Source: Levilactobacillus lindianensis
GTDB taxonomy: Bacteria > Bacillota > Bacilli > Lactobacillales > Lactobacillaceae
Length of the DNA stretch: 64,000 nt
Assembly (NCBI RefSeq): GCF_003946095.1
Contig: NZ_RHOD01000001.1
Span: 1-64,000 of the forward strand
Reading direction: 5' to 3'
Of the stretch, positions 1-64,000 are shown piece after piece. Each line of letters begins with the position of its first letter. Position 1 is the first letter of the stretch. A program made the position numbers and the translations under genes. Under the pieces are notes generated by a model. That model searched no databases and had not been told where the DNA came from. It saw nothing but the letters and a program-made list of their open reading frames with translations.

Positions 1-41
1 GTGCTAGTGCGCCACGTTGAAAACGTGATAAAGTAGATGTA

Positions 42-113
42 CCCAAAGTAATCACTCCCTATATTGGTTGGAATTAGCTACTACCATTGTAAGTGATTGC
101 TTTGGGCTTTTTA
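42..113 (+). terminator. Rho-independent terminator of a gene left of the window
   Basis: The arms CCCAAAGTAATCACT and AGTGATTGCTTTGGG pair with one G-T wobble across a 35-base loop and are followed by a T run. The T run is on the + strand, so it probably ends a + strand transcript that starts outside the window. Confidence 0.6.
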
Positions 114-548
114 ATTTCTGTTCGGATTAATTATAGAATTTGCCTTGTCATAACAAATATTGTGTGTCGCACCAGATACCGAAACTAGATAAGCTGCCTC
201 TTCCTGCTCGTCAGTGTCTTTTTTGCCAACCACCCGATATTTAAAAGTACATTCAGGCTGAATTTTTTGATTCATCTGAAACATTCTATCAAAGTCATCA
301 TCCGATATGTTTTTGTTATTCTTGCTTGATAATAGTTTTTGACAAAGATCACGTTTTGCGGTCAAGGTCATTTGAACCTTCATGAATTTTACAAACGGAT
401 TTTTATCCGTCAACAGCTTCAGCCCAACCTTGCTATTTGCATGTCTATCCAGATTAACATCTTTTAATGGCAGATTAAAATCCCTCATCACTAAACCCGA
501 ATTAATCATATTCTCTCTGAATTCTGATAAACCTTTGACACGGCTCAT
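111..548 (-). CDS. Hypothetical protein, 145 aa
   Basis: I do not recognise this protein. It is charged and soluble, with no signal peptide or membrane segment, and is rich in Asn, Lys and Asp. The ATG start is preceded by a good ribosome site (AAAGGGAG, about 8 bases upstream), which supports real expression. It stands alone: on one side is the terminator at 42-113, on the other an AT-rich stretch leading to a 42-bp palindrome. Its AT-rich base use, unlike the GC-rich core genes further right, and its position beside IS remnants suggest accessory DNA. Confidence 0.55.
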   Translation of the reverse strand: MSRVKGLSEFRENMINSGLVMRDFNLPLKDVNLDRHANSKVGLKLLTDKNPFVKFMKVQMTLTAKRDLCQKLLSSKNNKNISDDDFDRMFQMNQKIQPECTFKYRVVGKKDTDEQEEAAYLVSVSGATHNICYDKANSIINPNRN

Positions 549-710
549 TTCAAATAGCTCCCTTTAACAATTACAAATCCCTGAAGTCCAATCAACCCGT
601 GTTGGAAAATACCAGGTTCAGATCTGATTAAAACCATAAATTTGTCTCCCTTCAAACTGATGACTTTATAATTAATAAAATAGCACATTTCAGTATTGGT
701 GTAAACCATT

Positions 711-752
711 CCACGATCATATTATATAACATGTTATATAATATGATCGTGG
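711..752. repeat. 42-bp perfect palindrome, AT-rich
   Basis: Two 21-base arms starting CCACGATCATATTATATAAC meet with no loop at ACATGT. It lies in a stretch with no convincing gene and is followed by a short T-rich run (AACACTTTTTTG). It could be a terminator, an operator or a cruciform-prone remnant of an element. Confidence 0.7.
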
Positions 753-1506
753 AACACTTTTTTGAATCATTTATATGTTTTGTCTGTGCATATATTAATC
801 TCAATAGTCTTCAAAAGACGGACTATGCCTGATATAACAACAATTATAAAACGGAAGGAAATGAATATACTGATTCTGTTATGTAAATTTCCGTTTAAAA
901 ACAATATATTATGATAGTGTGATTTTTTGCGATTCGCCTCTAAGAAAGCGCTTTAACAGCATTAAAAATATTTTTAAATCTTTAATTTAGGCGCAATTCC
1001 TTACCCAATAGGCGCTTTATAGGTTGACCATCACAAATAAAAACAATAACAAATGGTCTTGTTCCTCCGACCAGAATAAATGGCGGAATTGTCTCCAAGG
1101 TGTCTTATGCCGAAAGTTGTGTATTATTGAAATTTTGCCTAAAAATGGGCAATCCCGCGCCTACTGTCACATTACCAAAAAGGAATTAATCAAGTTCTTA
1201 GATGCAAATGATGCCGATCTACGATAATACGTTGGGGTTACCATTCGGATAAAATTCAGTTGAAACGAAAGCCCAAAAATTTTTCAGATGTACGTATAGC
1301 TTAAATTTTCAAGACTGAAAAACGTCTCTTTGGTAGTTAACGGCGATAGATAATTTATTGGCATCCTTTTTTCGTATAATCAAAACACACAGGCTCCCAT
1401 CTCTGGCCGGTGTCTCAAAATGCTGGTTTTGGTATGCCAACACCAAACTACATTTATTACTCTTTCTGTTTTTAAGCGACGTTAATATTACCACTTACCC
1501 TAACCG
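753..1506. other. AT-rich gap with no convincing gene
   Basis: Two short open frames (67 codons at 1024-1227 on +, 61 codons at 1309-1494 on -) lack clear ribosome sites and resemble nothing I know. AGAAAGCGCTTTAA at 943-956 looks like a catabolite-responsive (cre) sequence but has no obvious gene beside it. The area is most likely decayed mobile or accessory DNA. Confidence 0.4.
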
Positions 1507-1722
1507 CTAAAAGGGGTACTCATACTCTCTTACGCTTAATTTATCTACTGCTTGATCATATTTTTCTTGGTCCCTCATATACTTCGTGATTGTGACTTCA
1601 TTCAAATCTACAGCACTCACATAATATCCTGCTGACCAATAATGACAGTTTTCAAATTTATACTTTAGATTTGTATGTTGGTCGAACATCATCAACACAC
1701 CCTTACCTTTCAGGTATCCCAT
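1507..1722 (-). pseudogene. tnpA: IS200/IS605-family TnpA, C-terminal fragment
   Basis: Only the last 71 residues of a Y1 (HUH) transposase remain. The order GYLKGKG, then NCHYWSAGYYV, then KYMRDQ, then KLSVREYEYPF matches the C-terminal half of IS200-type TnpA, where the Tyr in KYMRDQ is the expected nucleophile. The N-terminal half with the HUH metal motif is missing: upstream, at 1723-1870, the sequence is unrelated and AT-rich. The protein cannot be active. It is evidence that single-strand-transposing elements have been in this genome, which matters for the palindromic repeats described elsewhere. Confidence 0.8.
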
Positions 1723-1870
1723 GAAGTTAGATTAATTTTGGTGGTATACTCACCAGCAAGTAATCATATCATATGACCTTCTAGGATCTTAACTCCTTTA
1801 TCCTGACACAATAATCAGATATCATTTTGTAAATCTCGTCGATATTGATTATAAACGTAAATTGCAAGAA

Positions 1871-3101
1871 CAAGTTAGCCAGTCGTTGAGGATAATCCCA
1901 GAACAGGCCGTTATCAAATAGAAGTTGTGGCGCTAGAGAGACTACTGGGCCATGCGGCGAACGCGCCGAGCTTCGGCCTCAAAGTTTTGCTGGGGTGTGC
2001 AGTAGCCCTGTTGTTTGCGAGGCAACTGATTCAAGCGGTCTTGCGTGGCCTGCACTTGACTAGGGCTAATGTCATCTAGGGACATGCCCTTAGGGAAGTC
2101 CTGGCGGATCATCCGGTTATGTGCCTCGTTGGTGCCACGGTCGCAGGACGTGTAAGGATGGGCGTAGAAGATCTCAGTTTCCGTCCCAGCAAAAGCAGTA
2201 TTTAAGGCGGTGAACTCGGGTCCGTTGTCTGCTGTGATGGTCTTGATGCAAGCTCCCCATTCGCGCTTGATTCCACGCAATGCATAGCTCACAGAGTCTG
2301 CATCTCGTCCTTCGATCAAGCGGAGAAGTTGGCAACGGGTCTTGCGCTCAATCAGAGTCAAGATGACGCTCTCCTTGCCATTGCGTTTACCGACAATGGT
2401 ATCCATCTCCCAGTGACCGAACTGCCTGCGTCGTTCAACGACCTTAGGCCGTTCCTCGATACTGCGGCCAGCCAGGCGCTTAGCCTTGGTGTGGTGCTGG
2501 TGAGAGGTCTTCCGCTTAGTCTTCTCCAACAGGTCGATATTTCGAATCTCTAGGCGTTGGTCGTCAATGTACTGGTACAAAGTCGAGGCACAAACAAGCT
2601 CTTCAGGAGTAAACAGCTTGTGTCGCTTGGCATAGCCGATTGAAGCATCCGGCGACCATTTGTCCTGCTTAGCTCGCTGTACGTACCAGGCTAAGAAGAC
2701 CTGTACACTGGCGAACTTGTCAGGACGATGGCAGCTCAAGCGTGCAGTCTCGTAACGTGCCTGAGCAGCCTCTGGTAGGTATTGTCGATGGTAGACGCGC
2801 TTGCCATTACTCTTCTTGACCTGATCTACTGTACCTCGCTTGATTTCATTATTAATGGTCTGCGGGCAGACGCCAATTTCAGCAGCAATCCAACGATTGG
2901 ACTTCCCAGCTTGGCGGAATCCGGCCACTTTTCCGCGCTCGAGTGATGTTAAGTGCTGACCTTTTTGGCGGTGTGTGCTATCCTGTTTCTGCATCAAGAC
3001 AACATCCTCTTCCATTGTTTGTGTAGGAACTTCAATGATACAGGATATCTGTTCTTGATGTTTTTTATTGTCCAAAAAATTTTGAGACAGTGGCTAACTT
3101 G
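1871..3101 (-). mobile_element. IS30-family insertion sequence, copy 1
   Basis: The transposase at 1942-2994 is bracketed by an 11-base inverted repeat: CAAGTTAGCCA at 1871-1881 and its complement at 3091-3101. This gives an element of about 1.23 kb, within the normal IS30 range. Inner terminal bases match only loosely, so the exact ends are inferred. I could not see a target duplication. Confidence 0.65.
1942..2994 (-). CDS. IS30-family transposase
   Basis: This is a DDE transposase that catalyses transfer of its own element. It has an N-terminal helix-turn-helix (HLTSLERGKVAGFRQAGKS then RWIAAEIGVCPQTINNEIKRG), typical of IS30. The catalytic core follows: GHWEMDTIVG (first Asp), TADNGPEF (second Asp) and RGTNEAHNRMIR (Glu), with the family signature around the Glu. 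The frame is open further upstream, but an ATG at 2994 preceded by GAGGAT is the likelier start, giving 350 residues. All three acidic residues are present and the frame is intact, so it may be functional. It belongs to a different subgroup from the neighbour at 3288-4274. Confidence 0.9.
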   Translation of the reverse strand: MQKQDSTHRQKGQHLTSLERGKVAGFRQAGKSNRWIAAEIGVCPQTINNEIKRGTVDQVKKSNGKRVYHRQYLPEAAQARYETARLSCHRPDKFASVQVFLAWYVQRAKQDKWSPDASIGYAKRHKLFTPEELVCASTLYQYIDDQRLEIRNIDLLEKTKRKTSHQHHTKAKRLAGRSIEERPKVVERRRQFGHWEMDTIVGKRNGKESVILTLIERKTRCQLLRLIEGRDADSVSYALRGIKREWGACIKTITADNGPEFTALNTAFAGTETEIFYAHPYTSCDRGTNEAHNRMIRQDFPKGMSLDDISPSQVQATQDRLNQLPRKQQGYCTPQQNFEAEARRVRRMAQ

Positions 3102-3186
3102 ATTCTAAAATGCGCGTATTGATTATAAATTATTTTTCTCATATACTTTGAAGTGAATACGATATGGTACTTGCATAACCACTTTG

Positions 3187-4288
3187 TGTGCGACGAATTT
3201 ACAATTGAAGTGCAACACTAATTGAATAAAAAGACCCATAGCGGGTACAATTACTTAACGACGAAGAAAAGCAAAGGAGTGCTCGCTATGGGCTATCACC
3301 ATCTTACTATAAAAGAACGAGAAAGTATTCTGGAATTATTGGCAAGGGATTTATCTATTCGGGGTGTAGCCTTACGGCTACATCGTTCACCAAGCACCAT
3401 ATCCAGAGAAATCCGCCGAATACCTAAGCATTATTCCCCCTCTGACGCCCAAAAATCTTATCATTCTAGGAGACATCACAGTCATAAACCAAGACTTCTA
3501 GATCAACTCCCAGAAGTGTGTGCTCAAGTAATCGAAATGATTTGTGAACATCATTGGTCTCCACAGCAAATCTCTCAGCGTCTAAAGTTAGAAAGCAAAG
3601 TGACGGTTAGTTACAATACAATCTATCGGCACATTGAAAATCACAATCTAAACTTACCATTCTCCTCACATGGAGATACAGGGATTCGACGGAAACTCAG
3701 ACACAAAGGTAGAAAGCGGCATCGTCCTGGAGACCGTAAACATCGTGAGCCCAAGGTGGATTACATCCCTATTCAAGAACGACCTAACTTCGTTAATAAT
3801 CGTACTAGAATTGGTGATTGGGAGATAAATACCATTCTTGGAAATGTCAGTGAATCTGTCTTAGTGAGTGCAGTTGAGCGATTAACTCGATACACTTTGA
3901 TTCAGAAAGCAAAACGTAAAGATAGTCAATCAGTGAACGAAGCTCTCACAACAATGTTTGATCAAATTCCTAGGGAATTTGTTCTTTCACTCACGACAGA
4001 CCATGGAACAGAATTTTTAAAACTATCGGAAATTCGTGAAGAACTTGGCGTTACCATTTATTGGCCAGATCCATATGCACCTCAACAACGGGGAACAAAT
4101 GAGAATACGAATGGTTTAATTCGAGAATACTTTCCCAAAAATAAAAGCCTAGAACCGCGGACAGAAAAGGAAATTAAGAGTTGCCAATGGCAACTCAACC
4201 ACCGTCCCAGAAAGGTTCTAGACTACCGTACCCCTGAAGAGGCATTATTTGATAAAGTGTTGCACTTGGTTTGACAATTCGTCGCACA
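3187..4288 (+). mobile_element. IS30-family insertion sequence, copy 2
   Basis: The ends at 3187-3218 and 4257-4288 are inverted repeats of about 32 bases that share TGTGCGACGAATT at the outside and AAGTGCAACAC at the inside, with a few mismatches between. The element is 1102 bp. The transposase stop codon lies inside the right repeat, as is usual for compact IS30 elements. It is only 85 bp from IS30 copy 1. Confidence 0.85.
3288..4274 (+). CDS. IS30-family transposase
   Basis: This is an intact DDE transposase of 328 residues, starting at the ATG of MGYHHLTIKERESI, which sits behind AAAGGAG; the frame is open upstream but lacks a ribosome site. The N-terminal helix-turn-helix is RGVALRLHRSPSTISREIRR. 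Catalytic motifs are GDWEINTILG (Asp in the first position of the IS30 pattern), TTDHGTEF (second Asp) and RGTNENTNGLIREYFPK (Glu). Low GC relative to the rest of the window suggests recent arrival. The frame and inverted repeats are complete, so it is probably mobile. Confidence 0.92.
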   Translation: MGYHHLTIKERESILELLARDLSIRGVALRLHRSPSTISREIRRIPKHYSPSDAQKSYHSRRHHSHKPRLLDQLPEVCAQVIEMICEHHWSPQQISQRLKLESKVTVSYNTIYRHIENHNLNLPFSSHGDTGIRRKLRHKGRKRHRPGDRKHREPKVDYIPIQERPNFVNNRTRIGDWEINTILGNVSESVLVSAVERLTRYTLIQKAKRKDSQSVNEALTTMFDQIPREFVLSLTTDHGTEFLKLSEIREELGVTIYWPDPYAPQQRGTNENTNGLIREYFPKNKSLEPRTEKEIKSCQWQLNHRPRKVLDYRTPEEALFDKVLHLV

Positions 4289-4424
4289 AAACTATTGCGT
4301 TTATTCGCCATTTAAAAAAAGTCCCCTTTCGATCTAACAATGTTGGCTTCGATACCTACATTCTAAATCTACTGGAGGGCTCTTGGGTGTGACCAAATTG
4401 CTCAACAAAGCTTAAAGGCATAAC
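4289..4424. other. Short spacer between IS30 copy 2 and the S-layer terminator
   Basis: About 135 bp with no gene. A short + strand open stretch near 4335-4390 might be a fragment of another transposase, but it is too short to assign. Confidence 0.3.
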
Positions 4425-4463
4425 AAAAAGGGCTCAACTCTAACGAGTTAAACCCTCTTTGTT
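4425..4463 (-). terminator. Terminator of the S-layer gene
   Basis: Read on the minus strand, GAGGGTTTAACTC pairs with GAGTTGAGCCC across a four-base loop and is followed by TTTTTG. It begins about 30 bases after the S-layer stop codon. Confidence 0.85.
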
Positions 4464-4493
4464 TATAACTAATAACGATTATTAATCGCTAAA

Positions 4494-5879
4494 TTACTTA
4501 GCCCAAATAGTACCGGCATCAGTTGAGCTGTTAGCGTCAGCTGGTGAAGTACCATTGATAGCATCTGATTGAGAGTAAACCAAGGTAGCTGTGTTACCAG
4601 TACCGTAGTTACCATCCTTAGCATCAACTAAAGTGTACTTGTAGTAAGTCTTGGTAGCAGTGTCACCAGTACCAGTAGTAATAGTTGGGGTGTAAAGAGT
4701 AGTAAGGTTGTTATCAGTAGCAAAAGCCTTCAACGTTGCTGAAGTAAATGCGGCACCATCAGCACCCTTAAAGCCAGCAGATAACTTAGGAACTACAACA
4801 GTAGTAGCTGAAGCGGTATCACCATCAGAGTAAACTGACAAGTCTGCCGTATCAGTTGCAGTTGAACTTGAGTTAGCCTTAACTAACTTAAGTGGAGTAG
4901 TTGCAGCAGTATTTTCAGTGACATTTAACTTAACAGTGTCACCAGTCTTAGCAGTCAACAAGGCAGCAGCATTAGCATTAGTAGCAGCATAAGTGTAACC
5001 ACTATTAGCTAAAGTCTTGTTAGCAACTTCAGCAGTAATTTGAGTGCTTAAAGCAGTACCAACAGGAGTACCAGCGGTAGTTGCAGCAGTAGTAGTACCA
5101 TCAGCATTCAAACCAGTAGCGATTTGTGATGCAACAGTCTTACCATCAGCGTTCACATATTCAACCTTAACATCAGTTGAATCGTTAAATGCTGCACTGT
5201 CATCAGTAGTAACGGCACCGGCGTAAATCCAGCCACTTACTGAAGGGTGTTCTGCATCTTGGACGTAGTAGTACAACGTGTTTTCACGAGTCTTAGTTTC
5301 TGCCTTAGTTACAGTTAAAGTATCCTTGGCGAATGGCTTAGTGTTAACGACACGCTTAGAAGCCTTGTGTTCAGTGTACTTAGGAGCAGTCCAAGTAACA
5401 TTGTGAGTACCTGGTGCCTTAAAGTAAACGCGCTTGCTGATGTTTGCATCAGTAGTGTTAGGAGTTACAGTGTCGGCCTTAACGATACCACGGCTGAATT
5501 CGCCAGCCTTTTTACCAGCGTAAACGTAACCACGGTACTTACCGTTCATAGAAACAACCTTGTAGTAAACGGCACCCTTGTTAGTGGTAGTCGTACGGTA
5601 TGCCCAGAAGTAGTCAGCTGACTTACCTGAGTTAGCCAACTTCTTCATAGTTGCCTTAGAAGCAACAACCTTGGCACCCTTAGTAGTACCTGGCTTAGTG
5701 AATAAAGCGTTAGTACCCGTTGATTCAACGTTAGTGTCATCTTTAGTGACAGTCAAATCGGTTTCGGCACCGGCTTTAGCGTATGACTTTGCAGATGCGT
5801 TAGTTGAAACGGCAGCTACAGAAGCAAAGCTAAGAGCAGCGAGTCCTAAATAAAGAGATTTCTTTAAACTGGATTGCAT
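4494..5879 (-). CDS. S-layer protein precursor, L. brevis Slp type
   Basis: A major cell-surface protein that forms a two-dimensional lattice outside the cell wall. The start [16 protein letters not shown] sits behind a perfect GGAGG; seven extra upstream codons are open but overlap the ribosome site. A Sec signal peptide ends at STNASA, giving a mature start of KSYAKAG. The N-terminal third (about residues 30-200) carries the Tyr/Lys-rich repeats ([38 protein letters not shown]) that bind cell-wall polymer in L. brevis SlpA. The C-terminal part is Thr/Ala-rich and lacks Cys, as expected for the self-assembling region. At 461 residues it is of usual length. Codon choice is strongly biased, as in very highly expressed genes. 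The resemblance is to SlpA/B/C as a group; I cannot say which. Confidence 0.93.
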
Positions 5880-5927
5880 AATTTTTCTTCCTCCAAACAT
5901 AATATATGTAATTTATCAAGCAAGAAT

Positions 5928-5956
5928 AGTATAACTGAAGTTAGCGTATTTGTTAA
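5928..5956 (-). promoter_or_regulatory. Strong promoter of the S-layer gene
   Basis: On the minus strand TTAACA, a 17-base spacer and TATACT give a near-consensus sigma-A promoter. Transcription would start about 40 bases before the ATG. Additional promoters further upstream, as known for L. brevis slp genes, were not resolved. Confidence 0.75.
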
Positions 5957-6216
5957 GAATTATATTCCACAAATTGTTAACCGTCATTGGCTATCCCCTA
6001 ACTACGACATTGATTATAGACGGATAAGTCCCGTTTAACAAGGATTTGCCCTTCTTTGTCGTTGGAATGAAACAATAAGCCCCTCTTTGTAATGTTCTTG
6101 TCATCTAAGTTAAAGTTATCACACGTTATTAAAATATTAGTAACGCACTGGCTGATTCCATAACATATTTTGCATTTTTTTAAAGCTTAATGTGTCGTTA
6201 AGGAAAGTCACTTTAC

Positions 6217-6245
6217 TTGCAAAGACTGTCCCTCGGATATACACT
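6217..6245 (+). promoter_or_regulatory. Promoter of a short structured transcript
   Basis: TTGCAA, 17 bases, TACACT. It reads away from the S-layer gene into the short terminator-ended unit at 6252-6382. Confidence 0.6.
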
Positions 6246-6251
6246 GTGGTC

Positions 6252-6382
6252 AATTAAATGAAAGGGGGTGATGCTTTTTGGCAACTGGAAATAGTTACCT
6301 CAAAGTGATCGCTTCCGCGGAGAACGGAAGCAATTAACCACTTTAAGGTGAGCGTCGGCGGATTTATTCGCCGGCGCTTTTT
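6252..6382 (+). ncRNA. Short structured transcript, possible small RNA or decayed type I toxin mRNA
   Basis: The unit has a promoter (6217-6245), a strong ribosome-like site (AAAGGGGGTGATGC at 6261-6274) and a terminator (6352-6382, GCGTCGGCG pairing with CGCCGGCGC, then TTTTT). Between them a two-part hairpin forms: CCTCAAAGTG with CACTTTAAGG outside and GCTTCCG with CGGAAGC inside. Three tiny frames are possible: 16 codons from ATG 6258, 8 from GTG 6269 and 19 from TTG 6278. None has a membrane segment. The ribosome site and 3' layout remind me of holin-like or Fst-like toxin genes of lactobacilli, but the hydrophobic part is absent, so this may be a decayed copy or a regulatory RNA. Confidence 0.5.
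6352..6382 (+). terminator. Terminator of the short transcript
   Basis: GCGTCGGCG and CGCCGGCGC pair with one wobble around GATTTATT, followed by five T. Confidence 0.85.
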
Positions 6383-6389
6383 GCTTGCA

Positions 6390-6509
6390 GAGTGCGCAAG
6401 CAGGCGGTTAGCTGGCGAGCATTAACGTCGATAAGGTGATAATCCCGGGCTTGGATTATTGGCTTATCGGGGTTAAGCGGAGTCAGCTGCCTGCTGTAGC
6501 ACGTTTCGA
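6390..6509 (+). repeat. Family B structured repeat, copy B1
   Basis: Sense orientation is +. The outer arms GTGCGCAAGCAGGC and GCCTGCTGTAGCAC pair with a small mismatch. The invariant loop strands GAGCATTAACGTC and GGGGTTAAGCGGA face each other, and the tip is ATAATCCCGGGCTTGGATTAT. It follows the terminator at 6352-6382 and precedes the one at 6537-6566. Confidence 0.85.
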
Positions 6510-6536
6510 CCATAGAATATGAATGCCACCCCCTAA

Positions 6537-6566
6537 GACCTGAGAACACCCGCTCTCAGGCCTTTT
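6537..6566 (+). terminator. Terminator after family B copy B1
   Basis: CCTGAGA and TCTCAGG pair around ACACCCGC, then CCTTTTC. A C-rich stretch (GCCACCCCCTAAG) lies just upstream. Confidence 0.7.
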
Positions 6567-6915
6567 CTGATCTCAAGGATTAACACCTAGTCTTTCAAAG
6601 TACTCCCGATCCTCATTCCAACCGAAGCCACCCAACGTGAATTTCTTAAAACTGCTATCTAAGCCTCTTCCCATCCCCACCACCCATTCACCCAAATCTT
6701 CTCCCACAAGTGACTAAGCCACGCTCTAACCCCAAATAACAACGTCCCACTTACCACCCTCACCACTCAACCTCTTTCCTCCCCAAAAATTCACACAGAC
6801 AAAAACGACCGGCAATCTCCCACCCACCAACCTTCTCAGTGGGTAAACGGATCACCGAATCGTTTTATCTTTTCCTATAATAAGTCAATTCTCAAATTTC
6901 AACTCTTACCGACCA
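6567..6915. other. Strand-asymmetric, G-poor non-coding stretch
   Basis: No gene is visible. From about 6660 to 6830 the + strand is almost free of G and rich in C, so the minus strand has repeated GG and GGG tracts. It lies downstream of the aminotransferase and could be its 3' untranslated region. Confidence 0.5.
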
Positions 6916-8130
6916 CTAAACAACTGGCTTAGCCGCATGCAGGGCCGCCTTAATCTGGTCACCCAGTCGGTGCATCCCCTCGTCAATCGTCTCGGGAGCC
7001 AGACCGGTGAAGCTCAGCCGGAACCCGTTGCGGACATTGCGGTCCGGGTAGAAGTTCGTTGATGGCACGTAGCTGACGTGAGCCTGTGGAATAATCGTAT
7101 CGCTCAGGAGAGCGTCGGCATCGAGTTCTTCGGGTAAGGTCACCCAATCGAAGAACCCGCCATCTGGCCGCGTGAAGGTCGCCTCATCGGGGAAGTAGTC
7201 CTCGAGGGACTGAATCATGGCGGCACATTTCCGCTGGTAGTCGGCCTTTAAGATGTCGACGTGAGCGTCCAGGTCATTGGCCGTCAGGTAGGCGTCAATG
7301 GCCGCGTGGACGATGTTATTAGCCTCGAGGTCACTGGCCTGCCGCGCCCGCAAAATTGCCGTCAAGAGGCCACCATCGGCCACCATCCAGCCCGTCCGCA
7401 ACCCGGGCATCAGAATCTTCGACATGCTGGAGACGAAGATGACCCGGCCCTCGGTATCGAAGGCCTTCACGGCTGGCAGTGGTAGGTGTTCATACCCGAG
7501 GTCGCGGTAAGGCGAGTCCTCGAGAATCACGAAATCATACTTGTTGGCTAAGGCCACCAGCTGTTGGCGCTTAGCCACACTCATCGTAATCCCGGTCGGA
7601 TTGTGATAATCCGGCACGGTGTAGAGTAATTTGATATTAGGATGCTGCTTCAGAGTATCCTCCAACGCATTCAGGTCGATCCCATCATTTTGCAGGGGAA
7701 CGCCGTAATACGTCGGCGCATAGAGGTCAAAGGCGGCCAAGGCCCCCACATAGGATGGGGCTTCCACCACGACCTCATCGCCGGGATTCAGTAACGTCTT
7801 GGCCACCAATTCGAGCGCCTGTTGGCCCCCGACCGTTAAGACCACGTGATCCCGGGTCGTCTGAACCTGGCCCCATTTGCCAATCCGTCGGGCGAGCTGA
7901 TCGCGTAAATCGGCGTTCCCCTGCGACGTCTGATACTGAAACAGGTGTGCACCGTGATTGATCATCGCGGTGTCGAAGGCTGTGTGCATGGCCTGGACCG
8001 GGAAGAGGTCCTCATTAGGACTCCCAGCCGCAAAGGAGATGGCGCGTGGGTCATCGTCCTTGGGAAAGAGACCACTTAACGCCGACGGTACATCTGGATT
8101 AACGCGTTGTGCTAATAAGTCTTTCATCAT
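6916..8130 (-). CDS. PLP-dependent aminotransferase, class I fold (LysN/aromatic type)
   Basis: A cytoplasmic fold-type I aminotransferase of 404 residues that swaps an amino group between an amino acid and a 2-oxo acid; substrate cannot be read from sequence. Visible motifs include VGGQQALELVAK (cofactor phosphate region), PDYHNPTG (Asn and Tyr near the ring), EDSPYRDLGYE and SSMSKILMPGLRTGW with the Lys that binds PLP. The last and the N-terminal SFAAGSPNEDLFP point to the 2-aminoadipate/aromatic aminotransferase group. The start MMKDLLAQR is behind AAAGGG; about 48 further upstream codons are open but have no ribosome site. It is divergent from the LysR gene at 8333, about 200 bp away, which probably regulates it. 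Confidence 0.88.
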   Translation of the reverse strand: MMKDLLAQRVNPDVPSALSGLFPKDDDPRAISFAAGSPNEDLFPVQAMHTAFDTAMINHGAHLFQYQTSQGNADLRDQLARRIGKWGQVQTTRDHVVLTVGGQQALELVAKTLLNPGDEVVVEAPSYVGALAAFDLYAPTYYGVPLQNDGIDLNALEDTLKQHPNIKLLYTVPDYHNPTGITMSVAKRQQLVALANKYDFVILEDSPYRDLGYEHLPLPAVKAFDTEGRVIFVSSMSKILMPGLRTGWMVADGGLLTAILRARQASDLEANNIVHAAIDAYLTANDLDAHVDILKADYQRKCAAMIQSLEDYFPDEATFTRPDGGFFDWVTLPEELDADALLSDTIIPQAHVSYVPSTNFYPDRNVRNGFRLSFTGLAPETIDEGMHRLGDQIKAALHAAKPVV

Positions 8131-8332
8131 CGAGCTCACCCTTTCTAGTCGTGCCCGGCCCCAACCAGACACGCTGACTACCCCCTTGGGTGTGGAATGA
8201 TCCCAACACCCAATAAAAGCTTCCTGGCTTTCACAGAGTATGATAGAATACCGGTGACAGAAAAACGAGTTCAACTATCTCGAAATTGCGTGAATGTAAT
8301 TCATCTTAACCAATCGGAGGGGGTCACGCACG

Positions 8333-9241
8333 ATGTTACCATTTGCTTATCGGGTCTTTCAGACCATTGTTCAAGAACATACCTTTTACCGCGCGGCACA
8401 GACGCTCAATGTGACGCCGTCTGCGATCAGCCACTCAGTCAACCAGCTGGAGAAGGAATTGGGTTTTCCACTCTTCATCCGGAATCGTTCCGGGGTGGAG
8501 CTTACCACGGACGGACAGAGCGTCCTGCCCCTGATTCAGGCAATCATCAATGCCGAGGATCGGCTCCAACAGGCCGCGGCCAATATCCACGGCTTAAATG
8601 CCGGGTCGGTGCGGATCGGGGCATTCTCCTCGGTCTGCATTAACTGGCTGCCGCCGATCATCCGCCAGTTCCGCCAGGACTACCCGCAGATCGCCATCAA
8701 CGTCGAACAAGCCGGCTTCGGCAAGATTGCGGCGGACGTCAAGACGGGACGACTGGATCTCGGGCTGTCGGCCTTGCCCGTCGCCGAGAAGCTCACGGTC
8801 CTGCCGCTGGTACGCGACGAAATCTACTGCATCACGTCCAGTGACTTCGTCCCCGCTAACCGCACGACGGTGACGGCGGCCGACCTGGTCGACCAGAACT
8901 TCATCCTCCAACGCGGCGACTACGACAAGGACACCAAGGCCGCGTTGGACCACTACCAGATTCGACCGAACGCCCTGCGCTTCTCGATCGACGACCAGTC
9001 CATTCTGGCGATGGTCGAGGCCGGCATGGGCATGGGGATCTTGCCCGAACTGGCGCTGGAACGCGTGACCGGGAACGTCAACGTCTACCCGTTCGACAAG
9101 CAGTTCTACCGGACCATCTGTCTGGTGGTCAATGCCGAACAGGCCAAAGCGCCGTCGACGGCCAAGCTGTTGCGAGCCATTACCGATTATGTAGAGGCAA
9201 CCTACCCAGATAAGGTCTTGACGCATAGCGCTGGCAAATAA
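8333..9241 (+). CDS. LysR-family transcriptional regulator
   Basis: A 302-residue regulator. The N-terminal winged helix-turn-helix (residues about 1-60: FYRAAQTLNVTPSAISHSVNQLEKELGFPLFIR) binds DNA, and the rest is the effector-binding domain with the usual GxxRIG start. The start follows GGAGGGGG. Divergent placement from the aminotransferase is the classic LysR arrangement, so an amino acid or keto acid linked to that enzyme is the likely inducer. GC content is high at third codon positions. Part of the antisense strand is open by chance, which I reject as coding. Confidence 0.92.
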   Translation: MLPFAYRVFQTIVQEHTFYRAAQTLNVTPSAISHSVNQLEKELGFPLFIRNRSGVELTTDGQSVLPLIQAIINAEDRLQQAAANIHGLNAGSVRIGAFSSVCINWLPPIIRQFRQDYPQIAINVEQAGFGKIAADVKTGRLDLGLSALPVAEKLTVLPLVRDEIYCITSSDFVPANRTTVTAADLVDQNFILQRGDYDKDTKAALDHYQIRPNALRFSIDDQSILAMVEAGMGMGILPELALERVTGNVNVYPFDKQFYRTICLVVNAEQAKAPSTAKLLRAITDYVEATYPDKVLTHSAGK

Positions 9242-9254
9242 ATGATTAAATATG

Positions 9255-9294
9255 CAGAAACGGCCTCGCAGATGAATGCGAGGTCGTTTCTTTT
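9255..9294. terminator. Bidirectional terminator between convergent genes
   Basis: AAACGGCCTCGCA and TGCGAGGTCGTTT pair around GATGAA, with T-rich flank on the + side. It serves the LysR gene and probably the converging secreted-protein gene. Confidence 0.8.
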
Positions 9295-9322
9295 GGCTGT
9301 GGTGACGTTATGTGGGGCGGGG

Positions 9323-9592
9323 CTATTGGGCGGCAAGGACAAGGTCGGCGAAGGCTTTGCGTTGGTCGCGGGTCATCTTGTGCGTGTCAATGAGGTCACT
9401 GTCGACGTCGAACCAGGCATTGCCATCATTGTTGGACCAAATAATGTCGGGTTCGGTCATGGGATCTTCGTCGAGGCCTTCGGGAGTGAAGATGGTAATG
9501 TCGTGGGCGAGACGTGTGACGTCGGCGTCAGTGGCGGCACCGGCTAACCAGACGGTGGCTAGGGAGACTAGGGTTAGTTTGATGGTTTTCAT
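9323..9592 (-). CDS. Small secreted hypothetical protein, 89 aa
   Basis: MKTIKLTLVSLATVWLAGAATDA is a Sec signal peptide with a likely cut near GAA-TDA, leaving a mature acidic protein of about 65 residues. I know of no family. The start is placed at the ATG behind GAGGAGAG, three codons inside the longest frame. The gene is monocistronic, facing the LysR gene, and is separated from the RloB gene by about 120 bp with no strong promoter that I could recognise. Confidence 0.65.
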   Translation of the reverse strand: MKTIKLTLVSLATVWLAGAATDADVTRLAHDITIFTPEGLDEDPMTEPDIIWSNNDGNAWFDVDSDLIDTHKMTRDQRKAFADLVLAAQ

Positions 9593-9712
9593 TGTGAACA
9601 CTCTCCTCTATTGGTTTTGTTTATGGGTTCAGTATAGCTTTTGGGGGTGTCACAATGTGTCAGTTTATTATGTAATGACAAAACTCACGAAAAGCTTTGC
9701 CATCTTTAACTA

Positions 9713-10387
9713 TCATCGCTGTTGCAAGCGGCGACCAGCTTCAACCAATTTCTCTAACTCTTCGACCAAGACGTAAACCGTTGTGGCTGGGTCTCGTTGC
9801 GAATTAGGGGTCGCTCGGTATTCCGCATAGCTTGCCATTAGCTTTTTTGCCCGACTTATCGCCGTTTGCCGCCGGTCCGGAGTCAATAACTCTAAGATAC
9901 TCTGATCGTTTTTCTGATAGTCAGTCGCTAATCCATTACGAACAAGCTCTCTAGATAGCTTGTCATAATAAGTCTTGCGATCAACCGCTGTTGTTAAATA
10001 ATCAAAGTGCAACACGTACCACAATTCAAAACAATTATTGCTCCAAGCCGCATGCCACTTTAACTTCTTAGCCGTCCTAATGGCCGTATTAAAATCTGCG
10101 TCAGGGAAATCATCTTTGTCAAAGACTAACCAGACATTCTCATAAATCTTCTCGTCTAGCGCCTGCTCTTGCTTCACGTAGTCTACCAGCTTCTGATTAC
10201 TTTCTCCGCAACCTATCACTCTGACAACTGGGCTTGCACTAATACCTTGATAGGCTTCATTAATCAACTTGGCCCATTCGTTAAAATAGGCCACCTCTGT
10301 CACGGTCCCCTCACTCACAATCAAGTAGCTTCCAGGGAGAAGAATTCGCTTCTTTTGTCGAGCCTTTTTCCCAATATGTCGACTCAT
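9713..10387 (-). CDS. rloB: RloB-like TOPRIM protein, candidate anti-phage effector
   Basis: A 224-residue protein of the RloB type. The segment YLIVSEGTVTEVAYFNEW (residues 21-38, with E26 and E31) followed by WLVFDKDDFPDADF has the acidic pattern of TOPRIM nucleases: a Glu, then Asp-x-Asp. SNNCFELWYVLHF is a further RloB-like segment. The start lies 4 bp after the stop of the ATPase gene at 10392-11633, so the two form one operon read from 11633. Families pairing an ATPase with a TOPRIM protein (RloAB, PARIS, OLD-like) act as abortive-infection systems. The role here is inferred from that pairing, not shown. Confidence 0.8.
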   Translation of the reverse strand: MSRHIGKKARQKKRILLPGSYLIVSEGTVTEVAYFNEWAKLINEAYQGISASPVVRVIGCGESNQKLVDYVKQEQALDEKIYENVWLVFDKDDFPDADFNTAIRTAKKLKWHAAWSNNCFELWYVLHFDYLTTAVDRKTYYDKLSRELVRNGLATDYQKNDQSILELLTPDRRQTAISRAKKLMASYAEYRATPNSQRDPATTVYVLVEELEKLVEAGRRLQQR

Positions 10388-10391
10388 CGGC

Positions 10392-11633
10392 TTATCCTAA
10401 CTGCCGCAAATTCGGCGTTGCTCGGAACTTCCCCAACAGATAATCCTTCCCATAGCTGGCGTCATTGCGAACCTTCTGATTATTGGCATCGCGCAGAGAA
10501 TCCAACGAATACAGGTCAGAACACCCATCTTGATCCTTGTCAACGAACCAGATTTCATCACGTCGCAAGTCACGTTTATCTAGGGTCACGATGTCTTGGG
10601 TACTGAAGATCAGCTGTGCATGATGGGGATTGGTCACATTAGAATGGAACATGATGAGAATATAGCGCATCAATAATGGATGGATCTGAGCGTCCAATTC
10701 ATCAACAACCAATAGGCCACCAGCTGACAACGTCTGATGCAAGTCGACGTAAAGTACCAGCATCTTGCGAGTTCCACTAGACTCGGCAGAAATTGGCGTC
10801 TGCATGAGCTTCCCCGTTCGCGGATTGCGATGGTAACTCACGACATGCTTCTGCTCCTGACGTTCGGTCAAAGGATCCGAAGTCGTGACGACACCTAGCT
10901 TGGCAATTCCCACATCAATCGCCTGAATAAAGTGCTCAAGAGCCGACTTCTCCTTGTCATCTTCTAACAACGTAATGAGTGGGCTCAATGCGGTATCGGA
11001 TCTCATCCGCTGACTCCCATTGCGAACCTGTTCCACATTTCCGTAATCAACGCTATGAAGGTCCTTAAACCAGTTCAGAACTTCAGTTGCGGCCGAAACC
11101 CCAACCCGTGCGAAAGTTGATAACAACAAGGCGTTTTGTGGCACCAGCTGAATCAATCCCATCACATCGGAATTAGCCACCCACGCCCCACTTATCCCAT
11201 CTTCATCACGGCGATACAACTCGAGATAGCGCTCGCCAACCTTCGTTTTATCCCGCTGGTAAAGGAACTCTTCATCAACGAGTCCCTGATGACTGCTAAA
11301 ACCATACTGATAGATCGTGTCGTTAGTGGAAAAAAGAACACTAAATTCCGTAGGCGTGGTTGGATCTTCAAACCAGTATGGCTGAATTCGCTGAAGAGCC
11401 GCTTCATCGGAAAAGGAAACGAGCACGGCATAGGCCATCATTTTAAGCGCAGCCAACACATTACTCTTCCCCGAAGCATTCGCCCCATAGATAGCAGCTA
11501 ACTTTAAAACTTTCTCGTGGCTCGCATCCACCACCACATCATCTGGAATCTCTTTAATCGCGGACGCCGTCATATCAAGCGTGACCTCGTCGCGAATTGA
11601 TTTAAAATTTTTTATCGTCAACTGATGGAGCAT
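10392..11633 (-). CDS. rloA: RloA-like AAA-type ATPase, partner of RloB
   Basis: A 413-residue ATPase of the ABC/SMC-like AAA_15/AAA_21 group. The Walker A motif is IYGANASGKSN (residues about 48-58). An SSGTRKML segment corresponds to the signature helix, and LLVVDELDAQIHP is Walker B with the D-loop; IFSTQD sits where the switch His would be. The start MLHQLTIKNFKSIRD is behind AGAGGTG; 17 more codons are open upstream without support. It is the first gene of the operon with rloB. In related two-gene systems the ATPase senses infection and unleashes the TOPRIM partner; that is inference here. No restriction-modification genes are nearby. Confidence 0.85.
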   Translation of the reverse strand: MLHQLTIKNFKSIRDEVTLDMTASAIKEIPDDVVVDASHEKVLKLAAIYGANASGKSNVLAALKMMAYAVLVSFSDEAALQRIQPYWFEDPTTPTEFSVLFSTNDTIYQYGFSSHQGLVDEEFLYQRDKTKVGERYLELYRRDEDGISGAWVANSDVMGLIQLVPQNALLLSTFARVGVSAATEVLNWFKDLHSVDYGNVEQVRNGSQRMRSDTALSPLITLLEDDKEKSALEHFIQAIDVGIAKLGVVTTSDPLTERQEQKHVVSYHRNPRTGKLMQTPISAESSGTRKMLVLYVDLHQTLSAGGLLVVDELDAQIHPLLMRYILIMFHSNVTNPHHAQLIFSTQDIVTLDKRDLRRDEIWFVDKDQDGCSDLYSLDSLRDANNQKVRNDASYGKDYLLGKFRATPNLRQLG

Positions 11634-11707
11634 GGCAATCACCTCTTCTGAAGGATACCTGTTATTGCCACGTTTTACAAACATTTGAGACTTTTTCTCA
11701 AAAACAC

Positions 11708-11747
11708 TAAAAAGGCGACCGCATCCCTCTCGGAGACCGGCCGTCCT
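11708..11747 (-). terminator. Terminator after the DUF2922 gene
   Basis: On the minus strand GGACGGCCG pairs with CGGTCGCC (one bulged A, one wobble), followed by TTTTT. It ends the sigma-DUF1659-DUF2922 unit. Confidence 0.75.
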
Positions 11748-11779
11748 TTCAGGTTGTGATTCAGCTAGACAGGGTCAGG

Positions 11780-12019
11780 TTAGACCGTTGGTGCGGGCAC
11801 GACCGGCGCGAACAGGCTGGTCTTAGTGGTCTCAATCATGTCGGCACTCACGGGTTCGGCGTACAAGTCGCCGCCGTCCTTGGCGAACAACCGGGCTTCC
11901 GCAATCTTGGCCATGAGGGCTTCGATTTCCTTAGGCTTCAGGTCGGTGTTGATGTATTTCAACCGGAGGTGCTTGACGCGCTTGTCGGTGCCTTTAAAAC
12001 TCATTTCTAATGCTTTCAT
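11780..12019 (-). CDS. DUF2922-family small protein
   Basis: A 79-residue cytoplasmic protein starting MKALEMSFKGTDKRVKHLRLKYI and ending in a Pro/Val-rich tail. The opening beta-strand pattern, the LKPKEIEALM segment and the FAKDGGDLYAEPVSADMIETTKTSLF end fit DUF2922, a family of unknown function common in Bacillus and lactobacilli. The start has AAGGGAAG about ten bases upstream. It follows a DUF1659-like gene by 35 bp and a sigma factor gene further upstream; this trio is common in lactobacilli as far as I recall. Function is unknown. Confidence 0.7.
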   Translation of the reverse strand: MKALEMSFKGTDKRVKHLRLKYINTDLKPKEIEALMAKIAEARLFAKDGGDLYAEPVSADMIETTKTSLFAPVVPAPTV

Positions 12020-12053
12020 TGATGGATGACTTCCCTTCTTAGTTGGCTAGGCG

Positions 12054-12251
12054 TTAGGCAACGGTACTTTGTGTGGAGACGGTGGCAGTGCGAAACGTGA
12101 GGCCGGTTAAGGTCGCGAGCGTCGCGCCGAAATCCGCAATCTGCGTGGCTTCCGGGGTGCTGATGGCGTTTTGTAACGCGATCTTGACCGGGTGGTCGCC
12201 GTCGTCGATGAAGATAAAGGTGATGGTCGTTTTCTTCCAGTTCGTTTGCAT
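12054..12251 (-). CDS. DUF1659-like small protein
   Basis: A 65-residue protein (starts MQTNWKKTTITFIFIDDGD) with a good AAGGAG site eight bases before the ATG. The IADFGATLATLTG segment and size fit DUF1659, a family of unknown function usually encoded next to DUF2922. No signal peptide or membrane span is present. It probably shares a transcript with the DUF2922 gene. The 105-bp gap upstream contains two TGCGAAAA boxes that could be a promoter for the neighbouring sigma factor. Confidence 0.6.
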   Translation of the reverse strand: MQTNWKKTTITFIFIDDGDHPVKIALQNAISTPEATQIADFGATLATLTGLTFRTATVSTQSTVA

Positions 12252-12356
12252 GGGTGGTGCTCCTTCCGTGGGGCTGAATTTTGTAGTGGTTGGCCAACCC
12301 TTACACTACTACTAACGAAATTCGGGCCGATTTTTTCGCATGTTTTCGCAAATTTG
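12252..12356 (-). promoter_or_regulatory. Spacer with tandem TGCGAAAA boxes
   Basis: On the minus strand, TTTGCGAAAA and TGCGAAAAAA occur 12 bases apart, followed by CCCGAATTTCG. The GAAT core resembles -10 elements used by SigH/ComX-type factors. This is a speculative promoter for the two small downstream genes. Confidence 0.3.
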
Positions 12357-12914
12357 TTAAAAGAATCGGTCCGGTGGGGTTAAATGTTTAATGAGTCGGC
12401 GCGTTAAGGAAAGCCGCCAGCGGTACACCGTGGCGAGGTTCACGCCATGCCGGGTCGCAATCTCGGCGGCCGTCAATTGGTCGACGAGGGTGCCCACTAG
12501 GAAGCGCCACTCGCCGGTATTGCCCGCCGCACCAATCAATTTCACCAGATACGCGCGGTAATCGGTCAGACCGATGCTGGCTAGGACGTCCTCATCTGCG
12601 GGCACGGTCGTCAGGAGTTCCTCCTGATCGCCGGGCGCCTGCCGATCGTCTTGACGGCGGTCGCGGCGGAGTTGGTCCGCCAGTGTCCAGGTAATCTTCT
12701 GTTGGGCGTAGGCCAGAAACTGATGCGGATTAGCTTCCGGATCGTCGGGGAACTCGGCATAAACCGCCGGAAAGAGGAGCCGCGCCTCTTGGAGATAGTC
12801 CTCGTAATCGTTCTGGGCGGGCGTCAAGTGTAGGCGTTTCAAGGCCCCGTACAGGATTGCCTCGTGGTCGCCAGTAAATAAGAAACGGTAAGCCGGAGTT
12901 ACGTCGTTGTCCAT
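12357..12914 (-). CDS. Alternative sigma factor, ComX/SigH-like
   Basis: A 185-residue protein with the layout of a short sigma-70 family factor. The N-terminal half (about residues 10-90, NDYEDYLQEARLLFPAVY then AYAQQKITWTLADQLRRDRR) fits region 2. The C-terminal half (DQLTAAEIATRHGVNLATVYRWRLSLTRRLIKHL) is a region 4 helix-turn-helix. Similar factors in lactobacilli are annotated ComX or SigH and linked to late competence genes. The start is behind AAGGGA. The leader contains the palindrome CCATAGCGCTATGG (12942-12955), suggesting repression. It is the first gene of the unit with two DUF genes. It could instead be an ECF-like factor; I favour the ComX group on size and region 4. Confidence 0.75.
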   Translation of the reverse strand: MDNDVTPAYRFLFTGDHEAILYGALKRLHLTPAQNDYEDYLQEARLLFPAVYAEFPDDPEANPHQFLAYAQQKITWTLADQLRRDRRQDDRQAPGDQEELLTTVPADEDVLASIGLTDYRAYLVKLIGAAGNTGEWRFLVGTLVDQLTAAEIATRHGVNLATVYRWRLSLTRRLIKHLTPPDRFF

Positions 12915-12941
12915 GATGAATCATCCCTTCTCGGTGGTGAT

Positions 12942-12955
12942 CCATAGCGCTATGG
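12942..12955. promoter_or_regulatory. 14-bp palindrome in the sigma-factor leader
   Basis: CCATAGCGCTATGG lies about 30 bases before the sigma gene start, between a weak promoter (TTGGCA-17-TAGGGT) and the ribosome site. It is a candidate operator. Confidence 0.5.
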
Positions 12956-13160
12956 TCAATGCCTACCCTACCGGACTTTCGGGGCGTTGCCAAACCGGGG
13001 TTCGACGGTGATCTAGACCAATTATGAGGCGACCAGGGGCAACGGGTTACCCCGCAAACACTCGTTCGCGGAGGTGGGAAGTTGGGCGGGTGTTTGGGGA
13101 AATTTGGGTTTGGGGCGTAATTACGGAAAATTTGGGCGGAAAATAAAGTTTAATTTGGAT
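12956..13160. other. Non-coding stretch with clustered G-runs
   Basis: No gene. On the + strand from about 13073 to 13135 there are at least six runs of three to four G (for example GTTGGGCGGGTGTTTGGGG), a pattern able to form a G-quadruplex. It lies between the promoter of the sigma gene and the terminator at 13161-13195. Confidence 0.5.
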
Positions 13161-13195
13161 AAAAAACGGCACCCGGATAGTTAGCTCTGGGTACC
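13161..13195 (-). terminator. Terminator after family B copy B2
   Basis: On the minus strand GGTACCCAGA pairs with TCCGGGTGCC, followed by GTTTTTT. It closes the transcript of the secreted-protein gene 13353-14450, with repeat B2 inside the 3' untranslated region. Confidence 0.8.
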
Positions 13196-13231
13196 ACCTT
13201 TGTGTTGCTGTAATGGGTTGATGCTGCTTCT

Positions 13232-13348
13232 GAAACGCGTTCCCCAAGGCAGGGGATTCCGCTTAACCCCGCTAAACCAATAATCCAAAACCGGGATTAT
13301 CGGCTTAGCGACGTTAATGCTCGTCCCCTACCGCCTTGGCTCACACTC
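13232..13348 (-). repeat. Family B structured repeat, copy B2
   Basis: Sense orientation is minus. The outer arms CCAAGGCGG and CTGCCTTGG, the invariant loop strands and the tip with ATAATCC and GGATTAT are all present. It starts 5 bp after the stop codon of 13353-14450 and ends before the terminator at 13161-13195. Confidence 0.9.
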
Positions 13349-13352
13349 TAAT

Positions 13353-14450
13353 CTACTGGAACTCCCGCGCCGTGAACACCTCCGGCCGGTGGTTGCTCAT
13401 CAGGTAAGCCGTACCATCACTGGCGAAGCTCAGCCCTTCGAACTCCCGCCGTGATGCGAAGTGCGTCCACAGAACATCCCCGCTGGTCAGGCTACCACTA
13501 CCCGCGAGCTTCTTGACCGGCAGGCTGGCGATAGACTCGTCGGCCACCAGGTACAAGCGCCCGTTACTTGGGTTGTAGGCCATGCTCTGAACGTGGGTGC
13601 CGGGCCCATGTTCCAGGATCTGATGCGTCAACCGGAAGCGCACATGGTTGCGGCTAATCGTCCCCTGGTAGATGTAAACCTCGTTGCCATTTGGCCGCGT
13701 CCAGAAGTAAGCTCGACCTTGCTTGTCAAATGCCAGCACGTGCCCGCCAGGAACTGCGAAGCTCCCCGCCTTCAGCCGGAACGTCACCTTGTGCACGGGC
13801 TTCAAGCTCGTTTGACTCAACTGTTGGATGACACCTTCCTGGTTGACTGGCACGGCCGGTGCGGACTCACGGTCCTGCCACATGTAGAGCTGGTGGGTCT
13901 TCCAGTCATAGGATAGCGACTGGCCGTGACCGGTCACGAAAGCCGGTCCAATCTTGATGGCCGCCGCGATGGCCTGTTCGTGCTTGTCGTTAGCCGCCGA
14001 ACTGTGGTAGACCCGCTGGATGTCCAGTGGCGATGCATTTAGACTCGCTAATTTTGCCATATCCAAACGCACCATGCGCCCCCGGTTATGCCAAGTCATC
14101 GGACAGTAAATCACGTAGAGATAGTGGCCCACCATCGTCATGCTCTGGGGATCGCCCCAAGCCTCGTTGCGGTAGCCCGGTTGTGGTAACAAATACTTGG
14201 TCGTGAAGGTCACTGCGGTTCCCTCATCACTGGCAATCGTATTCACACCGTGCGGATGAGCCGCCTCGGCATATGAGCTCGGTGCCGTAATAAAGTGAAC
14301 TTGAGTGTCCTCTAACGGTCGCAAATTTCCCGGCGCCACTAAGGCCGCCGATGACTGTCTAACGCTACTCATCGCGTGTGCAGATACCGTTCCGGCGCTG
14401 CCCAAGCCTAGGCTCAGAACCAACGCGCCCCACAAATAGATTCTTCTCAT
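13353..14450 (-). CDS. Secreted protein of unknown function, paralogue 1
   Basis: A 365-residue exported protein with a signal peptide (MRRIYLWGALVLSLGLGSAGTVSAHA). It is a clear paralogue of 16767-17864: both contain TKYLLPxPGYxNxAWGxPQS, YVIYCPxxWxNRGRxVR, GPAFxTGHGQSLxYDWK, PGGHVLxFD and the ending SHIDS-like SIASxPxK then EFEGLxF. The repeated strand pattern suggests a beta-propeller, but I know no functional assignment. The ATG follows GGGGGTG. Family B repeat B2 lies directly after the stop, as with the paralogue, so gene and repeat appear to have been duplicated together. Confidence 0.75.
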   Translation of the reverse strand: MRRIYLWGALVLSLGLGSAGTVSAHAMSSVRQSSAALVAPGNLRPLEDTQVHFITAPSSYAEAAHPHGVNTIASDEGTAVTFTTKYLLPQPGYRNEAWGDPQSMTMVGHYLYVIYCPMTWHNRGRMVRLDMAKLASLNASPLDIQRVYHSSAANDKHEQAIAAAIKIGPAFVTGHGQSLSYDWKTHQLYMWQDRESAPAVPVNQEGVIQQLSQTSLKPVHKVTFRLKAGSFAVPGGHVLAFDKQGRAYFWTRPNGNEVYIYQGTISRNHVRFRLTHQILEHGPGTHVQSMAYNPSNGRLYLVADESIASLPVKKLAGSGSLTSGDVLWTHFASRREFEGLSFASDGTAYLMSNHRPEVFTAREFQ

Positions 14451-14580
14451 AACCGGCCACCCCCTAATATTTGACGCCAGTATACCGGTGTCGATTGGAT
14501 CTGGGGCGTTGTAGGGTTTCGATTACGCGGGAAACTTACTAATTCATGGGGAATGGCTTAGTTCGGATCGTTAAGGCGTG

Positions 14581-14755
14581 CGCCTGCGGGCACCGGACGC
14601 CACCCCTGTGGGGCAGACCTGAAGCCTGAGGAACGGTCTTCAGGGCAACCTTGAACCTCGAAGCTCACGAGTTTCAAAGTTGGCCGTGCTCTAAGCCGAG
14701 ACAAAACCTCGGCTAAGACCACCGACACGGGGGTTCTGTCCGGTGCCCTCCGGCT
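14581..14755 (-). repeat. Family A multi-stem repeat, reversed copy (subtype A1)
   Basis: The outer arms GGGCACCGGAC and GTCCGGTGCCC enclose three hairpins: CCTGAAG/CTTCAGG, TTGAACCTCG/CGAGTTTCAA and CTAAGCCGAG/CTCGGCTAAG. The ends are CGCCTGCGG and CCTCCGGCT. It lies upstream of the gene at 13353-14450 and is paired head-to-head with the copy at 15633. Confidence 0.9.
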
Positions 14756-14894
14756 GAGGCTGAGCTAAATTCAAACTCAGAGCTTGACACTTCTAAAAGT
14801 GTGTCTTCCATATTCGTATCAATCCTCTTGCTTTAAAAATAAGGGCCGTCCTACTACTCTTAGCTTGATGTTGAACTTAACTTGATATAATATA

Positions 14895-15070
14895 AGTTTG
14901 TACACAGCAACTTGAAATGTACGAAAAAAGAAGCATCAGGAACGCAATCCTGATACTTCCAAGCTGTAACGACCTGCTTGCAACGGCCATACCGCCTAGC
15001 GACATCGAGTTACAGTTTAACAGTCTTAAACCATTAAACCGTTTCTAGCTGCCCGCTAAACGGTTTTTCT
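14895..15070 (+). ncRNA. Candidate antisense RNA converging on a small membrane peptide gene
   Basis: A promoter-like TTGATG, 15 bases, TATAAT (14860-14890) reads into a roughly 170-base unit containing the hairpin GCATCAGG/CCTGATAC. It ends at the terminator AAACCGTTT/AAACGGTTT plus TTTTT (15036-15070). The gene at 15072-15230 converges on the same terminator, the arrangement seen in txpA/ratA-like type I toxin-antitoxin loci. Confidence 0.45.
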
Positions 15071-15071
15071 T

Positions 15072-15230
15072 TTACACAAGCAATTTTAGAGCAATGACAA
15101 GAATCCCGAGAATTCCAATAATTCCCGCGAATACAACAGCTACCAGAATGATTGTCATCCCTTTTAGCTGTGATTGCTCCGACAGGCCGGATAGCCCTTT
15201 GAAGGCTGATCCAAGCCACTTCATTTTCAT
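15072..15230 (-). CDS. Small membrane peptide, possible type I toxin
   Basis: The frame encodes 52 residues from MKMKWLGSAFKGLSG, with an amphipathic start, a polar middle and a C-terminal membrane segment (MTIILVAVVFAGIIGILGI). The start is uncertain: GGGGAA lies 12 bases before this ATG, while the longest frame (67 codons from 15275) has no ribosome site. A convergent promoter and shared terminator at 15036-15070 suggest RNA control. I see no sequence match to a named toxin family. It could also be a bacteriocin-like or immunity peptide. Confidence 0.45.
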   Translation of the reverse strand: MKMKWLGSAFKGLSGLSEQSQLKGMTIILVAVVFAGIIGILGILVIALKLLV

Positions 15231-15448
15231 AAAGTTGCCGAATTCCCCAGTAATATGCGGAATTAGTGTCATCAAAAAACGTTTTGATCTAGCACCATCT
15301 CCATCTTTTTTAGACTTCGATGCCGCTAAGATATGACCAAGTCCCTACAACAGGATAAAGCCTACCACAGTTTGCTTTGGTTAGCTTAGAGCTTTTTTGC
15401 TGATTCTGATATTTTTTTCTAGCACTCAGTTCAATTTAGCTTGTTACT

Positions 15449-15521
15449 AAAATAGACCAAGTTCACAACAATCATGGAGCTTCATGCATCTCCAGGCCAT
15501 TGTGAGCTTGGTCTATTTTTT
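15449..15521. terminator. Long hairpin, bidirectional terminator or small palindromic element
   Basis: AAAATAGACCAAG and CTTGGTCTATTTT form the base; TCACAA/TTGTGA and TGGAG/CTCCA continue the stem. A- and T-runs at both bases would stop transcription from either side. No gene lies within 270 bp, so it may be a small element of its own. Confidence 0.6.
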
Positions 15522-15632
15522 ACGGCTTAATTCATCTTATTCAAAAACGCCGTTTCATCCAAATCTGATCATTTGCTTGAAGCAGCGTAACTAGTTAAAT
15601 CTCATCAATTTTCTAACGACGCGTTCAATCCT

Positions 15633-15767
15633 AGCCGGAGGAGGCCAGGGATGGAGCCACCGGGCGACTTTGAAGACACGTGCTCTTCGTGACTTCAAAT
15701 CGAGCGAGAAGCCCAAGGGGCTGAAGCGTCCCCACAGCAGGCGGAATCCCTGGCAACCGCAGGCGGC
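15633..15767 (+). repeat. Family A multi-stem repeat, forward copy (subtype A2, shortened)
   Basis: The ends AGCCGGAGG and CCGCAGGCGGC and the outer arms GCCAGGGAT/ATCCCTGGC are intact. One inner hairpin present in the A2 copies at 52414 and 61312 is missing, giving 135 bp. It lies just after the minus-strand gene 15792-16127. Confidence 0.9.
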
Positions 15768-15791
15768 TAATTTAAACTTGATCTTAAACCG

Positions 15792-16127
15792 TTAGTCATT
15801 AACCGGTGTCCCCGTATAGAACACCGAGCCAGAAGTCTTATGAACCCCAAACACCCGGGTACTGAATTTGGCGGTCCCAACAGTAGACTGGACGTGATAA
15901 TAGTCCCAGTCACTGTGAGCGGCATACTTCCGTCCCTCGGTATCCTTCAATTTGACCGGATAAATCAACAAGCTCTTTAAGGGCTGATCGTGCTGGGCAA
16001 TGCTCAAGCGAACCGCGTTACTTGGCGTATACGGGATAAACAAGCACGCCACCGCCACAATCAGAATTCCTAAGAGAATGACGGCTCGTCGCCGCATATT
16101 CCCTGACTTTTGCTGCGTTTGTTTCAT
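15792..16127 (-). CDS. Small membrane-anchored or secreted protein, paralogue a
   Basis: About 111 residues: a short basic start, one hydrophobic segment (RRAVILLGILIVAVACLFIPYTPSN) and an exposed domain of some 70 residues containing DWDYYHVQS. It is paralogous to its neighbour at 16146-16502, which shares xTPxNxVRxxI, a DWDYYxx or TWDYYRF core and a closing FYTGT or FYHGT. The family is unknown to me. GGAGG lies seven bases before the ATG. The two genes are 18 bp apart and probably co-transcribed. Confidence 0.65.
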   Translation of the reverse strand: MKQTQQKSGNMRRRAVILLGILIVAVACLFIPYTPSNAVRLSIAQHDQPLKSLLIYPVKLKDTEGRKYAAHSDWDYYHVQSTVGTAKFSTRVFGVHKTSGSVFYTGTPVND

Positions 16128-16145
16128 CACGATTCCTCCGTTCGT

Positions 16146-16502
16146 TTAAGCGCCGACGTCAAAGGTCAAAGTGCCGTGGTAAAAGAGGTGTCCCGCTGGC
16201 CGCCAAATCCCGACCTCATTGCTGTCATAGCCACCCGAATAAGACAGCACCTTGTGGTCAAAACGGTAATAATCCCATGTGCGTTTGCCAGAAGACGTGC
16301 GCGTATCGGTCCGTGACTCCTTGACGGTATGGCCTTGAAATGCCTGAAGTGGATGGCCATTACGTAAGATGGTGAAGCGGACCGTATTTCTGGGCGTCAC
16401 CGGTAGGAAGAACAACAACTCGGCCACAAGTAAAACCAGGATCCCGCCAAATAACCACCAGAGAAAATGGCGTCTATGTAAGTGTTCTGCCACGATGCTC
16501 AT
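16146..16502 (-). CDS. Small membrane-anchored or secreted protein, paralogue b
   Basis: About 118 residues from MSIVAEHLHRRHFLWW, with one membrane segment (LFGGILVLLVAELLFFLPV) then an exposed domain with TWDYYRF and FYHGT. It is a tandem paralogue of 15792-16127. The start is set at the ATG with AAGGG upstream rather than 12 codons earlier where no ribosome site exists. The gene is the first of the pair. The function is unknown; the arrangement next to two exported paralogues suggests a surface role. Confidence 0.65.
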   Translation of the reverse strand: MSIVAEHLHRRHFLWWLFGGILVLLVAELLFFLPVTPRNTVRFTILRNGHPLQAFQGHTVKESRTDTRTSSGKRTWDYYRFDHKVLSYSGGYDSNEVGIWRPAGHLFYHGTLTFDVGA

Positions 16503-16596
16503 CCCCCATCCCTTGTTGTTAGGCTTATCATACGCCATCTTGTGAGGGGGTGTTCTTATCGGCTATAAACTTATAAAATATCTAAACTAGTTTAGT

Positions 16597-16621
16597 AAAA
16601 AAACTGCGACCGTAGTCACAG
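16597..16621 (-). terminator. Terminator after family B copy B3
   Basis: On the minus strand CTGTGAC pairs with GTCGCAG around TACG, followed by TTTTTTT. Confidence 0.85.
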
Positions 16622-16639
16622 CTTTGGATTTCACATGGC

Positions 16640-16758
16640 CGAAACGTGTTCCCCAAGGCAGGGGATTCCGCTTAACCCCGCTAAGCCAATAATCCAAACC
16701 CGGGATTATTAACTTAGCGACGTTAATGCTCGTCCCCTAACCGCCTTGGCTCGCACTC
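16640..16758 (-). repeat. Family B structured repeat, copy B3
   Basis: Nearly the same sequence as B2 (both have CCAAGGC arms and ATAATCC tip). It begins 8 bp after the stop of 16767-17864 and ends before the terminator at 16597-16621, as for the paralogous gene with B2. Confidence 0.9.
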
Positions 16759-16766
16759 TGTTTTTC

Positions 16767-17864
16767 CTACCACCAATTCCGGTCCCCAACGAACAACTCA
16801 GGATGGTGATTGGTCAGGAGATATGGGGTGCCGTCCTTGGTGAACGTCAGGCCCTCAAACTCCAGCTTGGGTGAGAACTCAGTCCATTTGAACTGCTTAT
16901 TCTTCAGACTGCCCTTGCCCACCAGCGACTTGGCCGGGAAGCTCGCGATGGAGTCGTCCGCAACCAGATATAGCCGCCGATTGTGCGGGTTGTACGCCAT
17001 GCTCTGCAGGCGCGTCCCCGGATTTTGCTTCAGGAGCTGGTTGGTCATGCGGAAGTGAACCTTCTTCCGCGAAATGGTCCCCTTGTAGATCAGCGCGGTA
17101 TGCACGGTTGGCTTGGTCCAGAAGAAGGCATTGCCGTAGCGGTCAAACGTCAGCACGTGGCCACCGGGCTTGGAAACGTGCCCCGACTTGAGTTTGAAAC
17201 GAATCTTATGAATCGGCGCCAGTGACTTCCCACTAATCTGGGCGATATAGCCATATTGATTCATGGGTACGCGCGGCGCAGACTCCTTGTCGATCCACAT
17301 GTAGAGGCGTTTGTGCTTCCAGTCATAGGCCAACGACTGCCCGTGACCGGTGGTAAATGCCGGGCCAACTTTAACGGCCTTGCGAATCGCCAGTTCCCGT
17401 TCGTTGGTTTGCGTATATGCCGTTTGAACCTCGATCGGCGTCGCACCCATCTTATCTAATTTCTGCTTATCATAACGGACGACACGTCCGCGATTCTTCC
17501 AGCTGGTCGGACAGTAAATCACGTAGAAATACCGGCCATCAGTGGTCAGACTCTGCGGATTGCCCCAAGCCTGATTCTTGTATCCCGGATACGGCAAGAG
17601 GTACTTCGTCTTGAAATTCATCTTGGCACCCTTGATTCGCCGAATCTGATTGGGACTATGTAAGTTACCATGAACGTAGGTTTTCGGCATTTTCACGTAG
17701 TGTACGGCGTGGTCATCGACCTTCCGCAACTTCCCCACCGTGAGTGCCGGCGCAGTCTGGTGGTAAACCTTGACCGCGGCCTGCGCGGAAACGTCAATGC
17801 CCGCGCTAATCCCCAGGACGATCCCCAATACTAACAGAACCAGTCCCAAGTGTTTCTTCTTCAA
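16767..17864 (-). CDS. Secreted protein of unknown function, paralogue 2
   Basis: An exported protein of about 365 residues with a hydrophobic signal (KKKHLGLVLLVLGIVLGISAG, cut near VSAQAA). It shares most of its length with 13353-14450. The best start is a TTG at 17864 with GGGGGAAG about ten bases upstream; an ATG seven codons earlier overlaps that ribosome site. Differences from paralogue 1 are concentrated near the N terminus. The function is unknown. It could be a cell-wall associated beta-propeller. Confidence 0.75.
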   Translation of the reverse strand: MKKKHLGLVLLVLGIVLGISAGIDVSAQAAVKVYHQTAPALTVGKLRKVDDHAVHYVKMPKTYVHGNLHSPNQIRRIKGAKMNFKTKYLLPYPGYKNQAWGNPQSLTTDGRYFYVIYCPTSWKNRGRVVRYDKQKLDKMGATPIEVQTAYTQTNERELAIRKAVKVGPAFTTGHGQSLAYDWKHKRLYMWIDKESAPRVPMNQYGYIAQISGKSLAPIHKIRFKLKSGHVSKPGGHVLTFDRYGNAFFWTKPTVHTALIYKGTISRKKVHFRMTNQLLKQNPGTRLQSMAYNPHNRRLYLVADDSIASFPAKSLVGKGSLKNKQFKWTEFSPKLEFEGLTFTKDGTPYLLTNHHPELFVGDRNWW

Positions 17865-18010
17865 AATGATGATCGCTTCCCCCATAAATAAACTAATAAC
17901 CGAACTAAATTATATCGCAAACTTTAGGCATAAACAACGCGCCAGAACTCCCACGAATGGGTGATCTGACGCGTCCTGGTTTGTGATTTTTTAATGCAGA
18001 CTGATGGTGT

Positions 18011-18166
18011 GGCGGCCTTCCGGGTGGCCCTGAGGAGGCTGGAACGCCATGGGCACGTCGGGAAGCCAAAGAGCGGTCTCCTCGAGCGGCCTTATTGTAA
18101 GTTGGCCAAGAACGCCAACCAACAATAACGACATGGCTGAGCCTCCTCAGAACCACCCTCCAGGCT
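18011..18166 (-). repeat. Family A multi-stem repeat, reversed copy (subtype A4)
   Basis: Outer arms CTGAGGAGGC and GCCTCCTCAG; inner hairpins include TTATTGTAAGTTGGC/GCCAACCAACAATAA. Near its start is GGTCTCC with GGGAAGCCAAAGAGC, matching the A4 copies at 25271 and 34531. It is upstream of the gene 16767-17864. Confidence 0.88.
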
Positions 18167-18335
18167 GATCGCCGGGCAACGGTGGTTTTGAAAACCTACC
18201 TGAACACTCAGACAATAAGTGCTCCAATTAGACACGTCCACTCGATAAGGAACCTTATCAATCGAACGCGATCCTTGTCGCCCTATCGTAATCGTCAGTA
18301 GCCAGCACCACTATCTAAGTTCAGTGGTCGATCTC

Positions 18336-18498
18336 AGCTGCAGGGTGGTTCCGTAGGGGGCTCAGTGGTGTCGTTTGCCTTAGTGGCGTGGTTTTCGCCG
18401 CTTAGGCAAAGGCCGAGCTTGTAGACTTTCGCCTTTTGAAAGGCTTCAAGTCGTGCCCACTACGTTCCAGCCCCCTACGGAACCGCCCGGAGGCGCGG
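18336..18498 (+). repeat. Family A multi-stem repeat, forward copy (subtype A3)
   Basis: Outer arms GGTTCCGTAGGGGGCT and AGCCCCCTACGGAACC; inner hairpins TTTGCCTTAG/CTTAGGCAAA and CTTGTAGACTTTC/GAAAGGCTTCAAG. It differs from the copy at 21546 at only three positions by eye. It lies just after luxS and may act as its terminator, since no other was seen. Confidence 0.9.
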
Positions 18499-18535
18499 TC
18501 ATTATCTATTAACGAGCCTACCGGCTCTAATAAAT

Positions 18536-19009
18536 CTAGATAACCTCGCGGGTAAATGGATCCTTAGAAATCCCCTTGTCGAGAATGTCCTTGCACCATT
18601 CCTTGGCGGAGAACAGACTGTGGTCCTTGTAGTTCCCACAGCTGTATTTGTCGGTCCCTTGAACATCCTTCCACTCCGTGTCAAAGGCAATCTTGTGAAG
18701 AGAAGCCTTCAAAGCCTTAGCAACTTCTTCGGTAGATTGTTCACCCCAAGTGATCAGGTGGAAACCGGTCCGACAGCCGAATGGTGAACAGTCGATGACG
18801 CCGTCCATCTCGTCACGGAGATAGCCCGCCAACAAGTGTTCAATCGTATGTAAGCCAGCCGTTGGAATCGCATTGGTATTCGGTTGGACTAACCGTAAAT
18901 CAAAATTGGAAATGACGTCACCCTTGGTCCCCGTTTCCCGGGTAATCAAACGAACGTATGGTGCCTTAACAGCGGTGTGATCTAACGTAAAACTTTCAAC
19001 TTTTGCCAT
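18536..19009 (-). CDS. luxS: S-ribosylhomocysteine lyase LuxS
   Basis: This cytoplasmic metalloenzyme splits S-ribosylhomocysteine into homocysteine and DPD, the precursor of autoinducer-2, in the activated methyl cycle. All 157 residues are present. The metal ligands H54 and H58 lie in HTIEH, with the third in the KYSCGNY segment near residue 125, and [11 protein letters not shown] carries the catalytic Cys. The start follows AAAGGAG. It stands alone, with no pfs or metK beside it. No terminator is visible in the short gap before the family A repeat. Confidence 0.97.
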
Positions 19010-19213
19010 TATTTGCCAACTCCTTTTGAGATTGTGGGTACTCCTTTACTGTACACCCCTAACGGCCACCCTGGCTAATAATTTGGACGGGTAAATGACG
19101 TGGTCTCCTGACCATTTGGTTAGTCCGAATTTGATCAAAACTGGGCACGTCACCATCCCCTTATCGTGGTCCTCGCTATACTGGGGGCAAATTGACGAAA
19201 GGGGGCCTTTGCC

Positions 19214-20203
19214 ATGCGTCAACTTAGCTCAAAGCCACGCCACCTGTTAGTTCGGCAGCATCACTGGCGGCGGATCATGGCCCTTGTTGGCCTACTTATA
19301 GCGCTAATCGGTCTGTGGGGGTATCACGCCTGGCAGACCGCACAGAACACCTTTGCCGGTGCCTACCAATCCGCCGGGATTCATCCCGATGACAGCCTGA
19401 TTACCAGCGGCAAGCCCTTCGCCGTTCTCCTTCTCGGAACCGACACCGGCGCTCTGGGGCGGCACGACGTCGGGCGGACGGATACCATGATTGTCGCCAC
19501 GATTAATCCGCAGACCCAGACGGCCAAGCTAACCAGCATCCCTCGCGACACGCTGGTCGACATCTACGGGAGCCAACAAGACGATGAAAAGATCAATGCG
19601 GCGTATCCGTTATATGGCGCTAAAACGACGCTGAAGACCGTCGAACACCTGGTGGATATTCCAATTCATTATTACGTTTTGCTCAACATGGGCGGTCTGA
19701 AACAGATGGTTAACGCCGTCGGGGGCGTCACGGTCAAGCCACTGCTGACCTTCCACTACGAACAGGCCAACGTGACCAAGGGCGTGAAGATTCACCTCAA
19801 TGGAGCCAGCGCTCTGGCCTACTCGCGGATGCGTGACCAGGATCCCTTGGGCGACTACGGCCGCCAAGCCCGACAACGCCAGCTGATCAAGGCGCTCGTG
19901 GTCAAGGAAGCCGGCATCAGTTCCATCCCCCGCTACCAAACCGTGCTGGGGTCGCTTCAACACAACATCCAAACGAACCTCACCTTCAACGACCTGATGT
20001 GGCTACGTTTCAAGGACGCCCACACCAGCCGCCACATCGACTCCCAAACGCTTCAAGGGCAGCCAGCTATTCTGAATGGCATCGACTACCAGGTGGCGCC
20101 ACAATCCGAGATCGACCAAGTGTCCAACAGTCTGCGACGGGCCCTGAACTTGCCGGCGGTGGGGAACTTCCAGACGGATGCGTTAGATCCTTTGGTATTT
20201 TAG
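19214..20203 (+). CDS. LytR-CpsA-Psr (LCP) family wall-polymer ligase
   Basis: A 329-residue membrane-anchored enzyme that attaches undecaprenyl-linked polymers such as teichoic acid or polysaccharide to peptidoglycan. A cytoplasmic basic start is followed by one membrane span (IMALVGLLIALIGLWGYHAW). The external LCP domain contains FAVLLLGTD, GRTDTMIVATINP, SIPRDTLVDI (Arg and Asp of the phosphate-binding pocket), NAVGGV and the catalytic SRMRDQDPLGDYGRQARQRQ segment. The GGGGG site precedes the ATG. It diverges from luxS and is followed by its own terminator. Which polymer it transfers cannot be told. Confidence 0.92.
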   Translation: MRQLSSKPRHLLVRQHHWRRIMALVGLLIALIGLWGYHAWQTAQNTFAGAYQSAGIHPDDSLITSGKPFAVLLLGTDTGALGRHDVGRTDTMIVATINPQTQTAKLTSIPRDTLVDIYGSQQDDEKINAAYPLYGAKTTLKTVEHLVDIPIHYYVLLNMGGLKQMVNAVGGVTVKPLLTFHYEQANVTKGVKIHLNGASALAYSRMRDQDPLGDYGRQARQRQLIKALVVKEAGISSIPRYQTVLGSLQHNIQTNLTFNDLMWLRFKDAHTSRHIDSQTLQGQPAILNGIDYQVAPQSEIDQVSNSLRRALNLPAVGNFQTDALDPLVF

Positions 20204-20220
20204 CCAAAAACTAGACAAAT

Positions 20221-20256
20221 GGACCGCCAGAACAAATCGTCCGGCGGTCCATTTTA
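20221..20256. terminator. Terminator between convergent genes
   Basis: GGACCGCC and GGCGGTCC pair around a 14-base loop, followed by ATTTTAAG. It serves the LCP gene and possibly the facing gene. Confidence 0.8.
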
Positions 20257-20279
20257 AGTTGTTTTAATTTTTCAATAGT

Positions 20280-21023
20280 CTAGAGAGCCTCGGCCGACTC
20301 CTGCTTGACGTGCGTGAGTTCTTTGCCATTGGTTTCAACCGAATAGGTATCTTTGTATTTAGAACTGTTATGGTTGACGACCAACGTGTAATACAACACC
20401 ACCGTATACGACTGACCACCGTTGCGGGTAATCTGCATGGGTCTGGTCCACGAGTAGGTTCCCTTGACGGATGCCTGATCGGCTTGATTCTGTTGGCGCT
20501 TGGTAATTAAATCTTCAACTGCGCTGGACGTGGCGTACTTTCCCATTTCTTGGGCCCGTTGCTTGTCAGTTTTCTCCGTGACGACGAAAATCTGATAAGC
20601 AGTGAAGTATTTCTGAATCGCGTTCTTAATGGAACCTGTGGCCGCCTGGGACTTCTTGGTCTCTGCGCGCGACGACTGGTCTGCCTGTTTCTGTGCGTCA
20701 CTAGAGGCACTCGCCGAATCGGCAGCGGCTTGTGAAGATTCGGCCGCCTTCTTCGCTTGCTTAGCACTGACGCGTGAGGCACTGGCTGCCTTGACCGATT
20801 CCGACTGCTTAGCCTTCGATTCCGAGCGGACGGAAGCCAGTTCGGTCTTCAATTCCGCTTGCTTGGCATCGGAATGATGTTTCATCAGAAGGACCCCAAT
20901 TAGGCCAATGACCAGCACGGCCACAACTACCAGAATTACCCACATCATTTTCTTGTGAGAATGCTTGCGGTTACCCGCTCTTTTTCCTATTGAATCACCA
21001 TTTTGTTCAATTTTCTTGCTCAT
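20280..21023 (-). CDS. Membrane-anchored coiled-coil protein of unknown function
   Basis: 247 residues: a polar, basic cytoplasmic start (to about residue 30), one membrane span (WVILVVVAVLVIGLIGVLL), an Ala/Ser/Lys-rich coiled coil (about residues 55-130, repeated SAKQAKKAAESS pattern) and a C-terminal domain with alternating strands (SWTRPMQITRNGGQSYTVVLYYTLVV) that may be NTF2-like. The start MSKKIEQ has AAGGG ten bases upstream; eight further codons are open before it. It faces the LCP gene. A wall or division-related role is possible but not supported by a named domain. Confidence 0.7.
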   Translation of the reverse strand: MSKKIEQNGDSIGKRAGNRKHSHKKMMWVILVVVAVLVIGLIGVLLMKHHSDAKQAELKTELASVRSESKAKQSESVKAASASRVSAKQAKKAAESSQAAADSASASSDAQKQADQSSRAETKKSQAATGSIKNAIQKYFTAYQIFVVTEKTDKQRAQEMGKYATSSAVEDLITKRQQNQADQASVKGTYSWTRPMQITRNGGQSYTVVLYYTLVVNHNSSKYKDTYSVETNGKELTHVKQESAEAL

Positions 21024-21112
21024 CCGGAGGAGTCCCTTCAATCTCAAATATATTAACAGTATAGCATGGATCTCCTCTTTTGCTGAATCGTCTTCTAAAA
21101 CGGGTGAGATAT

Positions 21113-21160
21113 GAACAGACCCTCAAGATTGGAAAACTCTTGAGGGCCTGTGTTTTAATT
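21113..21160 (-). terminator. Hairpin upstream of the coiled-coil gene, possible terminator
   Basis: CAGACCCTCAAG and CTTGAGGGCCTG pair around ATTGGAAAACT with TGTGTTTTAATTTTTTC on the + side. It may end a transcript entering from the left or belong to the small locus at 21208. Confidence 0.5.
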
Positions 21161-21207
21161 TTTTCTGTTTAAAGCTGAAACTTAATCTTAAGCTTTGTGC
21201 GATAGGT

Positions 21208-21312
21208 TTGTCGGCTTTTCTGTTCGGAATTGCCGCAGTCTTGAACGCTTTTGCAAAAGTGCTAACGGCTTATGCCAAAGTCATCAGAGCAAAAGAAAAG
21301 AACCGTCGCTAA
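21208..21312 (+). CDS. Candidate Fst-like type I toxin peptide
   Basis: From a TTG at 21208 the frame gives about 34 residues: a hydrophobic helix (FLFGIAAVLNAFAKVLTAYA) and a charged tail (KVIRAKEKNRR), ending in TAA inside a hairpin. This is the general shape of Fst/Ldr toxins. The start is weak: there is no good ribosome site, and the frame stays open about 11 codons further upstream without ATG. The copy may be degenerate, or use an unusual start. The antisense RNA facing it is better supported than the peptide. Confidence 0.4.
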   Translation: MSAFLFGIAAVLNAFAKVLTAYAKVIRAKEKNRR

Positions 21313-21388
21313 CTTGGCCGTCTGCCCGGTTCTTTGCATTGCAATGTAATTAGGTAAGCTGTTGCTCTACGTCTACCGTGTTTCTGCG
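21283..21388 (-). ncRNA. Candidate antitoxin RNA facing the small peptide
   Basis: The minus strand has an extended -10 (TGCTATAAT at about 21391-21399) that would start an RNA near 21386. It crosses the 3' end of the peptide frame and ends at AACCG/CGGTT with TTCTTTTCTTTT near 21283. The hairpin at 21297-21337 is shared with the opposite transcript. A convergent short RNA with a shared bidirectional terminator is the hallmark of the par/Fst type. Confidence 0.5.
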
Positions 21389-21545
21389 CTGATTATAGCA
21401 CAGAGCACGGTATTTTTGTATTTCTTTAAACTGAAATTCAATACCTCGCGTATGATCACCCAATCTTGATTAATCAATTAATAAGAAAGCTTCGTGAAAC
21501 TGTCCTATGGATTAGTTCACCTCGACTAGCTAATCCGCCGATCTC

Positions 21546-21708
21546 AGCCGCAGGGTGGTTCCGTAGGGGGCTCAGTGGTGTCGTTTGCCTTAGTGGCGTG
21601 GTTTTGGCCGCTTAGGCAAAGGCCGAGCTTGTAGACTTTCGCCCTTTGAAAGGCTTCAAGTCGTGCCCACTACGTTCCAGCCCCCTACGGAACCGCCCGG
21701 AGGCGCGG
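21546..21708 (+). repeat. Family A multi-stem repeat, forward copy (subtype A3)
   Basis: Nearly identical to 18336-18498 (three differences), with arms GGTTCCGTAGGGGGCT/AGCCCCCTACGGAACC. It is one of three forward copies not preceded by a reversed partner. It follows the terminator of the gene at 21773-22603. Confidence 0.9.
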
Positions 21709-21738
21709 TCTTAATCCCCAGTGAAAACAGATCCCAGT

Positions 21739-21768
21739 AAAAAAGGGCAACTCGATCGAGCCACCCAA
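21739..21768 (-). terminator. Terminator of the DUF1129-like gene
   Basis: On the minus strand GGG-TGG-CTCGATCGAG-TTG-CCC forms a hairpin followed by TTTTTT, a few bases after the stop codon. Confidence 0.75.
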
Positions 21769-21772
21769 CACA

Positions 21773-22603
21773 TTAATCGTTAGTCGTTTGATGTTGCCGC
21801 GCCTGCCAGATATGCCAGCCAATGATCAGAACGCTAGCATCCCCGAGCAATGTACCCAAGGCGATCAGCAGGTTTCCAGAAGCCGTGACCATCAGACCAG
21901 ACGTCGCGGGCACCCGGGCCAACAAGCCCAGAAAAGTCGTAATCCACAGACTACCCAACACAGCGGGCAACCAGGAATTTGGATGAACGTGGTTCTGCCA
22001 CCAGGTGAGGCCGGTGACCAGTACGGCAAAGATGAGCAGTACGAGACTGCCACCGCCGCGGGTCAGGTAAACCAAGCCAACCGGCGGAATCGTCTTCGCG
22101 GCAATTCGCATCGCCACGAGCAAGGCAATAATCACGATCAGCCACGCCACGACGCGGCCCCGTTCGGTAAACCGCGGCGTCAGCCAGATACCAATGACGA
22201 GGGCGACGATGAACAGCGCATACTCCACGCCCACCAGCAATAGCTGAAGCGGCACGGCGGGCAGAATGACGCCGGGTAAAATGGTCCCCAAGGTGAAAAT
22301 TAACAGCGGCACCAAGAGATCCCAATTCCACCACCAGGGACGGCGACTGCCGGCCTTGCCTAACGCGATAGCAATCGTCGCGGGCCCGCCGCCGAAGAAG
22401 TCTTCGGCATCGCGTCCGGCCTTTTGCGCCGCGATAATTTCGGGCAACAGGTCGTGCAGCTCGCGCTGGAGCACGGTTTCCTTACTGAACTTGGCCTGTT
22501 GGCGCATATTTTCCACGAGATCATCCCAGTACGCCCGGTTTTCCGGGGACAGTTGGTCTCGTAGCGTTGCATTTTCCTTAATAATTGTTGCGATTCGCGC
22601 CAC
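21773..22603 (-). CDS. DUF1129-family membrane protein
   Basis: 276 residues. The soluble N-terminal part (to about residue 90, with ATLRDQLSPENRAYWDDLVENMR) fits the DUF1129 start found in many lactobacilli, and about seven membrane segments follow. The function of the family is unknown. The start is set at a GTG at 22603 with AAAGGTG upstream; the longer frame begins with another GTG whose codons overlap that site. The gene is monocistronic, ending at the terminator 21739-21768. Confidence 0.75.
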   Translation of the reverse strand: MARIATIIKENATLRDQLSPENRAYWDDLVENMRQQAKFSKETVLQRELHDLLPEIIAAQKAGRDAEDFFGGGPATIAIALGKAGSRRPWWWNWDLLVPLLIFTLGTILPGVILPAVPLQLLLVGVEYALFIVALVIGIWLTPRFTERGRVVAWLIVIIALLVAMRIAAKTIPPVGLVYLTRGGGSLVLLIFAVLVTGLTWWQNHVHPNSWLPAVLGSLWITTFLGLLARVPATSGLMVTASGNLLIALGTLLGDASVLIIGWHIWQARQHQTTND

Positions 22604-22672
22604 GACCGACACACCTTTCACAAATATTCACTAATCCCATGATAAGGAAGTTACCTGCCAAACGCCATTAAT

Positions 22673-23032
22673 TTATCCCGCAAATCGCAGACCAACGAAC
22701 AGGCCCAGTGCGGCCAGGAGTAGACCACCGCCGACGCTAGCCAGCCCATAGCCCAGTGCGGCGCCGTAGCGACGTTGGTCGAGCAACATGACCAGTTCGT
22801 GACTGAAGGTCGAGTAGGTGGTGAAACCGCCGAGGACCCCGGTGCCCAAGATAACGGTTGGCCAGGTGCCCCAATGCCAGCCGGTGAGCAGGCCCAGTAA
22901 TAAACTCCCTAATAAGTTGATCACTAGCGTGGCAAATGGCCACCGATTTCCCCAGCGACCGGTCACCCATTTCGTCGTGGCATAACGACTCAGTGCACCC
23001 GCTGCGGCACCCAGGCCGGCCAACGCGGCCAT
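22673..23032 (-). CDS. crcB: Fluoride channel subunit FluC (CrcB), second gene
   Basis: A 119-residue, four-span membrane protein that exports fluoride. The signature GGFTTYSTFSHE and the NLLGSLLLG segment are present. The start ATG overlaps the stop of the upstream crcB gene (TGATG), so translation is coupled. Two different subunits side by side usually form a heterodimeric antiparallel channel in Gram-positives, each lacking some residues of the homodimer. The frame is open 10 codons further upstream, but that region is within the other gene. Confidence 0.93.
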   Translation of the reverse strand: MAALAGLGAAAGALSRYATTKWVTGRWGNRWPFATLVINLLGSLLLGLLTGWHWGTWPTVILGTGVLGGFTTYSTFSHELVMLLDQRRYGAALGYGLASVGGGLLLAALGLFVGLRFAG

Positions 23033-23424
23033 CAAGGTTCCACCAGAGGTAGGCCCCACCAACGACGGGCACTCCAGACACCCAGAGTGCTACAGACCAG
23101 GCCACCAAGAACGGTGACCGCCAGATAGGCCGTCGCCAGCCCCCACTGTTGCTTTTCGAGCAGGTTAACCGTCGTCAGACTGAACGTGGAGAAGGTCGTA
23201 AAGGCCCCCACACCGCCGACCCCGAGGCCCACGGTCAAGGCTTCCGGCCACTTGGCGGTCAATCGTCGAGCGTGTGACAACCAGGCTAACAGGCCACTGC
23301 CGAGCAGGTTGATCAGCACTAGACTCCAGGGAAAGCCCGCACCGGTTGGGATAACCTCCCCCAGCCAGTAACGCAGACTCCCACCCAGGAAGCCACAGAT
23401 TAGAATCGCCAGTACATTTGCCAC
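23032..23424 (-). CDS. crcB: Fluoride channel subunit FluC (CrcB), first gene
   Basis: A 130-residue, four-span protein with GGSLRYW, INLLGSGLLAW and GAFTTFSTFS, the phenylalanine-bearing fluoride path signature. It is the first of two coupled crcB genes. The ribosome site is GGACGTGAAGGTG just before the ATG. A -10 box (TATAAT near 23461-23466 on the minus strand) gives a leader of only about 35 bases, too short for a fluoride riboswitch, so expression seems constitutive. Confidence 0.94.
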   Translation of the reverse strand: MANVLAILICGFLGGSLRYWLGEVIPTGAGFPWSLVLINLLGSGLLAWLSHARRLTAKWPEALTVGLGVGGVGAFTTFSTFSLTTVNLLEKQQWGLATAYLAVTVLGGLVCSTLGVWSARRWWGLPLVEP

Positions 23425-23467
23425 ACCTTCACGTCCTTTGTTTTGAAACGGATTAGTTCATTATAGC

Positions 23468-23500
23468 AAAAAGGGACGTCGCGACCACTGCGGCGTCCCC
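23468..23500 (-). terminator. Terminator upstream of the crcB pair
   Basis: GGGACGTCGCG and CGCGGCGTCCC-like arms (AGGGACGTCG/CGGCGTCCC) pair, with an A-run on the left that reads TTTTT on the minus strand. It ends the acetoin reductase transcript. Confidence 0.8.
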
Positions 23501-23524
23501 ATGAATCATCAAATCATTCAACGT

Positions 23525-24319
<795 letters not shown>

Positions 24320-24495
24320 TCAGAATAAGTAGATTCACAGGTACACCCTCATTCTACCGGAAAGGATGAGGCAATGAAACCGATTTCACTTCAGGAATCT
24401 TAACTCGCTAGATCATCAAATGGGTTTACCAGTTCAAACGTCGTCAGTGACGCCTTTCGACCCACCAAACAGTAAGGACTCATTGTGACGAAACT

Positions 24496-24542
24496 AACAA
24501 AAAGCAGGCAGGAACCGCTGATTGCGATTTCTGCCTGCTTCT
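24496..24542. terminator. Bidirectional terminator
   Basis: AAGCAGGCAG and CTGCCTGCTT pair; the left A-run reads TTTTT on the minus strand. It ends the trxA-cstR operon. Confidence 0.8.
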
Positions 24543-24557
24543 TAAATCTGCTTTTAA

Positions 24558-24821
24558 TTAGTGCGTCTTAACCACCAAATCCAAGGCGGCTTGAAGCTCC
24601 GTCTGTTGGTCATCGGTGAGTTGGTCCTGGCTGACACACTGTTTGACGTTTTCTGCCACCACAACCCCCATCATCCGTTCCACGCCGGAACGAACGGCGG
24701 CGAGTTGGGTCAGAATGTCCTGACAGGGACGTCCCTCATCGACCATTTTTACAATTCCCTGCAGCTGGCCATCGGCGCGACGCAGGCGATTCTTCAATTG
24801 ACTAGAAGTCGTTTGAACCAT
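24558..24821 (-). CDS. CsoR/CstR-family repressor, persulfide-sensor type
   Basis: An 87-residue all-helical repressor of the CsoR family. C33 (GRPCQDIL) and C62 (VKQC) are present, but the His four residues before the second Cys in copper-sensing CsoR is Asn here (AENVKQC). Two Cys without the His is the pattern of CstR, which senses persulfides rather than copper. Its ATG overlaps the trxA stop (TAATG), so it is coupled to thioredoxin, which fits a thiol or sulfur-stress role. The operator at 25187-25202 suggests it represses its own operon. The metal-sensing alternative is less likely. Confidence 0.82.
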   Translation of the reverse strand: MVQTTSSQLKNRLRRADGQLQGIVKMVDEGRPCQDILTQLAAVRSGVERMMGVVVAENVKQCVSQDQLTDDQQTELQAALDLVVKTH

Positions 24822-25147
24822 TAAGCACTCACCTCAGTTAATTTTTCATCGATATACTTCTTCAACGCGGCCTTAGGATGGAAACCCACGACCTTTTCCG
24901 TTGGCATACCGTTCTTGAAGACCACCAACGAAGGAATACTCATGATTCCCAGCGACTGCGCGAGGTCCTGGTTCTGGTCCACGTCGAGGGAGGCAAACTT
25001 CACCTGGTCGCCGTATTCCTTGTCTAACGCCTCTAAAACTGGCGTCTGCATCTTACATGGCCCACACCAAGTGGCCCAAAAGTCGACAACAGTGACGGCG
25101 GTGTCGTCCCCCACGTGTTCGAAATCCTTACTGGTAATTGCTTGCAT
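24821..25147 (-). CDS. trxA: Thioredoxin
   Basis: A 108-residue thioredoxin with the complete active site WCGPC (C28, C31), FWATWCGPCK, and the cis-Pro loop IMSIPSL. It reduces protein disulfides in the cytoplasm with thioredoxin reductase, which is not in the window. It is the first gene of the operon with the CstR-like repressor; stop and start codons overlap. AAAAGGGG lies about ten bases before the ATG. The operon structure implies that this is a stress-induced thioredoxin, not the housekeeping one. Confidence 0.95.
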   Translation of the reverse strand: MQAITSKDFEHVGDDTAVTVVDFWATWCGPCKMQTPVLEALDKEYGDQVKFASLDVDQNQDLAQSLGIMSIPSLVVFKNGMPTEKVVGFHPKAALKKYIDEKLTEVSA

Positions 25148-25186
25148 GTCTGCGTACCCCTTTTCAAATTTGATCGTGAAATCAGT

Positions 25187-25202
25187 ATACCCCCGTAGGT
25201 AT
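25187..25202 (-). promoter_or_regulatory. CsoR/CstR-type operator over the trxA promoter
   Basis: ATACCCCCGTAGGTAT is an inverted repeat of the kind bound by CsoR-family repressors (ATACC...GGTAT). On the minus strand it overlaps a TATACT -10 box, so bound repressor would block RNA polymerase. Confidence 0.7.
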
Positions 25203-25270
25203 GTTTTGGCTAGGGTTTTGCATTCTTATTGAGTTACTTTCATGTTAAATAACGGCTACGAAGTGCTCTG

Positions 25271-25426
25271 CCGCGCCTTCCGGGCGGTGTCTGGGAGGCT
25301 GGAACGCGGTGGGCACGTTGGGAAGCCAAAGAGCGGTCTCCCCCAGCGGCCTGATTGTAAGGCGGCCAAAGACGCCACCTAACAATCACGACACGGCTGA
25401 GCCTCCCAGCCACCACCCTCCAGGCT
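25271..25426 (-). repeat. Family A multi-stem repeat, reversed copy (subtype A4)
   Basis: Outer arms CTGGGAGGC/GCCTCCCAG; internal hairpin TTGTAAGGCGGC with GCCACCTAACAA. It sits upstream of the trxA promoter and is paired head-to-head with 25696-25875. Confidence 0.88.
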
Positions 25427-25695
25427 GACACTGACGTTACTTCGGAAATTTGTTGGTTCCATTCCAACTATGAACATGCCACCGTGGTCAACAAATTCTC
25501 AACAAGCTATATCTAACAATCCTATTTTTCCGAACTGGATGAAATAGAACAACTCAAAATTTGGAAGAGCACGCCGACGCCACGATTACCAAAGCTCATT
25601 GAATGTCAGAACACAATCGACCAGGACACAGAGGCCACGCCATCATTCATTTTGGAGAGCCAAACACGTCTCAGTATTTGGCAACGACCACTCTC

Positions 25696-25875
25696 AGCCG
25701 GAGGGGCCAGGGTCGGAGCCCTGTGTCGGGGCTGTTGGGTCGGCGATCCTGCCGGCCTTACAGCCCGGGACGTCGCTAAGACCCACGCTTTTGTGGGGCT
25801 TAGTGCGAGTCCGAAGACCGCCCTTTGGCTTCGGGCGTGCCCCACAGGACGTAGACCCTGGCCACCGCAGGCGGC
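25696..25875 (+). repeat. Family A multi-stem repeat, forward copy (subtype A5)
   Basis: Ends AGCCGGAGG and CCGCAGGCGGC; outer arms GGCCAGGGTC/GACCCTGGCC. Three inner hairpins: GGTCGGCG/GCCGGCC, GCTAAGACCCACG/GTGGGGCTTAG and CCGAAG/CTTCGG. It follows the nox terminator. Confidence 0.92.
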
Positions 25876-25892
25876 CCAATACCGCCAAGATC

Positions 25893-25920
25893 AAAAAAAC
25901 CGAGACACGAGGTCTCGGTT
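25893..25920 (-). terminator. Terminator of nox
   Basis: On the minus strand AACCGAGAC/GTCTCGGTT form a short GC hairpin followed by TTTTTTG. Confidence 0.85.
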
Positions 25921-25940
25921 CAAAGATTCAAATAGTCAGA

Positions 25941-27341
25941 TTAAGCTTCCTCTGGGTCCTTGTCGACCCCAGCGGTCAGGCGTGGATGGTTGTTTCCACG
26001 CTTCGTTTCCTTTTCCACGGCCTGTTGGGCTACCAAGTTCTGGTAGTTGAATGGGTCGTCGAAGTTTGGATTGAACAGCATGTCGACGAAGGCCAAGTCA
26101 TCAATCGTGTTGCGGTTTTGAATCGCAATCGAGATGGCATTAGCGGACTGGGCAACTTCATGTTTACTGAAGAATTGGGCCCCTAAGATCCGCCGATTCT
26201 TCCGGTTGTAGACCAGGTTAATCGTCAGGTCGTCAGTCGTTGGCATGTAGCTTGGCCGCCAAGTGCCCTCGAAGGTCACTTGATCGGCATCGAAGCCGGC
26301 GTTTAAGGCATGATCGATGGTCAATCCGGTTGAGGCTAACGTCCGACCGAAGATGACCATGGCTGACGTGGCTTGCGTCCCCATGTATTTTTGGATATTG
26401 CCGAACACGTTAATCCCGGCCAACATTCCTTGACGGACGGCGTTGGTGGCAAGTGGCGTGTAAGCTGGCTTACCAGTTGGATTGAAGTTAACGACACTGG
26501 CGTCCCCACAGGCAAAGATGTCTGGGTTCGACGTTTGGACGTAATCGTTAATGATGATTGCGCCTTGCTTGTTCATTTCAACCTGACCCCGTAAGAGTTC
26601 GGTGTTTGGTACGAACCCGGTACAAACCACGGCTAAGTCGGCCGTGAAGTCCCCGTTCGTGGTTTCGATAACCAGTTCGCCATTGTCATTCCCGGTAAAG
26701 GAAGTGACGCGCCGATCCAAGAGCACTTTGACCCCTTCATCGGTAAGGATGCTGACGATGTGATCTGAGAGGCCCTTGTCGACGTAGTGGTTCAAGATGA
26801 TGTCACGGGATTGAATCAATTGGACATCGTGACCCGTCCGTGCATAGCTTTCAGCCAATTCGGTTCCGATATAACCAGCCCCGATAATGGCAATTCGCTT
26901 GTTATCCTTAGCGGCCTTGTCGATGGCCACGGCTTGTTCGTAATTCTTACATAACATGACCTTGTCTTCGTCGATCCCAAAGATTGGTGGGACCGTCACC
27001 GTTGACCCGGTGGCCATGATTAATTTGTCATAAGTATCCGTCTTCATGTCCCCAGAGTCCATATCGACCACTTGAACGGTCTTGTTCTCGGAATCAATCT
27101 TGATGACGTTGTGACGCGTCAACACCTTTGCCCCAGCTTCGGTTAATTGTTCCGGGGAAGAATAAAACATGTCTTCTAGATGTTTGACTTGTCCGTCTAG
27201 GAACAGAGAAATCCCACAAGACAGAAAAGAAACATTCGTATGCCGTTCATAAATGGTAACTTCCGTCTCTGGATGATCTTGTAAAATTTGTAACGCTGCA
27301 TTCGTACCAGCGTGTGTACTACCAACAATGATGACTTTCAT
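25941..27341 (-). CDS. nox: NADH oxidase, water-forming
   Basis: A 466-residue FAD enzyme that oxidises NADH with four-electron reduction of O2 to water in the cytoplasm. Motifs: IVGSTHAGTNAA (FAD site, with H10), SFLSCGIS with the redox-active C42, the second dinucleotide motif IAIIGAGYIGTELAES for NADH, and FACGDASV for FAD. The length and single Cys match lactobacillus and streptococcal Nox. It regenerates NAD and removes oxygen beside pyruvate oxidase. A palindrome at 27471-27491 lies about 130 bp upstream. CoA-disulfide reductase is a relative but usually differs around the Cys; Nox is the better call. Confidence 0.92.
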   Translation of the reverse strand: MKVIIVGSTHAGTNAALQILQDHPETEVTIYERHTNVSFLSCGISLFLDGQVKHLEDMFYSSPEQLTEAGAKVLTRHNVIKIDSENKTVQVVDMDSGDMKTDTYDKLIMATGSTVTVPPIFGIDEDKVMLCKNYEQAVAIDKAAKDNKRIAIIGAGYIGTELAESYARTGHDVQLIQSRDIILNHYVDKGLSDHIVSILTDEGVKVLLDRRVTSFTGNDNGELVIETTNGDFTADLAVVCTGFVPNTELLRGQVEMNKQGAIIINDYVQTSNPDIFACGDASVVNFNPTGKPAYTPLATNAVRQGMLAGINVFGNIQKYMGTQATSAMVIFGRTLASTGLTIDHALNAGFDADQVTFEGTWRPSYMPTTDDLTINLVYNRKNRRILGAQFFSKHEVAQSANAISIAIQNRNTIDDLAFVDMLFNPNFDDPFNYQNLVAQQAVEKETKRGNNHPRLTAGVDKDPEEA

Positions 27342-27470
27342 GTTTACCCTCCTACACGAAAAACGATTCTACCGCTAGTCTACTTGAAAGTTAGCGAAAG
27401 ATAAATGACTTCGTCTTGAAAAACATTAAAATAACTGTTATTTCCTCACACTTCTTTAAAAATGACGGCA

Positions 27471-27491
27471 TTATGTGCAACTTACACATAA
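27471..27491. promoter_or_regulatory. Palindromic operator candidate upstream of nox
   Basis: TTATGTG and CACATAA flank a seven-base centre. The half-sites resemble those of FNR/CRP-like or Rex-like regulators, which fits an oxygen or redox-controlled oxidase, but the regulator is not identifiable. Confidence 0.5.
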
Positions 27492-27827
27492 AATTTAGCT
27501 TAGAATCTGAGGATTGGTCTGATCCTTTTTAGCTATAAACCCCGGTATGACGCGGTTTAGCCATAATTACATGAATATTTGTATTGCAAGCTTCATGTTT
27601 GGCCCCCACACCGGCCGTCGATACCATGATCGATCTACCCCCTTGTCAAAACGGGGCTTTTTCAACCGCTTTCATCGCAACTCATCCTTGCCACTTATCG
27701 CGTGATAACAGCAATTAGTAACTGTTTGTCGCCGTTAATCAACCTCACCTAAATTGAGACAGGTTCGCCCCTAAATTCCCGGCAAAGTTAATTATCTAGC
27801 CATTTTTTAAAAAGAGTTACATTTCGC
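27492..27827. other. Intergenic stretch with one weak terminator
   Basis: No gene. ACCCCC/CGGGG with TTTTT at 27636-27662 is a short terminator-like hairpin on the + strand. Nothing else is clear. Confidence 0.35.
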
Positions 27828-27856
27828 TTGCTAACAAACTGGCCGGTGATTATGAT
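27828..27856 (+). promoter_or_regulatory. Promoter of candidate small RNA 1
   Basis: TTGCTA, 17 bases, TATGAT. The spacing is exact and the boxes are near consensus. Confidence 0.7.
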
Positions 27857-27862
27857 TAACAC

Positions 27863-28009
27863 TAGTTAGTTCGTGATACGTTCTGACCTTAAGCACTGTG
27901 ATAGAAGTTAGGAATCACTGTCTATAGATGCACTCCCCCCAAAACAAGTGATTTATTAACAGATTCCTAAATATGGCCCCGAGCAATCCGCATGTTGCTT
28001 GGGGCTTTT
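27863..28009 (+). ncRNA. Candidate C-rich small RNA 1
   Basis: About 147 bases between the promoter (27828-27856) and a terminator (27976-28009, GCCCCGAGCAA/TTGCTTGGGGC then TTTTC). The middle folds as AATCACT/AGTGATT (27913-27953), displaying GCACTCCCCCC in the loop at 27930-27940. C-rich loops of this kind pair with Shine-Dalgarno sequences in other Firmicute small RNAs (FsrA, RsaE, LhrC groups). No open frame with a ribosome site lies within. The loop core recurs in the RNA at 29294-29442. Confidence 0.65.
27976..28009 (+). terminator. Terminator of candidate small RNA 1
   Basis: GCCCCGAGCAA and TTGCTTGGGGC pair with one wobble around TCCGCATG, followed by TTTTC and further T-runs. Confidence 0.85.
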
Positions 28010-28028
28010 CTTTTTGCCTTTTTTTCAA

Positions 28029-28054
28029 TAAAAAAGACACCCCTAAAGGATGCC
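28029..28054 (-). terminator. Terminator of dedA
   Basis: On the minus strand GGCATCC and GGGTGTC pair (with wobbles) around TTTAG, followed by TTTTTT. It begins within the stop codon region. Confidence 0.65.
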
Positions 28055-28689
28055 TAAGCCCGCTGATGCCAAGCAGTCACGCCGCGTCTGACCACGACGG
28101 GAACCACCATCAGCACCAGGAACAACCAGGTGAAGTTCTGACGAATAAACGGAGTATTGCCGAAGAAGTAACCGACCGCACAACAACTAAAGACCCATAA
28201 GAAACTGCCAATGAGGTTGTAGATCCGAAACTGCCGCCAGGCCATGTCTGCCGTCCCCGCCATGATGGGGACGAAGAGACCCACGAAGGGGATGAAACGC
28301 CCAATTAACAGGGTTTCACCTTCATTGTTGGTAAAAGCCGCGGTGGCCTGTTCGACTTTCTGATTGGGAAGTCGCGCAATCATTTTGGCTTGCCGCTTCC
28401 CCCAGTGAACGGTACTCAGATACTTAATGACCGACCCCAAGGTAGCGGCCATCGTAAACATCACGATCAGCCACCAGATATTTAATCGCGACTCTGGCGC
28501 GGCCGCAATCGACCCCGCCATAAACAGGAGCGATTGGCCGGGGATAAAGGAAAAGATCAACATCCCCGACTCTAAAAATATTAAGAAAAACAGTACCGGG
28601 TAGATGCCGGTCCCTAACTGATTGGTTAGGGGCACCAGCACACTCAGTGGATGCCAAATGATCGCCCAAATCTCAGCGAGTAACGTCAT
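28054..28689 (-). CDS. DedA-family membrane protein
   Basis: A 211-residue polytopic protein of the DedA/SNARE-associated (VTT) family, thought to move polyprenyl or other lipids across the membrane. Motifs: FLESGMLIFSFIPGQSLLFMAGSIAA and GRFIPFVGLFVPIMAGTADMAWRQF, with the conserved Glu and the Arg/Pro/Gly of the re-entrant helices. The start is at the ATG behind GGAGG; 13 further codons are open upstream without support. It is flanked on both sides by the two related C-rich small RNAs, which read convergently to and away from it. Confidence 0.88.
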   Translation of the reverse strand: MTLLAEIWAIIWHPLSVLVPLTNQLGTGIYPVLFFLIFLESGMLIFSFIPGQSLLFMAGSIAAAPESRLNIWWLIVMFTMAATLGSVIKYLSTVHWGKRQAKMIARLPNQKVEQATAAFTNNEGETLLIGRFIPFVGLFVPIMAGTADMAWRQFRIYNLIGSFLWVFSCCAVGYFFGNTPFIRQNFTWLFLVLMVVPVVVRRGVTAWHQRA

Positions 28690-28728
28690 GTCACAACCTC
28701 CATCGCTAACTGGGGTCAACTCCTCCAA

Positions 28729-29258
28729 ATTAGCCGAATATCTATAAACAATTAACAGGTGATTATTGTAACTTTAATCGCGACAAATAGCCAAATTTTC
28801 ACCTTTTCTAGGGACAAAGTCACCAATAATAGTCAAGCCGCCAAACAATTCTATGGTTCATCAAGTCAGGTGACACGGCCTTGTCAGCCTACCGCCTGTG
28901 ACCAGACTGTAATGAAACCTATTTCCGAACAACGGTCAACCCCCACTGGTAAAATCCAGCGGCAGGTCATGCCTCACAGCGCCGAAAGTGTCGCTAAGTG
29001 CCGTCCTTTCTATCCCACAGGTCCATTATACGGTTATTTTCGACAAAGTCGGGGACTATTTTTCCAGATAAAACGACCGCCGATTATTCTCTGGCGGCCG
29101 TCAACCCTTATCATATGGGCGTTAAATTCAGTTATACCCTACGCAAATTACGCTAATAGGTGTGCCCCAACATTTTTCAGTAACTCGCTAATTTAGGTCC
29201 GCAAAGAGGCTTAATTACGCCCCTTCCCAGTTATTAGTAAATTTATGAAACCAATCAA
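28729..29258. other. Intergenic stretch, no gene supported
   Basis: A + strand frame of 145 codons spans much of this, but it has no ribosome site, irregular composition and no recognisable domain. The stretch probably holds the dedA promoter and little else visible. Confidence 0.4.
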
Positions 29259-29287
29259 TTGCGCCTAATCTTGCCAGGGGTTACACT
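29259..29287 (+). promoter_or_regulatory. Promoter of candidate small RNA 2
   Basis: TTGCGC, 17 bases, TACACT. Confidence 0.6.
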
Positions 29288-29293
29288 ACAAGC

Positions 29294-29442
29294 AAGTTAG
29301 TAGCAACGACGCTACTAGCTGAGTTGCATCAATTCTTATTACTCTTTTTTACGAGCAGCAATTAGCACTCCCCCAAAGTTTCTAAGAAACCTGCTCGTAT
29401 CCCCCCTCAAGCCGCGATAGCTCGATATCGTGGCTTTTTTTG
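29294..29442 (+). ncRNA. Candidate C-rich small RNA 2
   Basis: About 149 bases with promoter 29259-29287. It folds as a 5' hairpin (GTTAGTAGC/GCTACTAGC, 29296-29320), a middle stem ACGAGCAG/CTGCTCGT (29351-29398) whose loop holds GCACTCCCCCAAA at 29365-29377, a second C-run (ATCCCCCCTC) and a terminator (29410-29442). The loop core is shared with small RNA 1, while the stems differ, which suggests two diverged members of one regulatory RNA family. No peptide frame with a ribosome site is present. Confidence 0.68.
29410..29442 (+). terminator. Terminator of candidate small RNA 2
   Basis: AGCCGCGATA and TATCGTGGCT pair around GCTCGA, followed by seven T. Confidence 0.9.
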
Positions 29443-29695
29443 TGCCATCGGAGAGGGGGCGCAGAAATCAGGGATCGGCTGGCAAGACTGCCTAACAGGG
29501 CCTGTCAGCTACCTAGGCCCCTAACCACCGGATTTAGCCTAACTAAAGGCACCTGTGACCGACAGCTATTTTGGGTTTACGGGACTATTCATCTGTCACC
29601 ATTTCACCGCCGAGACCAGCCTCATGCGTCCAGTTAGGCAATTAACCTCCGCAACCAGGATACGGCAAAACCCGTGTTGATTTCGCCACCAGTGT

Positions 29696-29748
29696 AGCCG
29701 GAGGTGCCCACCGCGTTCCAGCCCCCTAGCTGGGCGCCAGGAGGCGGC
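29696..29748 (+). repeat. Family A repeat remnant, forward
   Basis: 53 bp keep both ends (AGCCGGAGG and GGAGGCGGC) and short arms GGTGCCCA/TGGGCGCC around ACGTTCCAGCC-like core bases. All inner hairpins are lost. It is a deletion product, just after degV. Confidence 0.8.
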
Positions 29749-29769
29749 CTTCACCATCTCCAGCCAGAA

Positions 29770-30624
29770 TTAGTCCAACACCTGAACCCCAACACCAATC
29801 AGCCCAGGTCCAGTGTGCACGCCAAGTGCGGGTGATACATCCCCGGCATACCAGTCCAACACGTTTGGGTGGGCGGCTTTTAAGGCCGTTAAAACGCGTT
29901 CTCGCAGGTCCGGGTCGGCCCCGTCACAGACGGCCACATTGACCCGTTTGGCGGTGCCAATGGCGTCGTTAACCAGGTCTAACAGCTTACCTAGCGTTCG
30001 CTTGGTCCCGCGAACCTTGGCGATGGGATAGTAAATTCCCTCTTCATCACACGAAATAATTGGTTTCACATTTAATAGAGTCCCGGCCATGCCGGCGACC
30101 TTACCGATTCGGCCACCCGCCTGCAGGTATTTCAGGGATGGCACGTAGAAGAAGACCTTGGTCTGAGCGGTCACCCGCTCCACCTCCGCCACAATCTCAT
30201 CGAAGGACTTACCGGCATCGCGGAGCTGGGCCGCATAGATGGCCGCAAAGCCACTCCCAATCCCCACACTCCGGGTATTGATGACGTGCACCGTCAGATC
30301 GGTATCCGCCGCCAACAGTTGCGTTTCCTGGTAGGTCCCGGACAGTGCCGCCGAGATGCAGACGGCAATCACGTGGGTGTACCCGGATTCTTGAATCCGT
30401 TCTAAGGCCTCCATGATGTGCTTGCCAGTCGGACTCGCCGTGGTGGCCTTCTCGTTGGCCTGGCGCCGATAGAATTCCGTGGGGGTGATGGTGACCCGAT
30501 CCTCGTAAGCCCGGTCGCGGAAAATCACGTTCATGGGCATTAAGGCCATGTCCGCCGCTTCAAGGACGTCGGCTGGAACATCAGAACATGAGTCTACCAA
30601 AATGGCAATCTTTTCTTGTGACAT
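29770..30624 (-). CDS. DegV-family fatty-acid-binding protein
   Basis: 284 residues. The DegV pattern is complete: ILVDSCSDVP at the start, TTASPTGKH in the ligand loop with its conserved Ser, CISAALSGTYQ, VGIGSGFAA, LKYLQAGGRIGK and the closing HTGPGLIGVGV. In other Firmicutes such proteins (FakB) present fatty acids to the FakA kinase. No fakA is in the window. GAGGTAACAG lies before the ATG. It appears to be a single-gene unit with a long empty upstream region. Confidence 0.92.
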   Translation of the reverse strand: MSQEKIAILVDSCSDVPADVLEAADMALMPMNVIFRDRAYEDRVTITPTEFYRRQANEKATTASPTGKHIMEALERIQESGYTHVIAVCISAALSGTYQETQLLAADTDLTVHVINTRSVGIGSGFAAIYAAQLRDAGKSFDEIVAEVERVTAQTKVFFYVPSLKYLQAGGRIGKVAGMAGTLLNVKPIISCDEEGIYYPIAKVRGTKRTLGKLLDLVNDAIGTAKRVNVAVCDGADPDLRERVLTALKAAHPNVLDWYAGDVSPALGVHTGPGLIGVGVQVLD

Positions 30625-31017
30625 GACTGTTACCTCGTTTCTCCTAGTATCGTTCTTTGATAATAATCGTAATTATAACGCAATTACCTAGTTATTGAAA
30701 CTAGATCATCTGTTGTTTGTTCTGGAAGTCCCTTTACCAAGCAGTAAATTTGCCTTCGCCAAACCGGCTAATTCGATAGTTTCCCCCTATACTAAGTGCA
30801 ATCAAAAAATATTTTGACCAGCATCTATCAATTTTCACTAATTCAGGTATTCGTTCTTTCTATTCGTTTGGGCTGATTTGACTATCGGGACTCCCCTCAC
30901 CGACAAACGCAACGACCACGTCTGGCAACCATGAAACCGGAATCAGAAATATTTCGGTTGTCAGAATAACCATCGACCACGGGTGACTTAAAAGACAACT
31001 TTTTATAAACATAAATG
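30625..31017. other. Intergenic stretch upstream of mntH
   Basis: No gene. It holds the degV promoter at the left and nothing else that I can name until the palindrome at 31018. Confidence 0.4.
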
Positions 31018-31031
31018 TTTGGGCGCCCAAA
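31018..31031. promoter_or_regulatory. Palindromic operator candidate upstream of mntH
   Basis: TTTGGGCGCCCAAA is a perfect 14-bp palindrome 18 bases before the -35 box. An MntR or other DtxR-like repressor is the natural candidate, but the sequence is not a textbook MntR box. Confidence 0.5.
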
Positions 31032-31048
31032 ATTAATACCCCTCAAGG

Positions 31049-31076
31049 TTGACATTGCGGCTCAATAGCCTATACT
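31049..31076 (+). promoter_or_regulatory. Promoter of mntH with a long leader
   Basis: TTGACA, 16 bases, TATACT. Transcription starts near 31083, giving a leader of about 147 bases containing the stem CCCAGTC/GACTGGG (31107-31149). It does not match the yybP-ykoY manganese riboswitch that I know. Confidence 0.75.
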
Positions 31077-31229
31077 TACGAATGGAATCAAAGTCTGTCG
31101 TACGACCCAGTCACACGAAATTGCTCTTATTCGCACCGTTTCGACTGGGACTTCTCCGGACTTTACAGGAAAGACAGAAGTCACTCGACTGCCTGAATTT
31201 CTAAGCCAATAGAAAAGAGGGATTTTTTT

Positions 31230-32606
31230 ATGAAGAATCACGAATCCGATCCAAAGTCCAAGCACCATATGATCCAATCCACTGGCGGCGACCAGAAGAG
31301 TCTCGACGAAGTTAACGGGACTGTCGAAGTTCCGCAAAACGCTGGTTTCTGGCGTACCCTGATGGCCTATACCGGGCCGGGTGCCCTGATTGCCGTGGGG
31401 TATATGGACCCCGGTAACTGGATTACCTCCATCGCCGGTGGTGCCAACTACAAGTACGCGTTACTGACTGTGGTCTTGCTCTCCAGTCTGGTCGCCATGC
31501 TCTTACAAGCCATGTCAGCTAGACTCGGGATTGTGACCGGGAAAGATTTAGCGCAACTCACCCGCGAACGAACCGGTAAGAAGATGGGTTTCTTCCTCTG
31601 GATCGTGACCGAAGCGGCCATCATGGCTACCGATATTGCTGAAATCATCGGGTCAGCCATCGCCTTGAAGCTACTGTTCGGGTTCCCACTGATTGTTGGG
31701 ATTCTGATTACCACCGCCGACGTCTTAATCCTCCTGATCCTGATGAAGTTAGGATTTAGAAAGATTGAAGCCATCGTTGCTACCTTGGTTGCCGTCATCC
31801 TCTTCGTCTTCTTATACGAAGTGATCTTGGCCCAACCAAACGTGGGCCAGATGTTGAAGGGCTACCTGCCTTCCAGCAAGGTGGTCACCAATCAAGGTAT
31901 GCTCTACCTGTCCTTAGGGATTGTTGGGGCGACCGTCATGCCGCATGACTTGTACCTCGGGTCATCGATCTCACAAACGCGAAACTTCGATCGCAAGGAT
32001 CGCAAGAGTGTGGCCAAGGCCATTCGCTTCACCACGATCGACTCCAACATCCAATTGACGTTGGCCTTCGTTGTGAACAGTTTGCTCTTAATCTTAGGAG
32101 CGGCCCTCTTCTTCGGGACCAACAGTGACCTGGGCCGGTTCGTGGACCTATTCAACGCCTTAAGCGACAGTAAGATTGTCGGGGCGATTGCCAGTCCAAT
32201 CCTGAGTATGTTGTTTGCCTTAGCCTTACTGGCTTCCGGTCAAAGTTCCACGATTACCGGAACCTTGGCTGGTCAAATCATCATGGAAGGGTTCATCAAC
32301 CTGAAGATGCCACTCTGGGCCCAACGGGTTATCACCCGTCTGCTCTCCGTGACGCCAGTGATCATCTTCGCCATCTACTATCACGGTAATGAAGCGAAGA
32401 TTGAAAACCTCCTGACGCTCTCGCAAGTGTTCCTGAGTATCGCGTTACCGTTCGCCATGATTCCACTGGTGATGTTCACCAGTAGTAAGGATCTCATGGG
32501 TGAGTTCGTGAACAAGACGTGGTCTCGGATTCTCGGCTGGATCATTGCGGTAATTCTGATTATCTTAAACATCTACCTAATCTTAAATACGTTACATCTC
32601 GCCTAA
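31230..32606 (+). CDS. mntH: Nramp-family manganese transporter
   Basis: A 458-residue proton-coupled divalent metal importer with 11 membrane spans. The metal site is visible in span 1 (MDPGNW, D60 and N63) and span 6 ([11 protein letters not shown], with Met and the conserved His). A hydrophilic 40-residue N-terminal tail is longer than usual for bacterial MntH but common in lactobacilli, which accumulate manganese as an antioxidant. AGAGGG lies before the ATG. Control is likely through the promoter and palindrome upstream and perhaps the structured leader. It is followed by its own terminator. Confidence 0.95.
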
Positions 32607-32616
32607 CCATGACGAG

Positions 32617-32648
32617 TAGCCCGGCCGGCTTGGTCGGGCTTTTCTTTT
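32617..32648 (+). terminator. Terminator of mntH
   Basis: AGCCCGGCC and GGTCGGGCT pair around GGCTT, then TTTCTTTT. Confidence 0.88.
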
Positions 32649-32733
32649 GCCGTCAGTTAGCTTGCTCGACTGCTTACCAACCGTTGACTTCTCCGCAATC
32701 ACAGCGTATAACTAAAAAAACGAGGTGAGCCCT

Positions 32734-33264
32734 ATGGCAGATTATCAAGTTTCCAAAACGATTGTGCTCAAGTCCCCCACGGCCGACGACGCCCCGGGAT
32801 TATTTGACCTCGTCGACGCGGATCGCCAAACGCTGCGCCGTTGGTTGCCCTGGGCAGATGACACCGAAGCGGTGGCGGATGAGGCCGCCTTTCTCCGCAT
32901 TTGCCAACGCCAGATGGCGCACGGTGAACTTTGGCTAGCCGTAATTTGGGTCGACAATCGGCCGGCTGGCATGATCGACCTGCACAACATCCACGACGGT
33001 CAGGCCGAGGTGGGTTACTGGTTAGGACGTGCCTTTCAGGGCCGCGGGGTCATGACGCAGTGCCTCGAAACCGTTGAGCAGATCGCCTTTACCACGCTTC
33101 ATCTGCGTAAACTCTTCTTGTTAGCGGCTAGTGGTAATTTCGCCAGTCAAGGAGTGGCAAAACGCCGTCACTTTCAAGTGGAGGGCCGGTTGCGCCAACA
33201 GATTCCCGATACCCACGGCGGTTATTGGGACGCGGTGTTATTTGCGAAGTTGGCTTCGGATTGA
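32734..33264 (+). CDS. GNAT acetyltransferase, RimJ/RimL type
   Basis: A 176-residue acetyl-CoA-dependent N-acetyltransferase resembling RimL, which acetylates ribosomal protein L7/L12. Motifs: LFDLVDADRQTLRRWLPWAD near the start, VGYWLGRAFQGRGVMTQCLE (acetyl-CoA loop, with QGRG) and LAASGNFASQGVAKRRHFQ. In the last segment the usual N-x-x-S is altered to NFASQGVAKR, a modest departure. GAGGTG precedes the ATG at 32734; an upstream GTG overlaps it. The real target is unknown. Confidence 0.85.
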   Translation: MADYQVSKTIVLKSPTADDAPGLFDLVDADRQTLRRWLPWADDTEAVADEAAFLRICQRQMAHGELWLAVIWVDNRPAGMIDLHNIHDGQAEVGYWLGRAFQGRGVMTQCLETVEQIAFTTLHLRKLFLLAASGNFASQGVAKRRHFQVEGRLRQQIPDTHGGYWDAVLFAKLASD

Positions 33265-33283
33265 ATTTTTTAGCGTAAATTAA

Positions 33284-33325
33284 AGGCGGTGTGTTCCCGG
33301 AAATGGGAGCACACCGCCTGTTTTA
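33284..33325. terminator. Bidirectional terminator
   Basis: AGGCGGTGTGTTCCC and GGGAGCACACCGCCT pair around GGAAAT, with TTTTAAT on one side and TTTAATTT on the other strand. It ends the GNAT gene and, after the B repeats, the SDR gene. Confidence 0.88.
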
Positions 33326-33354
33326 ATTATTTAGCTTTTTGAATTTACTCTGTT

Positions 33355-33395
33355 GAAACGTGCCAGCCAGGACAGTTGGTTCCGACTCTTTGAAT
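33355..33395 (-). repeat. Family B remnant
   Basis: GAAACGTGCCAGCCAGGACAG is joined directly to GGTTCCGACTCTTTGAATTTA: the two ends of a family B copy without the middle. It is the last of three tandem copies after the SDR gene. Confidence 0.6.
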
Positions 33396-33404
33396 TTACC
33401 TGGC

Positions 33405-33510
33405 CGAAACGTGCCAGCCAGGGCAGCCGACTCCGCTTAACCCCGTAAAGAAAATCATCCAGGTTCGGGATGATTCTCTTTACGACGTTAATGCTCGCTT
33501 GGGTTGGCTC
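33405..33510 (-). repeat. Family B structured repeat, copy B4
   Basis: Sense minus. The loop strands are intact; the inner stem is GTAAAGA/TCTTTAC and the tip AATCATCC/GGATGATT. The outer stem is partly degraded. It is in tandem with B5. Confidence 0.85.
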
Positions 33511-33526
33511 TTTGATTTTACACAGT

Positions 33527-33645
33527 CGAAACGTGTGGTTAAAGGCAGCTGGTTGCGCTTAACCCCGTTAGGAAACTAATCCAAAACCAGGATTAATTCC
33601 CTAACGACGTTAATGCTCGCCAGCTAACCGCCTTTAACCGCACTC
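33527..33645 (-). repeat. Family B structured repeat, copy B5
   Basis: Sense minus. Outer arms GGTTAAAGGC/GCCTTTAACC, inner stem GTTAGG/CCTAAC, tip TAATCC/GGATTA, both loop strands intact. It begins 6 bp after the SDR stop codon at 33651. Confidence 0.9.
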
Positions 33646-33650
33646 TTTTA

Positions 33651-34400
33651 CTAGGCTCTCTGTCCGCCGTCAACGGTAAATTCAGCACCATTAGCGAATG
33701 AAGATTCGTCGCTACCTAAGTAGACACAAACCTCACCGATGTCTTGTGGCTTACCTAAGTGGCCCACTGGCACCGTCTTGGTGATTTGTTCCTTGGCAGC
33801 TGCGGGGATGATGGCCGTATCGATCCAGCCTGGGTGAACGGAGTTAACACGGATATCAATCCCACGTTGGGCTAAGTTCAAGGCCGTGGCGTGGCTCAAC
33901 ATCCGGGTCCCACCCTTACTTGCGGAGTATGCTGGGGCCATTGGTAACCCAATCAAACCGGCAACTGAGGATACGTTGATGATGGAGCCCTTGGCGTCGT
34001 TGGTCTTTTGCATCGTCTTGATAGCGGCCTTTTCACCTAAGAAATTAGCGGTCAGGTTGATGTCGATCACCTTTTGCCAGTCTTCTAATGACAGGTCTTC
34101 AATAGCCGTGTTCGGGCCACCAATTCCGGCATTGTTAACCAGGATATCCAGCTTACCAAACTTTTCAACGGTCGCGTCGATCACCTTTTGCCAGTCGGCT
34201 TCTTTGGCAACATCCTGTTGCACGAAGAGACTGACGTCGTCCCCAAACTTTTCAACGGCGGCATGGCCCCCATCGACGTTGTGGTTGGCGGTAATAACTA
34301 CCTTGGCACCTTCGCGAACGTAGCATTCGGCAATACCGAGGCCGATTCCGGCAACCCCACCGGTAATAATGGCAACTTTACCCTTTAAACGATCAGTCAT
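33651..34400 (-). CDS. Short-chain dehydrogenase, alcohol/glucose dehydrogenase type
   Basis: A 249-residue classical SDR. Motifs: [13 protein letters not shown] for NAD(P), [15 protein letters not shown] with the catalytic Ser, YSASKGG with Tyr and Lys, and [10 protein letters not shown]. The overall pattern resembles R-specific alcohol dehydrogenases of L. brevis and L. kefiri, but the cofactor region ([10 protein letters not shown]) lacks the Arg that helps fix NADP, so NAD may be used. Substrate cannot be read. The start has GAAAGGATG upstream. It is monocistronic, with two to three family B repeats in its 3' region. Confidence 0.85.
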
Positions 34401-34530
34401 ATCAAATCATCCTTTCAATCTTTTCTATTGTTCAGAATATCACACTCGGCTGGTGGGGGAAAATAATTACCCCTCTTAGTCGTTGATCGGCAACACTGGT
34501 CTTACGAACAACACCTATCAATTAGGATTT

Positions 34531-34692
34531 GCGCGATGGGTCTTCCGGGTGGTGCCTGAGAGGGCTGGAACGCCATGGGCGCGGTGGGAAGCCAAAGAGC
34601 GGTCTCCCCACCCGGCCTTATTGTAAGCTGACCAAAAACGTCAGCCAACAATAACGACACGGCTGAGCCCTCTCAGGCACCACCCTCCAGAC
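34531..34692 (-). repeat. Family A multi-stem repeat, reversed copy (subtype A4)
   Basis: Outer arms GGTGCCTGAGAGGGCT/AGCCCTCTCAGGCACC, internal hairpin TTATTGTAAGCTGAC/GTCAGCCAACAATAA. It is upstream of the SDR gene; its forward partner is beyond the aldehyde dehydrogenase gene. Confidence 0.88.
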
Positions 34693-34789
34693 CTTTTTCC
34701 TCAACGGGACACGTTCTGCTTCACTCTTAAGTAGTCGAGCAACAACAAACTACAATTAGTTACTAGCTACATAACAACGACCGATTCAT

Positions 34790-34829
34790 AAAAAAATCCG
34801 AGACCTGCGCGCCCCGGATTTTAGTTTTT
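34790..34829 (-). terminator. Terminator of the aldehyde dehydrogenase gene
   Basis: On the minus strand AATCCGGGG and CCGGGGCG-type arms close as ATCCG/CGGAT around a 14-base loop, followed by TTTTTTT. Confidence 0.75.
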
Positions 34830-34841
34830 TATTCTTTTAGC

Positions 34842-36257
34842 TTAAAACTTGTGGGCTAAGACTAAGCCACCAGTTTCGTCCTCATTTGGATGGTCGCGCT
34901 TAACCACGAGTTCCTGGTTGACGAAGCTGAAGATCCCGCTCTGGCCAAGTTCACGTCCGAAGCCAGACTTCTTGACCCCACCGAATTCGAGTTCTGGCAA
35001 GGAACTGAAGAAGGTGTTGACGAAGACCATTCCCGTTTCGATCCGGGATGCTAATTCGGCACCATATTCGGCACTACCGGCAAAGACGATTCCGCCTAAA
35101 CCGTAGTCGGCGTCGTTAGCCAAGGCGATGGCTGCATCGTCATCCTTAACCTTGTAAACCTGCGCCACGGGACCGAACATTTCCTTCCCGTAGGCGGGGT
35201 TGTCCTTGGTGATGTTGGTTAAGATGGTTGGCATGAAGAACTGGCCATCGTCGTCGATTGGTTCGTGGACGTAGTAGGCTGTCGCGCCACCAGCAATAGC
35301 TTCATCGACTTGAGCCTGTAACTTTTCCTTAGCCCGCTTGGAGTTCATTGGGGCTAACGTCGTACTTGGGTCCATTGGATCGCCCATCTTCACGGACGAG
35401 AAGGCAGCCTTCAAGGAAGCTAGGAATTCATCGTAGTTGTTTTCAGTAACGATGAAGCGCTTGGAAGACGTGCAGACCTGCCCGGCGTTGTACAAACGAG
35501 CCCGTGGTGCGATGTTCTTAACATCGGTCATGTTAGCATCGTGCGCAACGATAAAGGCATCGACCCCACCGAGTTCCATCGTGGTCTTCTTGAGGTGTTC
35601 ACCGGCAACCTTGGCAACGGCAACTCCACCCCGTTCGGAACCGGTCAAGGCAACCCCTTGAACCCGTTTGTCAGCGACGACATCGGAGACTTGGTCGTAG
35701 GATAAGAACAAGTTGGTTAAGGCCCCTTCAGGCGCCCCGGCCCGGCGAACGGCGTCTTCGAAAGCTAACGCTGAGGCTGGGGTAATGGCAGCATGCTTGT
35801 AAACGATGGGGTCACCCACGGCAAAGTTCGGGGCGAAGATCCGCATCATTTGGTAGTAAGGGAAGTTCCAAGGTTCCACCGCCATCATGACACCCAGTGG
35901 ATGGTTCTCAAGTTGAGCTTCACCGGCGATGGATTCGATGGCCCGCGGCTTCAAGAGTTCCTCGGCGTGGTCGGCATAGTAGTCGGCAATCATCGCACAC
36001 AGAATCACTTCACCCTTAGCTTCACCGATCAACTTACCCATGTCCACCGTTAACACCTTAGCGAGACTATCGGTCTCATCTCTAAAGATCTGTGCCAACT
36101 TGTGGAGTACTGGAATTCGGCTGGATACTGGATCATTTCGCCATTTCAAATAGAGTTTTTGTGCCTTTGCTAAACTTTCTTCGACATACTCAGGAGTTGC
36201 GTCTTCATAAGTCTTCACAACTTCATTGGTATAGGGATTGGTTGTTTGATAAGCCAT
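34842..36257 (-). CDS. NAD(P)-dependent succinate-semialdehyde-type dehydrogenase
   Basis: A 471-residue aldehyde dehydrogenase oxidising an aldehyde to its acid. Motifs: EPWNFPYYQ, ALTGSERGG (cofactor), MELGGVDAF with the catalytic Glu, GQVCTSSKRFIV with the nucleophilic Cys, EMFGPVAQV and LPELEFGGVKKSGFGRELG. Its length and motifs fit the short succinate-semialdehyde dehydrogenase (GabD/Sad) group of lactobacilli. The start MAYQTTNPY follows AAGGAGG. A cre-like site at 36399-36412 lies about 150 bp upstream, suggesting glucose repression. It is flanked by a reversed and a forward family A repeat. Confidence 0.88.
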   Translation of the reverse strand: MAYQTTNPYTNEVVKTYEDATPEYVEESLAKAQKLYLKWRNDPVSSRIPVLHKLAQIFRDETDSLAKVLTVDMGKLIGEAKGEVILCAMIADYYADHAEELLKPRAIESIAGEAQLENHPLGVMMAVEPWNFPYYQMMRIFAPNFAVGDPIVYKHAAITPASALAFEDAVRRAGAPEGALTNLFLSYDQVSDVVADKRVQGVALTGSERGGVAVAKVAGEHLKKTTMELGGVDAFIVAHDANMTDVKNIAPRARLYNAGQVCTSSKRFIVTENNYDEFLASLKAAFSSVKMGDPMDPSTTLAPMNSKRAKEKLQAQVDEAIAGGATAYYVHEPIDDDGQFFMPTILTNITKDNPAYGKEMFGPVAQVYKVKDDDAAIALANDADYGLGGIVFAGSAEYGAELASRIETGMVFVNTFFSSLPELEFGGVKKSGFGRELGQSGIFSFVNQELVVKRDHPNEDETGGLVLAHKF

Positions 36258-36398
36258 TCTACTTCTCCTCCTTATTGGGGTCATTCACGTTCACAAAGTA
36301 ACCCCTTACATTTGACACTATACCCTCATAGATTGCGGAACGCTAGTAATTCGTTTGTGAGTTTCTATTCAAGATCTCTTGTGAAATTGCACACGGAT

Positions 36399-36412
36399 TT
36401 AAAGCGCTATCA
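36399..36412 (-). promoter_or_regulatory. cre-like site upstream of the aldehyde dehydrogenase
   Basis: TTAAAGCGCTATCA differs from the CcpA consensus at two positions and keeps the AGCGCT core. Confidence 0.5.
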
Positions 36413-36600
36413 TAATTTTCTAACAAAATTGGTCTATGGTTGAATTCTAGGTAAGACAATAAGATTTCAACTGCTTAATTTTCCTCGAAAACGACGGCTA
36501 AACCGGCGAATGTGTTCAAACATCACAAGTGGCAGACTGTACGCCAGTTATCCGAACTAGCCGGCCAAAAACGAAATGAGTCATTGGATTAACTCGTGTC

Positions 36601-36765
36601 GGCCGGAGGACAGTTCCAGACGAGCTCAGTCGTGCCGTTTGCCTTAGCGGAGTGGTTTTTCTCCGGTTAGGCAAAGACCGTGCTTGAAGACTTTCGCTTC
36701 TCAGAAAGGCTTCAAGTCGCGTCCACAACGTTCCAGCCCGTCTGGAACTGTCCGGAGGCATGGCC
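36601..36765 (+). repeat. Family A multi-stem repeat, forward copy (subtype A3)
   Basis: Arms GACAGTTCCAGACG/CGTCTGGAACTGTC replace those of the other A3 copies, while the inner hairpins (TTTGCCTTAG/TTAGGCAAA, CTTGAAGACTTTC/GAAAGGCTTCAAG) are kept: a clear case of stem change with pairing preserved. It follows the tetR terminator. Confidence 0.92.
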
Positions 36766-36775
36766 AGATGGATCC

Positions 36776-36807
36776 AAAAAAAGCGACTCTCGTGAGGAGA
36801 GTCGCTC
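36776..36807 (-). terminator. Terminator of the TetR gene
   Basis: On the minus strand GAGCGACTCTC and GAGAGTCGC pair, followed by TTTTTTT. Confidence 0.9.
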
Positions 36808-36815
36808 GATAAGTA

Positions 36816-37382
36816 TTAGCTTAACTTCCAACGGTCCAAAATCCCGTTGAACAGGCGGTTGGCCGTGGTAATCTGGTCCAACACCGTCCGGGGGCTAGCG
36901 GTAAAGTTATCGTTTGCCCACTTATTAATTATTCCCAACGAGCCCGCGGCAATGAATTCCGCGGACGTGTCGATCACGTCTTCCTTTAAGTAACGGTACT
37001 CAGGCATTGCGTGGAGCAAAATTGACAATCTTGACGCCACAAACTCATTCGCAGATTGACGCCAGACGCCCCCATCGTATGGGTAAGCGTTCAAGAAAAG
37101 TTTCGAATGGTCAGCGATCCGTTCCAATAATTGGATCGTTGCCGGCCGCCAATTTTCTAGGGTCAATGCCGTGGGTTGTTCATGCCGTGGGGCGTCCACG
37201 ATAAAGTGTTGGTAGACAAAGCCCAACAATTCATACTTGTCAGCAAAGTAGTAGTAGAACGTTTTCCGGTGAACCTCCGCCTCGTCAGCGATCTCACGGA
37301 CCGTGACCTTGTCAAACGTATTGTGGTTTAACAGCGAAGCCAAGGCCTCCGCAATACGCTCCTTAGTTTCCGATGCAGCCAT
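36816..37382 (-). CDS. TetR/AcrR-family regulator
   Basis: 188 residues. The N-terminal DNA-binding domain is ERIAEALASLLNHNTFDKVTVREIADEAEVHRKTFYYYFADKYELLGFVY; the YYYFADKYEL end of the recognition helix is typical. The C-terminal half is an unnamed ligand domain like those of DhaS-type TetR proteins. The ATG follows TTGGAGG; nine codons further upstream are open. It is monocistronic, with the leader carrying a C/G-rich-loop palindrome at 37430-37459. The aldehyde dehydrogenase gene downstream is a possible target, but nothing proves that. Confidence 0.88.
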   Translation of the reverse strand: MAASETKERIAEALASLLNHNTFDKVTVREIADEAEVHRKTFYYYFADKYELLGFVYQHFIVDAPRHEQPTALTLENWRPATIQLLERIADHSKLFLNAYPYDGGVWRQSANEFVASRLSILLHAMPEYRYLKEDVIDTSAEFIAAGSLGIINKWANDNFTASPRTVLDQITTANRLFNGILDRWKLS

Positions 37383-37429
37383 CGTGATACCTCCAATCAT
37401 ACACACCATTTAGATTTTTATTTTGCACG

Positions 37430-37459
37430 TTACTAGCATCCCCCCCGGAAGCTAGTAAC
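37430..37459 (-). promoter_or_regulatory. Inverted repeat in the tetR leader
   Basis: GTTACTAGC and GCTAGTAAC (nine-base perfect arms) flank a 12-base centre containing seven C on the + strand. It sits between a TATAAT box and the start codon, so it may be the TetR operator or an RNA hairpin. Confidence 0.55.
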
Positions 37460-37710
37460 CTTAACTAACATCCTAAGCTGACTAAAATTATACGCGTCTT
37501 CACGCCAGATAAAACCCTTTTCAGAGAAAAATGTCAGTTAGTTGCTCATTAGTTATATCTATCAACTATAACCTCGATTATCCTTTAAACAGCCTTGATT
37601 ATAGCATAACCACTGATATATTGTACGATACTTTTGTGCACAATAGGTAATTTATCCGTAAATTTTCTGAAAAACCCGAAATCTTTTTCGTTAATTACCT
37701 CACCAGTGAG

Positions 37711-38205
37711 TCATTTTAACGGTCCCTCCAGCTCTAAGAGCCATTGTTTCCGTTTTAGGCCCCCCGCATAACCAGTTAAATCCCCATTTTTACCAACTAC
37801 GCGGTGACAAGGAATGACCAGACTAATCGGGTTGTGACCAACCGCACCCCCGACAGCACGCGCTCCGGGATTGTGGCCGATCGCCATCGCAACCTTATCT
37901 GCTATCTCGCCATAGGTCCAAACTTGACCATACGGGATTGTTCGTAACACTTGCCAAACTTGACGCCGCAACGGCGTCCCGTCAGGCCGAACCGGGAAAG
38001 TAACGGATGGTTGTGCGCCGTCAAAGTAAGCCGCCAACCAAGTCGCGAGCTGGTCAAATACCGGACAATCGCCAGTCGGCGTCGCGGCGGGCAACGTACT
38101 CCCGAAGTGTTCCTGATCATCGAACCACAAACCGGTAATGGCCGACCCATCGCTAGCCGCGGTCATCGATCCCAGTGGCGTGTCAAATTGCTTTTGCCAC
38201 ATCAT
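37711..38205 (-). CDS. ogt: Methylated-DNA--protein-cysteine methyltransferase
   Basis: A 164-residue suicide repair protein that takes the methyl group from O6-methylguanine. The active site is IPCHRVVGKNG with the acceptor Cys, and PYGQVWTYGEIA and NPISLVIPCHR are the DNA-binding and active loops. The ATG is at 38205 or one codon on, both behind AAGGG. No Ada domain is attached. It stands alone in the minus direction. Confidence 0.93.
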   Translation of the reverse strand: MMWQKQFDTPLGSMTAASDGSAITGLWFDDQEHFGSTLPAATPTGDCPVFDQLATWLAAYFDGAQPSVTFPVRPDGTPLRRQVWQVLRTIPYGQVWTYGEIADKVAMAIGHNPGARAVGGAVGHNPISLVIPCHRVVGKNGDLTGYAGGLKRKQWLLELEGPLK

Positions 38206-38574
38206 GATCACCCTTTTTTACTTATTTTATCATTAAAAAAGACGATAGGCTAACATTAGTCAATTAAATTTTTAGCGAGGCCACCCTTCCTAGTGGTTAG
38301 TCCACCGGTCTTCAGGTCCTTATTGGCGTCCGATCCCACCAACCACGCACCCTATCCGCAAACTAACGCTGTTAATTGTTCCATAACTAGGTTGAAAAAA
38401 GAATTTAATTGCTGTTAGATTTTCTAGGGTGATCGCCGGTCAGGGCCACCAACACTAAAGCCTGAAACTGTCAAAGCTAGTCTTTGCCAATTTCATCTGG
38501 TAACCACTTCTGTCGGTTCAAATCGCCAGAATTATTATCTCAACCACTGACGGACATTTATAACAAAAGGTGAA
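38206..38574. other. Intergenic stretch, nothing recognised
   Basis: About 370 bp with no supported frame. It contains the ogt promoter and no repeat copies. Confidence 0.4.
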
Positions 38575-38621
38575 AATAACCACATCAGTCGCCCAAACCT
38601 AGGACGATCTAATGTGGTTAT
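38575..38621. terminator. Terminator of ndh
   Basis: AATAACCACAT and ATGTGGTTAT pair; on the minus strand the stem is followed by TTTTC. Confidence 0.7.
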
Positions 38622-38643
38622 CTCAATACTACCGATTTAAATT

Positions 38644-39846
38644 TTAGTGATACAGGTCGAACCGACCCTTGCTGAAGACGGTACTCAGGTGGGCACTTTC
38701 CAGTAAGGAACGGTCGGTGATAACCTTCTTCATCGCTGAGGCAACGTAGCCCTTGATCTTACGGTTACTACTGAAGATTTCACCGATTCCGTCGCGGTCA
38801 CTCAGTGAGGCCACGGTCCCGACGGACTTGTAAACGAAGGGTAAGGTCTCACGACCACGCCGTTGTAAACCGATATTCTTGGCGGCTTGTGCCCCCGCAG
38901 CCAAGGCAATTTGCGCCGTGGTTGGGTAAGGACGCTCGCTGTCGGCATCCATGACGGCGGCCACGTCACCCACGATGTAAACTTCAGGATGGTCGGCTAT
39001 GGACAGATCGGGTTCAACAACGACTCGGTTCCGCCGTTGTTCGAAGCCGGAATCCGCGATAACTTGTGAGCCACTGACCCCCACGGTCCAAACGATCGTG
39101 TTGGCCGGCACTTCGTGTTCCTCATCGTTGCCGTCGCTGTAAACGACCGCACCGGGCTTGATTTCCTTAATGTTGGAGCCTAGCTTCATGTCGACGTTGT
39201 GCTTAGCCATGAAGGCCATCGCATAATCTGCCAGGGACTTGTCAAACATTGGCAAGATGGCTGGTGACCGTTCCAGACAAACCAGCTTGATGGCCGGCGT
39301 GTTGTAGCGCGTCTGGAGCTTTGGCAGAGACTGCGTCAATTCACCCAGGAGTTCAATCCCGGTAAATCCAGCCCCACAAACGGCGACTACTAAGTCGTTG
39401 GGATCTTGGCTCTGGGCATAGCCCTTTACCTTGGCCTCAATGTGCTGGTAAACAGCCTCGGAGGTTGCCAAATCATCCATTGGTAAGGCATTCTCCTCGG
39501 CCCCTTTCAGGCCAAATGTTTCGGACTGGAAGCCTAAAGCCACAATTACATAATCATAGGTGATCGGTTCGTGATCCGCCAACGTGACCTGCTTCTGATC
39601 CACGTCTACGTTGGTAACCGTGTCGCAAATGAAGTCCACGCGACTACTGATGACATCATTAATCTCATAGGTGATCCGGTCGGGCGCAATGGTCCCCGCC
39701 GCCACCTCGTGCAGATTGGTTTTTTCCGTGTGGGTACTCGTCTTATCAACTAAAATAATTTTATCTTCACTAGGTACCTCACGCTGTAGGAACTTGATTG
39801 CCCGCATGCCTGCGTAGCCACCACCGAGAACTAAAATCGTTGCCAT
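38644..39846 (-). CDS. ndh: Type II NADH:quinone dehydrogenase
   Basis: A 400-residue single-subunit FAD enzyme on the membrane inner face that passes electrons from NADH to quinone without pumping. Motifs: ILVLGGGYAGMRA (FAD), VVAVCGAGFTGIELLGE (NADH), TIVWTVGVSG, and VYIVGDVAAVMDADSERPYPTTAQIALAAG with the quinone-site AQxAxxQ-like segment. The C-terminal part is amphipathic, as for NDH-2. The start is behind AAAAGGGG. It may feed a heme-dependent short respiratory chain, as known in some lactobacilli; no cyd genes are in the window. A TTGAAAGCGGTTTATT at 40022-40037 is a weak cre-like site upstream. Confidence 0.93.
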   Translation of the reverse strand: MATILVLGGGYAGMRAIKFLQREVPSEDKIILVDKTSTHTEKTNLHEVAAGTIAPDRITYEINDVISSRVDFICDTVTNVDVDQKQVTLADHEPITYDYVIVALGFQSETFGLKGAEENALPMDDLATSEAVYQHIEAKVKGYAQSQDPNDLVVAVCGAGFTGIELLGELTQSLPKLQTRYNTPAIKLVCLERSPAILPMFDKSLADYAMAFMAKHNVDMKLGSNIKEIKPGAVVYSDGNDEEHEVPANTIVWTVGVSGSQVIADSGFEQRRNRVVVEPDLSIADHPEVYIVGDVAAVMDADSERPYPTTAQIALAAGAQAAKNIGLQRRGRETLPFVYKSVGTVASLSDRDGIGEIFSSNRKIKGYVASAMKKVITDRSLLESAHLSTVFSKGRFDLYH

Positions 39847-40203
39847 ATTAAACGACCCCTTTTCTGCTAGAGTTCCCTGAAGTTCGGTTAGTTTGTTAAT
39901 CCGTTAATCGGCTAAGCCCATAATCTCTTAACCGAAGACCACTCCCCCCGGAGAAATCAGCGGGTGACCTAATCATCAGGGATGATTTACTTCTATTATA
40001 CGAGTTATCAGGTGAAAAGCCATTGAAAGCGGTTTATTAAATATTTCACAAATCCAACGCCTAACCCGACTAAACCACTAGCGAATTGGTTAACCCAGTG
40101 TGGCAGTCGCCCCAGACCTCAGCGAGTCACTTTAGCTGAAATCTCCTCACGAAACCTTTATGGTAGAGGTTAGTTAAGTTAATTAGGTTTGGTGGTTGTT
40201 CTC
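39847..40203. other. Intergenic stretch upstream of ndh
   Basis: No gene. It holds the ribosome site, a weak cre-like sequence (40022-40037) and AT-rich stretches. A family A pair begins at 40204. Confidence 0.4.
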
Positions 40204-40375
40204 ACCTGCGGTCACGAGACGCCACCCTGTGAGGCAGACCTGAAGCCTGAGAAGCAGGCTTCAGGGCAACCTTGAACCTCGAAAAACACGAGTTTCAAAG
40301 TCGGCCGTGGTCTAAGTCGAGAAACTACCTCGACTAAGACCACCGACACGGGGTTCTGTCTCGTGACCTCCGGTT
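40204..40375 (-). repeat. Family A multi-stem repeat, reversed copy (subtype A1)
   Basis: Arms GGTCACGAGAC/GTCTCGTGACC; hairpins CCTGAAG/CTTCAGG, TTGAACCTCG/CGAGTTTCAA, CTAAGTCGAG/CTCGACTAAG (a compensated C/T to G/A change from other A1 copies). Its forward A5 partner begins 43 bp later. Confidence 0.93.
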
Positions 40376-40418
40376 AAAATAAAACTGTCAGCATCACCAT
40401 TAACGGTTGGTATCCTTT

Positions 40419-40597
40419 AGCCGGAGGTGATCAGTGGGCCGTCCTGTGTCGGTGGTGTTAGGCCGGCGTTCTTCCGGTCTTACAGCAGGGGCCGCCTTTA
40501 AGACCCGCGCCCCTTGTGGGGCTTAAAGACGAGTCCGAAGACCGCTTCCTGGCTTCGGGCGTGCCTCATAGGACGGCCCGCTGATCACCGCAGACGG
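40419..40597 (+). repeat. Family A multi-stem repeat, forward copy (subtype A5)
   Basis: Arms GGTGATCAG/CTGATCACC extended by GGGCCGTCC/GGACGGCCC. Inner hairpins as in 25696. It ends about 24 bp before the ribosome site of the SDR gene at 40634, so it would lie in that gene's leader RNA. It also extends that gene's frame in the 5' direction by chance. Confidence 0.93.
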
Positions 40598-40633
40598 AAA
40601 CCAGAAACCAAACCATTCAAGGAGGATTTCTTC

Positions 40634-41275
40634 ATGACAACATTAGTAATTGGTGCTCACGGCCACGTTGGCCAGCACATTGTCGAACAACTTGCAGCTA
40701 TGGGTGAAACCGTCTATGCTGGGATCCGCTCCGAATCTCAAGCCGCAGAATTAAAAGCCTTAGGGGGCCAACCCCGCACAGTCGATCTGATGGGCAGTAT
40801 CGATGACTTGGCTGCCGCCATGGCCGGCATCAACACCGTCGTCTTCTCTGCCGGTTCCGGTGGGAGTACTGGCGACGACATGACCTTAAACATTGATCTC
40901 GATGGGGCCGTTAAGTCCATGATTGCCACAGAAAAGGCCGGGATCAAGCGTTTTATCATCGTCAGTGCCATGGGTACCGACGACCGGTCCTTCTGGAGCA
41001 AATCGGGCATTCGGCCTTACTACGTAGCGAAGTTCTACGCGGACGAATGGCTCAAACACCGCACCAATCTGGATTACACCATTGTCCGTCCTGGAATCCT
41101 GACCAACGATGCCCCAACCGGCAAGATCACTACTCAGACGGCCGATAGCGCCACGAAGTCCGTCAGCCGGGTCGACGTAGCCGCAGTGGTTGCCACCATC
41201 GTGGCGCATCCCCAACCAAAGCAAACGATTGAATTCGTCAACGGTGACACGGCCATTGACGCCATCATCCACTAA
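40634..41275 (+). CDS. NAD(P)-binding protein, atypical SDR (NmrA/YwnB-like)
   Basis: A 213-residue Rossmann protein of the atypical SDR group. TTLVIGAHGHVGQHIVEQL binds the cofactor, AGIRSESQ follows strand 2, VVFSAGSGG and IIVSAMGTDD match the family, and RPGILTN occurs near the end. The Tyr-x-x-x-Lys of classical SDRs is not in the usual form (YYVAKFYAD). The start sits behind a perfect AAGGAGG; the frame stays open 40 codons upstream, but that part is the family A repeat. Possibly a stress or redox-related quinone reductase-like protein; substrate unknown. Confidence 0.82.
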   Translation: MTTLVIGAHGHVGQHIVEQLAAMGETVYAGIRSESQAAELKALGGQPRTVDLMGSIDDLAAAMAGINTVVFSAGSGGSTGDDMTLNIDLDGAVKSMIATEKAGIKRFIIVSAMGTDDRSFWSKSGIRPYYVAKFYADEWLKHRTNLDYTIVRPGILTNDAPTGKITTQTADSATKSVSRVDVAAVVATIVAHPQPKQTIEFVNGDTAIDAIIH

Positions 41276-41291
41276 ATTTAAGAAGTTCTTA

Positions 41292-41327
41292 GCACGTCAG
41301 CCAGGTTGGTTGACGTGCCTTTTCTTT
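41292..41327 (+). terminator. Terminator of the SDR gene
   Basis: GCACGTCA and TGACGTGC pair around GCCAGGTTGGT, then CTTTTCTTT. Confidence 0.88.
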
Positions 41328-41480
41328 CCCGCCAGACTGGCGTTTGCGACCGGTTGCTCATTGATTTATTCCCCCACGCCGCGTAAAACAGTACATAACC
41401 CACTAATTGGTATAAATTGTTTATCCCCGATGTGATAAAATAAGTTTATAAATGATTAACAACTGGAAAGGAAATAGCGC

Positions 41481-42362
41481 ATGAATTTTAAAGACTTAGC
41501 ATACTTTACCCGATTAGTAGACCGTCAGAGTTTCTCTCGCGTCGCCGAAGATTTTCAGGTGACCCAACCCGCGGTATCGGCTGCGCTACGCCGGCTGGAA
41601 AAGGAATTGGCCATCCCCTTGGTCGACCGCCGGCAATCCCGCCGCGAGGTCACGCTGACCCCTGCTGGTAACCAGTTCTACGCCCACGCTAGCCGAATCT
41701 TAAATGAATATCACCGTTCCCAACAAGACTTAGTCAGTCTGGAAAAAGGCACGGTGCGTCTGGGTCTACCACCCATTATTAGTCAAAACCTTTTACCTCA
41801 ACTGGCCCCGGCCTTGCAAGAGGCTGATTTGTTCAGTGCCTTGAAGCCCGTCGAAGGTGGTTCCAACCAGATCCTCAAGAAGCTTCTAGCCGGCGAACTG
41901 GACGCGGCCTTCATTGGTACCGCGGGCAGCCTCCCCTCCGATACCCTGGAAGTGGAGGAACTGACCTCTGCCGAATTTGCCATCATCGTCAGCCAACAAC
42001 ATCCCCTGGCTAACCGCAACCGGGTCAGCTTCAGCGAGTTTGTTGACGACCCCTTCATCATGTTGGAACCCGGCTACGTTCAAGATAACGTCTTCCACCA
42101 GCTATCTGACGCCGGTATCACCCCGAAGATTCGGTTCCAAACCAGTCAGGTCGAGCTGATTAAACAGCTGGTCGCGGTCAACGCCGGGGTCAGCCTGTTG
42201 ATCGACCTCGCCATCTCGCAGAGTGATCCGCTGATCGCGTTACCGCTACTAGATGATGTCCCCCCATTCCGCATTTGCCTAGTCACTCGTAAGGGACAAC
42301 ATCCCAACGCCGCTACTCAGGCCTTCATTGACTTGGTGCGAAACGAACTAAAAGGAGCGTAA
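41481..42362 (+). CDS. LysR-family transcriptional regulator
   Basis: 293 residues. The helix-turn-helix is FSRVAEDFQVTQPAVSAALRRLEKELAIPLVDR, and the effector domain begins GTVRLGLPP. It resembles the CidR/malonate (MleR)-like branch by its short, aromatic N-terminal start MNFKDLAYFTRLVDRQSF. GGAAAGGAAA precedes the ATG. It is followed by no obvious target; the preceding SDR gene is separated by a terminator. The effector is unknown. Confidence 0.9.
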   Translation: MNFKDLAYFTRLVDRQSFSRVAEDFQVTQPAVSAALRRLEKELAIPLVDRRQSRREVTLTPAGNQFYAHASRILNEYHRSQQDLVSLEKGTVRLGLPPIISQNLLPQLAPALQEADLFSALKPVEGGSNQILKKLLAGELDAAFIGTAGSLPSDTLEVEELTSAEFAIIVSQQHPLANRNRVSFSEFVDDPFIMLEPGYVQDNVFHQLSDAGITPKIRFQTSQVELIKQLVAVNAGVSLLIDLAISQSDPLIALPLLDDVPPFRICLVTRKGQHPNAATQAFIDLVRNELKGA

Positions 42363-42419
42363 TCCCCGGCTCTAGCCGACAATCACGCTCGAATTAGCTT
42401 CTATTCTACTGATTAATAA

Positions 42420-42713
42420 TTATTTCAATTGACGGTCGTCGTGCTTGTTGTCCAGGTTTAGGGCACTGGCATTGACGGCCGTTTGTACTTGGCTGGAAAT
42501 CTTCTTAGTTGTGACCCGTTGTAAGTGAATCTTAGCTGGTTGGATGCCGGCGTTGGGCCGGTCACTCAGCTGAATGGACGTCCGAATCTCGGGGGCATTG
42601 TCACTGGTCGTCGTCTTGGTTGCGGCAGAAGCCCCGGCAGAGGTTGCCAGCAAGGTTGTCACCGTCATGGCAACCAGCATTACTTTAGTCATCATCGTTT
42701 TAATTTTAGTCAT
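42420..42713 (-). CDS. Small secreted hypothetical protein, 97 aa
   Basis: A signal peptide (MTKIKTMMTKVMLVAMTVTTLLATSAGASAAT) and a short mature part of about 65 residues, Thr/Gln/Asn-rich and without Cys. The start follows GAGGAG. It is divergent from the response regulator at 42894, suggesting that the two-component system controls it; AAATAAGAAATTCT-like sequences lie between them (42818-42836) and again after the kinase gene. The family is unknown. Confidence 0.65.
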   Translation of the reverse strand: MTKIKTMMTKVMLVAMTVTTLLATSAGASAATKTTTSDNAPEIRTSIQLSDRPNAGIQPAKIHLQRVTTKKISSQVQTAVNASALNLDNKHDDRQLK

Positions 42714-42817
42714 TTTAACCACTCCTCAGTTAGTTGTTTTGGCTGTTCGCTTTCGATGACTTAGTTATACCATGGGACGCGCCCGCTAATCTTGAAGTTA
42801 AAATAAGTCGCACATAA

Positions 42818-42836
42818 GAATTTCTTATTTTCCACT
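42818..42836. promoter_or_regulatory. Candidate response-regulator site
   Basis: ATAAGAATTTCTTATTTT lies between the divergent secreted-protein and response-regulator genes. Its complement (AAATAAGAAATTCTTAT) is close to AAATAAGAAATTCTC at 44942-44956, directly after the kinase gene. Confidence 0.4.
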
Positions 42837-42893
42837 AGCGGCATTATGTTATTATGCATTTAAACACCACCACACGAAGGAGTATCAGCGTTT

Positions 42894-43595
42894 ATGAAAA
42901 ATACAATTCTACTGGTCGAAGACGAGGAAGGCCTGGCCAGCTACGTTGCCAAGGAACTGACCTTCGAAGACTTTACAGTGATTACGGCCGCAGACGGTGA
43001 GGAAGCCTGGGAAACCTATCAGGAAAAACGCGACGACCTGCTTTTAATCCTACTAGATTGGATGTTACCCAAGATGGATGGCATGCAGGTTCTCCGTCGA
43101 ATTCGCAAGCACGACGACCTCCCCGTCATCATGATGACCGCTCGCGATTACCTCGGCGACAAGGTCACTGGGCTAGACACCGGGGCCGACGACTATATCA
43201 CGAAACCCTTTGAAATCGAAGAACTCCTCGCCCGGATTCGCGTCATCCAGCGCCGGGCCGAGCATCAGACCGGCCGTGACCAAGCCTACCATTTAGCCGA
43301 TCTGACGCTGGTCACCAAGACCCGCCAGGTCGATCGCGGCGGGCGCAACCTCCAACTTACCCAGCGTGAATACGACCTCTTACTCTTCTTGTTACAGCAC
43401 CCTGGCCAAGTCTTCACCCGCGACGAGCTCCTCGATAACGTCTGGGGCGTCGACTTTCTCGGCCAACAAAACGTGGTCGACGTCTACATCGGCTACCTGC
43501 GCAATAAAATTGACGTGGGCGACGCGCCGCACCTCTTTCACACGGTGCGTGGCGTCGGCTACAGCCTAAAGGAAGATGATGCTGATGCGAACTAA
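42894..43595 (+). CDS. OmpR-family response regulator
   Basis: 233 residues: receiver domain 1-120 with the acidic pair at E9-D10, phospho-acceptor D55 (LLDWMLPKMDG), the switch Thr/Ala region MMTARD and the conserved Lys in ITKPFEIEE, then a winged-helix domain (LQLTQREYDLLLFLLQHPGQVFTRDELLDNVWG). It pairs with the kinase at 43585, whose start overlaps its last codons. The start follows GAAGGAG. The general type is that of ArlR/CsrR/LisR, but I would not assign an orthologue. Confidence 0.93.
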   Translation: MKNTILLVEDEEGLASYVAKELTFEDFTVITAADGEEAWETYQEKRDDLLLILLDWMLPKMDGMQVLRRIRKHDDLPVIMMTARDYLGDKVTGLDTGADDYITKPFEIEELLARIRVIQRRAEHQTGRDQAYHLADLTLVTKTRQVDRGGRNLQLTQREYDLLLFLLQHPGQVFTRDELLDNVWGVDFLGQQNVVDVYIGYLRNKIDVGDAPHLFHTVRGVGYSLKEDDADAN

Positions 43596-44946
43596 GCAGC
43601 CGCGATCATACGCGGATATCATTCGTCACTCGTTTACCAGTCTGCTGGTGACCATTGGGATCGTCATTGTCCTCACGGTCAGCATCACCCTGGTCGTCGA
43701 TCAACTCACGCGAGCCCAGAACCAAGCGGCCCAACTGAGTGCCAGCCTCCAGACCTCACAGGTCAGTAATTTCCAGGACTGGCTCAAGGTGAATCAAGCC
43801 AGTGGACTGAACTCTCACAACACGTTTGTCTTCATCAAACAAGCAAACGGTACGACAACGTCACTCCTCCCACGAGGGGCAGCGCTCGCCGCAGCCAGGA
43901 CCTGGTCGATTCCCTTTACCCATCTGACCTATTTCAAAGGCTGGGGACTCTATTTCTCCGAATCGCTGAAGACTGGGGGCCGCACCTACGATCTCTTCAT
44001 TGGGATGCACGTGTTGGTCGGCAATCTCCATATCTTAATTGCGGTGCTTATCATTATTATTGGCCTGAGCTTCCTAATTGGGCTGGCCTACGTTCGCCGG
44101 CTGGCCAATCGTATCAGTGCCCCCACTATGGCCTTGGCCCAAGCGGCCCAACAAGCCGCCGCCAATCCCGAAAGTACGCAGCCAGAACTGCCACGACCAA
44201 CGGAACCGGTGGAAGTGGCCCAACTGGCCAGCGACTTCAACCAACTCCTGGCCGCCCAGAATGGCCGACTGCAACGTGAGCGCCAATTTATCTCCGACGC
44301 TTCGCATGAACTCCGCACACCCATCGCCACCATTCGGGGCAATCTCAAATTAATCGAACGTCGCGGAGAACAGCATCCCGAGGTCATTCCCGAATCACTG
44401 GGATTCATCGACCAGGAGTCCTTGCGGATGCAACATCTGATTGAAAACTTACTCCATCTTTCCCGTGCCGATCGAGCCGCGGTCACCTTGGAACCCCTAG
44501 ATATCGCGCTCATGGCCCGGGGTGTCGTCGAACACTACCAACCCCTGGTCAGCCAACCGTTGACGTTTAACGGCCCCACAACACCGACCATGGCCCTGGG
44601 TAATCAGGACATGCTCCATCAAATCCTAACGGCCCTCCTCGACAATGCCCACAAATATTCACCGGCCGACCAGCCCATCACGGTGACCGTCGCCACAACC
44701 GACGACCACGTGACCCTCACGGTGGCCGACCAAGGAACGGGGATTGCACCGGAGAACCGCGAACACATCTTCGAACGGTTCTACCGGGTTGATAGCGCCC
44801 GATCCAACAAAATTGAGGGCAGCGGCCTGGGACTCGCCATCGTTTCCCAACTGGTCAGCCTCAACCATGGCACGATTGCCGTCACCGATAACACCCCGCA
44901 CGGCAGTCGATTTGCCGTAACCTTGGCCGCCGCAAAGGAAAAATAA
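43585..44946 (+). CDS. Sensor histidine kinase
   Basis: About 453 residues. Span 1 is LLVTIGIVIVLTVSITLVV; an external sensor loop of roughly 110 residues follows, then span 2 (LHILIAVLIIIIGLSFLIGLAYV), a HAMP linker, the dimerisation helix with DASHELRTPIATIRG (phospho-His), and an ATPase domain with the N box (LDNAHKYS), G1 (DQGTGIA) and G2 (GSGLGLAIV). The start MRTKQPRS is behind AAAGGAAG and overlaps the regulator gene by 11 bases; the longer frame begins three codons earlier. The signal is unknown. A family A repeat begins about 110 bp after the stop. Confidence 0.93.
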   Translation: MRTKQPRSYADIIRHSFTSLLVTIGIVIVLTVSITLVVDQLTRAQNQAAQLSASLQTSQVSNFQDWLKVNQASGLNSHNTFVFIKQANGTTTSLLPRGAALAAARTWSIPFTHLTYFKGWGLYFSESLKTGGRTYDLFIGMHVLVGNLHILIAVLIIIIGLSFLIGLAYVRRLANRISAPTMALAQAAQQAAANPESTQPELPRPTEPVEVAQLASDFNQLLAAQNGRLQRERQFISDASHELRTPIATIRGNLKLIERRGEQHPEVIPESLGFIDQESLRMQHLIENLLHLSRADRAAVTLEPLDIALMARGVVEHYQPLVSQPLTFNGPTTPTMALGNQDMLHQILTALLDNAHKYSPADQPITVTVATTDDHVTLTVADQGTGIAPENREHIFERFYRVDSARSNKIEGSGLGLAIVSQLVSLNHGTIAVTDNTPHGSRFAVTLAAAKEK

Positions 44947-45055
44947 GAAATTCTCAGGTAATCCTTAATTGAAATCAAGGACTAAAGCGACCTTTCCCCG
45001 GTATACTGGGTCCATAGATGATATCTGAGTGGTTCTGGTTAACCACCTAGCTTCA

Positions 45056-45226
45056 CCGCCTGCGTCAACCAGACGCCACCCGGTGAGGCAGACCTGAAGC
45101 CAAAGTTCGGTCTTCAGGGCAACCTTGAACCTCAAAAGACGAGTTTCAAAGTTGGCCGTGCTCTAAGCCGAGAAAAAACCTCGGCTAAGACCACCGACAC
45201 GGGGTTCTGTCTGGTTGCTTCCGGCT
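45056..45226 (-). repeat. Family A multi-stem repeat, reversed copy (subtype A1)
   Basis: Arms GTCAACCAGAC/GTCTGGTTGC; three A1 hairpins. It lies after the kinase gene. Between it and its forward partner there is a hairpin CACAACATAATA/TATTATGTTGTG (45242-45276). Confidence 0.92.
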
Positions 45227-45287
45227 AGGACTGGTTGAACACACAACATAATATCAAATATCACCTATTATGTTGTGAATGTAATTC

Positions 45288-45379
45288 AGCCTCGGTTGGA
45301 CAGGAGCAGAGTCCCGTGTCGACGGCGTTAGGTCGGTGATTTGCCGGCCTTACAGCGTGGCGTTCCTGACCAACCGAGA
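45288..45379 (+). repeat. Family A repeat, truncated forward copy (subtype A5)
   Basis: 92 bp. It keeps the arms GGTTGGACAGGA/TCCTGACCAACC and one hairpin (GGTCGG...CCGGCC) but has lost the other two, by internal deletion. It ends 40 bp before the next gene and lies in its leader. Confidence 0.85.
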
Positions 45380-45422
45380 CAACCAATCTCGGATGTCATA
45401 ATTTGAAAGGAAGCGTGAGATT

Positions 45423-45668
45423 ATGCTGATTGATGACAACCCGCAAATTCATACGATAACACCCGCCCAGATTACGAAGGTTTTCTACCCTTACGTCATC
45501 GCCAAGACGGAAGCCGGGAGTTACGTCAACCTGAACTTAAGCGACCAGGAACGCAAGGACCCCTTGTTCTGGGAATCCATCGCTAACATTGCCAAAGCCA
45601 AACTTTGGGTGCCAATTGGCGAAAAGTTCCATCAACTCTTAGCGTACGATTGGACGTACGCGATGTAA
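45423..45668 (+). CDS. Small hypothetical protein, 81 aa
   Basis: A soluble, mildly acidic protein with no signal peptide (ITPAQITKVFYPYVIAKTEAGSYVNLNLSDQERKD). AAAGGAAG lies nine bases before the ATG, and a terminator follows at 45756. I recognise no family. Its only promoter options are the 60-bp gap between two family A copies or the repeats themselves. Confidence 0.6.
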   Translation: MLIDDNPQIHTITPAQITKVFYPYVIAKTEAGSYVNLNLSDQERKDPLFWESIANIAKAKLWVPIGEKFHQLLAYDWTYAM

Positions 45669-45755
45669 CTTTCCCACTCAAAACTTAATCGCCGATCATG
45701 AATTAAAGGCCTCCAGCGAGAGTGTCCATTCACCACTAAATCGGCCCCTAACCTT

Positions 45756-45787
45756 AGCCCCCAAGCTGCTTGACTTGGGGCTTTTTT
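45756..45787 (+). terminator. Terminator of the 81-aa gene
   Basis: AGCCCCCAAG and CTTGGGGCT pair around CTGCTTGA, then TTTTTT. Confidence 0.9.
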
Positions 45788-45794
45788 GTCGCAA

Positions 45795-45913
45795 GAGTGC
45801 GCCATCAGGCGGTTAGTCGGCGAGCATTAACGTCGATTACGGAAAAATCCCGGGCTTGGATTATTCCGTAATCGGGGTTAAGCGGAGCCGACTGCCTGAT
45901 GGCGCACGTTTCG
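45795..45913 (+). repeat. Family B structured repeat, copy B6
   Basis: Sense +. Outer arms GTGCGCCATCAGGC/GCCTGATGGCGCAC (with a bulged T), GTCGGC/GCCGAC, inner stem GATTACGGA/TCCGTAATC, tip AATCC...GGATT. Here it sits after, not before, the terminator of its gene, between two convergent units. Confidence 0.9.
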
Positions 45914-45931
45914 GCTAGGTGGCCACCCACG

Positions 45932-45961
45932 AAAAAAAGCCTGGGTTTCATCCCAAGCTCT
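45932..45961 (-). terminator. Terminator of the 139-aa membrane protein gene
   Basis: On the minus strand AGCTTGGG/CCCAGGCT pair around ATGAAA, then TTTTTTT. Confidence 0.88.
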
Positions 45962-45984
45962 CGTTTAAAATTTACGTTCAATTC

Positions 45985-46404
45985 TTAATGGGGAATCGGT
46001 TTGTGCGTGAACTCCGCCTTCCGCCGCAACTGTTTGCGGGTCTGTCCCACCATAATCTCCGTGGGATAAGCCAGGTACCCATCCAGGGTGCCACCAAAGC
46101 TGGCAACGCAAAAGCTCATAAAACCCCAGACTGCGGGCGACCAATTTGGAAAGTAAGGAGCCACGCAAGCGATGATCATGAAGAAAATAAAACCAACTAG
46201 ACCTTCAAATCCCTGCCGACCAAACCGACTGAAGTAAGGGTACTGGCGCGTGAACAAGCCGTCAACAATGACCAGTCCGAGCATTGCCCCCACCGCCAAC
46301 TGTTTGCTGGATGCGCCGGGTTCGAAAATCACCGGACTCATCAGCAACATCAACACCTGAAGAAACCAGAACGAATGAAACGCATAGCGCCAATCAAACC
46401 GCAT
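45985..46404 (-). CDS. Four-span membrane protein of unknown function
   Basis: 139 residues from MRFDWRYAFHSFW, with four hydrophobic segments and a basic C-terminal tail (GQTRKQLRRKAEFTHKP). The start follows GTGAGG; seven codons further upstream are also open. I recognise no family. It is convergent with the 81-aa gene and monocistronic. Confidence 0.65.
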   Translation of the reverse strand: MRFDWRYAFHSFWFLQVLMLLMSPVIFEPGASSKQLAVGAMLGLVIVDGLFTRQYPYFSRFGRQGFEGLVGFIFFMIIACVAPYFPNWSPAVWGFMSFCVASFGGTLDGYLAYPTEIMVGQTRKQLRRKAEFTHKPIPH

Positions 46405-46514
46405 CCGAATCGCCTCACTTTCCAAGTTGGGTTCCGCTTTTGGACTCCCAGTGTAGCACAGGAAAGCTTAACAATAGGCTAACGGAAACTGACCTGGTTA
46501 GGGTAGTTGCAATA

Positions 46515-47915
46515 CTAACGCGCGGTTGTTCCCTGTTCAGAGCGAAAGGCTACCAGCATGCTGAGCAAGGCTCCGAGTCCGGTCACTACCAACACCAGCA
46601 ACGCCCATTTAGAACCCAACGCCGTTTTAACAACGGTGCTGCCACTCCCAGAGGCTTGGCTAGCGCCGATAATCGCGGAAACCACGGCGGTCCCAATGGC
46701 TCCGGCAAACTGCTGGAGTGCGTTCATCAAGGCATTACCGTCCGCCTTAAGGTCAGCGCCCAGTTGTTTCAAACCGGCCGTCATAATGTTTCCGAAGGCA
46801 ACGCCGATCCCCACCATGTAGACTACATAAAGCCACAGAATGGCCGCAACCGACAGATGACTGGCAAAGACGGTCATCAGTAGCAACGTGATGACAACAA
46901 CACTCAGGCCCAAGAGAATTGGCCGCTTAGCCCCGAACCGATCCAAGATCTGACCCCCAATTGGAGAAAAGGCGGCCCCGATGATGGCACCCGGCAAGAC
47001 CACCAGTCCGGCCACGAATGCCGTCTGCTGATCGACCAACTGTAGGTAATTTGGCAGGATAAAGGAGAGTCCCAGTGCGGTTGTTTGAATCAGAAAGAAG
47101 GTCAGTAAATGCCAGGCAAAGGGCCGGTTGCGCAACGCATCCAAATGAATCAAGGGATGGTCGATATGATCCGACCGGCGAACAAAGCCAACAGCCCCAA
47201 CAATGCCGATGATCCAAGATCCCAAAACCGACCAGCTTAACCAGTCATGACTACTCAGGGAACTGAAGCCGTAGATTAGACCCCCGAAGGCCATAATTAC
47301 GGTAATCATGCTGAGAACATCGAAAGACTCCTGTTTCGTGGGCACAACCTGTTTGATTGTCCGAATCCCCACAAAGAATGAGATGACGAGGAAGGGCACC
47401 AGAATCCAGAAAATATAGCGCCAGTTGAAATTGGTCACTAGGATTCCCCCATAAGTTGGCCCAATAGCGGGTCCCACGGCAGTGATCAACGTCCCGATCC
47501 CAGTCATCAACCCAATCCGACTCAACGGCACCTGTTCGAGAATAATGTTAAACATTAAAGGTAAGGCAATCCCGGTGCCGAGTCCTTGAACAGCTCGTCC
47601 CAGTAATAACCACGTAAAGGTCGGTGCCATGGCATCTAACAACAAGCCCGCGATAAACAGGAGGTTGGCCGTCACAAACAACGACTTCAACTTAAAACGT
47701 CGTTTCAAATACGAGGAGATCGGGACGATGCAGGCCACGATCAGGAGATACAACGTGGTCATCCACTGCACGGTCCCCGTCGTCACGTCAAACTGCTTCA
47801 TTAACGTGGGAAAAGTAATGTTCATCGCGGTCTCCACGATGACCCCACTCAAAGACATCAGACCCGTAGCCAGAACGGCTCCGACGACGCGTGGTTCAAT
47901 TTTTTCATTTGCCAT
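46515..47915 (-). CDS. MFS drug exporter, DHA2 family (14 spans)
   Basis: A 466-residue proton-driven exporter. The start (SGVIVETAMNITFPTLMKQFDVTTGTVQWMTTLYLL) and ARG-like motif GRAVQGLGTGIALPLMFNII are typical of the DHA2 (EmrB/QacA) group, as is the acidic residue in the first span. Fourteen hydrophobic segments are visible. Its start overlaps the end of the MarR gene by 11 bases, and the ribosome site GGAGAGGAG lies within that gene. Together they form an inducible multidrug-resistance module; substrates are unknown. Confidence 0.9.
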   Translation of the reverse strand: MANEKIEPRVVGAVLATGLMSLSGVIVETAMNITFPTLMKQFDVTTGTVQWMTTLYLLIVACIVPISSYLKRRFKLKSLFVTANLLFIAGLLLDAMAPTFTWLLLGRAVQGLGTGIALPLMFNIILEQVPLSRIGLMTGIGTLITAVGPAIGPTYGGILVTNFNWRYIFWILVPFLVISFFVGIRTIKQVVPTKQESFDVLSMITVIMAFGGLIYGFSSLSSHDWLSWSVLGSWIIGIVGAVGFVRRSDHIDHPLIHLDALRNRPFAWHLLTFFLIQTTALGLSFILPNYLQLVDQQTAFVAGLVVLPGAIIGAAFSPIGGQILDRFGAKRPILLGLSVVVITLLLMTVFASHLSVAAILWLYVVYMVGIGVAFGNIMTAGLKQLGADLKADGNALMNALQQFAGAIGTAVVSAIIGASQASGSGSTVVKTALGSKWALLVLVVTGLGALLSMLVAFRSEQGTTAR

Positions 47916-48360
47916 TAGGTGACTCCTCTCCGGGGTTCGACTGTCCCCACTGTGAAACCTGCTGTAAAGCGTGACGAAAGGCCGCAGCCTCGTTGGCCGT
48001 CATCCCCGCCAACATTTTGGCATCCTGTTGTTCCAAATAGGTCGTGACGATCGGCACCAGCTGTTGGCCCTTGGCTGTCAATTGCAGTTGCCGTTTACGG
48101 CTATCACCGCTAGCCACCACCCGAGAAACCAGGTCGCGTTCCACCATTCGCCGGATCATCACGGACGCCGTAGACCGTTGGACGTGAAACTCCTGCTCAA
48201 CGTCTAACTGGTAGGTATCGGCCGTTCCCTGCCGACCGAGAAAATCAATCACGGACATTTGCATCCCCGTGAGATTATATTGCCGAGAGAATTCGTTCAT
48301 TTCAAAATCCATCTGGTGCTCAGCATCTCTCAGCCAGGCTCCCAATCTTCTATTTGGCAT
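47905..48360 (-). CDS. MarR-family repressor of the exporter operon
   Basis: 151 residues with a winged helix-turn-helix (VIDFLGRQGTADTYQLDVEQEFHVQRSTASVMIRRMVERDLVSRVVASGDSRKRQLQLTAKG). It is the first gene of the operon with the MFS exporter, so self-repression relieved by a drug-like ligand is expected. GGAAGTGC precedes the ATG. TTAGTCAGCTAA at 48377-48388, 17 bases upstream of the start, is a plausible operator. Confidence 0.9.
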   Translation of the reverse strand: MPNRRLGAWLRDAEHQMDFEMNEFSRQYNLTGMQMSVIDFLGRQGTADTYQLDVEQEFHVQRSTASVMIRRMVERDLVSRVVASGDSRKRQLQLTAKGQQLVPIVTTYLEQQDAKMLAGMTANEAAAFRHALQQVSQWGQSNPGEESPNGK

Positions 48361-48376
48361 TTTGCACTTCCTTTTG

Positions 48377-48388
48377 TTAGTCAGCTAA
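48377..48388 (-). promoter_or_regulatory. MarR operator candidate
   Basis: TTAG-TCAG-CTAA has perfect four-base arms, lies directly upstream of the marR start and is surrounded by AT-rich promoter-like sequence. Confidence 0.45.
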
Positions 48389-48447
48389 TAATTTTAAACT
48401 GAATCTTTAATAAATGCAAGGGTTAATTGCCGCTGGCGAGTCGTTCA

Positions 48448-48629
48448 GGCCGCCGGTGGTTAGGGGTGTCAGCCTGTGAGGCACGGTCGAAGCCTAAGAA
48501 GCGGTCTTCGACCTCGAATTCAAGCCCCACAAGGGACGTGGGTCTTGAATTCGTCCCCTGCTGTAGAGCCGGAAGCCCACCGGTCCAACACCACCGACAC
48601 TGGCTGACACCCCTAACCCCCTCTGGCCC
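48448..48629 (-). repeat. Family A multi-stem repeat, reversed copy (subtype A5)
   Basis: The arms GGTTAGGGGTGTCAGCC/GGCTGACACCCCTAACC pair without a mismatch over 17 bases and share nothing with other A5 arms. The ends are altered (GGCCGCCGG and CTCTGGCC). Inner hairpins as in A5. Confidence 0.92.
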
Positions 48630-48830
48630 AGACTGATATTGTCAGCAACGAACCCAATCTCCACAAGCCAACTATCATGCCTTACCAATCCCTAATTATC
48701 AATCACCAGTCAAACTGGAATAACCATTTTATCTCCGAATAATCCGATCAGCTCACAGAACTTGACTATATTACGTCTAATCTACCCACATCAATAAAAT
48801 TATGGTCTTACTATCACTCCAGCCGGAGGC

Positions 48831-48995
48831 ACCTAGACAGAACCCCCGTGTCGGTGGTCTAAGCCGAGGTTTTGTCTCGGCTTAGAGCACGGCCAACTTT
48901 GAAACTCGTGGGCTTCGAGGTTCAAGGTTGCCCTGAAGACCGCCCTTCGGCTTCAGGTCTGCCTCATGGGGGTTTTGTCTAGGTGCCGCAGGCGA
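48831..48995 (+). repeat. Family A multi-stem repeat, forward copy (subtype A1)
   Basis: Arms GCACCTAGACAGAACCCCC/GGGGGTTTTGTCTAGGTGC (19 pairs, one wobble), then CTAAGCCGAG/CTCGGCTTAG, TTGAAACTCG/CGAGGTTCAA and CCTGAAG/CTTCAGG. It follows the pox terminator. Confidence 0.94.
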
Positions 48996-49014
48996 CCGCA
49001 TTGAACGCAAGACC

Positions 49015-49053
49015 AAAAAAAGCCGCACACGATCAAGTCTGATCGCATGCGGC
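49015..49053 (-). terminator. Terminator of pox
   Basis: On the minus strand GCCGCATGCGATC/GATCGTGTGCGGC pair around AGACTT, followed by seven T. Confidence 0.9.
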
Positions 49054-49067
49054 AGTTAAATTTAATT

Positions 49068-50828
49068 TTAGAGATTGTCACCCTTGGCCCGTAACAGTTC
49101 ACCTAAAGCTGGTTGTTCCTTAGGATCGATGTGACTGGTCTTGGCGTAGGCATCAACCATCTCTTGCCCATAAAGCTTGGCATCGAGTGGCATGAAGGCC
49201 GTGCCGATCGGGTCGTCGTCCTTGATAACGGCGTTGACCACGATTGGCTTGCGGTTCCCCTTAGCTTGCAGGTCTTTGATTTGATCGAAGACCTTTTCGA
49301 CTTCGGCGTTGTTAGAGACGGTGAAACCAATTCCACCGAGTCCTTCGGCAACCTTAGCCCAGTCGGCGTCGGTCAAATCAACCCCGTACAAGTGTTGCTT
49401 GGTGTCGACTTGTTCACGATAGATGAACCCGAAGCGCCGGTTACTGAAGACCACGTTGATAACGGGTAATTCATAACGGGCTTCCGTAATAATGTCGGGG
49501 GCCACCATGGCAAACCCACCATCACCGGAGAAGGACCAGGCTTGGCCATCGGGCACACTCAAGGCCCCGGCTAAACCGGCTGGCAAGCCATAACCCATCG
49601 TGGCAAATAAACCAGAAAGCACGAAACGTTGTTGCTTGTCCATTGGTAAACCACGAACAGACCACTCGGAAACGTTCCCGGTGTCGACCCCGTAAGTATC
49701 CTTAGGGCCAACCATGCTGGCAACCTTCTTCATGACAACTTCGGGTGCGAGGCCCTGACTGTCGTCATCGGCCTGTTGGGCCAACCAGGTATTCCAATTC
49801 TGTTTGTTCTGCCGGTTAGCCCGCAACCAATCCGTTTCTGGCAACGTTTCCCCGGTGGCGATCATGGCCTGAAGGTAACTCTTGGCATCACTGATCACGG
49901 CGTAGTCAATTGGGACCATCTTCCCAATATCAAAGGAATTATCGTTAACTTGAATAATCTTAATATTCTTTGGCCAGTACTGGGCAAAGGGGAACTCGGA
50001 CCCGAGGAAGAGAATCAGGTCGGTATGCTGGAGCGCTTCAAACCCAGACTTGGAACCTAAACGCCCAAATGTCCCAATGGCGTTGGGGTGATCGGTTGGA
50101 ATCACGCCAGTAGCGGGCACCGTGTTGAGCACGGGAATGTGGAACTGTTCACTGAATTTGACCAGTTCATCTCTGGCGCCGAGTAACCCACGACCAGCGT
50201 AAATTAAGGGATGCTTGGCTGCCTTGATCAGATCGAGCGTAGCGGTTACCGCGGCAGGGTCAATTGTTTGAGTGTAGGTATTTGAGACCGTGTTTGGCGT
50301 CTTGACAGGTTCGTAGTCAATCTCCGTCGCTGACAAATCTTCGGGGATGATGACCACGGCTGGGCCCTTTTGCCGGTAGGCTTCACGGATGGCCTGGTTG
50401 ACCATGTAAGGCAACTGTTCAGCCGTGGTAGCGGTCCGGTTGTAGACAGCCACGTCACTAAACATTGGCGTCTCGTCCATTTCTTGGAAGTAATTTGTAT
50501 TCATGGTTGGCTGTGGAACTTGACCGACTAACGCCAACATTGGGACGTGATCCATCTTGGCATCGTAGAGGCCGTTAAAGAGGTGGGTGGCCCCAGGACC
50601 GGCGGAACCAAAGGCAACGCCGACCTTACCGGTATACTTGGCATCGGCTGCGGCGGCTAAAGCCCCGACTTCTTCGTGGCGGACCTGGATATATTGAATC
50701 TTGTCCTTTTCCAGATAGAGGCCTTCAACGGTATGGTTGATAGAACCCCCGGGAATGCCGTAGAGGTGATCGACACCCCATGCTTCTAGAACTTTTACCA
50801 ATGCTTGACCCGCAATCATCTTTGTCAT
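49068..50828 (-). CDS. pox: Pyruvate oxidase
   Basis: A 586-residue TPP- and FAD-dependent enzyme that converts pyruvate, phosphate and O2 to acetyl phosphate, CO2 and H2O2. Motifs: GIPGGSINHTVEGL and the HEEVGALAAAADAKYTGK segment with the TPP-activating Glu, GSAGPGATHLFNGLYDAKMDHVPMLALVGQVP, FAD-domain LIYAGRGLLG, and the TPP/Mg motif SFSGDGGFAMVAPDIITEARYELPVINVVFSNRRFGFI. The start MTKMIAGQALVKV follows AAAGGAG; 23 upstream codons are open without support. A cre site about 130 bp upstream fits its known glucose repression in lactobacilli. It yields extra ATP in aerobic growth and is a source of peroxide, near nox and trxA functions. Confidence 0.94.
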   Translation of the reverse strand: MTKMIAGQALVKVLEAWGVDHLYGIPGGSINHTVEGLYLEKDKIQYIQVRHEEVGALAAAADAKYTGKVGVAFGSAGPGATHLFNGLYDAKMDHVPMLALVGQVPQPTMNTNYFQEMDETPMFSDVAVYNRTATTAEQLPYMVNQAIREAYRQKGPAVVIIPEDLSATEIDYEPVKTPNTVSNTYTQTIDPAAVTATLDLIKAAKHPLIYAGRGLLGARDELVKFSEQFHIPVLNTVPATGVIPTDHPNAIGTFGRLGSKSGFEALQHTDLILFLGSEFPFAQYWPKNIKIIQVNDNSFDIGKMVPIDYAVISDAKSYLQAMIATGETLPETDWLRANRQNKQNWNTWLAQQADDDSQGLAPEVVMKKVASMVGPKDTYGVDTGNVSEWSVRGLPMDKQQRFVLSGLFATMGYGLPAGLAGALSVPDGQAWSFSGDGGFAMVAPDIITEARYELPVINVVFSNRRFGFIYREQVDTKQHLYGVDLTDADWAKVAEGLGGIGFTVSNNAEVEKVFDQIKDLQAKGNRKPIVVNAVIKDDDPIGTAFMPLDAKLYGQEMVDAYAKTSHIDPKEQPALGELLRAKGDNL

Positions 50829-50960
50829 TTGAATCGCGCTCCTTTGGTGTAGGTGTCGGTCACGCAGCACCCCAAAATCATTGATTAGCCACATCATAGT
50901 CCCAACTCACGGTGAATACCAGTAATTGTACTTACTTTTTGTTAGTGAAAAGTTTCACTT

Positions 50961-50975
50961 ATGAAGCGCTTTCAA
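50961..50975 (-). promoter_or_regulatory. cre site upstream of pox
   Basis: On the minus strand TTGAAAGCGCTTCAT keeps the CcpA core (GAAAGCGCTT). Confidence 0.65.
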
Positions 50976-50987
50976 TTTAAAGCGGGT

Positions 50988-51016
50988 GACAACAGGCGGT
51001 TAGCTGGCGTTTCGGC
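50988..51016 (+). repeat. Family B remnant, copy B7
   Basis: ACAGGCGGTTAGCTGGC is joined directly to GTTTCGGCC, the two flanks of a family B copy with the hairpin core deleted. Confidence 0.6.
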
Positions 51017-51034
51017 CAGATAAGTTGGCGACGC

Positions 51035-51066
51035 AAAAGGGCCTGGAATTTATCCCAGGCCCTTCG
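51035..51066 (-). terminator. Terminator of corA, after family B copy B8
   Basis: On the minus strand AGGGCCTGGG and CCAGGCCCTTTTG pair around ATAAATT. Confidence 0.88.
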
Positions 51067-51085
51067 GTTTTTGAATTTAGATTGT

Positions 51086-51204
51086 CGAAACGTGTTCTAA
51101 CAGGCAGCCGGCTCCGCTTAACCCCGTCCAGAAAATCATCCAGGTTCGGGATGATTCTCTGGACGACGTTAATGCTCGTCGGCTGAACGCCTGTTAGAAC
51201 ACTC
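51086..51204 (-). repeat. Family B structured repeat, copy B8
   Basis: Sense minus. Outer arms GTTCTAACAGGC/GCCTGTTAGAAC, GCCGGC/GTCGGC, inner GTCCAGA/TCTGGAC, tip AATCATCC/GGATGATT. All stems differ from B1-B3, while the loop strands are identical. It starts 7 bp after the corA stop and precedes its terminator. Confidence 0.92.
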
Positions 51205-51210
51205 TTTTCC

Positions 51211-52128
51211 CTACCAAAAATGCCGATGCTTCAGCATCAAGGCCACCCAGGCCATGACGCCGACCATGATCGCCACGGTAATCAGCCACGAAATCCCTTG
51301 ATTAGCAAATGGCAGCTTAACGTTCATCCCGTAGAATCCGGTCACAATGGTGGGAATCGTCAAAACCAATGACCAAATGGTTAAGAACTTCATCGTGTCG
51401 TTCAGGTTATTATTCAGCACATTGTTAAACGTCTTGGAAATTCGGTCGACAACATCCGCCTCGATCGCCGTCATTTCAGAGGTTTGGCGGGCTTCAATGA
51501 CCGCATCTGTCAGGCGCTCGTTGTTGGTGTCCGACAGTTGCTTCCCAAAGGCGGTATTGTTGAGGTTGACCACCATCATGGCGTTGTTGCGCGTGGCACT
51601 AACGAAGTACGCCAGACTCTGTTGCAGGTTAGATAACGCGATCAAATCCTTGTTGTCCGGTGACTGATTAAGCTGCCGGTCCAAGCGATTCTGCTCTGCA
51701 TTAATCTTGCGAATGGGTGGAATAAACTGGTCAAACAAAATGAACAGCCCAACCAGGACGAACTCATTGGTATCCATAATCTGTTCCAACTTTAGTCGTT
51801 CGCTCAACGTTTGGTTCACCCATTGAGTATTCTTGGTTGTAATAGAAAAAACGCGATGACCCTTCAGTAAAAACGTCACGGGTCGTGTGATGTAGCGTTG
51901 CGACACCTGGTCCACGACAACCGGCACGTGGAACACGAAGAGTTGCGTGTTCAGATACTCATCACGGTCATAGTGAGACCGTTCATTTTCATCGGTAACG
52001 TAGGTTAGGATTTCATCGGTCAGGCCATAATTAACCTGTAAATTCTCCCGATCGGCATCGTCCTCAACCATGGCCATTACCCAGACCAGGTCTTGTTCCC
52101 CCGTCCCAATCTTTCTTTCAACAATCAT
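51211..52128 (-). CDS. corA: CorA-family magnesium/divalent cation channel
   Basis: A 305-residue protein: a long cytoplasmic alpha/beta and helical domain, then two C-terminal spans. The signature YGMN between the spans (TGFYGMNVKLP) is the channel mouth motif. The start MIVERKIGTGEQD is behind AAGGAG; 29 further codons are open upstream but have no ribosome site. It is probably a Mg2+ uptake channel, though some family members move Co2+ or Zn2+. Monocistronic, with repeat B8 in its 3' region. Confidence 0.92.
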   Translation of the reverse strand: MIVERKIGTGEQDLVWVMAMVEDDADRENLQVNYGLTDEILTYVTDENERSHYDRDEYLNTQLFVFHVPVVVDQVSQRYITRPVTFLLKGHRVFSITTKNTQWVNQTLSERLKLEQIMDTNEFVLVGLFILFDQFIPPIRKINAEQNRLDRQLNQSPDNKDLIALSNLQQSLAYFVSATRNNAMMVVNLNNTAFGKQLSDTNNERLTDAVIEARQTSEMTAIEADVVDRISKTFNNVLNNNLNDTMKFLTIWSLVLTIPTIVTGFYGMNVKLPFANQGISWLITVAIMVGVMAWVALMLKHRHFW

Positions 52129-52413
52129 GTCATTCCGCTCCTTGTTAAAACGCTGTTTACAGTGTACCACGCGGGACTGACTTTTACCGCCAAATTTTGG
52201 GGATTGTGTCCCCAACTACCGGTCAGGTGCAGCGAACTGGACTATCGTGACAAAAGGCGATCTCGTCAATCAGGGCAGACGTGATTTCTGTTGGAAGCTC
52301 TTGCTGGGAATAATCGTTGTGGACTGACACTTTTGATAATTTCTAACACTCGAAAACCCAATTAGGGGCTGATGACTATCTCTCCCCAATATATTCAGGT
52401 CACCGACAATCTT

Positions 52414-52594
52414 AGCCGGAGGAGGCCAGGGATGGAGCCAGCCGTGGCGGTGCAGTTAGACCGAGTGTACTTCTCGGCCTTACTGCACGGGCGACTCTGA
52501 AGACACGTGACTTTCGTGGCTTCAAATCGAGCGAGAAGCCCAAGGGGCTGAAACGTCCCCACAGCAGGCGGAATCCCTGGCAGCCGCAGGCGGC
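52414..52594 (+). repeat. Family A multi-stem repeat, forward copy (subtype A2)
   Basis: Arms GCCAGGGAT/ATCCCTGGC; hairpins GTTAGACCGAG/CTCGGCCTTAC, CTGAAGACACG/CGTGGCTTCA and AGCCC/GGGCT. It lies after the pnuC terminator, with no reversed partner to its left in the same gap. Confidence 0.92.
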
Positions 52595-52623
52595 CAATCA
52601 GCACCAATCTCCTACTCCTAAAT

Positions 52624-52672
52624 ACAAAGAGGTCGTCACTCCCGGACCCCACGCCCGAAAATGACGACCCCT
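52624..52672 (-). terminator. Terminator of pnuC
   Basis: AGAGGTCGTCA and TGACGACCCCTT pair; on the minus strand CTCTTTG follows. Moderate T-run. Confidence 0.65.
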
Positions 52673-52697
52673 TCAATCACTAAATTTTAACACCAAG

Positions 52698-53450
52698 TTA
52701 ATTATTGCTCTCCAAGCTAGCGGCATACGCCGTTTCCTGCTTGATAACCCGTTGCCGTTCTTTCTCGTTATACCAAGGCGAGATGGTGAAGGCCAAGACG
52801 TCGTTAATCAGGTAAACGGAACTGTTGATAAACATCGCCAACGTTGCCGAACCCTGCCGGAAGGAAATGAACCACAGTACCATTTGTGCCAGGCCGGAAG
52901 CAATCCACCAAACGTATTGGTTGTTGAACCGCAGGAAACAGATAACCCCAGCGGTCAGACTGATAGCGAAGCTAATGGCATCGACCCATGGCCGCGGATC
53001 GTCGGTAAAGGTGCCAATCCCCCAGCCAGAGACCAGGTAGATGGCCGCCGTTGAAACCAGCGCAATGACCCAGGTCCGTCCAGTAAACTTGCGAATCTTA
53101 GATGCCATATTGACGTTCCAGCTAGCACTCAGGAGCACCGGAATATCCAGCGTGGCCACGTAGGCCACCTGTTCGAAAATACTCAGATAGTTCTTCGCCG
53201 CATACCCGGTGATAATGAAGCAGATTGCAGAAAGCACGCCGAGAAAACCATTAACCGACTTCGCCGCATTAATCGCTAGGACACAGAGAACCCCCAGCGT
53301 CGTCCCGATAAACGTCAAGACCGTCAGCAGTGTGATTTGTTGGCCGACCAGCGTCATGACTTGGCACCCTAGGCTAAAGAAGAACAGATAATAGTTTTGT
53401 TGTGGCCACCCTTTGAGTTGGTGAGATAAAAATTGAATATAATGCTTCAT
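52698..53450 (-). CDS. pnuC: Nicotinamide riboside transporter PnuC
   Basis: A 250-residue membrane protein with seven to eight spans that imports nicotinamide riboside by facilitated diffusion, feeding NAD synthesis. The segments IPVLLSASWNVNMASKIRKFTGRTW and RFNNQYVWWIASGLAQMVLWF carry the Asn/Trp residues that line the substrate pore. GAGGGAGC precedes the ATG. Two palindromes upstream (53522-53535, and the cre at 53625-53642) suggest dual control. No nadR or pncA is nearby. Confidence 0.9.
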   Translation of the reverse strand: MKHYIQFLSHQLKGWPQQNYYLFFFSLGCQVMTLVGQQITLLTVLTFIGTTLGVLCVLAINAAKSVNGFLGVLSAICFIITGYAAKNYLSIFEQVAYVATLDIPVLLSASWNVNMASKIRKFTGRTWVIALVSTAAIYLVSGWGIGTFTDDPRPWVDAISFAISLTAGVICFLRFNNQYVWWIASGLAQMVLWFISFRQGSATLAMFINSSVYLINDVLAFTISPWYNEKERQRVIKQETAYAASLESNN

Positions 53451-53521
53451 GCTAATTGCGCTCCCTCTTCATTTTCTTTAACCACATCTAGTACTTCATC
53501 ACCGGTGAAGTGGTCAGTTAG

Positions 53522-53535
53522 CACAACATGTTGTG
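53522..53535. promoter_or_regulatory. Operator candidate upstream of pnuC
   Basis: CACAACATGTTGTG is a perfect 14-bp palindrome about 70 bp before the start; TCACCGGTGA (53499-53508) is a second, shorter one nearer to the gene. Confidence 0.5.
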
Positions 53536-53624
53536 GCGTTCATTTTGAACAACAGGATCGATTATAGCACGTAAATTTCCATTCTGGGGCCTCATTTTAA
53601 ATTTGTTTCATGCCCATTTTGGCC

Positions 53625-53642
53625 AACGTAAGCGCTTACGTT
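53625..53642. promoter_or_regulatory. cre site upstream of pnuC
   Basis: AACGTAAGCGCTTACGTT is a perfect 18-bp palindrome containing the CcpA core TAAGCGCTTA. Confidence 0.65.
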
Positions 53643-53710
53643 TAGGCGGCCACGGCCGTGAAACAAAAATAAATGATCCAAGGGGTTGCACATATTGGTT
53701 AGTTTGAGGG

Positions 53711-53743
53711 AAAAGAAAAAGACCAGTCGCAAGCGACTGATCC
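53711..53743 (-). terminator. Terminator of the MarR gene at 53769
   Basis: On the minus strand GATCAGTCGC and GCGACTGGTC pair around TT, followed by TTTTTCTTTT. Confidence 0.88.
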
Positions 53744-53768
53744 TAGCTTATAATTCATGCGTTGGTTA

Positions 53769-54251
53769 TTAGGCCTCGGGTGTTTCTGAGGTCGCCTTGG
53801 CTGTAGCCACCGCCAACATTTGAGTCAGCTCACTGACAGTCAATTGACTGCCACCAGATGCCAGCTCGGCGTGACTCATGACCTTGGCCGATTTGACCAA
53901 GAGATCATGACAAGCCATTTCTAAGGCTTCGCCGCTGGCCGTCAATGATAATGGACGTACTCGGCGATCCGAAGACTGATAGCTTTGCAGCACATAGCCC
54001 CGGCGAATTAATTGCGAAATTCCGCGTGAAACTGCCGCGCGAGAAATCCCGCGACTGTCGGCCACTGTGGCCGAAGTTAGCTTACCGGGATTCTCCAAAA
54101 TATGGTGTAGAATCGCGTACTGATCCACGGAAATCCCCATTGCCCGTTGGAACCGTGTCGCTGACTTCTCCAATTCTCGCTTTAACTCCATGTAAGATTC
54201 GAAAAAACTTTCCGCATGAACGACCTTACTCTTTGCCATAGTATTCATCAT
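53769..54251 (-). CDS. MarR-family transcriptional regulator
   Basis: About 159 residues with a winged helix-turn-helix (ILENPGKLTSATVADSRGISRAAVSRGISQLIRRGYVLQSYQSSDRRVRPLSLTASG). AAGGA precedes two adjacent ATG codons; either may be used. It stands alone, with its own terminator, divergent from nothing obvious; the GH13 gene downstream on the same side is separated by 200 bp. The ligand and targets are unknown. Confidence 0.88.
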   Translation of the reverse strand: MMNTMAKSKVVHAESFFESYMELKRELEKSATRFQRAMGISVDQYAILHHILENPGKLTSATVADSRGISRAAVSRGISQLIRRGYVLQSYQSSDRRVRPLSLTASGEALEMACHDLLVKSAKVMSHAELASGGSQLTVSELTQMLAVATAKATSETPEA

Positions 54252-54406
54252 ATCCTTATCTTCACTCGCTAACCGCTAAGATAATTAACACGATTAGCAA
54301 TACGCAAAATGGTTGACCCCATAGAAATATCTATACATTTAATAATAAAGAACAATTTGCAGAAATGCAATAGGAATTCACTAATTTGTAAAAAAGTTTA
54401 GGGTAT

Positions 54407-54440
54407 AAAAAAGGCGGCCGCGTTTTAAACCCGGTCCGCC
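54407..54440 (-). terminator. Terminator of the GH13 gene
   Basis: On the minus strand GGCGGACCG and CGGCCGCC pair around GGTTTAAAACG, then TTTTTT. Confidence 0.85.
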
Positions 54441-54451
54441 CCGCTAAAACA

Positions 54452-56089
54452 TTACTCCAGTTTTCTTAAATGATACAGGCGGGCTTCCCAAGGTTGAATC
54501 TCGAGATCGTCTGACTCCGCATCAAATCGTAGGTTCGTCAAAATAAGTTCGCTTGTTTTCAAATCGAATTCCTGGGTGGTGGCCACGTCATCACTCATAT
54601 TAACCACAACCAACCAGTTATCGCCGTTCAACGTTCGGCGATAAACGTACAGCTGATCATCGTGAGTATCAATCAATTCATAACGACCCAGCAACAGAGT
54701 TGGCACCGATTTCTTCAACCGAACCAACTGCCGATAGAAGGTCACCACCGAAAGTGGGTCATGACTCTCCCGCTCGATGTTCACCCGTTCCCCATCGGGC
54801 GCCGGCTTCATCCAAGGTTCATGATCGGAGAAGCCGCCGTACCGGTGTTGCGTCCAGGGAAGCGGCGTCCGAGCATTGTCGCGACTCCGTTCGGAAAGCT
54901 CTTCCAGCACTGTTTCGGCCGGCACACCCTGTGCCACCTGTTGTCGGTAATACAACCGACTGTCGAGGTCGCGATAATCGTCGATGGACGTGAAGTGAGC
55001 GTTGGTTAAGCCTAACTCCTGGCCCTGGTAAATGAAGGGCGTCCCCCGCATCAACAGGTACCACAGCCCCAAGGCCTTCGCCGAGCGACGGCGATAGTCC
55101 TGGTCATTGCCATAATAGGACACGGCCCGTGGCAGATCGTGGTTCTCAATGAATAAGGCGATCCACCCACTGTCGGCCATGGCCAACTGCCATTTCGTCA
55201 AATTCTCACGAAGCGCGGCCACCGGAAGCTTCGGCTTAGCCAGCTCCCAGTTGTGCACGTGGTCGAACTCCAGCAACAGATCGAAGTAGCCCGTTTCAGG
55301 GTCCAACCATTGTTGTGCGGTGGTCATGTCGATACCACCAGTTTCCCCAATGATCAGCAAATGATTACGACGTAAGACAGGTTTCAAAGCATCGAGATAA
55401 GCGGTCACCCCAGTAAAGTCGGCAAAGTAGCCGGTTCTTGGATTGGCCACATCCGCAAAGTCCGCGCGCTTCTTCAGATGAGTCACCCCATCGAGACGGA
55501 AGCCATCGACACCCCGGTCGGCCCACCACTGAATGACGCCCGCCAGTTCCTGTCGCACGGCGGGATTCTCCCAGTTCAGGTCGGCCTGTTCTCTGGCAAA
55601 GGAATGCAGATAAGCCGCACCAGCCTGGGCGTTGTAGGTCCAGGCCGAACCGCCAAAAACGGATTCCCAATTGTTGGGCGTCACGTCTTTCGTCGCCGGT
55701 TGCCAAAGATAGTAGTCACGATATGGGCTCTGCGCGTCCGCCACCGCGGCTTGGAACCACGGGTGCTTGGTAGACGTATGATTCAGTGGTAAATCCAACA
55801 CCACCTTAATATCCGCGGCGTGCAAGGCCGCGACTAGGTGATCAAAATCAGCGATCGTTCCGAATTGCGGCGCCACCCCCTGATAGTTTGTGACATCGTA
55901 GCCGTTGTCGATCCCGCCAGATGGGTAAAAGGCAGCGATCCAGACAAAGTCAATGCCTAGCGATTGTAGGTAATCCACCTTGAGCTGAATGCCCGTCAGG
56001 TCACCAATCCCGTCGTGGTTACTATCATAAAAACTTTGCGGATAAATCTGGTACCCGACGGCTCGCTGCCACCACTCTGCGTCACTCAT
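54452..56089 (-). CDS. GH13 alpha-glucosidase (oligo-1,6-glucosidase type)
   Basis: A 545-residue cytoplasmic glycosidase that cleaves alpha-glucosides such as isomaltose or related oligosaccharides. Domain A holds YQIYPQSFYDSNHDGIGDLTGI, DLPLNHTS (region I), GFRLDGVTHL with the nucleophile Asp (region II), IIGETGG with the acid/base Glu (region III) and ENHDLPR with the third Asp (region IV). The D-S-N-H-D-G-I-G-D loop binds calcium in this group. The start MSDAEWWQR is behind GGAAGGAAG; eight codons further are open. No transporter or regulator is adjacent, so substrate delivery is from elsewhere. Confidence 0.9.
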   Translation of the reverse strand: MSDAEWWQRAVGYQIYPQSFYDSNHDGIGDLTGIQLKVDYLQSLGIDFVWIAAFYPSGGIDNGYDVTNYQGVAPQFGTIADFDHLVAALHAADIKVVLDLPLNHTSTKHPWFQAAVADAQSPYRDYYLWQPATKDVTPNNWESVFGGSAWTYNAQAGAAYLHSFAREQADLNWENPAVRQELAGVIQWWADRGVDGFRLDGVTHLKKRADFADVANPRTGYFADFTGVTAYLDALKPVLRRNHLLIIGETGGIDMTTAQQWLDPETGYFDLLLEFDHVHNWELAKPKLPVAALRENLTKWQLAMADSGWIALFIENHDLPRAVSYYGNDQDYRRRSAKALGLWYLLMRGTPFIYQGQELGLTNAHFTSIDDYRDLDSRLYYRQQVAQGVPAETVLEELSERSRDNARTPLPWTQHRYGGFSDHEPWMKPAPDGERVNIERESHDPLSVVTFYRQLVRLKKSVPTLLLGRYELIDTHDDQLYVYRRTLNGDNWLVVVNMSDDVATTQEFDLKTSELILTNLRFDAESDDLEIQPWEARLYHLRKLE

Positions 56090-56314
56090 GAATTTCTTCC
56101 TTCCAATACTCAATTAATGCAACCGCTTGTCGCTTCTAACCATCAGTCTTGCATTCGCTTTCATTGTACCAATAATTATCCGGGTTGTGGCTGTTTTTTG
56201 CAAGTTTTATGCCTAACCCTACAAAATAAATATCTGGGTCAAATAACTCGCTCCTTTATTGTTTCATTAATAAATGACCTGGTTCTTAACCTGCTATTAT
56301 CCTTCAAGTTCATT

Positions 56315-56494
56315 CCGCCTGCGGTGGACAAGGAAGCCGTCCTATGGGGACCGGGCGAAGCCAAAGAGCGGTCTTCACCCTCGCTTTAAGCCCCACAAGG
56401 AACGTGGGTCTTAAAGGCGTCCCGTGGTGTAAAGGCGGAAGACCACCACCTTAACACCACCGACACAGGACGTCTCCCTTGCCCACCTCCGGCT
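56315..56494 (-). repeat. Family A multi-stem repeat, reversed copy (subtype A5)
   Basis: Arms GGTGGACAAGGAAGC/GTCTCCCTTGCCCACC with three mismatches, so this copy is slightly decayed. Inner hairpins as A5. It lies upstream of the GH13 gene. Confidence 0.9.
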
Positions 56495-56558
56495 CCATTT
56501 GAATTGAGAGTGAGTCAAGACACACTCACGATATTCAACCAATTGTCTTCCTACATTT

Positions 56559-56611
56559 AAAAAAGAATAGCCTGACTAGACTCATCTTACGCGAGACTAA
56601 TCAGGCTACTT
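56559..56611 (-). terminator. Terminator between a family A pair
   Basis: On the minus strand GTAGCCTGATTAGTCTC and GAGTCTAGTCAGGCTAT pair, then TCTTTTTT. It probably ends the oxidase gene at 56903, so the forward family A copy is inside that transcript. Confidence 0.8.
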
Positions 56612-56694
56612 CTTCTAATATTAAATTTCAAAGACTACCAATACCAACGAATTCGTCCTCGCTATAGCACAAAGACCAATCGCCTTGTTGCCTC

Positions 56695-56871
56695 AGCCGG
56701 AGGGAACCAGACGATACCCCCGTGTCGGTGGTCTTAGCCGAGGTTTTCTCTCGGCTTAGACCACGGCCAACTTTGAAACTCGTGCTTTTCGAGGTTCAAG
56801 GTTGCCCTGAAGACCGCTTCTCAGGCTTCAGGTCTGCCCCATGGGCGGTATCGTCTGGTTCCCGTAGGCGG
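56695..56871 (+). repeat. Family A multi-stem repeat, forward copy (subtype A1)
   Basis: Arms GGGAACCAGACGATACC/GGTATCGTCTGGTTCCC, perfectly paired and unlike the other A1 arms; three A1 hairpins. It lies between the oxidase stop codon and its terminator. Confidence 0.94.
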
Positions 56872-56902
56872 ACCCCTTGAAATTAAGAAACTTTCGAAAG
56901 AA

Positions 56903-58297
56903 TTAATCGATCTTCCGTTTTGGATTCAAGATGTTCATTGGATCGAACAAGGTTTTAATTTGATGTTGGAGTTGGTCAACGGTCTCGCCGAGTTCGGGAT
57001 TGTTCCACTGATTCTTAACCATCCCCACGGCATGCTCGCCGGAGATTGTTCCACCCAACTCGAGCGTCTTCCAGAAGGTCTGACGTAAGGCCTCAACGAC
57101 AACTTCGGGCACCTCTTCTTGGTCCTTAGGCCAAACGAATGTTGGGTGGACGTTACCATCACCAGCATGGCCGGCCGTATAGATGGTAATCCCCAACTTC
57201 TTCCCGAGATCTTGGAGATAATCCATCATTGGGGCCAACTTGGAGAGTGGCATCGCCATGTCTTCCATCAAGTGATTCTGACCAGCGAAGACGGCAGGCA
57301 ACATGTCACGCCGTAATTGTTCCAGATCGGCCTGTTCCTGTTCATCATCCGTGACCTGGACGTTTTGACCGTCGTACTTGGCCAGAAGATCCTTCACCAC
57401 AGCCATGGATTCGGGACTAGACCCTTCGAGCTTGAAGATTAACATGGCCCCACTATTTGAAGCGTAGTGCGTGTGTTCAAACTTGTCCAAAGCCACCACA
57501 GTATTGCCGTCCAAGGCTTCCAACATGGTTGGATAGACCCCGGACATCCGAATGGCAGTCACAGCTTTAGCCAATGAGCCCATGTTGCTAAAGAAGGCCA
57601 CACCCATGACGGTTTGCCCCAATGGGATTGGCATTAACTTTACAGTAATTTCGGTAATGATCCCGAGAGTTCCCTCGGAGCCCACGAAGAGTTGGGTCAA
57701 ATCATACCCGAAGGCCTGTTTTAAAGTCCGGCCCCCCAGTTTGATTTCACGGCCATCCGCCAAGACGGCTTTCAACCCCAAAACGTTATCCTTGGTGGCC
57801 CCGTAACGCACGGTACTCATCCCACCAGCGTTGGTTGAGACATTCCCACCAATGGATGAAATTGGCTTAGAACCAGGGTCTGGCGCGTAGAACAGCCCCC
57901 GTTTTCTAGCAGCCTGGTCTAAATCGCCATTAATGACCCCGGGCTGAACGACCGCCACGGAATCTTCCTTATCAATTTCTAGAATTCGATTCATTTGCCG
58001 AGTCGAAAGAATCAAGGCACCCGGTTGGCCATCGGAACCGACAACGGTACTGGTTGCCGTGGTTTGCGGAATGACAGGTAGGTGGAACTTGCGGGCTGTC
58101 CGCAAGACCCCTTGGATGTCGGCGACACTTTCAGCCTCGATAAAGGCCCGAGCCAAACCACTTTCACCACCCGAAGCATTCGAATTAAACGATTGTTTCT
58201 TGAGCGTGGCCATATCGGTTTCGACCGTGCCATCCTTAACTTGGGATATCAGGTATTCTAGGATTTCTTCATCAGAGTATGCACTGAATACTGTCAT
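56903..58297 (-). CDS. FAD-linked oxidase, GlcD/D-lactate dehydrogenase type
   Basis: A 464-residue flavoprotein of the FAD-binding-4 plus FAD-oxidase C-terminal layout. The FAD site includes PQTTATSTVVGSDGQPGALILST, DPGSKPISSIGGNVSTNAGGMSTVRYGATKDNVLGL and LFVGSEGTLGIITE; the C-terminal domain has HAGDGNVHPTF and GGTISGEHAVGMVK, with the His residues of the active site. Such enzymes oxidise D-lactate, glycolate or other 2-hydroxy acids, passing electrons to quinone or an acceptor. The start MTVFSAYSDEE follows AGAGG; 18 further codons are open. The substrate is not determined. Confidence 0.88.
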   Translation of the reverse strand: MTVFSAYSDEEILEYLISQVKDGTVETDMATLKKQSFNSNASGGESGLARAFIEAESVADIQGVLRTARKFHLPVIPQTTATSTVVGSDGQPGALILSTRQMNRILEIDKEDSVAVVQPGVINGDLDQAARKRGLFYAPDPGSKPISSIGGNVSTNAGGMSTVRYGATKDNVLGLKAVLADGREIKLGGRTLKQAFGYDLTQLFVGSEGTLGIITEITVKLMPIPLGQTVMGVAFFSNMGSLAKAVTAIRMSGVYPTMLEALDGNTVVALDKFEHTHYASNSGAMLIFKLEGSSPESMAVVKDLLAKYDGQNVQVTDDEQEQADLEQLRRDMLPAVFAGQNHLMEDMAMPLSKLAPMMDYLQDLGKKLGITIYTAGHAGDGNVHPTFVWPKDQEEVPEVVVEALRQTFWKTLELGGTISGEHAVGMVKNQWNNPELGETVDQLQHQIKTLFDPMNILNPKRKID

Positions 58298-58459
58298 TTG
58301 TAGGACCTCTTTCTGTGTTTTGGAATCAAGGTCATCATAGCACCACTTCAAATAGAATACCTTATTGATTTCTCGGCAAACTTGATCTATACGGAAAAAG
58401 CGGTTCCATTATGATGAAATGCGCTATAATTGAGGTATCGAATTAGGAGGTATTTAGTT

Positions 58460-58951
58460 ATGCGTCGAAAAAATCTACAGGTTACCGATTTAATCAAGGT
58501 CAAGGCATTCTTACGGACGGGTCACGTCATCAACACCGCTATGCACGATGGTGACTATCCTTACGTGGTGCCGACGAACTATGGTTTCCAATTTGATGAA
58601 GACGGCCTACTCCACCTCTACCTTCACGGGGCACCCGAAGGCAAGAAGCGTGATTTAATCGCCAAAGATGGTCACGTCGCCTTCTCCATTGTGGCCAAGG
58701 CCGAACGTTACGACACCCCTGATGGAGAATTGTCGAACAACGGGTACGCCTACCAGAGCATCATGGGAACTGGGAATGCCAGCCTGGTCACTGACTTGAA
58801 AGAAAAGCGCGAAGCCTTAGAACTGATTCTAGACCACGAACTGGGTAGCCGCGACGAGTCCTTAAAGCCTGCCGACGTCGAATATACCGGGGTTATCCGG
58901 ATCGACGTGACTGGCATGACTGCCAAGGAAGCAACTAAAGACAAAAACTAA
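58460..58951 (+). CDS. Pyridoxamine 5'-phosphate oxidase-like flavin protein
   Basis: A 163-residue split-barrel protein of the NimA/PNPOx-like group. RTGHVINTAMHDGDYPYVVPTNYGF, LYLHGAPEGKKRDLI and YQSIMGTGNASLVTDLKEKREAL match the flavin (or heme) binding barrel with a conserved His in the HG segment. It diverges from the oxidase, with about 160 bp between starts. AGGAGG lies nine bases before the ATG and a TATAAT box about 30 bases upstream. A role in flavin-linked detoxification, such as nitroimidazole reduction, is possible but unproven. Confidence 0.82.
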   Translation: MRRKNLQVTDLIKVKAFLRTGHVINTAMHDGDYPYVVPTNYGFQFDEDGLLHLYLHGAPEGKKRDLIAKDGHVAFSIVAKAERYDTPDGELSNNGYAYQSIMGTGNASLVTDLKEKREALELILDHELGSRDESLKPADVEYTGVIRIDVTGMTAKEATKDKN

Positions 58952-58954
58952 TCA

Positions 58955-58987
58955 CAAAAATCTGGGCTAGCCCCCAGATTTTTTTAG
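58955..58987 (+). terminator. Terminator of the flavin protein gene
   Basis: AAATCTGGG and CCCAGATTT pair around CTAGCC, then a T-run. Confidence 0.9.
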
Positions 58988-58998
58988 ACGAACTTTTT

Positions 58999-59012
58999 GT
59001 TGCAAATGCAAC
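58999..59012. promoter_or_regulatory. MarR operator overlapping the promoter
   Basis: GTTGCAAATGCAAC has perfect six-base arms around AA. It covers the -35 box of TTGCAA-17-TATACT (59000-59028), which drives the operon below; a MarR dimer here would block polymerase. Confidence 0.7.
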
Positions 59013-59028
59013 TTAACCGTTTTATACT
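59000..59028 (+). promoter_or_regulatory. Promoter of the MarR-GNAT-B3/4 operon
   Basis: TTGCAA, 17 bases, TATACT. Confidence 0.75.
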
Positions 59029-59071
59029 ATTCCTACATGTTCAGTCTAAAATGACTAAAGGAAGTGAGTAC

Positions 59072-59524
59072 TTGCCAGACATTCTAAGGTCCATTGGCAT
59101 CATCGATCGCGCGTTGGACACCATCGCCAATATCGAGTTCAAGGAAGTCAACCTCACCCGTGGCCAATACCTTTACTTGGTCCGCGTCTACGAGCATCCG
59201 GGCATCATCTTGGAGCGCCTGGCCAATCTCATCAAGGTCGACAAGACCACGGCGGCTCGCGCTATTCAAAAGATGGAGAAAAATGGCCTTCTAGAACGCA
59301 AGATGAACCCCGCCGACAAGAAACAAAAGCAGATTTACGTCACCGAGAAGGGCCGCCAGGTTTACCCCCTCATTCACCGGGAGAACCTGTACTCTAACGA
59401 GGTTGCCCTGACTGGAATCTCACCTGATGATCAGGTAAAGCTACACGATCTGCTAGACCAGGTTGCGAAAAATATCGAAGACGACTACAACACCGTCAAA
59501 CGCGGTGAGAAGCGTCAGTATTAA
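59072..59524 (+). CDS. MarR-family regulator, first gene of a three-gene operon
   Basis: About 150 residues, with the winged helix LVRVYEHPGIILERLANLIKVDKTTAARAIQKMEKNGLLERKMNPADKKQKQIYVTEKG. The start is best placed at the TTG of LPDILRSIG, behind AAAGGAAGTG; the longer frame has an ATG seven codons upstream, but that overlaps the ribosome site. The operator at 58999-59012 indicates self-repression. GNAT and B3/4 genes follow within 12 and 20 bp, so the unit is a ligand-inducible operon. Confidence 0.88.
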   Translation: MPDILRSIGIIDRALDTIANIEFKEVNLTRGQYLYLVRVYEHPGIILERLANLIKVDKTTAARAIQKMEKNGLLERKMNPADKKQKQIYVTEKGRQVYPLIHRENLYSNEVALTGISPDDQVKLHDLLDQVAKNIEDDYNTVKRGEKRQY

Positions 59525-59535
59525 GAGGTTCACTC

Positions 59536-60030
59536 ATGATTAAACCAACTTTCACCGCTGTGGCTACCGACCAACTAGCTGAATTACGACGTCTCAGCAT
59601 CGACACCTTTACAGATACCTTTGGGGCCCAGAACACCTCAGCCGACCTCCAAGCTTACCTGACTAAAGCCTTCAATCCTAGCCAGTTAGCTAGCGAGTTT
59701 GCTGACGTTAACAGTCAGTTCTACTTTATCCAGGTTGCGAATACGGTTCGCGGCTATCTCAAACTAGTCAGCCACGCGGACGATTTGGAAATTCAGCGAC
59801 TCTATCTCACCTCTGCGGGCCAACACCAAGGCTATGGCGTCGCGGCCATTGCCTTTGCGACCCGTCGCGCCCAGTTGGCTGCCAAATCCGAGCTACGTCT
59901 CGGCGTCTGGGAGCACAATTTAACGGCTATCGATTTTTACCGCTCTCAGGGCTTCCAGCAAACCGGCAGTCATCCCTTTCAGTTGGGTTCCGCCACACAA
60001 ACCGATCTCATCATGACCAAAAAAATATAA
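59536..60030 (+). CDS. GNAT acetyltransferase
   Basis: A 164-residue acetyltransferase. The acetyl-CoA motif is LYLTSAGQHQGYGVAAIAFA (Q-x-x-G-x-G-like, with GQHQGYG), followed by LGVWEHNLTAIDFYRSQGFQQTG, which is the standard GNAT C-terminal motif. AAGAGG precedes the ATG. It is the middle gene of the MarR operon and may detoxify or modify a small molecule that the MarR protein senses, possibly an amino acid or amine. Confidence 0.87.
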   Translation: MIKPTFTAVATDQLAELRRLSIDTFTDTFGAQNTSADLQAYLTKAFNPSQLASEFADVNSQFYFIQVANTVRGYLKLVSHADDLEIQRLYLTSAGQHQGYGVAAIAFATRRAQLAAKSELRLGVWEHNLTAIDFYRSQGFQQTGSHPFQLGSATQTDLIMTKKI

Positions 60031-60049
60031 AATTTGGAGATGTTCATTT

Positions 60050-60766
60050 ATGAAACAAGCCATCATCGATCTTTCGTTCTGGGAACTGTTCCCCCAAGGT
60101 CAAATCAGTATTTTAACCCTCAAAGACATCGACAACCACGTCAACGAAGCCGACGACCCTTACTTCCAAGAACTCCTTAACGACGGCGCCAATGAATCTG
60201 AAAAGTTCATTACCGACGAGACCTTTAGAGAAAATGCCGTGATCGCCGAATGGCGGGAGGCCTTACGGAAGTTCAAGACGAAGAAGGGCGCCCGTTCTTC
60301 AATCGAAGCCCTCCTCAAGCGGATTAGCCAAGGCAAGCACCTCAGCCCCATCAATCCCCTGGTCGACATCTACAACAGTATTTCACTGAAATATGCCTCA
60401 CCTTGTGGCGGAGAAAATATCGATGCCATCGCCGGCGACCTTCACCTAGGCCTCGCTCAAGGTGGCGAAGGTTTCCGTCCCTTAGGTGACACCGAAGACT
60501 CTCCTGCTTTGCCAGGCGAAATGATCTACTATGACAACGATGGCGCCATCTGCCGAAGCCTCAACTGGCGTGAAGCGCAACGGACCATGTTGACGGAAGA
60601 CACGACGAATGCCGTGCTGGTTATTGAAGCTATCAACGCCGACCAGGCAGAACGGGCTAGCGAAGCCATTCAGGAGCTGAAGAGCCTTTGCGAACACTAC
60701 TTCAAGGTTACGGGGACAACCACCCTCTTAACCGCCGACCATGCTTCCACTACTTTGGTGGACTAA
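60050..60766 (+). CDS. B3/B4 domain protein (tRNA-synthetase editing-like)
   Basis: A 238-residue protein with the B3/B4 domain, the editing fold of phenylalanyl-tRNA synthetase beta chains. Visible pieces are SSIEALLKRISQGKHLSPINPLVDIYNSISLKYASPCGGENIDAI and GEMIYYDNDGAICRSLNWREAQRTMLTEDT. Stand-alone versions are widespread and may clear mischarged tRNA or misprimed amino acids. TTTGGAGATG precedes the ATG. It is the last gene of the operon with MarR and GNAT, an arrangement pointing to handling of unusual amino acids. Confidence 0.88.
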   Translation: MKQAIIDLSFWELFPQGQISILTLKDIDNHVNEADDPYFQELLNDGANESEKFITDETFRENAVIAEWREALRKFKTKKGARSSIEALLKRISQGKHLSPINPLVDIYNSISLKYASPCGGENIDAIAGDLHLGLAQGGEGFRPLGDTEDSPALPGEMIYYDNDGAICRSLNWREAQRTMLTEDTTNAVLVIEAINADQAERASEAIQELKSLCEHYFKVTGTTTLLTADHASTTLVD

Positions 60767-60795
60767 CTTTTCTCTAGACTGCATGTGTGAAATGA

Positions 60796-60983
60796 CCGCC
60801 TGCGGCTGTCAGGGATTCCGCCTGCTGTGGGGAACGCCTTCAGCCTAAAATCCAGGCTTCCGGCTCGCATTGAAGCCCCGCTAAAGACGCGGGTCTCCAA
60901 TGTCGTCCCAGTCTGTAAGGCCGAGAAAAACACTCGACCTTACAGACTCGTCACGGCTGGCTCCATCCCTGACCTCCTCCGGT
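60796..60983 (-). repeat. Family A multi-stem repeat, reversed copy (subtype A2)
   Basis: Arms TGTCAGGGAT/ATCCCTGACC. Inner hairpins include TTGAAGCCCCGC/GCGGGTCTCCAA and TGTAAGGCCGAG/CTCGACCTTACA. It lies between the stop of 60050-60766 and the terminator at 61093. Confidence 0.9.
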
Positions 60984-61092
60984 TACTGTTGTTCTTTTAA
61001 TGAACGATAGTGCCACTTAGTGGTCAATTAGTATTAGCACTTTGATTATATTCAATCACTAGCAACTCGTTCCTTATGTTATCTACGAAATC

Positions 61093-61146
61093 AAAATCAC
61101 CACAGATTCTGCCATTGTCGACGGAACCTGTGGTGATTTTTTATTT
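61093..61146 (+). terminator. Terminator of the MarR-GNAT-B3/4 operon
   Basis: AAAATCACCACAG and CTGTGGTGATTTT pair, followed by TT. The reversed family A copy is inside the transcript. Confidence 0.8.
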
Positions 61147-61311
61147 GTATCTGTTAAGTTTTGAGAACACTGAATCGCATAGTGATAACTACTGACAAGA
61201 ACCTCAGGCAAGATGAACCCACCAGACAAATTTGATTGGCGACCATCGGTTACGCGGCCTAAGAAGCAACTTGCAACAATTTTTTACTAAGTCGTGGTAA
61301 CGGTCAATCTT

Positions 61312-61494
61312 AGCCGGAGGAGGCCAGGGATGGAGCCAGCCGTGGCGGTGGCGTTAGACCGAGCGCTTTTCTCGGCCTTACACCACGGGCGATCTTTAAG
61401 ACCCGCGTTCCTGGCGGGGCTTAAAGTCGAGCGAGAAGTCCACCGGGCTGAAGCGTCCCCACAGCAGGCGGAATCCCTGGCAGCCGCAGGCGGC
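61312..61494 (+). repeat. Family A multi-stem repeat, forward copy (subtype A2)
   Basis: Arms GCCAGGGAT/ATCCCTGGC; hairpins GTTAGACCGAG/CTCGGCCTTAC and CTTTAAGACCCGC/GCGGGGCTTAAAG. The second hairpin differs at many bases from the A2 copy at 52414 yet pairs perfectly. It follows the ABC ATPase gene. Confidence 0.93.
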
Positions 61495-61516
61495 CAGCTT
61501 AACACCAACCTAGAGT

Positions 61517-62176
61517 TTAAGCTAACTCTGTAAACTGCTTATTCTCCAACCTATACTGATGATCGCACTGTGCGGCCACATCCGGTTCATGGGTCACAAT
61601 GATCACGCACTTATTCTGTTCGTGGGCAATTCGTTGAAACTGGTCGATCACGGCCTTGGTATTGTCCTCATCCAGATTTCCAGTTGGCTCGTCAGCCACG
61701 ACCAACCGCGCATCACAGCACATGGTGCGGGCGATGGCCACCCGTTGCTGTTGCCCACCCGAGAGGTGCTGGACGTTGCGGTCGATCAGGTCATCCCCAA
61801 TCCCGAGATCGTTTAGAATCTGCTTGGCATACGCTCGATCGCCGGCATGTTTCGCTTCCGTGATGGCCATGGCCGTCAGGAGATTATTCATCGGAGACAT
61901 GTAGGCAAAGAGGTTGTACGCCTGAAAGACAATCGCCACGTCATGTCGGCGATAGTTGGTCAGCCCAATCTGCTTTAACGACTGGTCACCCAACAGAATG
62001 TCACCCTCCTTGGGCTTATCAAGACCAGCAATCAACGACAGAAACGTCGTCTTCCCGGTCCCACTGTGCCCCAGAATCGCGTAGGACTTGCCCGACTCAA
62101 AGGTCAGGTTAATGCCTTGAAACAACGGTTGTGTTTTGTCCTGGTACCAATACCCCAGGTCTTGTGTTTTTAACAT
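61517..62176 (-). CDS. ABC transporter ATP-binding protein (MacB/LolD-like)
   Basis: 219 residues: Walker A GHSGTGKTT, Q loop (AIVFQAYNLFAYMSPMNN), signature LSGGQQQRVAIART, Walker B LVVADEPTGNLDED and switch His (VTHEP). This is the LolD/MacB type of ATPase, which drives mechanical export by an FtsX-like permease rather than a classic channel. It lies 12 bp after the permease gene. AAGGAGG precedes the ATG. Confidence 0.94.
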   Translation of the reverse strand: MLKTQDLGYWYQDKTQPLFQGINLTFESGKSYAILGHSGTGKTTFLSLIAGLDKPKEGDILLGDQSLKQIGLTNYRRHDVAIVFQAYNLFAYMSPMNNLLTAMAITEAKHAGDRAYAKQILNDLGIGDDLIDRNVQHLSGGQQQRVAIARTMCCDARLVVADEPTGNLDEDNTKAVIDQFQRIAHEQNKCVIIVTHEPDVAAQCDHQYRLENKQFTELA

Positions 62177-62188
62177 CGACAGTCCTCC

Positions 62189-63634
62189 TTAGGAAAACAG
62201 TACTTTCTTCGGCTCCAGTCGCAGAATCCCACCGGAAGCGATCATGATCGACAGGAAGGTAATGGCTAAGCCAAATCCGCCGAGTTCGGCGAGGTCAACG
62301 GCACTCACCGCAATCTCTAAATTGGGATCCTTAGTCTTGGTACTCGTGGCCTGCATGTTGCCTGGACCACCACTACCCTTAGTCCCACCAGGTTGGCCGC
62401 CGCCCGGTTGACCGGACGTGGTGCTTGTGGTGGTTTGCGTCGTGGTACTCTGTGAAACTAGCTGTGAACCCAGTTGATTCCCGACAAATTTCCCACCGGC
62501 ACCCGCAATCGCAATGGCCACTACGATCACCATCAACATTTCCGTAAAGAACTGCGCCACAATCTTCCAGCGTGCTTCACCGAGGGATAAGAGCACGCCA
62601 ATTTCAAAGCGTCGTTCGCGAATCATCAGGATGACAATCAAAGCCAGAATAATCGTTCCGGCAATGGCCACCAACCAGACAATCTTGTTGGCGAAACCTT
62701 CCACGTTGTCCATGGACGCCTTGACGGACTGATAGCTGGCATCATCGGTACTCAGGGAATACTTACTGCTGATCAGCTTATTCCCAGCCTTTTTGGTAGC
62801 ACTGACCTTGGCCGGATTAGTCACGTTAAAAGTAACCGAATCGGCTGTTCCCGCATACTTGCTGCCCTTAATGGTATTGGCCAGGGTGTATGAGGCGTAG
62901 ATCGTGTTCGACGGATCGGTACTCATGGGGCCAGCACTAGCGGAACTGGTCGAGCTGGCCTTGTAAATCCCGACAATCTTCACTTTCACCGTGTTCTTGT
63001 CGCCACTGGTCTCCTTGAACGTCATGGTATCGCCAACGGTCAAATTGTTTTGACTGGCCAGTTCCTTTTCGATGACCACATTATTCGTATTCTTATCACT
63101 GGCCGTGATGCCGCGCCCCTTGGTAATCTTGCTTTGACTATCGCTAAAGGTCGTGGTCAGGCTAGTGGCGGTCACCCCATCAATCTGGGTGTCCCCGGAA
63201 CTCGTGGATGACTTCATTCCACCTGGGCCACCACTATTTCCACCCATCCCGGTGGTCGTCGAGACCGTATCGTATGACTTGGCATTCGCCGACGTGCTAC
63301 TCGTCACGTTGTAATTTTTGATGTTACTGAGCTTGGCAATCTTCGTCGCGTCGCTTAATTTCACCGGCGTCAGCGTTAGCTTCGGTCGGCTCGTTTTACT
63401 ACTGGAACTACTACTGCTCTGACTCATCTTCTTAAACGCTGCCTGCCGATTTGCCGACAGGGTCATGGTGGCGCCGGCGTCATTCTTAGCCGTTTCGGTC
63501 GCCTTGACCGCTGCGCTCCGAATCAGTAATCCTGCCAACACAAACATTAAAATCGCGGACGAGACCAGAATCAGTAAGATTGACCGTCCTTTCTTTGCCC
63601 AAATATTTAACCAGGCTCGTTTGAAAAAGTTCAT
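62189..63634 (-). CDS. FtsX/MacB-type ABC permease
   Basis: About 481 residues: one N-terminal span (GRSILLILVSSAILMFVLAGLLI), a large external domain of about 250 residues with Ser/Thr-rich stretches, then three C-terminal spans (IVWLVAIAGTIILALIVILMI, FFTEMLMVIVVAIAIAGAG, and FGLAITFLSIMIASGGIL). Between spans 3 and 4 is a Gly/Thr/Gln-rich insert (TTTQTTTSTTSGQPGGGQPGG). It is the MacB-like permease of the neighbouring ATPase. The start MNFFKRAW follows GGAGG. Such pairs export peptides, or sense and resist antimicrobial compounds; no regulator is next to it. Confidence 0.9.
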   Translation of the reverse strand: MNFFKRAWLNIWAKKGRSILLILVSSAILMFVLAGLLIRSAAVKATETAKNDAGATMTLSANRQAAFKKMSQSSSSSSSKTSRPKLTLTPVKLSDATKIAKLSNIKNYNVTSSTSANAKSYDTVSTTTGMGGNSGGPGGMKSSTSSGDTQIDGVTATSLTTTFSDSQSKITKGRGITASDKNTNNVVIEKELASQNNLTVGDTMTFKETSGDKNTVKVKIVGIYKASSTSSASAGPMSTDPSNTIYASYTLANTIKGSKYAGTADSVTFNVTNPAKVSATKKAGNKLISSKYSLSTDDASYQSVKASMDNVEGFANKIVWLVAIAGTIILALIVILMIRERRFEIGVLLSLGEARWKIVAQFFTEMLMVIVVAIAIAGAGGKFVGNQLGSQLVSQSTTTQTTTSTTSGQPGGGQPGGTKGSGGPGNMQATSTKTKDPNLEIAVSAVDLAELGGFGLAITFLSIMIASGGILRLEPKKVLFS

Positions 63635-63728
63635 GCGAGTCGCCTCCATTCATAACATGTGATCGATTATGGCAAACCGGGCTTATCGCAAACCTAAAAC
63701 GCGGGCCGTAACGGTCTCTGACGGCACA

Positions 63729-63766
63729 CAAAAAAACGACGATATCCCGCAGGACACCGCCGTTTT
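63729..63766 (-). terminator. Terminator of the AI-2E-family gene
   Basis: On the minus strand AACGGCGG and CGTCGTT-type arms pair across CTGCGGGATAT, followed by TTTTTTTG. It follows the end of the gene at 63805. Confidence 0.7.
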
Positions 63767-63804
63767 GACTCGTTTTTAAAATTAATCGACCTGTTAATAA
63801 AACG

Positions 63805-64000
63805 TTAAGGCTCACCCAGCCGATCCTCTGGTGGGAAGACGTCCGGATAGAGCGCCGAATATTCCTGATACCACTCGAAGGCAGTGGTTACCAACACTTT
63901 GAGGACGGCAAAGCCCGGCACCCCAAAGATGACCCCGATCAGACCAAACATCTTACCGCTGGCCAGCAAGACGAAGACAATGGTAATTGGGTGCATCGCC
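63805..64000 (-). CDS. AI-2E-family transporter, C-terminal part only
   Basis: The window ends inside this gene. The visible 65 or so residues (HPITIVFVLLASGKMFGLIGVIFGVPGFAVLKVLVT then an acidic tail EWYQEYSALYPDVFPPEDRLGEP) are the last membrane spans of the AI-2E/PerM family (the HPxxVxxxLLxxGxxxGxxGxxxxVP pattern). These proteins export small molecules or, in some species, sodium; the AI-2 name is historical. The M near the edge is internal, not the start. Confidence 0.85.
   Translation of the reverse strand, partial: AMHPITIVFVLLASGKMFGLIGVIFGVPGFAVLKVLVTTAFEWYQEYSALYPDVFPPEDRLGEP

Follow-up and report, generated by a model that had tools for sequence, protein, structure and literature searches.

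The 64,000 nucleotides of Levilactobacillus lindianensis analysed here (contig NZ_RHOD01000001.1, positions 1 to 64,000; called the window in the following) contain numerous copies of an intergenic multi-stem repeat, whose outer stems differ between the copies. This raises the question what keeps the arms of such different stems complementary: selection on an RNA or DNA structure, as a preliminary description had proposed, or a mechanism such as cruciform repair that rewrites one arm from the other, which it had offered as the alternative.

The repeat family and its fold

The core model R1 (122-nt core, trained on 16 copies, four of them from outside the window) gives 22 matches in the window at E <= 1. 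Twenty of these are copies, with E from 3.4e-32 to 2.1e-5 (Table 1), and the remaining two are weak antisense echoes (E ~0.02). The family is therefore real, and the copies and arms named before lie where they had been placed, but the earlier count of 21 differs from that of R1. The proposed covariance-model search of this and other Levilactobacillus genomes recovered copies, among them 76 in the whole source genome (G000, searched with R1). By model search the fold is present in 96 of 397 Lactobacillaceae genomes, and two of the 35 genomes of the genus are without any match. Genome G030 has at least 145 copies among the matches listed (150 of 907 candidates scored), and all 145 lie on contig 1 of its five contigs.

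Table 1. Repeat units and one outer repeat in the window, with matches of the core model R1.
Feature	Position	Strand	Evidence
Unit type 1 (A1a), left of pair with 15633	14581-14755	-	R1 14608-14728, E 1.4e-31
Unit type 1 (A2), right member, hairpin 1 deleted	15633-15767	+	R1 E 2.1e-5; alignment
Short-type unit, GGA/GGA foot on minus strand	18015-18165	-	R1 18049-18134, E 1e-11; inverted repeat I14
Short-type unit, partner of 18015	18334-18498	+	R1 18368-18460, E 7.6e-12
Short-type unit, single	21544-21708	+	R1 21578-21670, E 2.3e-10
Short-type unit, pair with 25696	25275-25425	-	R1 25309-25394, E 6.6e-12
Unit type 1 (A1b), pair with 25275	25696-25875	+	R1 25723-25845, E 3.6e-26
Short-type unit	34539-34693	-	R1 34575-34660, E 1.7e-12
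Short-type unit, GGA/GGA foot	36601-36762	+	R1 36632-36726, E 6.1e-9
Unit type 1 (A1a), P5 left	40205-40374	-	R1 40229-40349, E 4.1e-31
Unit type 1 (A1b), P5 right	40419-40597	+	R1 40446-40569, E 2.7e-26
P6 outer inverted repeat, left, ATGATATCTGAGTGG	45018-45032	+	Window, L070, empty-site sequences
Unit type 1 (A1a), P6 left	45057-45226	-	R1 45083-45200, E 1.1e-30
P6 right, hairpins 2-3 deleted, ends approximate	45287-45380	+	R1 45316-45370, E 2e-5
Unit type 1 (A1b), P7 left	48448-48628	-	R1 48476-48600, E 1.1e-24
Unit type 1 (A1a), P7 right	48821-48996	+	R1 48848-48967, E 2.4e-31
Unit type 1 (A2), single	52414-52594	+	R1 52444-52562, E 3.6e-18
Unit type 1 (A1b), P8 left	56314-56494	-	R1 56344-56466, E 2.9e-27
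Unit type 1 (A1a), P8 right	56695-56870	+	R1 56722-56842, E 3.4e-32
Unit type 1 (A2), P9 left	60795-60985	-	R1 60827-60954, E 5.2e-21
Unit type 1 (A2), P9 right	61312-61494	+	R1 61342-61462, E 4.7e-19

The units are about 155-190 nt long with four helices. A basal stem is followed by hairpin 1 and then by P2, which encloses hairpins 2 and 3, and copy 14581 folds in this order. Two to three inner hairpins had been claimed; three are usual, and truncated copies occur (15633 and 45287, Table 1). The pairing claimed for the constant ends, AGCCGGAGG with CCGCAGGCGGC, is borne out by the alignment: GCC/GGC and GG/CC stand on either side of a 3x3 internal loop at the foot. This loop reads GGA/GCA, or else GCA/GGA or GGA/GGA in a part of the copies, and we take it to be closed by G.A pairs. 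Two subtypes that had been missed before have different feet (GCCGGAGG/CCGCAGGC and GCCGAGAG/CGGTAAGGC). Further non-canonical positions are fixed, namely T.T in hairpin 1, A.G in hairpin 2 and a bulged A in hairpin 3. In an alignment of up to 110 copies, hairpin 1 accounts for 94 isolated T.T mismatches and hairpin 2 for 95 isolated G.A or A.G, isolated meaning that one Watson-Crick pair was required on either side. Copy 18334 adjoins luxS (18536-19009, assigned by Pfam), and copies 34539 and 36601 face each other across an aldehyde dehydrogenase gene (assigned by NCBIfam).

Selection on the fold of one strand

Covariation, the lack of which had been named as the outcome that would speak against a selected structure, is overwhelming: 42 of the 43 pairs change on both sides among 109 distinct sequences, and the covariation score is 0.552 compared with 0.167 after shuffling. 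Between orthologous copies, 64 broken pairs were observed where 117 were expected, as well as 35 A.C (expected 88) and 71 G.T (expected 110), the expectations treating related comparisons as independent. Moreover, within the mobile families of the genomes G014 and G022 the stems are 2.5 to 5 times less variable than the spacers, with deviations of 2.3% in stems vs 10.8% in spacers in G014 (15 copies), and of 2.1% vs 10.4% (nine copies) or 5.3% vs 13.1% (13 copies) in G022. Covariation, orthologue constraint and the contrast of stems and spacers agree and demonstrate that the fold is under selection, as had been suspected. Variants that spread avoid the stems in G014, where singleton and shared variants are distributed 40:11 in stems and 70:77 at neutral positions (p = 1.4e-4). 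The same contrast is not significant in G022, neither with nine copies (p = 0.10) nor with 13 copies including a variant subgroup (p = 0.68).

The conserved fold belongs to one strand, since in the aligned copies isolated G.T exceed A.C (144 vs 56) and isolated G.A exceed C.T (135 vs 1). In the outer stem alone, counted with unrestricted mismatches, G.T and A.C are nearly even (152 and 133). As a control, 287 terminator-like hairpins from 77 loci have 31 isolated G.T and 17 isolated A.C per 1000 Watson-Crick pairs. Few G.T, as in the units, are thus ordinary for hairpins of these loci and do not speak for DNA.

Relation to transposons

The transposon context is shown in two Levilactobacillus genomes, G014 and G022. 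Here, the mobile unit has about 600 bp without a transposase gene, terminal inverted repeats of 14-16 bp (CTAAAGGTTGAAAG) and target duplications of 7-9 bp, and two head-to-head units lie inside it about 75-85 bp from the ends. G014 contains 17 copies with both ends exact, 14 of them with an exact 7-9-bp target duplication. G022 has nine full-length copies plus variants, whose terminal repeats are present with some variation, and an exact 7-8-bp duplication was found in 6 of 15 copies examined. Furthermore, a 1559-bp insertion sequence of G014 (locus L214) has the same 14-bp ends and an 8-bp duplication and encodes an IS4-type transposase of 450 aa, a DDE enzyme, which scores 470 bits at an NCBIfam cut-off of 250. 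One relative, 85% identical and with an in-frame stop, is present in G000, and the insertion sequence was found in 13 of 34 genomes of the genus, fewer than those bearing the fold. A transposase of the IS4 type, from an insertion sequence with matching ends, would move the elements in trans. Judged by ends, duplications and, in G014, the partner insertion sequence, the copies in these two genomes are non-autonomous transposons with the hallmarks of MITEs. The contrast drawn before with ordinary transposon copies, which would drift without compensation, does not hold in one point: the copies are transposon-borne, at least in G014 and G022. The partner transposase has relatives on plasmids.

A plasmid or phage origin was rejected, as blastn found no match to one element (L179) in plasmid and phage collections, nor in plasmids to two pairs, one from L080 and one from the window, a search that diverged units could escape. 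With up to two mismatches, the end motif has 41 matches in the 77 loci, of which 19, in nine loci, lie within 1.2 kb of a unit. A Companilactobacillus single-unit copy, compared with its empty site, shows a 9-bp duplication with one mismatch. Terminal repeats sought around 28 units or pairs outside the G014 and G022 families were clear only for P6 in L070. Most window pairs have worn repeats or none that can be detected; as insertions, the copies of the window are older, and their ends are worn. The P5 pair, with a spacer of 44 bp, is missing from L069 and the outgroups. P6 has empty sites in the outgroups L071, L072, L074 and L132, and compared with these an 8-bp duplication is seen, imperfect in the window. 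The repeat left of P6 (Table 1) is probably what remains of a transposon end. Its partner, worn in the window, is clear in L070, where the right unit of P6 is also whole (L070:15514-15632).

Head-to-head pairs

The pairing of the units had been missed before. Neighbours within 1 kb are arranged minus-then-plus in 24 of 25 cases in G000 (matches to E 0.01) and in 13 of 14 in G030. Among the 68 clusters in the 77 loci, 38 are '-+', one '-+-+' and one '--', and 28 consist of a single match. The partners 14581 and 15633 are separated by 877 bp. With units pointing outward, the last unit before the exit would stand in the folding orientation in whichever direction the element is read. In 37 pairs of units from the same genome with at least 85% identity, the outer flanks are common in none and the inner flanks in two. 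This tells against the transposon reading, as the units are homogenised, or mobile, independently of the remaining element. Cores can also be swapped by exchange within a pair, and the left and right cores of P9 are exchanged relative to L. humaensis. The P9 units flank a terminator that is also present in L069, so that a single pair insertion is no simple explanation there.

Comparison with known families

Rfam 15 gives no match in the window at gathering threshold, and permissive scans only sub-threshold matches to the units, so a known RNA family was rejected. An SRP RNA above the Rfam threshold in L230 adjoins a unit there and is not the unit itself. Among the titles retrieved from open-access literature, none describes the family. 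The earlier statement that no named family fits can thus be kept for Rfam and the literature searched.

REPINs and BIMEs are inverted hairpin pairs around a variable spacer, intergenic and in many copies, with REP units of 20-40 nt. The family shares inverted pairs, variable spacer, copy number and intergenic position with them, but its units are much longer four-helix structures instead of 20-40-nt palindromes with a tagged foot. Moreover, there is no link to REP (Y1) transposases: G020 has 100 matches to the model and no PF01797, whereas G012 has no copies and five PF01797. REP/RAYT was rejected since these transposases do not track the copies.

Bacterial MITEs such as QMITE2 of Coxiella, Correia/NEMIS, RUP and BOX, as portrayed in excerpts of PMC10969869, are likewise small, non-coding, intergenic and folding, with terminal inverted repeats, 7-9-bp duplications and a partner IS in trans. 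In contrast to these excerpts, the family here has two head-to-head multi-helix units with fixed non-canonical pairs, covaries strand-specifically over many genera, and its units outlast the terminal repeats in old copies. With IS4-family insertion sequences the elements share the 14-bp ends of L214, whose transposase lies above the NCBIfam cut-off, but they have no transposase, and one IS copy read is without a structured unit. GOLLD and ROOL are also structured, partly from Lactobacillales and of unassigned function (excerpts of PMC12286853); unlike them, this family is without an Rfam match, is carried by transposons and has many copies in a genome. MITE interiors are usually viewed as filler. 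In this family selection preserves the interior, which covaries base by base across a bacterial family and reaches the copy number given above for G030. This poses the testable question why a gene-less element needs an elaborate single-strand fold, and the copies are natural mutational data for a fold of unassigned role. A caution follows as well: covariation in repeats, even if strong, can reflect selfish rather than host function.

Possible roles of the fold

We consider it probable that the copies are the selected, structured interior of small non-autonomous transposons, the fold of which acts most likely as RNA. It would do so in read-through transcripts, where the folded unit would be a stable block that binds protein or resists polymerase or ribonuclease; such a block would make intergenic insertions tolerable and let the element spread. 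Upstream of the units there is no convincing promoter that would speak for a promoter-driven small RNA (TATAAT has a slight excess in one 10-bp bin, 19 vs about 10 in the others). An intrinsic terminator was rejected, as no T-run directly follows the 3' arm (in each of the first four 10-bp steps past the core, TTTTT occurs in 0 to 3 of the 137 flanks). Neither signal thus supports a dedicated RNA. More tentatively, the unit might represent a novel class of structured nucleic acid carried by transposons, likeliest RNA, with a conserved four-helix fold. In at least 12 genera it would serve as a module of several non-autonomous elements unrelated to one another, and it would be needed in cis if a copy is to have descendants.

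RNA being the most likely form, single-stranded DNA is the next choice. REP hairpins and integron attC sites are recognised by proteins as single-stranded DNA or cruciform, and the fold could act likewise. The inverted pairs resemble REPINs, a deletion scar in L069 joins two feet at P9 right, upstream promoters are unconvincing, and units lie, by eye, both within and outside transcription units. However, we regard this reading as unlikely, given that one sense strand is conserved, PF01797 genes do not track the copies, and the transposase linked to the elements belongs to the DDE enzymes; DDE transposition is not known to need a hairpin.

Rather doubtful is a host regulatory RNA, i.e., domesticated units that influence adjacent genes, be it as leaders, as insulators or as barriers to decay, as excerpts of PMC10969869 describe for MITE transcripts in other bacteria. 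The constraint in place between orthologues and the apparent position of P5 and P6 between promoter-like and ribosome-binding-site-like sequences would agree with it. Yet inspection by eye reveals no gene, and no direction of genes, that recurs around the window pairs. L. huananensis gives no model match over the 21.8 kb that represent it here, with scars left at P5, P6 and P9 right, and two of the 35 genomes of the genus are match-free.

That template switching, which can yield compensatory changes (excerpts of PMC8794818), or gene conversion in palindromes maintains the arms without selection is disfavoured and quite improbable: the core exchange at P9 and an inverted terminator loop show inverted-repeat recombination, homogenised units have unrelated flanks, and double changes between orthologues exceed chance (14 vs 6 expected), but 170 changed pairs remained G.T, A.C or broken compared with these 14 compensated ones, stems change less than spacers and not merely in step, and rewriting would yield neither the excess of G.T over A.C nor the fixed mismatches. 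The cruciform repair considered before is likewise unsupported, since rewriting would remove these mismatches, yet copies of several genera keep them. The stems turn copy-specific over time by ordinary substitution, one-sided as well as compensatory, rather than by arm rewriting. The idea that a new stem comes with every insertion was rejected, as recent G014 copies largely share stems. The outer stems are indeed complementary within each copy, but to call them all unrelated was an overstatement, as one subgroup forms a visible series (GCACCGGACAGAACC, GCACCTAGACAGAACC, TCACGAGACAGAACC, GCAACCAGACAGAACC, GAACCAGACGATACC).

A covarying repeat unit

On re-inspection, the preliminary description of a multi-stem repeat, with outer stems that are unlike between copies but complementary inside each, is borne out. 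As it had proposed, a covariance model was built and run on the window and on the genome of L. lindianensis, and copies were recovered in both. This model, R1, was built from 16 copies and covers the 122-nt core, comprising three inner hairpins and a stem enclosing two of them, with the outer stem left out. It finds 20 copies in the window at E ≤ 2.1e-5, plus two antisense echoes, rather than the 21 copies originally counted, and 76 matches in the whole genome at E ≤ 0.01. When 110 matches from 77 named loci were fitted to R1, 42 of the 43 pairs had changes on both sides and 89.7% of the cells were pairing. The covariation score of these matches is 0.552, compared with 0.167 (sd 0.005) after shuffling and at most 0.104 with partners slid, and a structure-free alignment of the 16 sequences gives 0.299, compared with 0.145 and at most 0.125, respectively; such scores are inflated by relatedness, yet they exceed the controls by a wide margin, and relatedness is preserved when partners are slid.

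The copies as non-autonomous transposons

Their anatomy in two genomes, together with clean empty sites in other species, shows that the copies are non-autonomous transposons. The full element of L. koreensis (G014) is about 615 bp long, with a type-1 unit in minus orientation separated by a spacer from a type-2 unit in plus orientation; 17 copies have both ends exact, 14 of them with an exact 7-9-bp duplication. Lactobacillus sp. HBUAS51381 (G022) has another such family, about 597 bp long, with nine full copies and several variants, and an exact 7-8-bp duplication was found in 6 of the 15 copies examined. At the unit pair P6 of the window the target CATAAATT is imperfectly duplicated and the pair is bracketed by a 12-15-bp inverted repeat, and in Companilactobacillus a single-unit insertion of 335 bp, which starts with CTAAAGGTTGAAAG, is accompanied by a 9-bp duplication containing a single mismatch. 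When up to two mismatches are allowed, the CTAAAGGTTGAAAG motif occurs 41 times in the 77 named loci, and 19 of these occurrences, spread over 9 loci, lie near units. A form extended by two bases is present in 15 of the 34 genus genomes and occurs 69 times in G014, and a reversed control pattern gave no matches. G014 also contains a partner insertion sequence (L214) with the same ends, 1559 bp apart, an 8-bp duplication and, between the ends, a 450-aa transposase, which NCBIfam classes as IS4-type (470 bits against a cut-off of 250) and Pfam as DDE, and which has relatives in 13 of 34 genus genomes. We infer that the copies move in trans.

Paired units are arranged minus then plus, with their 5' feet facing each other. 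This order holds for 24 of 25 neighbours less than 1 kb apart in the L. lindianensis genome and for 13 of 14 neighbours within 700 bp in genome G030, and the 77 loci comprise 68 clusters (38 '-+', one '-+-+', one '--' and 28 single-match). Unlike subtypes are often paired, a long with a short core in 10 of 14 G030 pairs. The elements share the build of MITEs and the layout of REPINs. They fail the REP test, and Rfam holds no counterpart to the units.

Selection on the sense-strand fold

The fold of the sense strand is under selection. Isolated mismatches, with two Watson-Crick pairs on either side, were counted in the outer stem and the three hairpins under a scoring scheme neutral between G.T and A.C; G.T exceeds A.C by 144 to 56 and G.A exceeds C.T by 135 to 1. 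Since this excess would reverse on the other strand, one strand is the folding one. Hairpin 2 shows the excess of G.T over A.C most clearly (36 to 4). The excess is less marked in hairpin 1 (29 to 15), in hairpin 3 (8 to 1) and in the outer stem, at 71 to 36; for the outer stem it depends on the restricted count, because without the flanking-pair requirement the numbers are 152 to 133. The G.T rate of 287 terminator-like control hairpins is similar to that of the units. In 39 orthologue comparisons, kept from 104 candidates at 80-98.5% unit identity, many of them sharing species and three having short or doubtful flanks, 64 pairs are broken, compared with 117 expected for the same substitutions placed randomly; A.C amounts to 35 (88 expected), G.T to 71 (110 expected) and compensated double changes to 14 (6 expected).

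That the fold matters for spread is supported in the G014 family. Deviation from the majority among its 15 copies is 2.3% for stems, compared with 7.2% for loops, 10.8% for the spacer and 8.2% for the outer flank, and singleton to shared variants are 40:11 in stems versus 70:77 in spacer and flank (p = 1.4e-4), with 17:25 in loops. The singleton stem variants are A.C 16, G.T 13, Watson-Crick 3 and other 8, the shared ones G.T 7, A.C 2, Watson-Crick 2 and other 0. For the G022 family the same is only suggested, as the nine full copies deviate by 2.1% in stems versus 10.4% in the spacer, with singleton to shared variants of 23:9 versus 54:44 (p = 0.10); with four copies of a variant subgroup, in which the middle differs, deviation is 5.3% versus 13.1% and the singleton/shared contrast is gone (41:38 versus 78:64, p = 0.68). 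Copies of the mobile families were picked by exact or near-exact ends and are therefore recently active ones.

We prefer the reading that the fold acts as RNA, because it is specific to one strand and contains many purine-purine pairs, because the copies at the unit pairs P5 and P6 appear to sit in transcribed leaders, because with outward pairing a sense unit comes last whichever strand is read, and because DDE transposition is not known to require a hairpin. Against this reading, the flanks of the units gave no convincing sign of a promoter or terminator.

Old copies and exchange between units

The terminal ends of the window copies are worn. Among 31 units of the L. lindianensis genome (12 from the window, 19 from other loci), 37 of the 465 pairs reach at least 85% identity across 100 nt; none of these 37 shares the outer flank and two share the inner flank. 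Two genomes of genus g38 share a 165-bp unit at 97.6% identity, beyond which nothing matches at E ≤ 1e-5, and several copies in genome G130 have about 233-252 bp in common. Since closely similar units stand in unrelated flanks, the unit outlives its surroundings or moves ahead of them, either through conversion between units or through smaller mobile forms. Recent single-unit copies sharing 165-251 bp were seen in genera g38 (L276-L281) and g12 (L282-L285), and CTAAAGG-type ends were not noticed at them. The same structured unit thus seems to be carried by different families of elements. At the unit pair P9 the cores of both units are swapped between the window and L. humaensis, with arms and spacer orientation unchanged, which is what two nested inversions would give.

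Distribution

R1 matches are present in 33 of 35 genus genomes, the exceptions being G012 and G024, and 21 of these genomes have at least 96-102 matches each, with no more than 102 candidates scored. Across the family, with stricter filters and the best nine candidates per genome scored, matches were found in at least 96 of 397 genomes and at least 12 of 40 genera. Across the order, 10 of 295 genomes and 5 of 74 genera have matches, and all 10 genomes belong to the Lactobacillaceae. The named loci with matches come from Levilactobacillus, Lactiplantibacillus, Companilactobacillus and Furfurilactobacillus. The window is 99.94% identical to L. paucivorans across 21.8 kb, which puts it within that species or next to it. 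A collinear 21.8-kb locus of the close relative L. huananensis (L069) has no R1 match, against many units in the window. This locus bears scars at P5, P6 and the right unit of P9, the last being a join that runs from one foot to the other. The match-free locus with its scars and the two match-free genus genomes indicate that a lineage can lose its units.

Other features

Further features in the window and elsewhere in the genome are collected in the table. The ORFs overlapping the two repeated stretches (365 and 372 aa) have no Pfam match.

Coordinates of further features in the window and the L. lindianensis genome
Feature	Position	Remark
Rod-like hairpins	33386-33649	two copies
Rod-like hairpin	45777-45921	
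Rod-like hairpin	51070-51225	
Rod-like hairpin	6373-6513	possible copy
Repeated stretch, ~1 kb	13232-14207	adjoins unit at 14581
Repeated stretch, ~1 kb	16622-17615	adjoins unit at 18015
Bidirectional terminator-like hairpin	61080-61150	loop inverted between species (versus the orthologous locus L070); flanking unit cores exchanged
Only match to the L214 transposase in the genome	G000:C9:10232-11566	85% identical; one in-frame stop

The long rod-like hairpins, GTCGAAACGTG ... CACTCTTTT, make up a second repeat family, in which the inner CTTAACCCCGT/ACGTTAATGCTCG part is conserved and the outer stems are copy-specific, and a relative stands in L132, an orthologous locus of another species, near its coordinate 2100.
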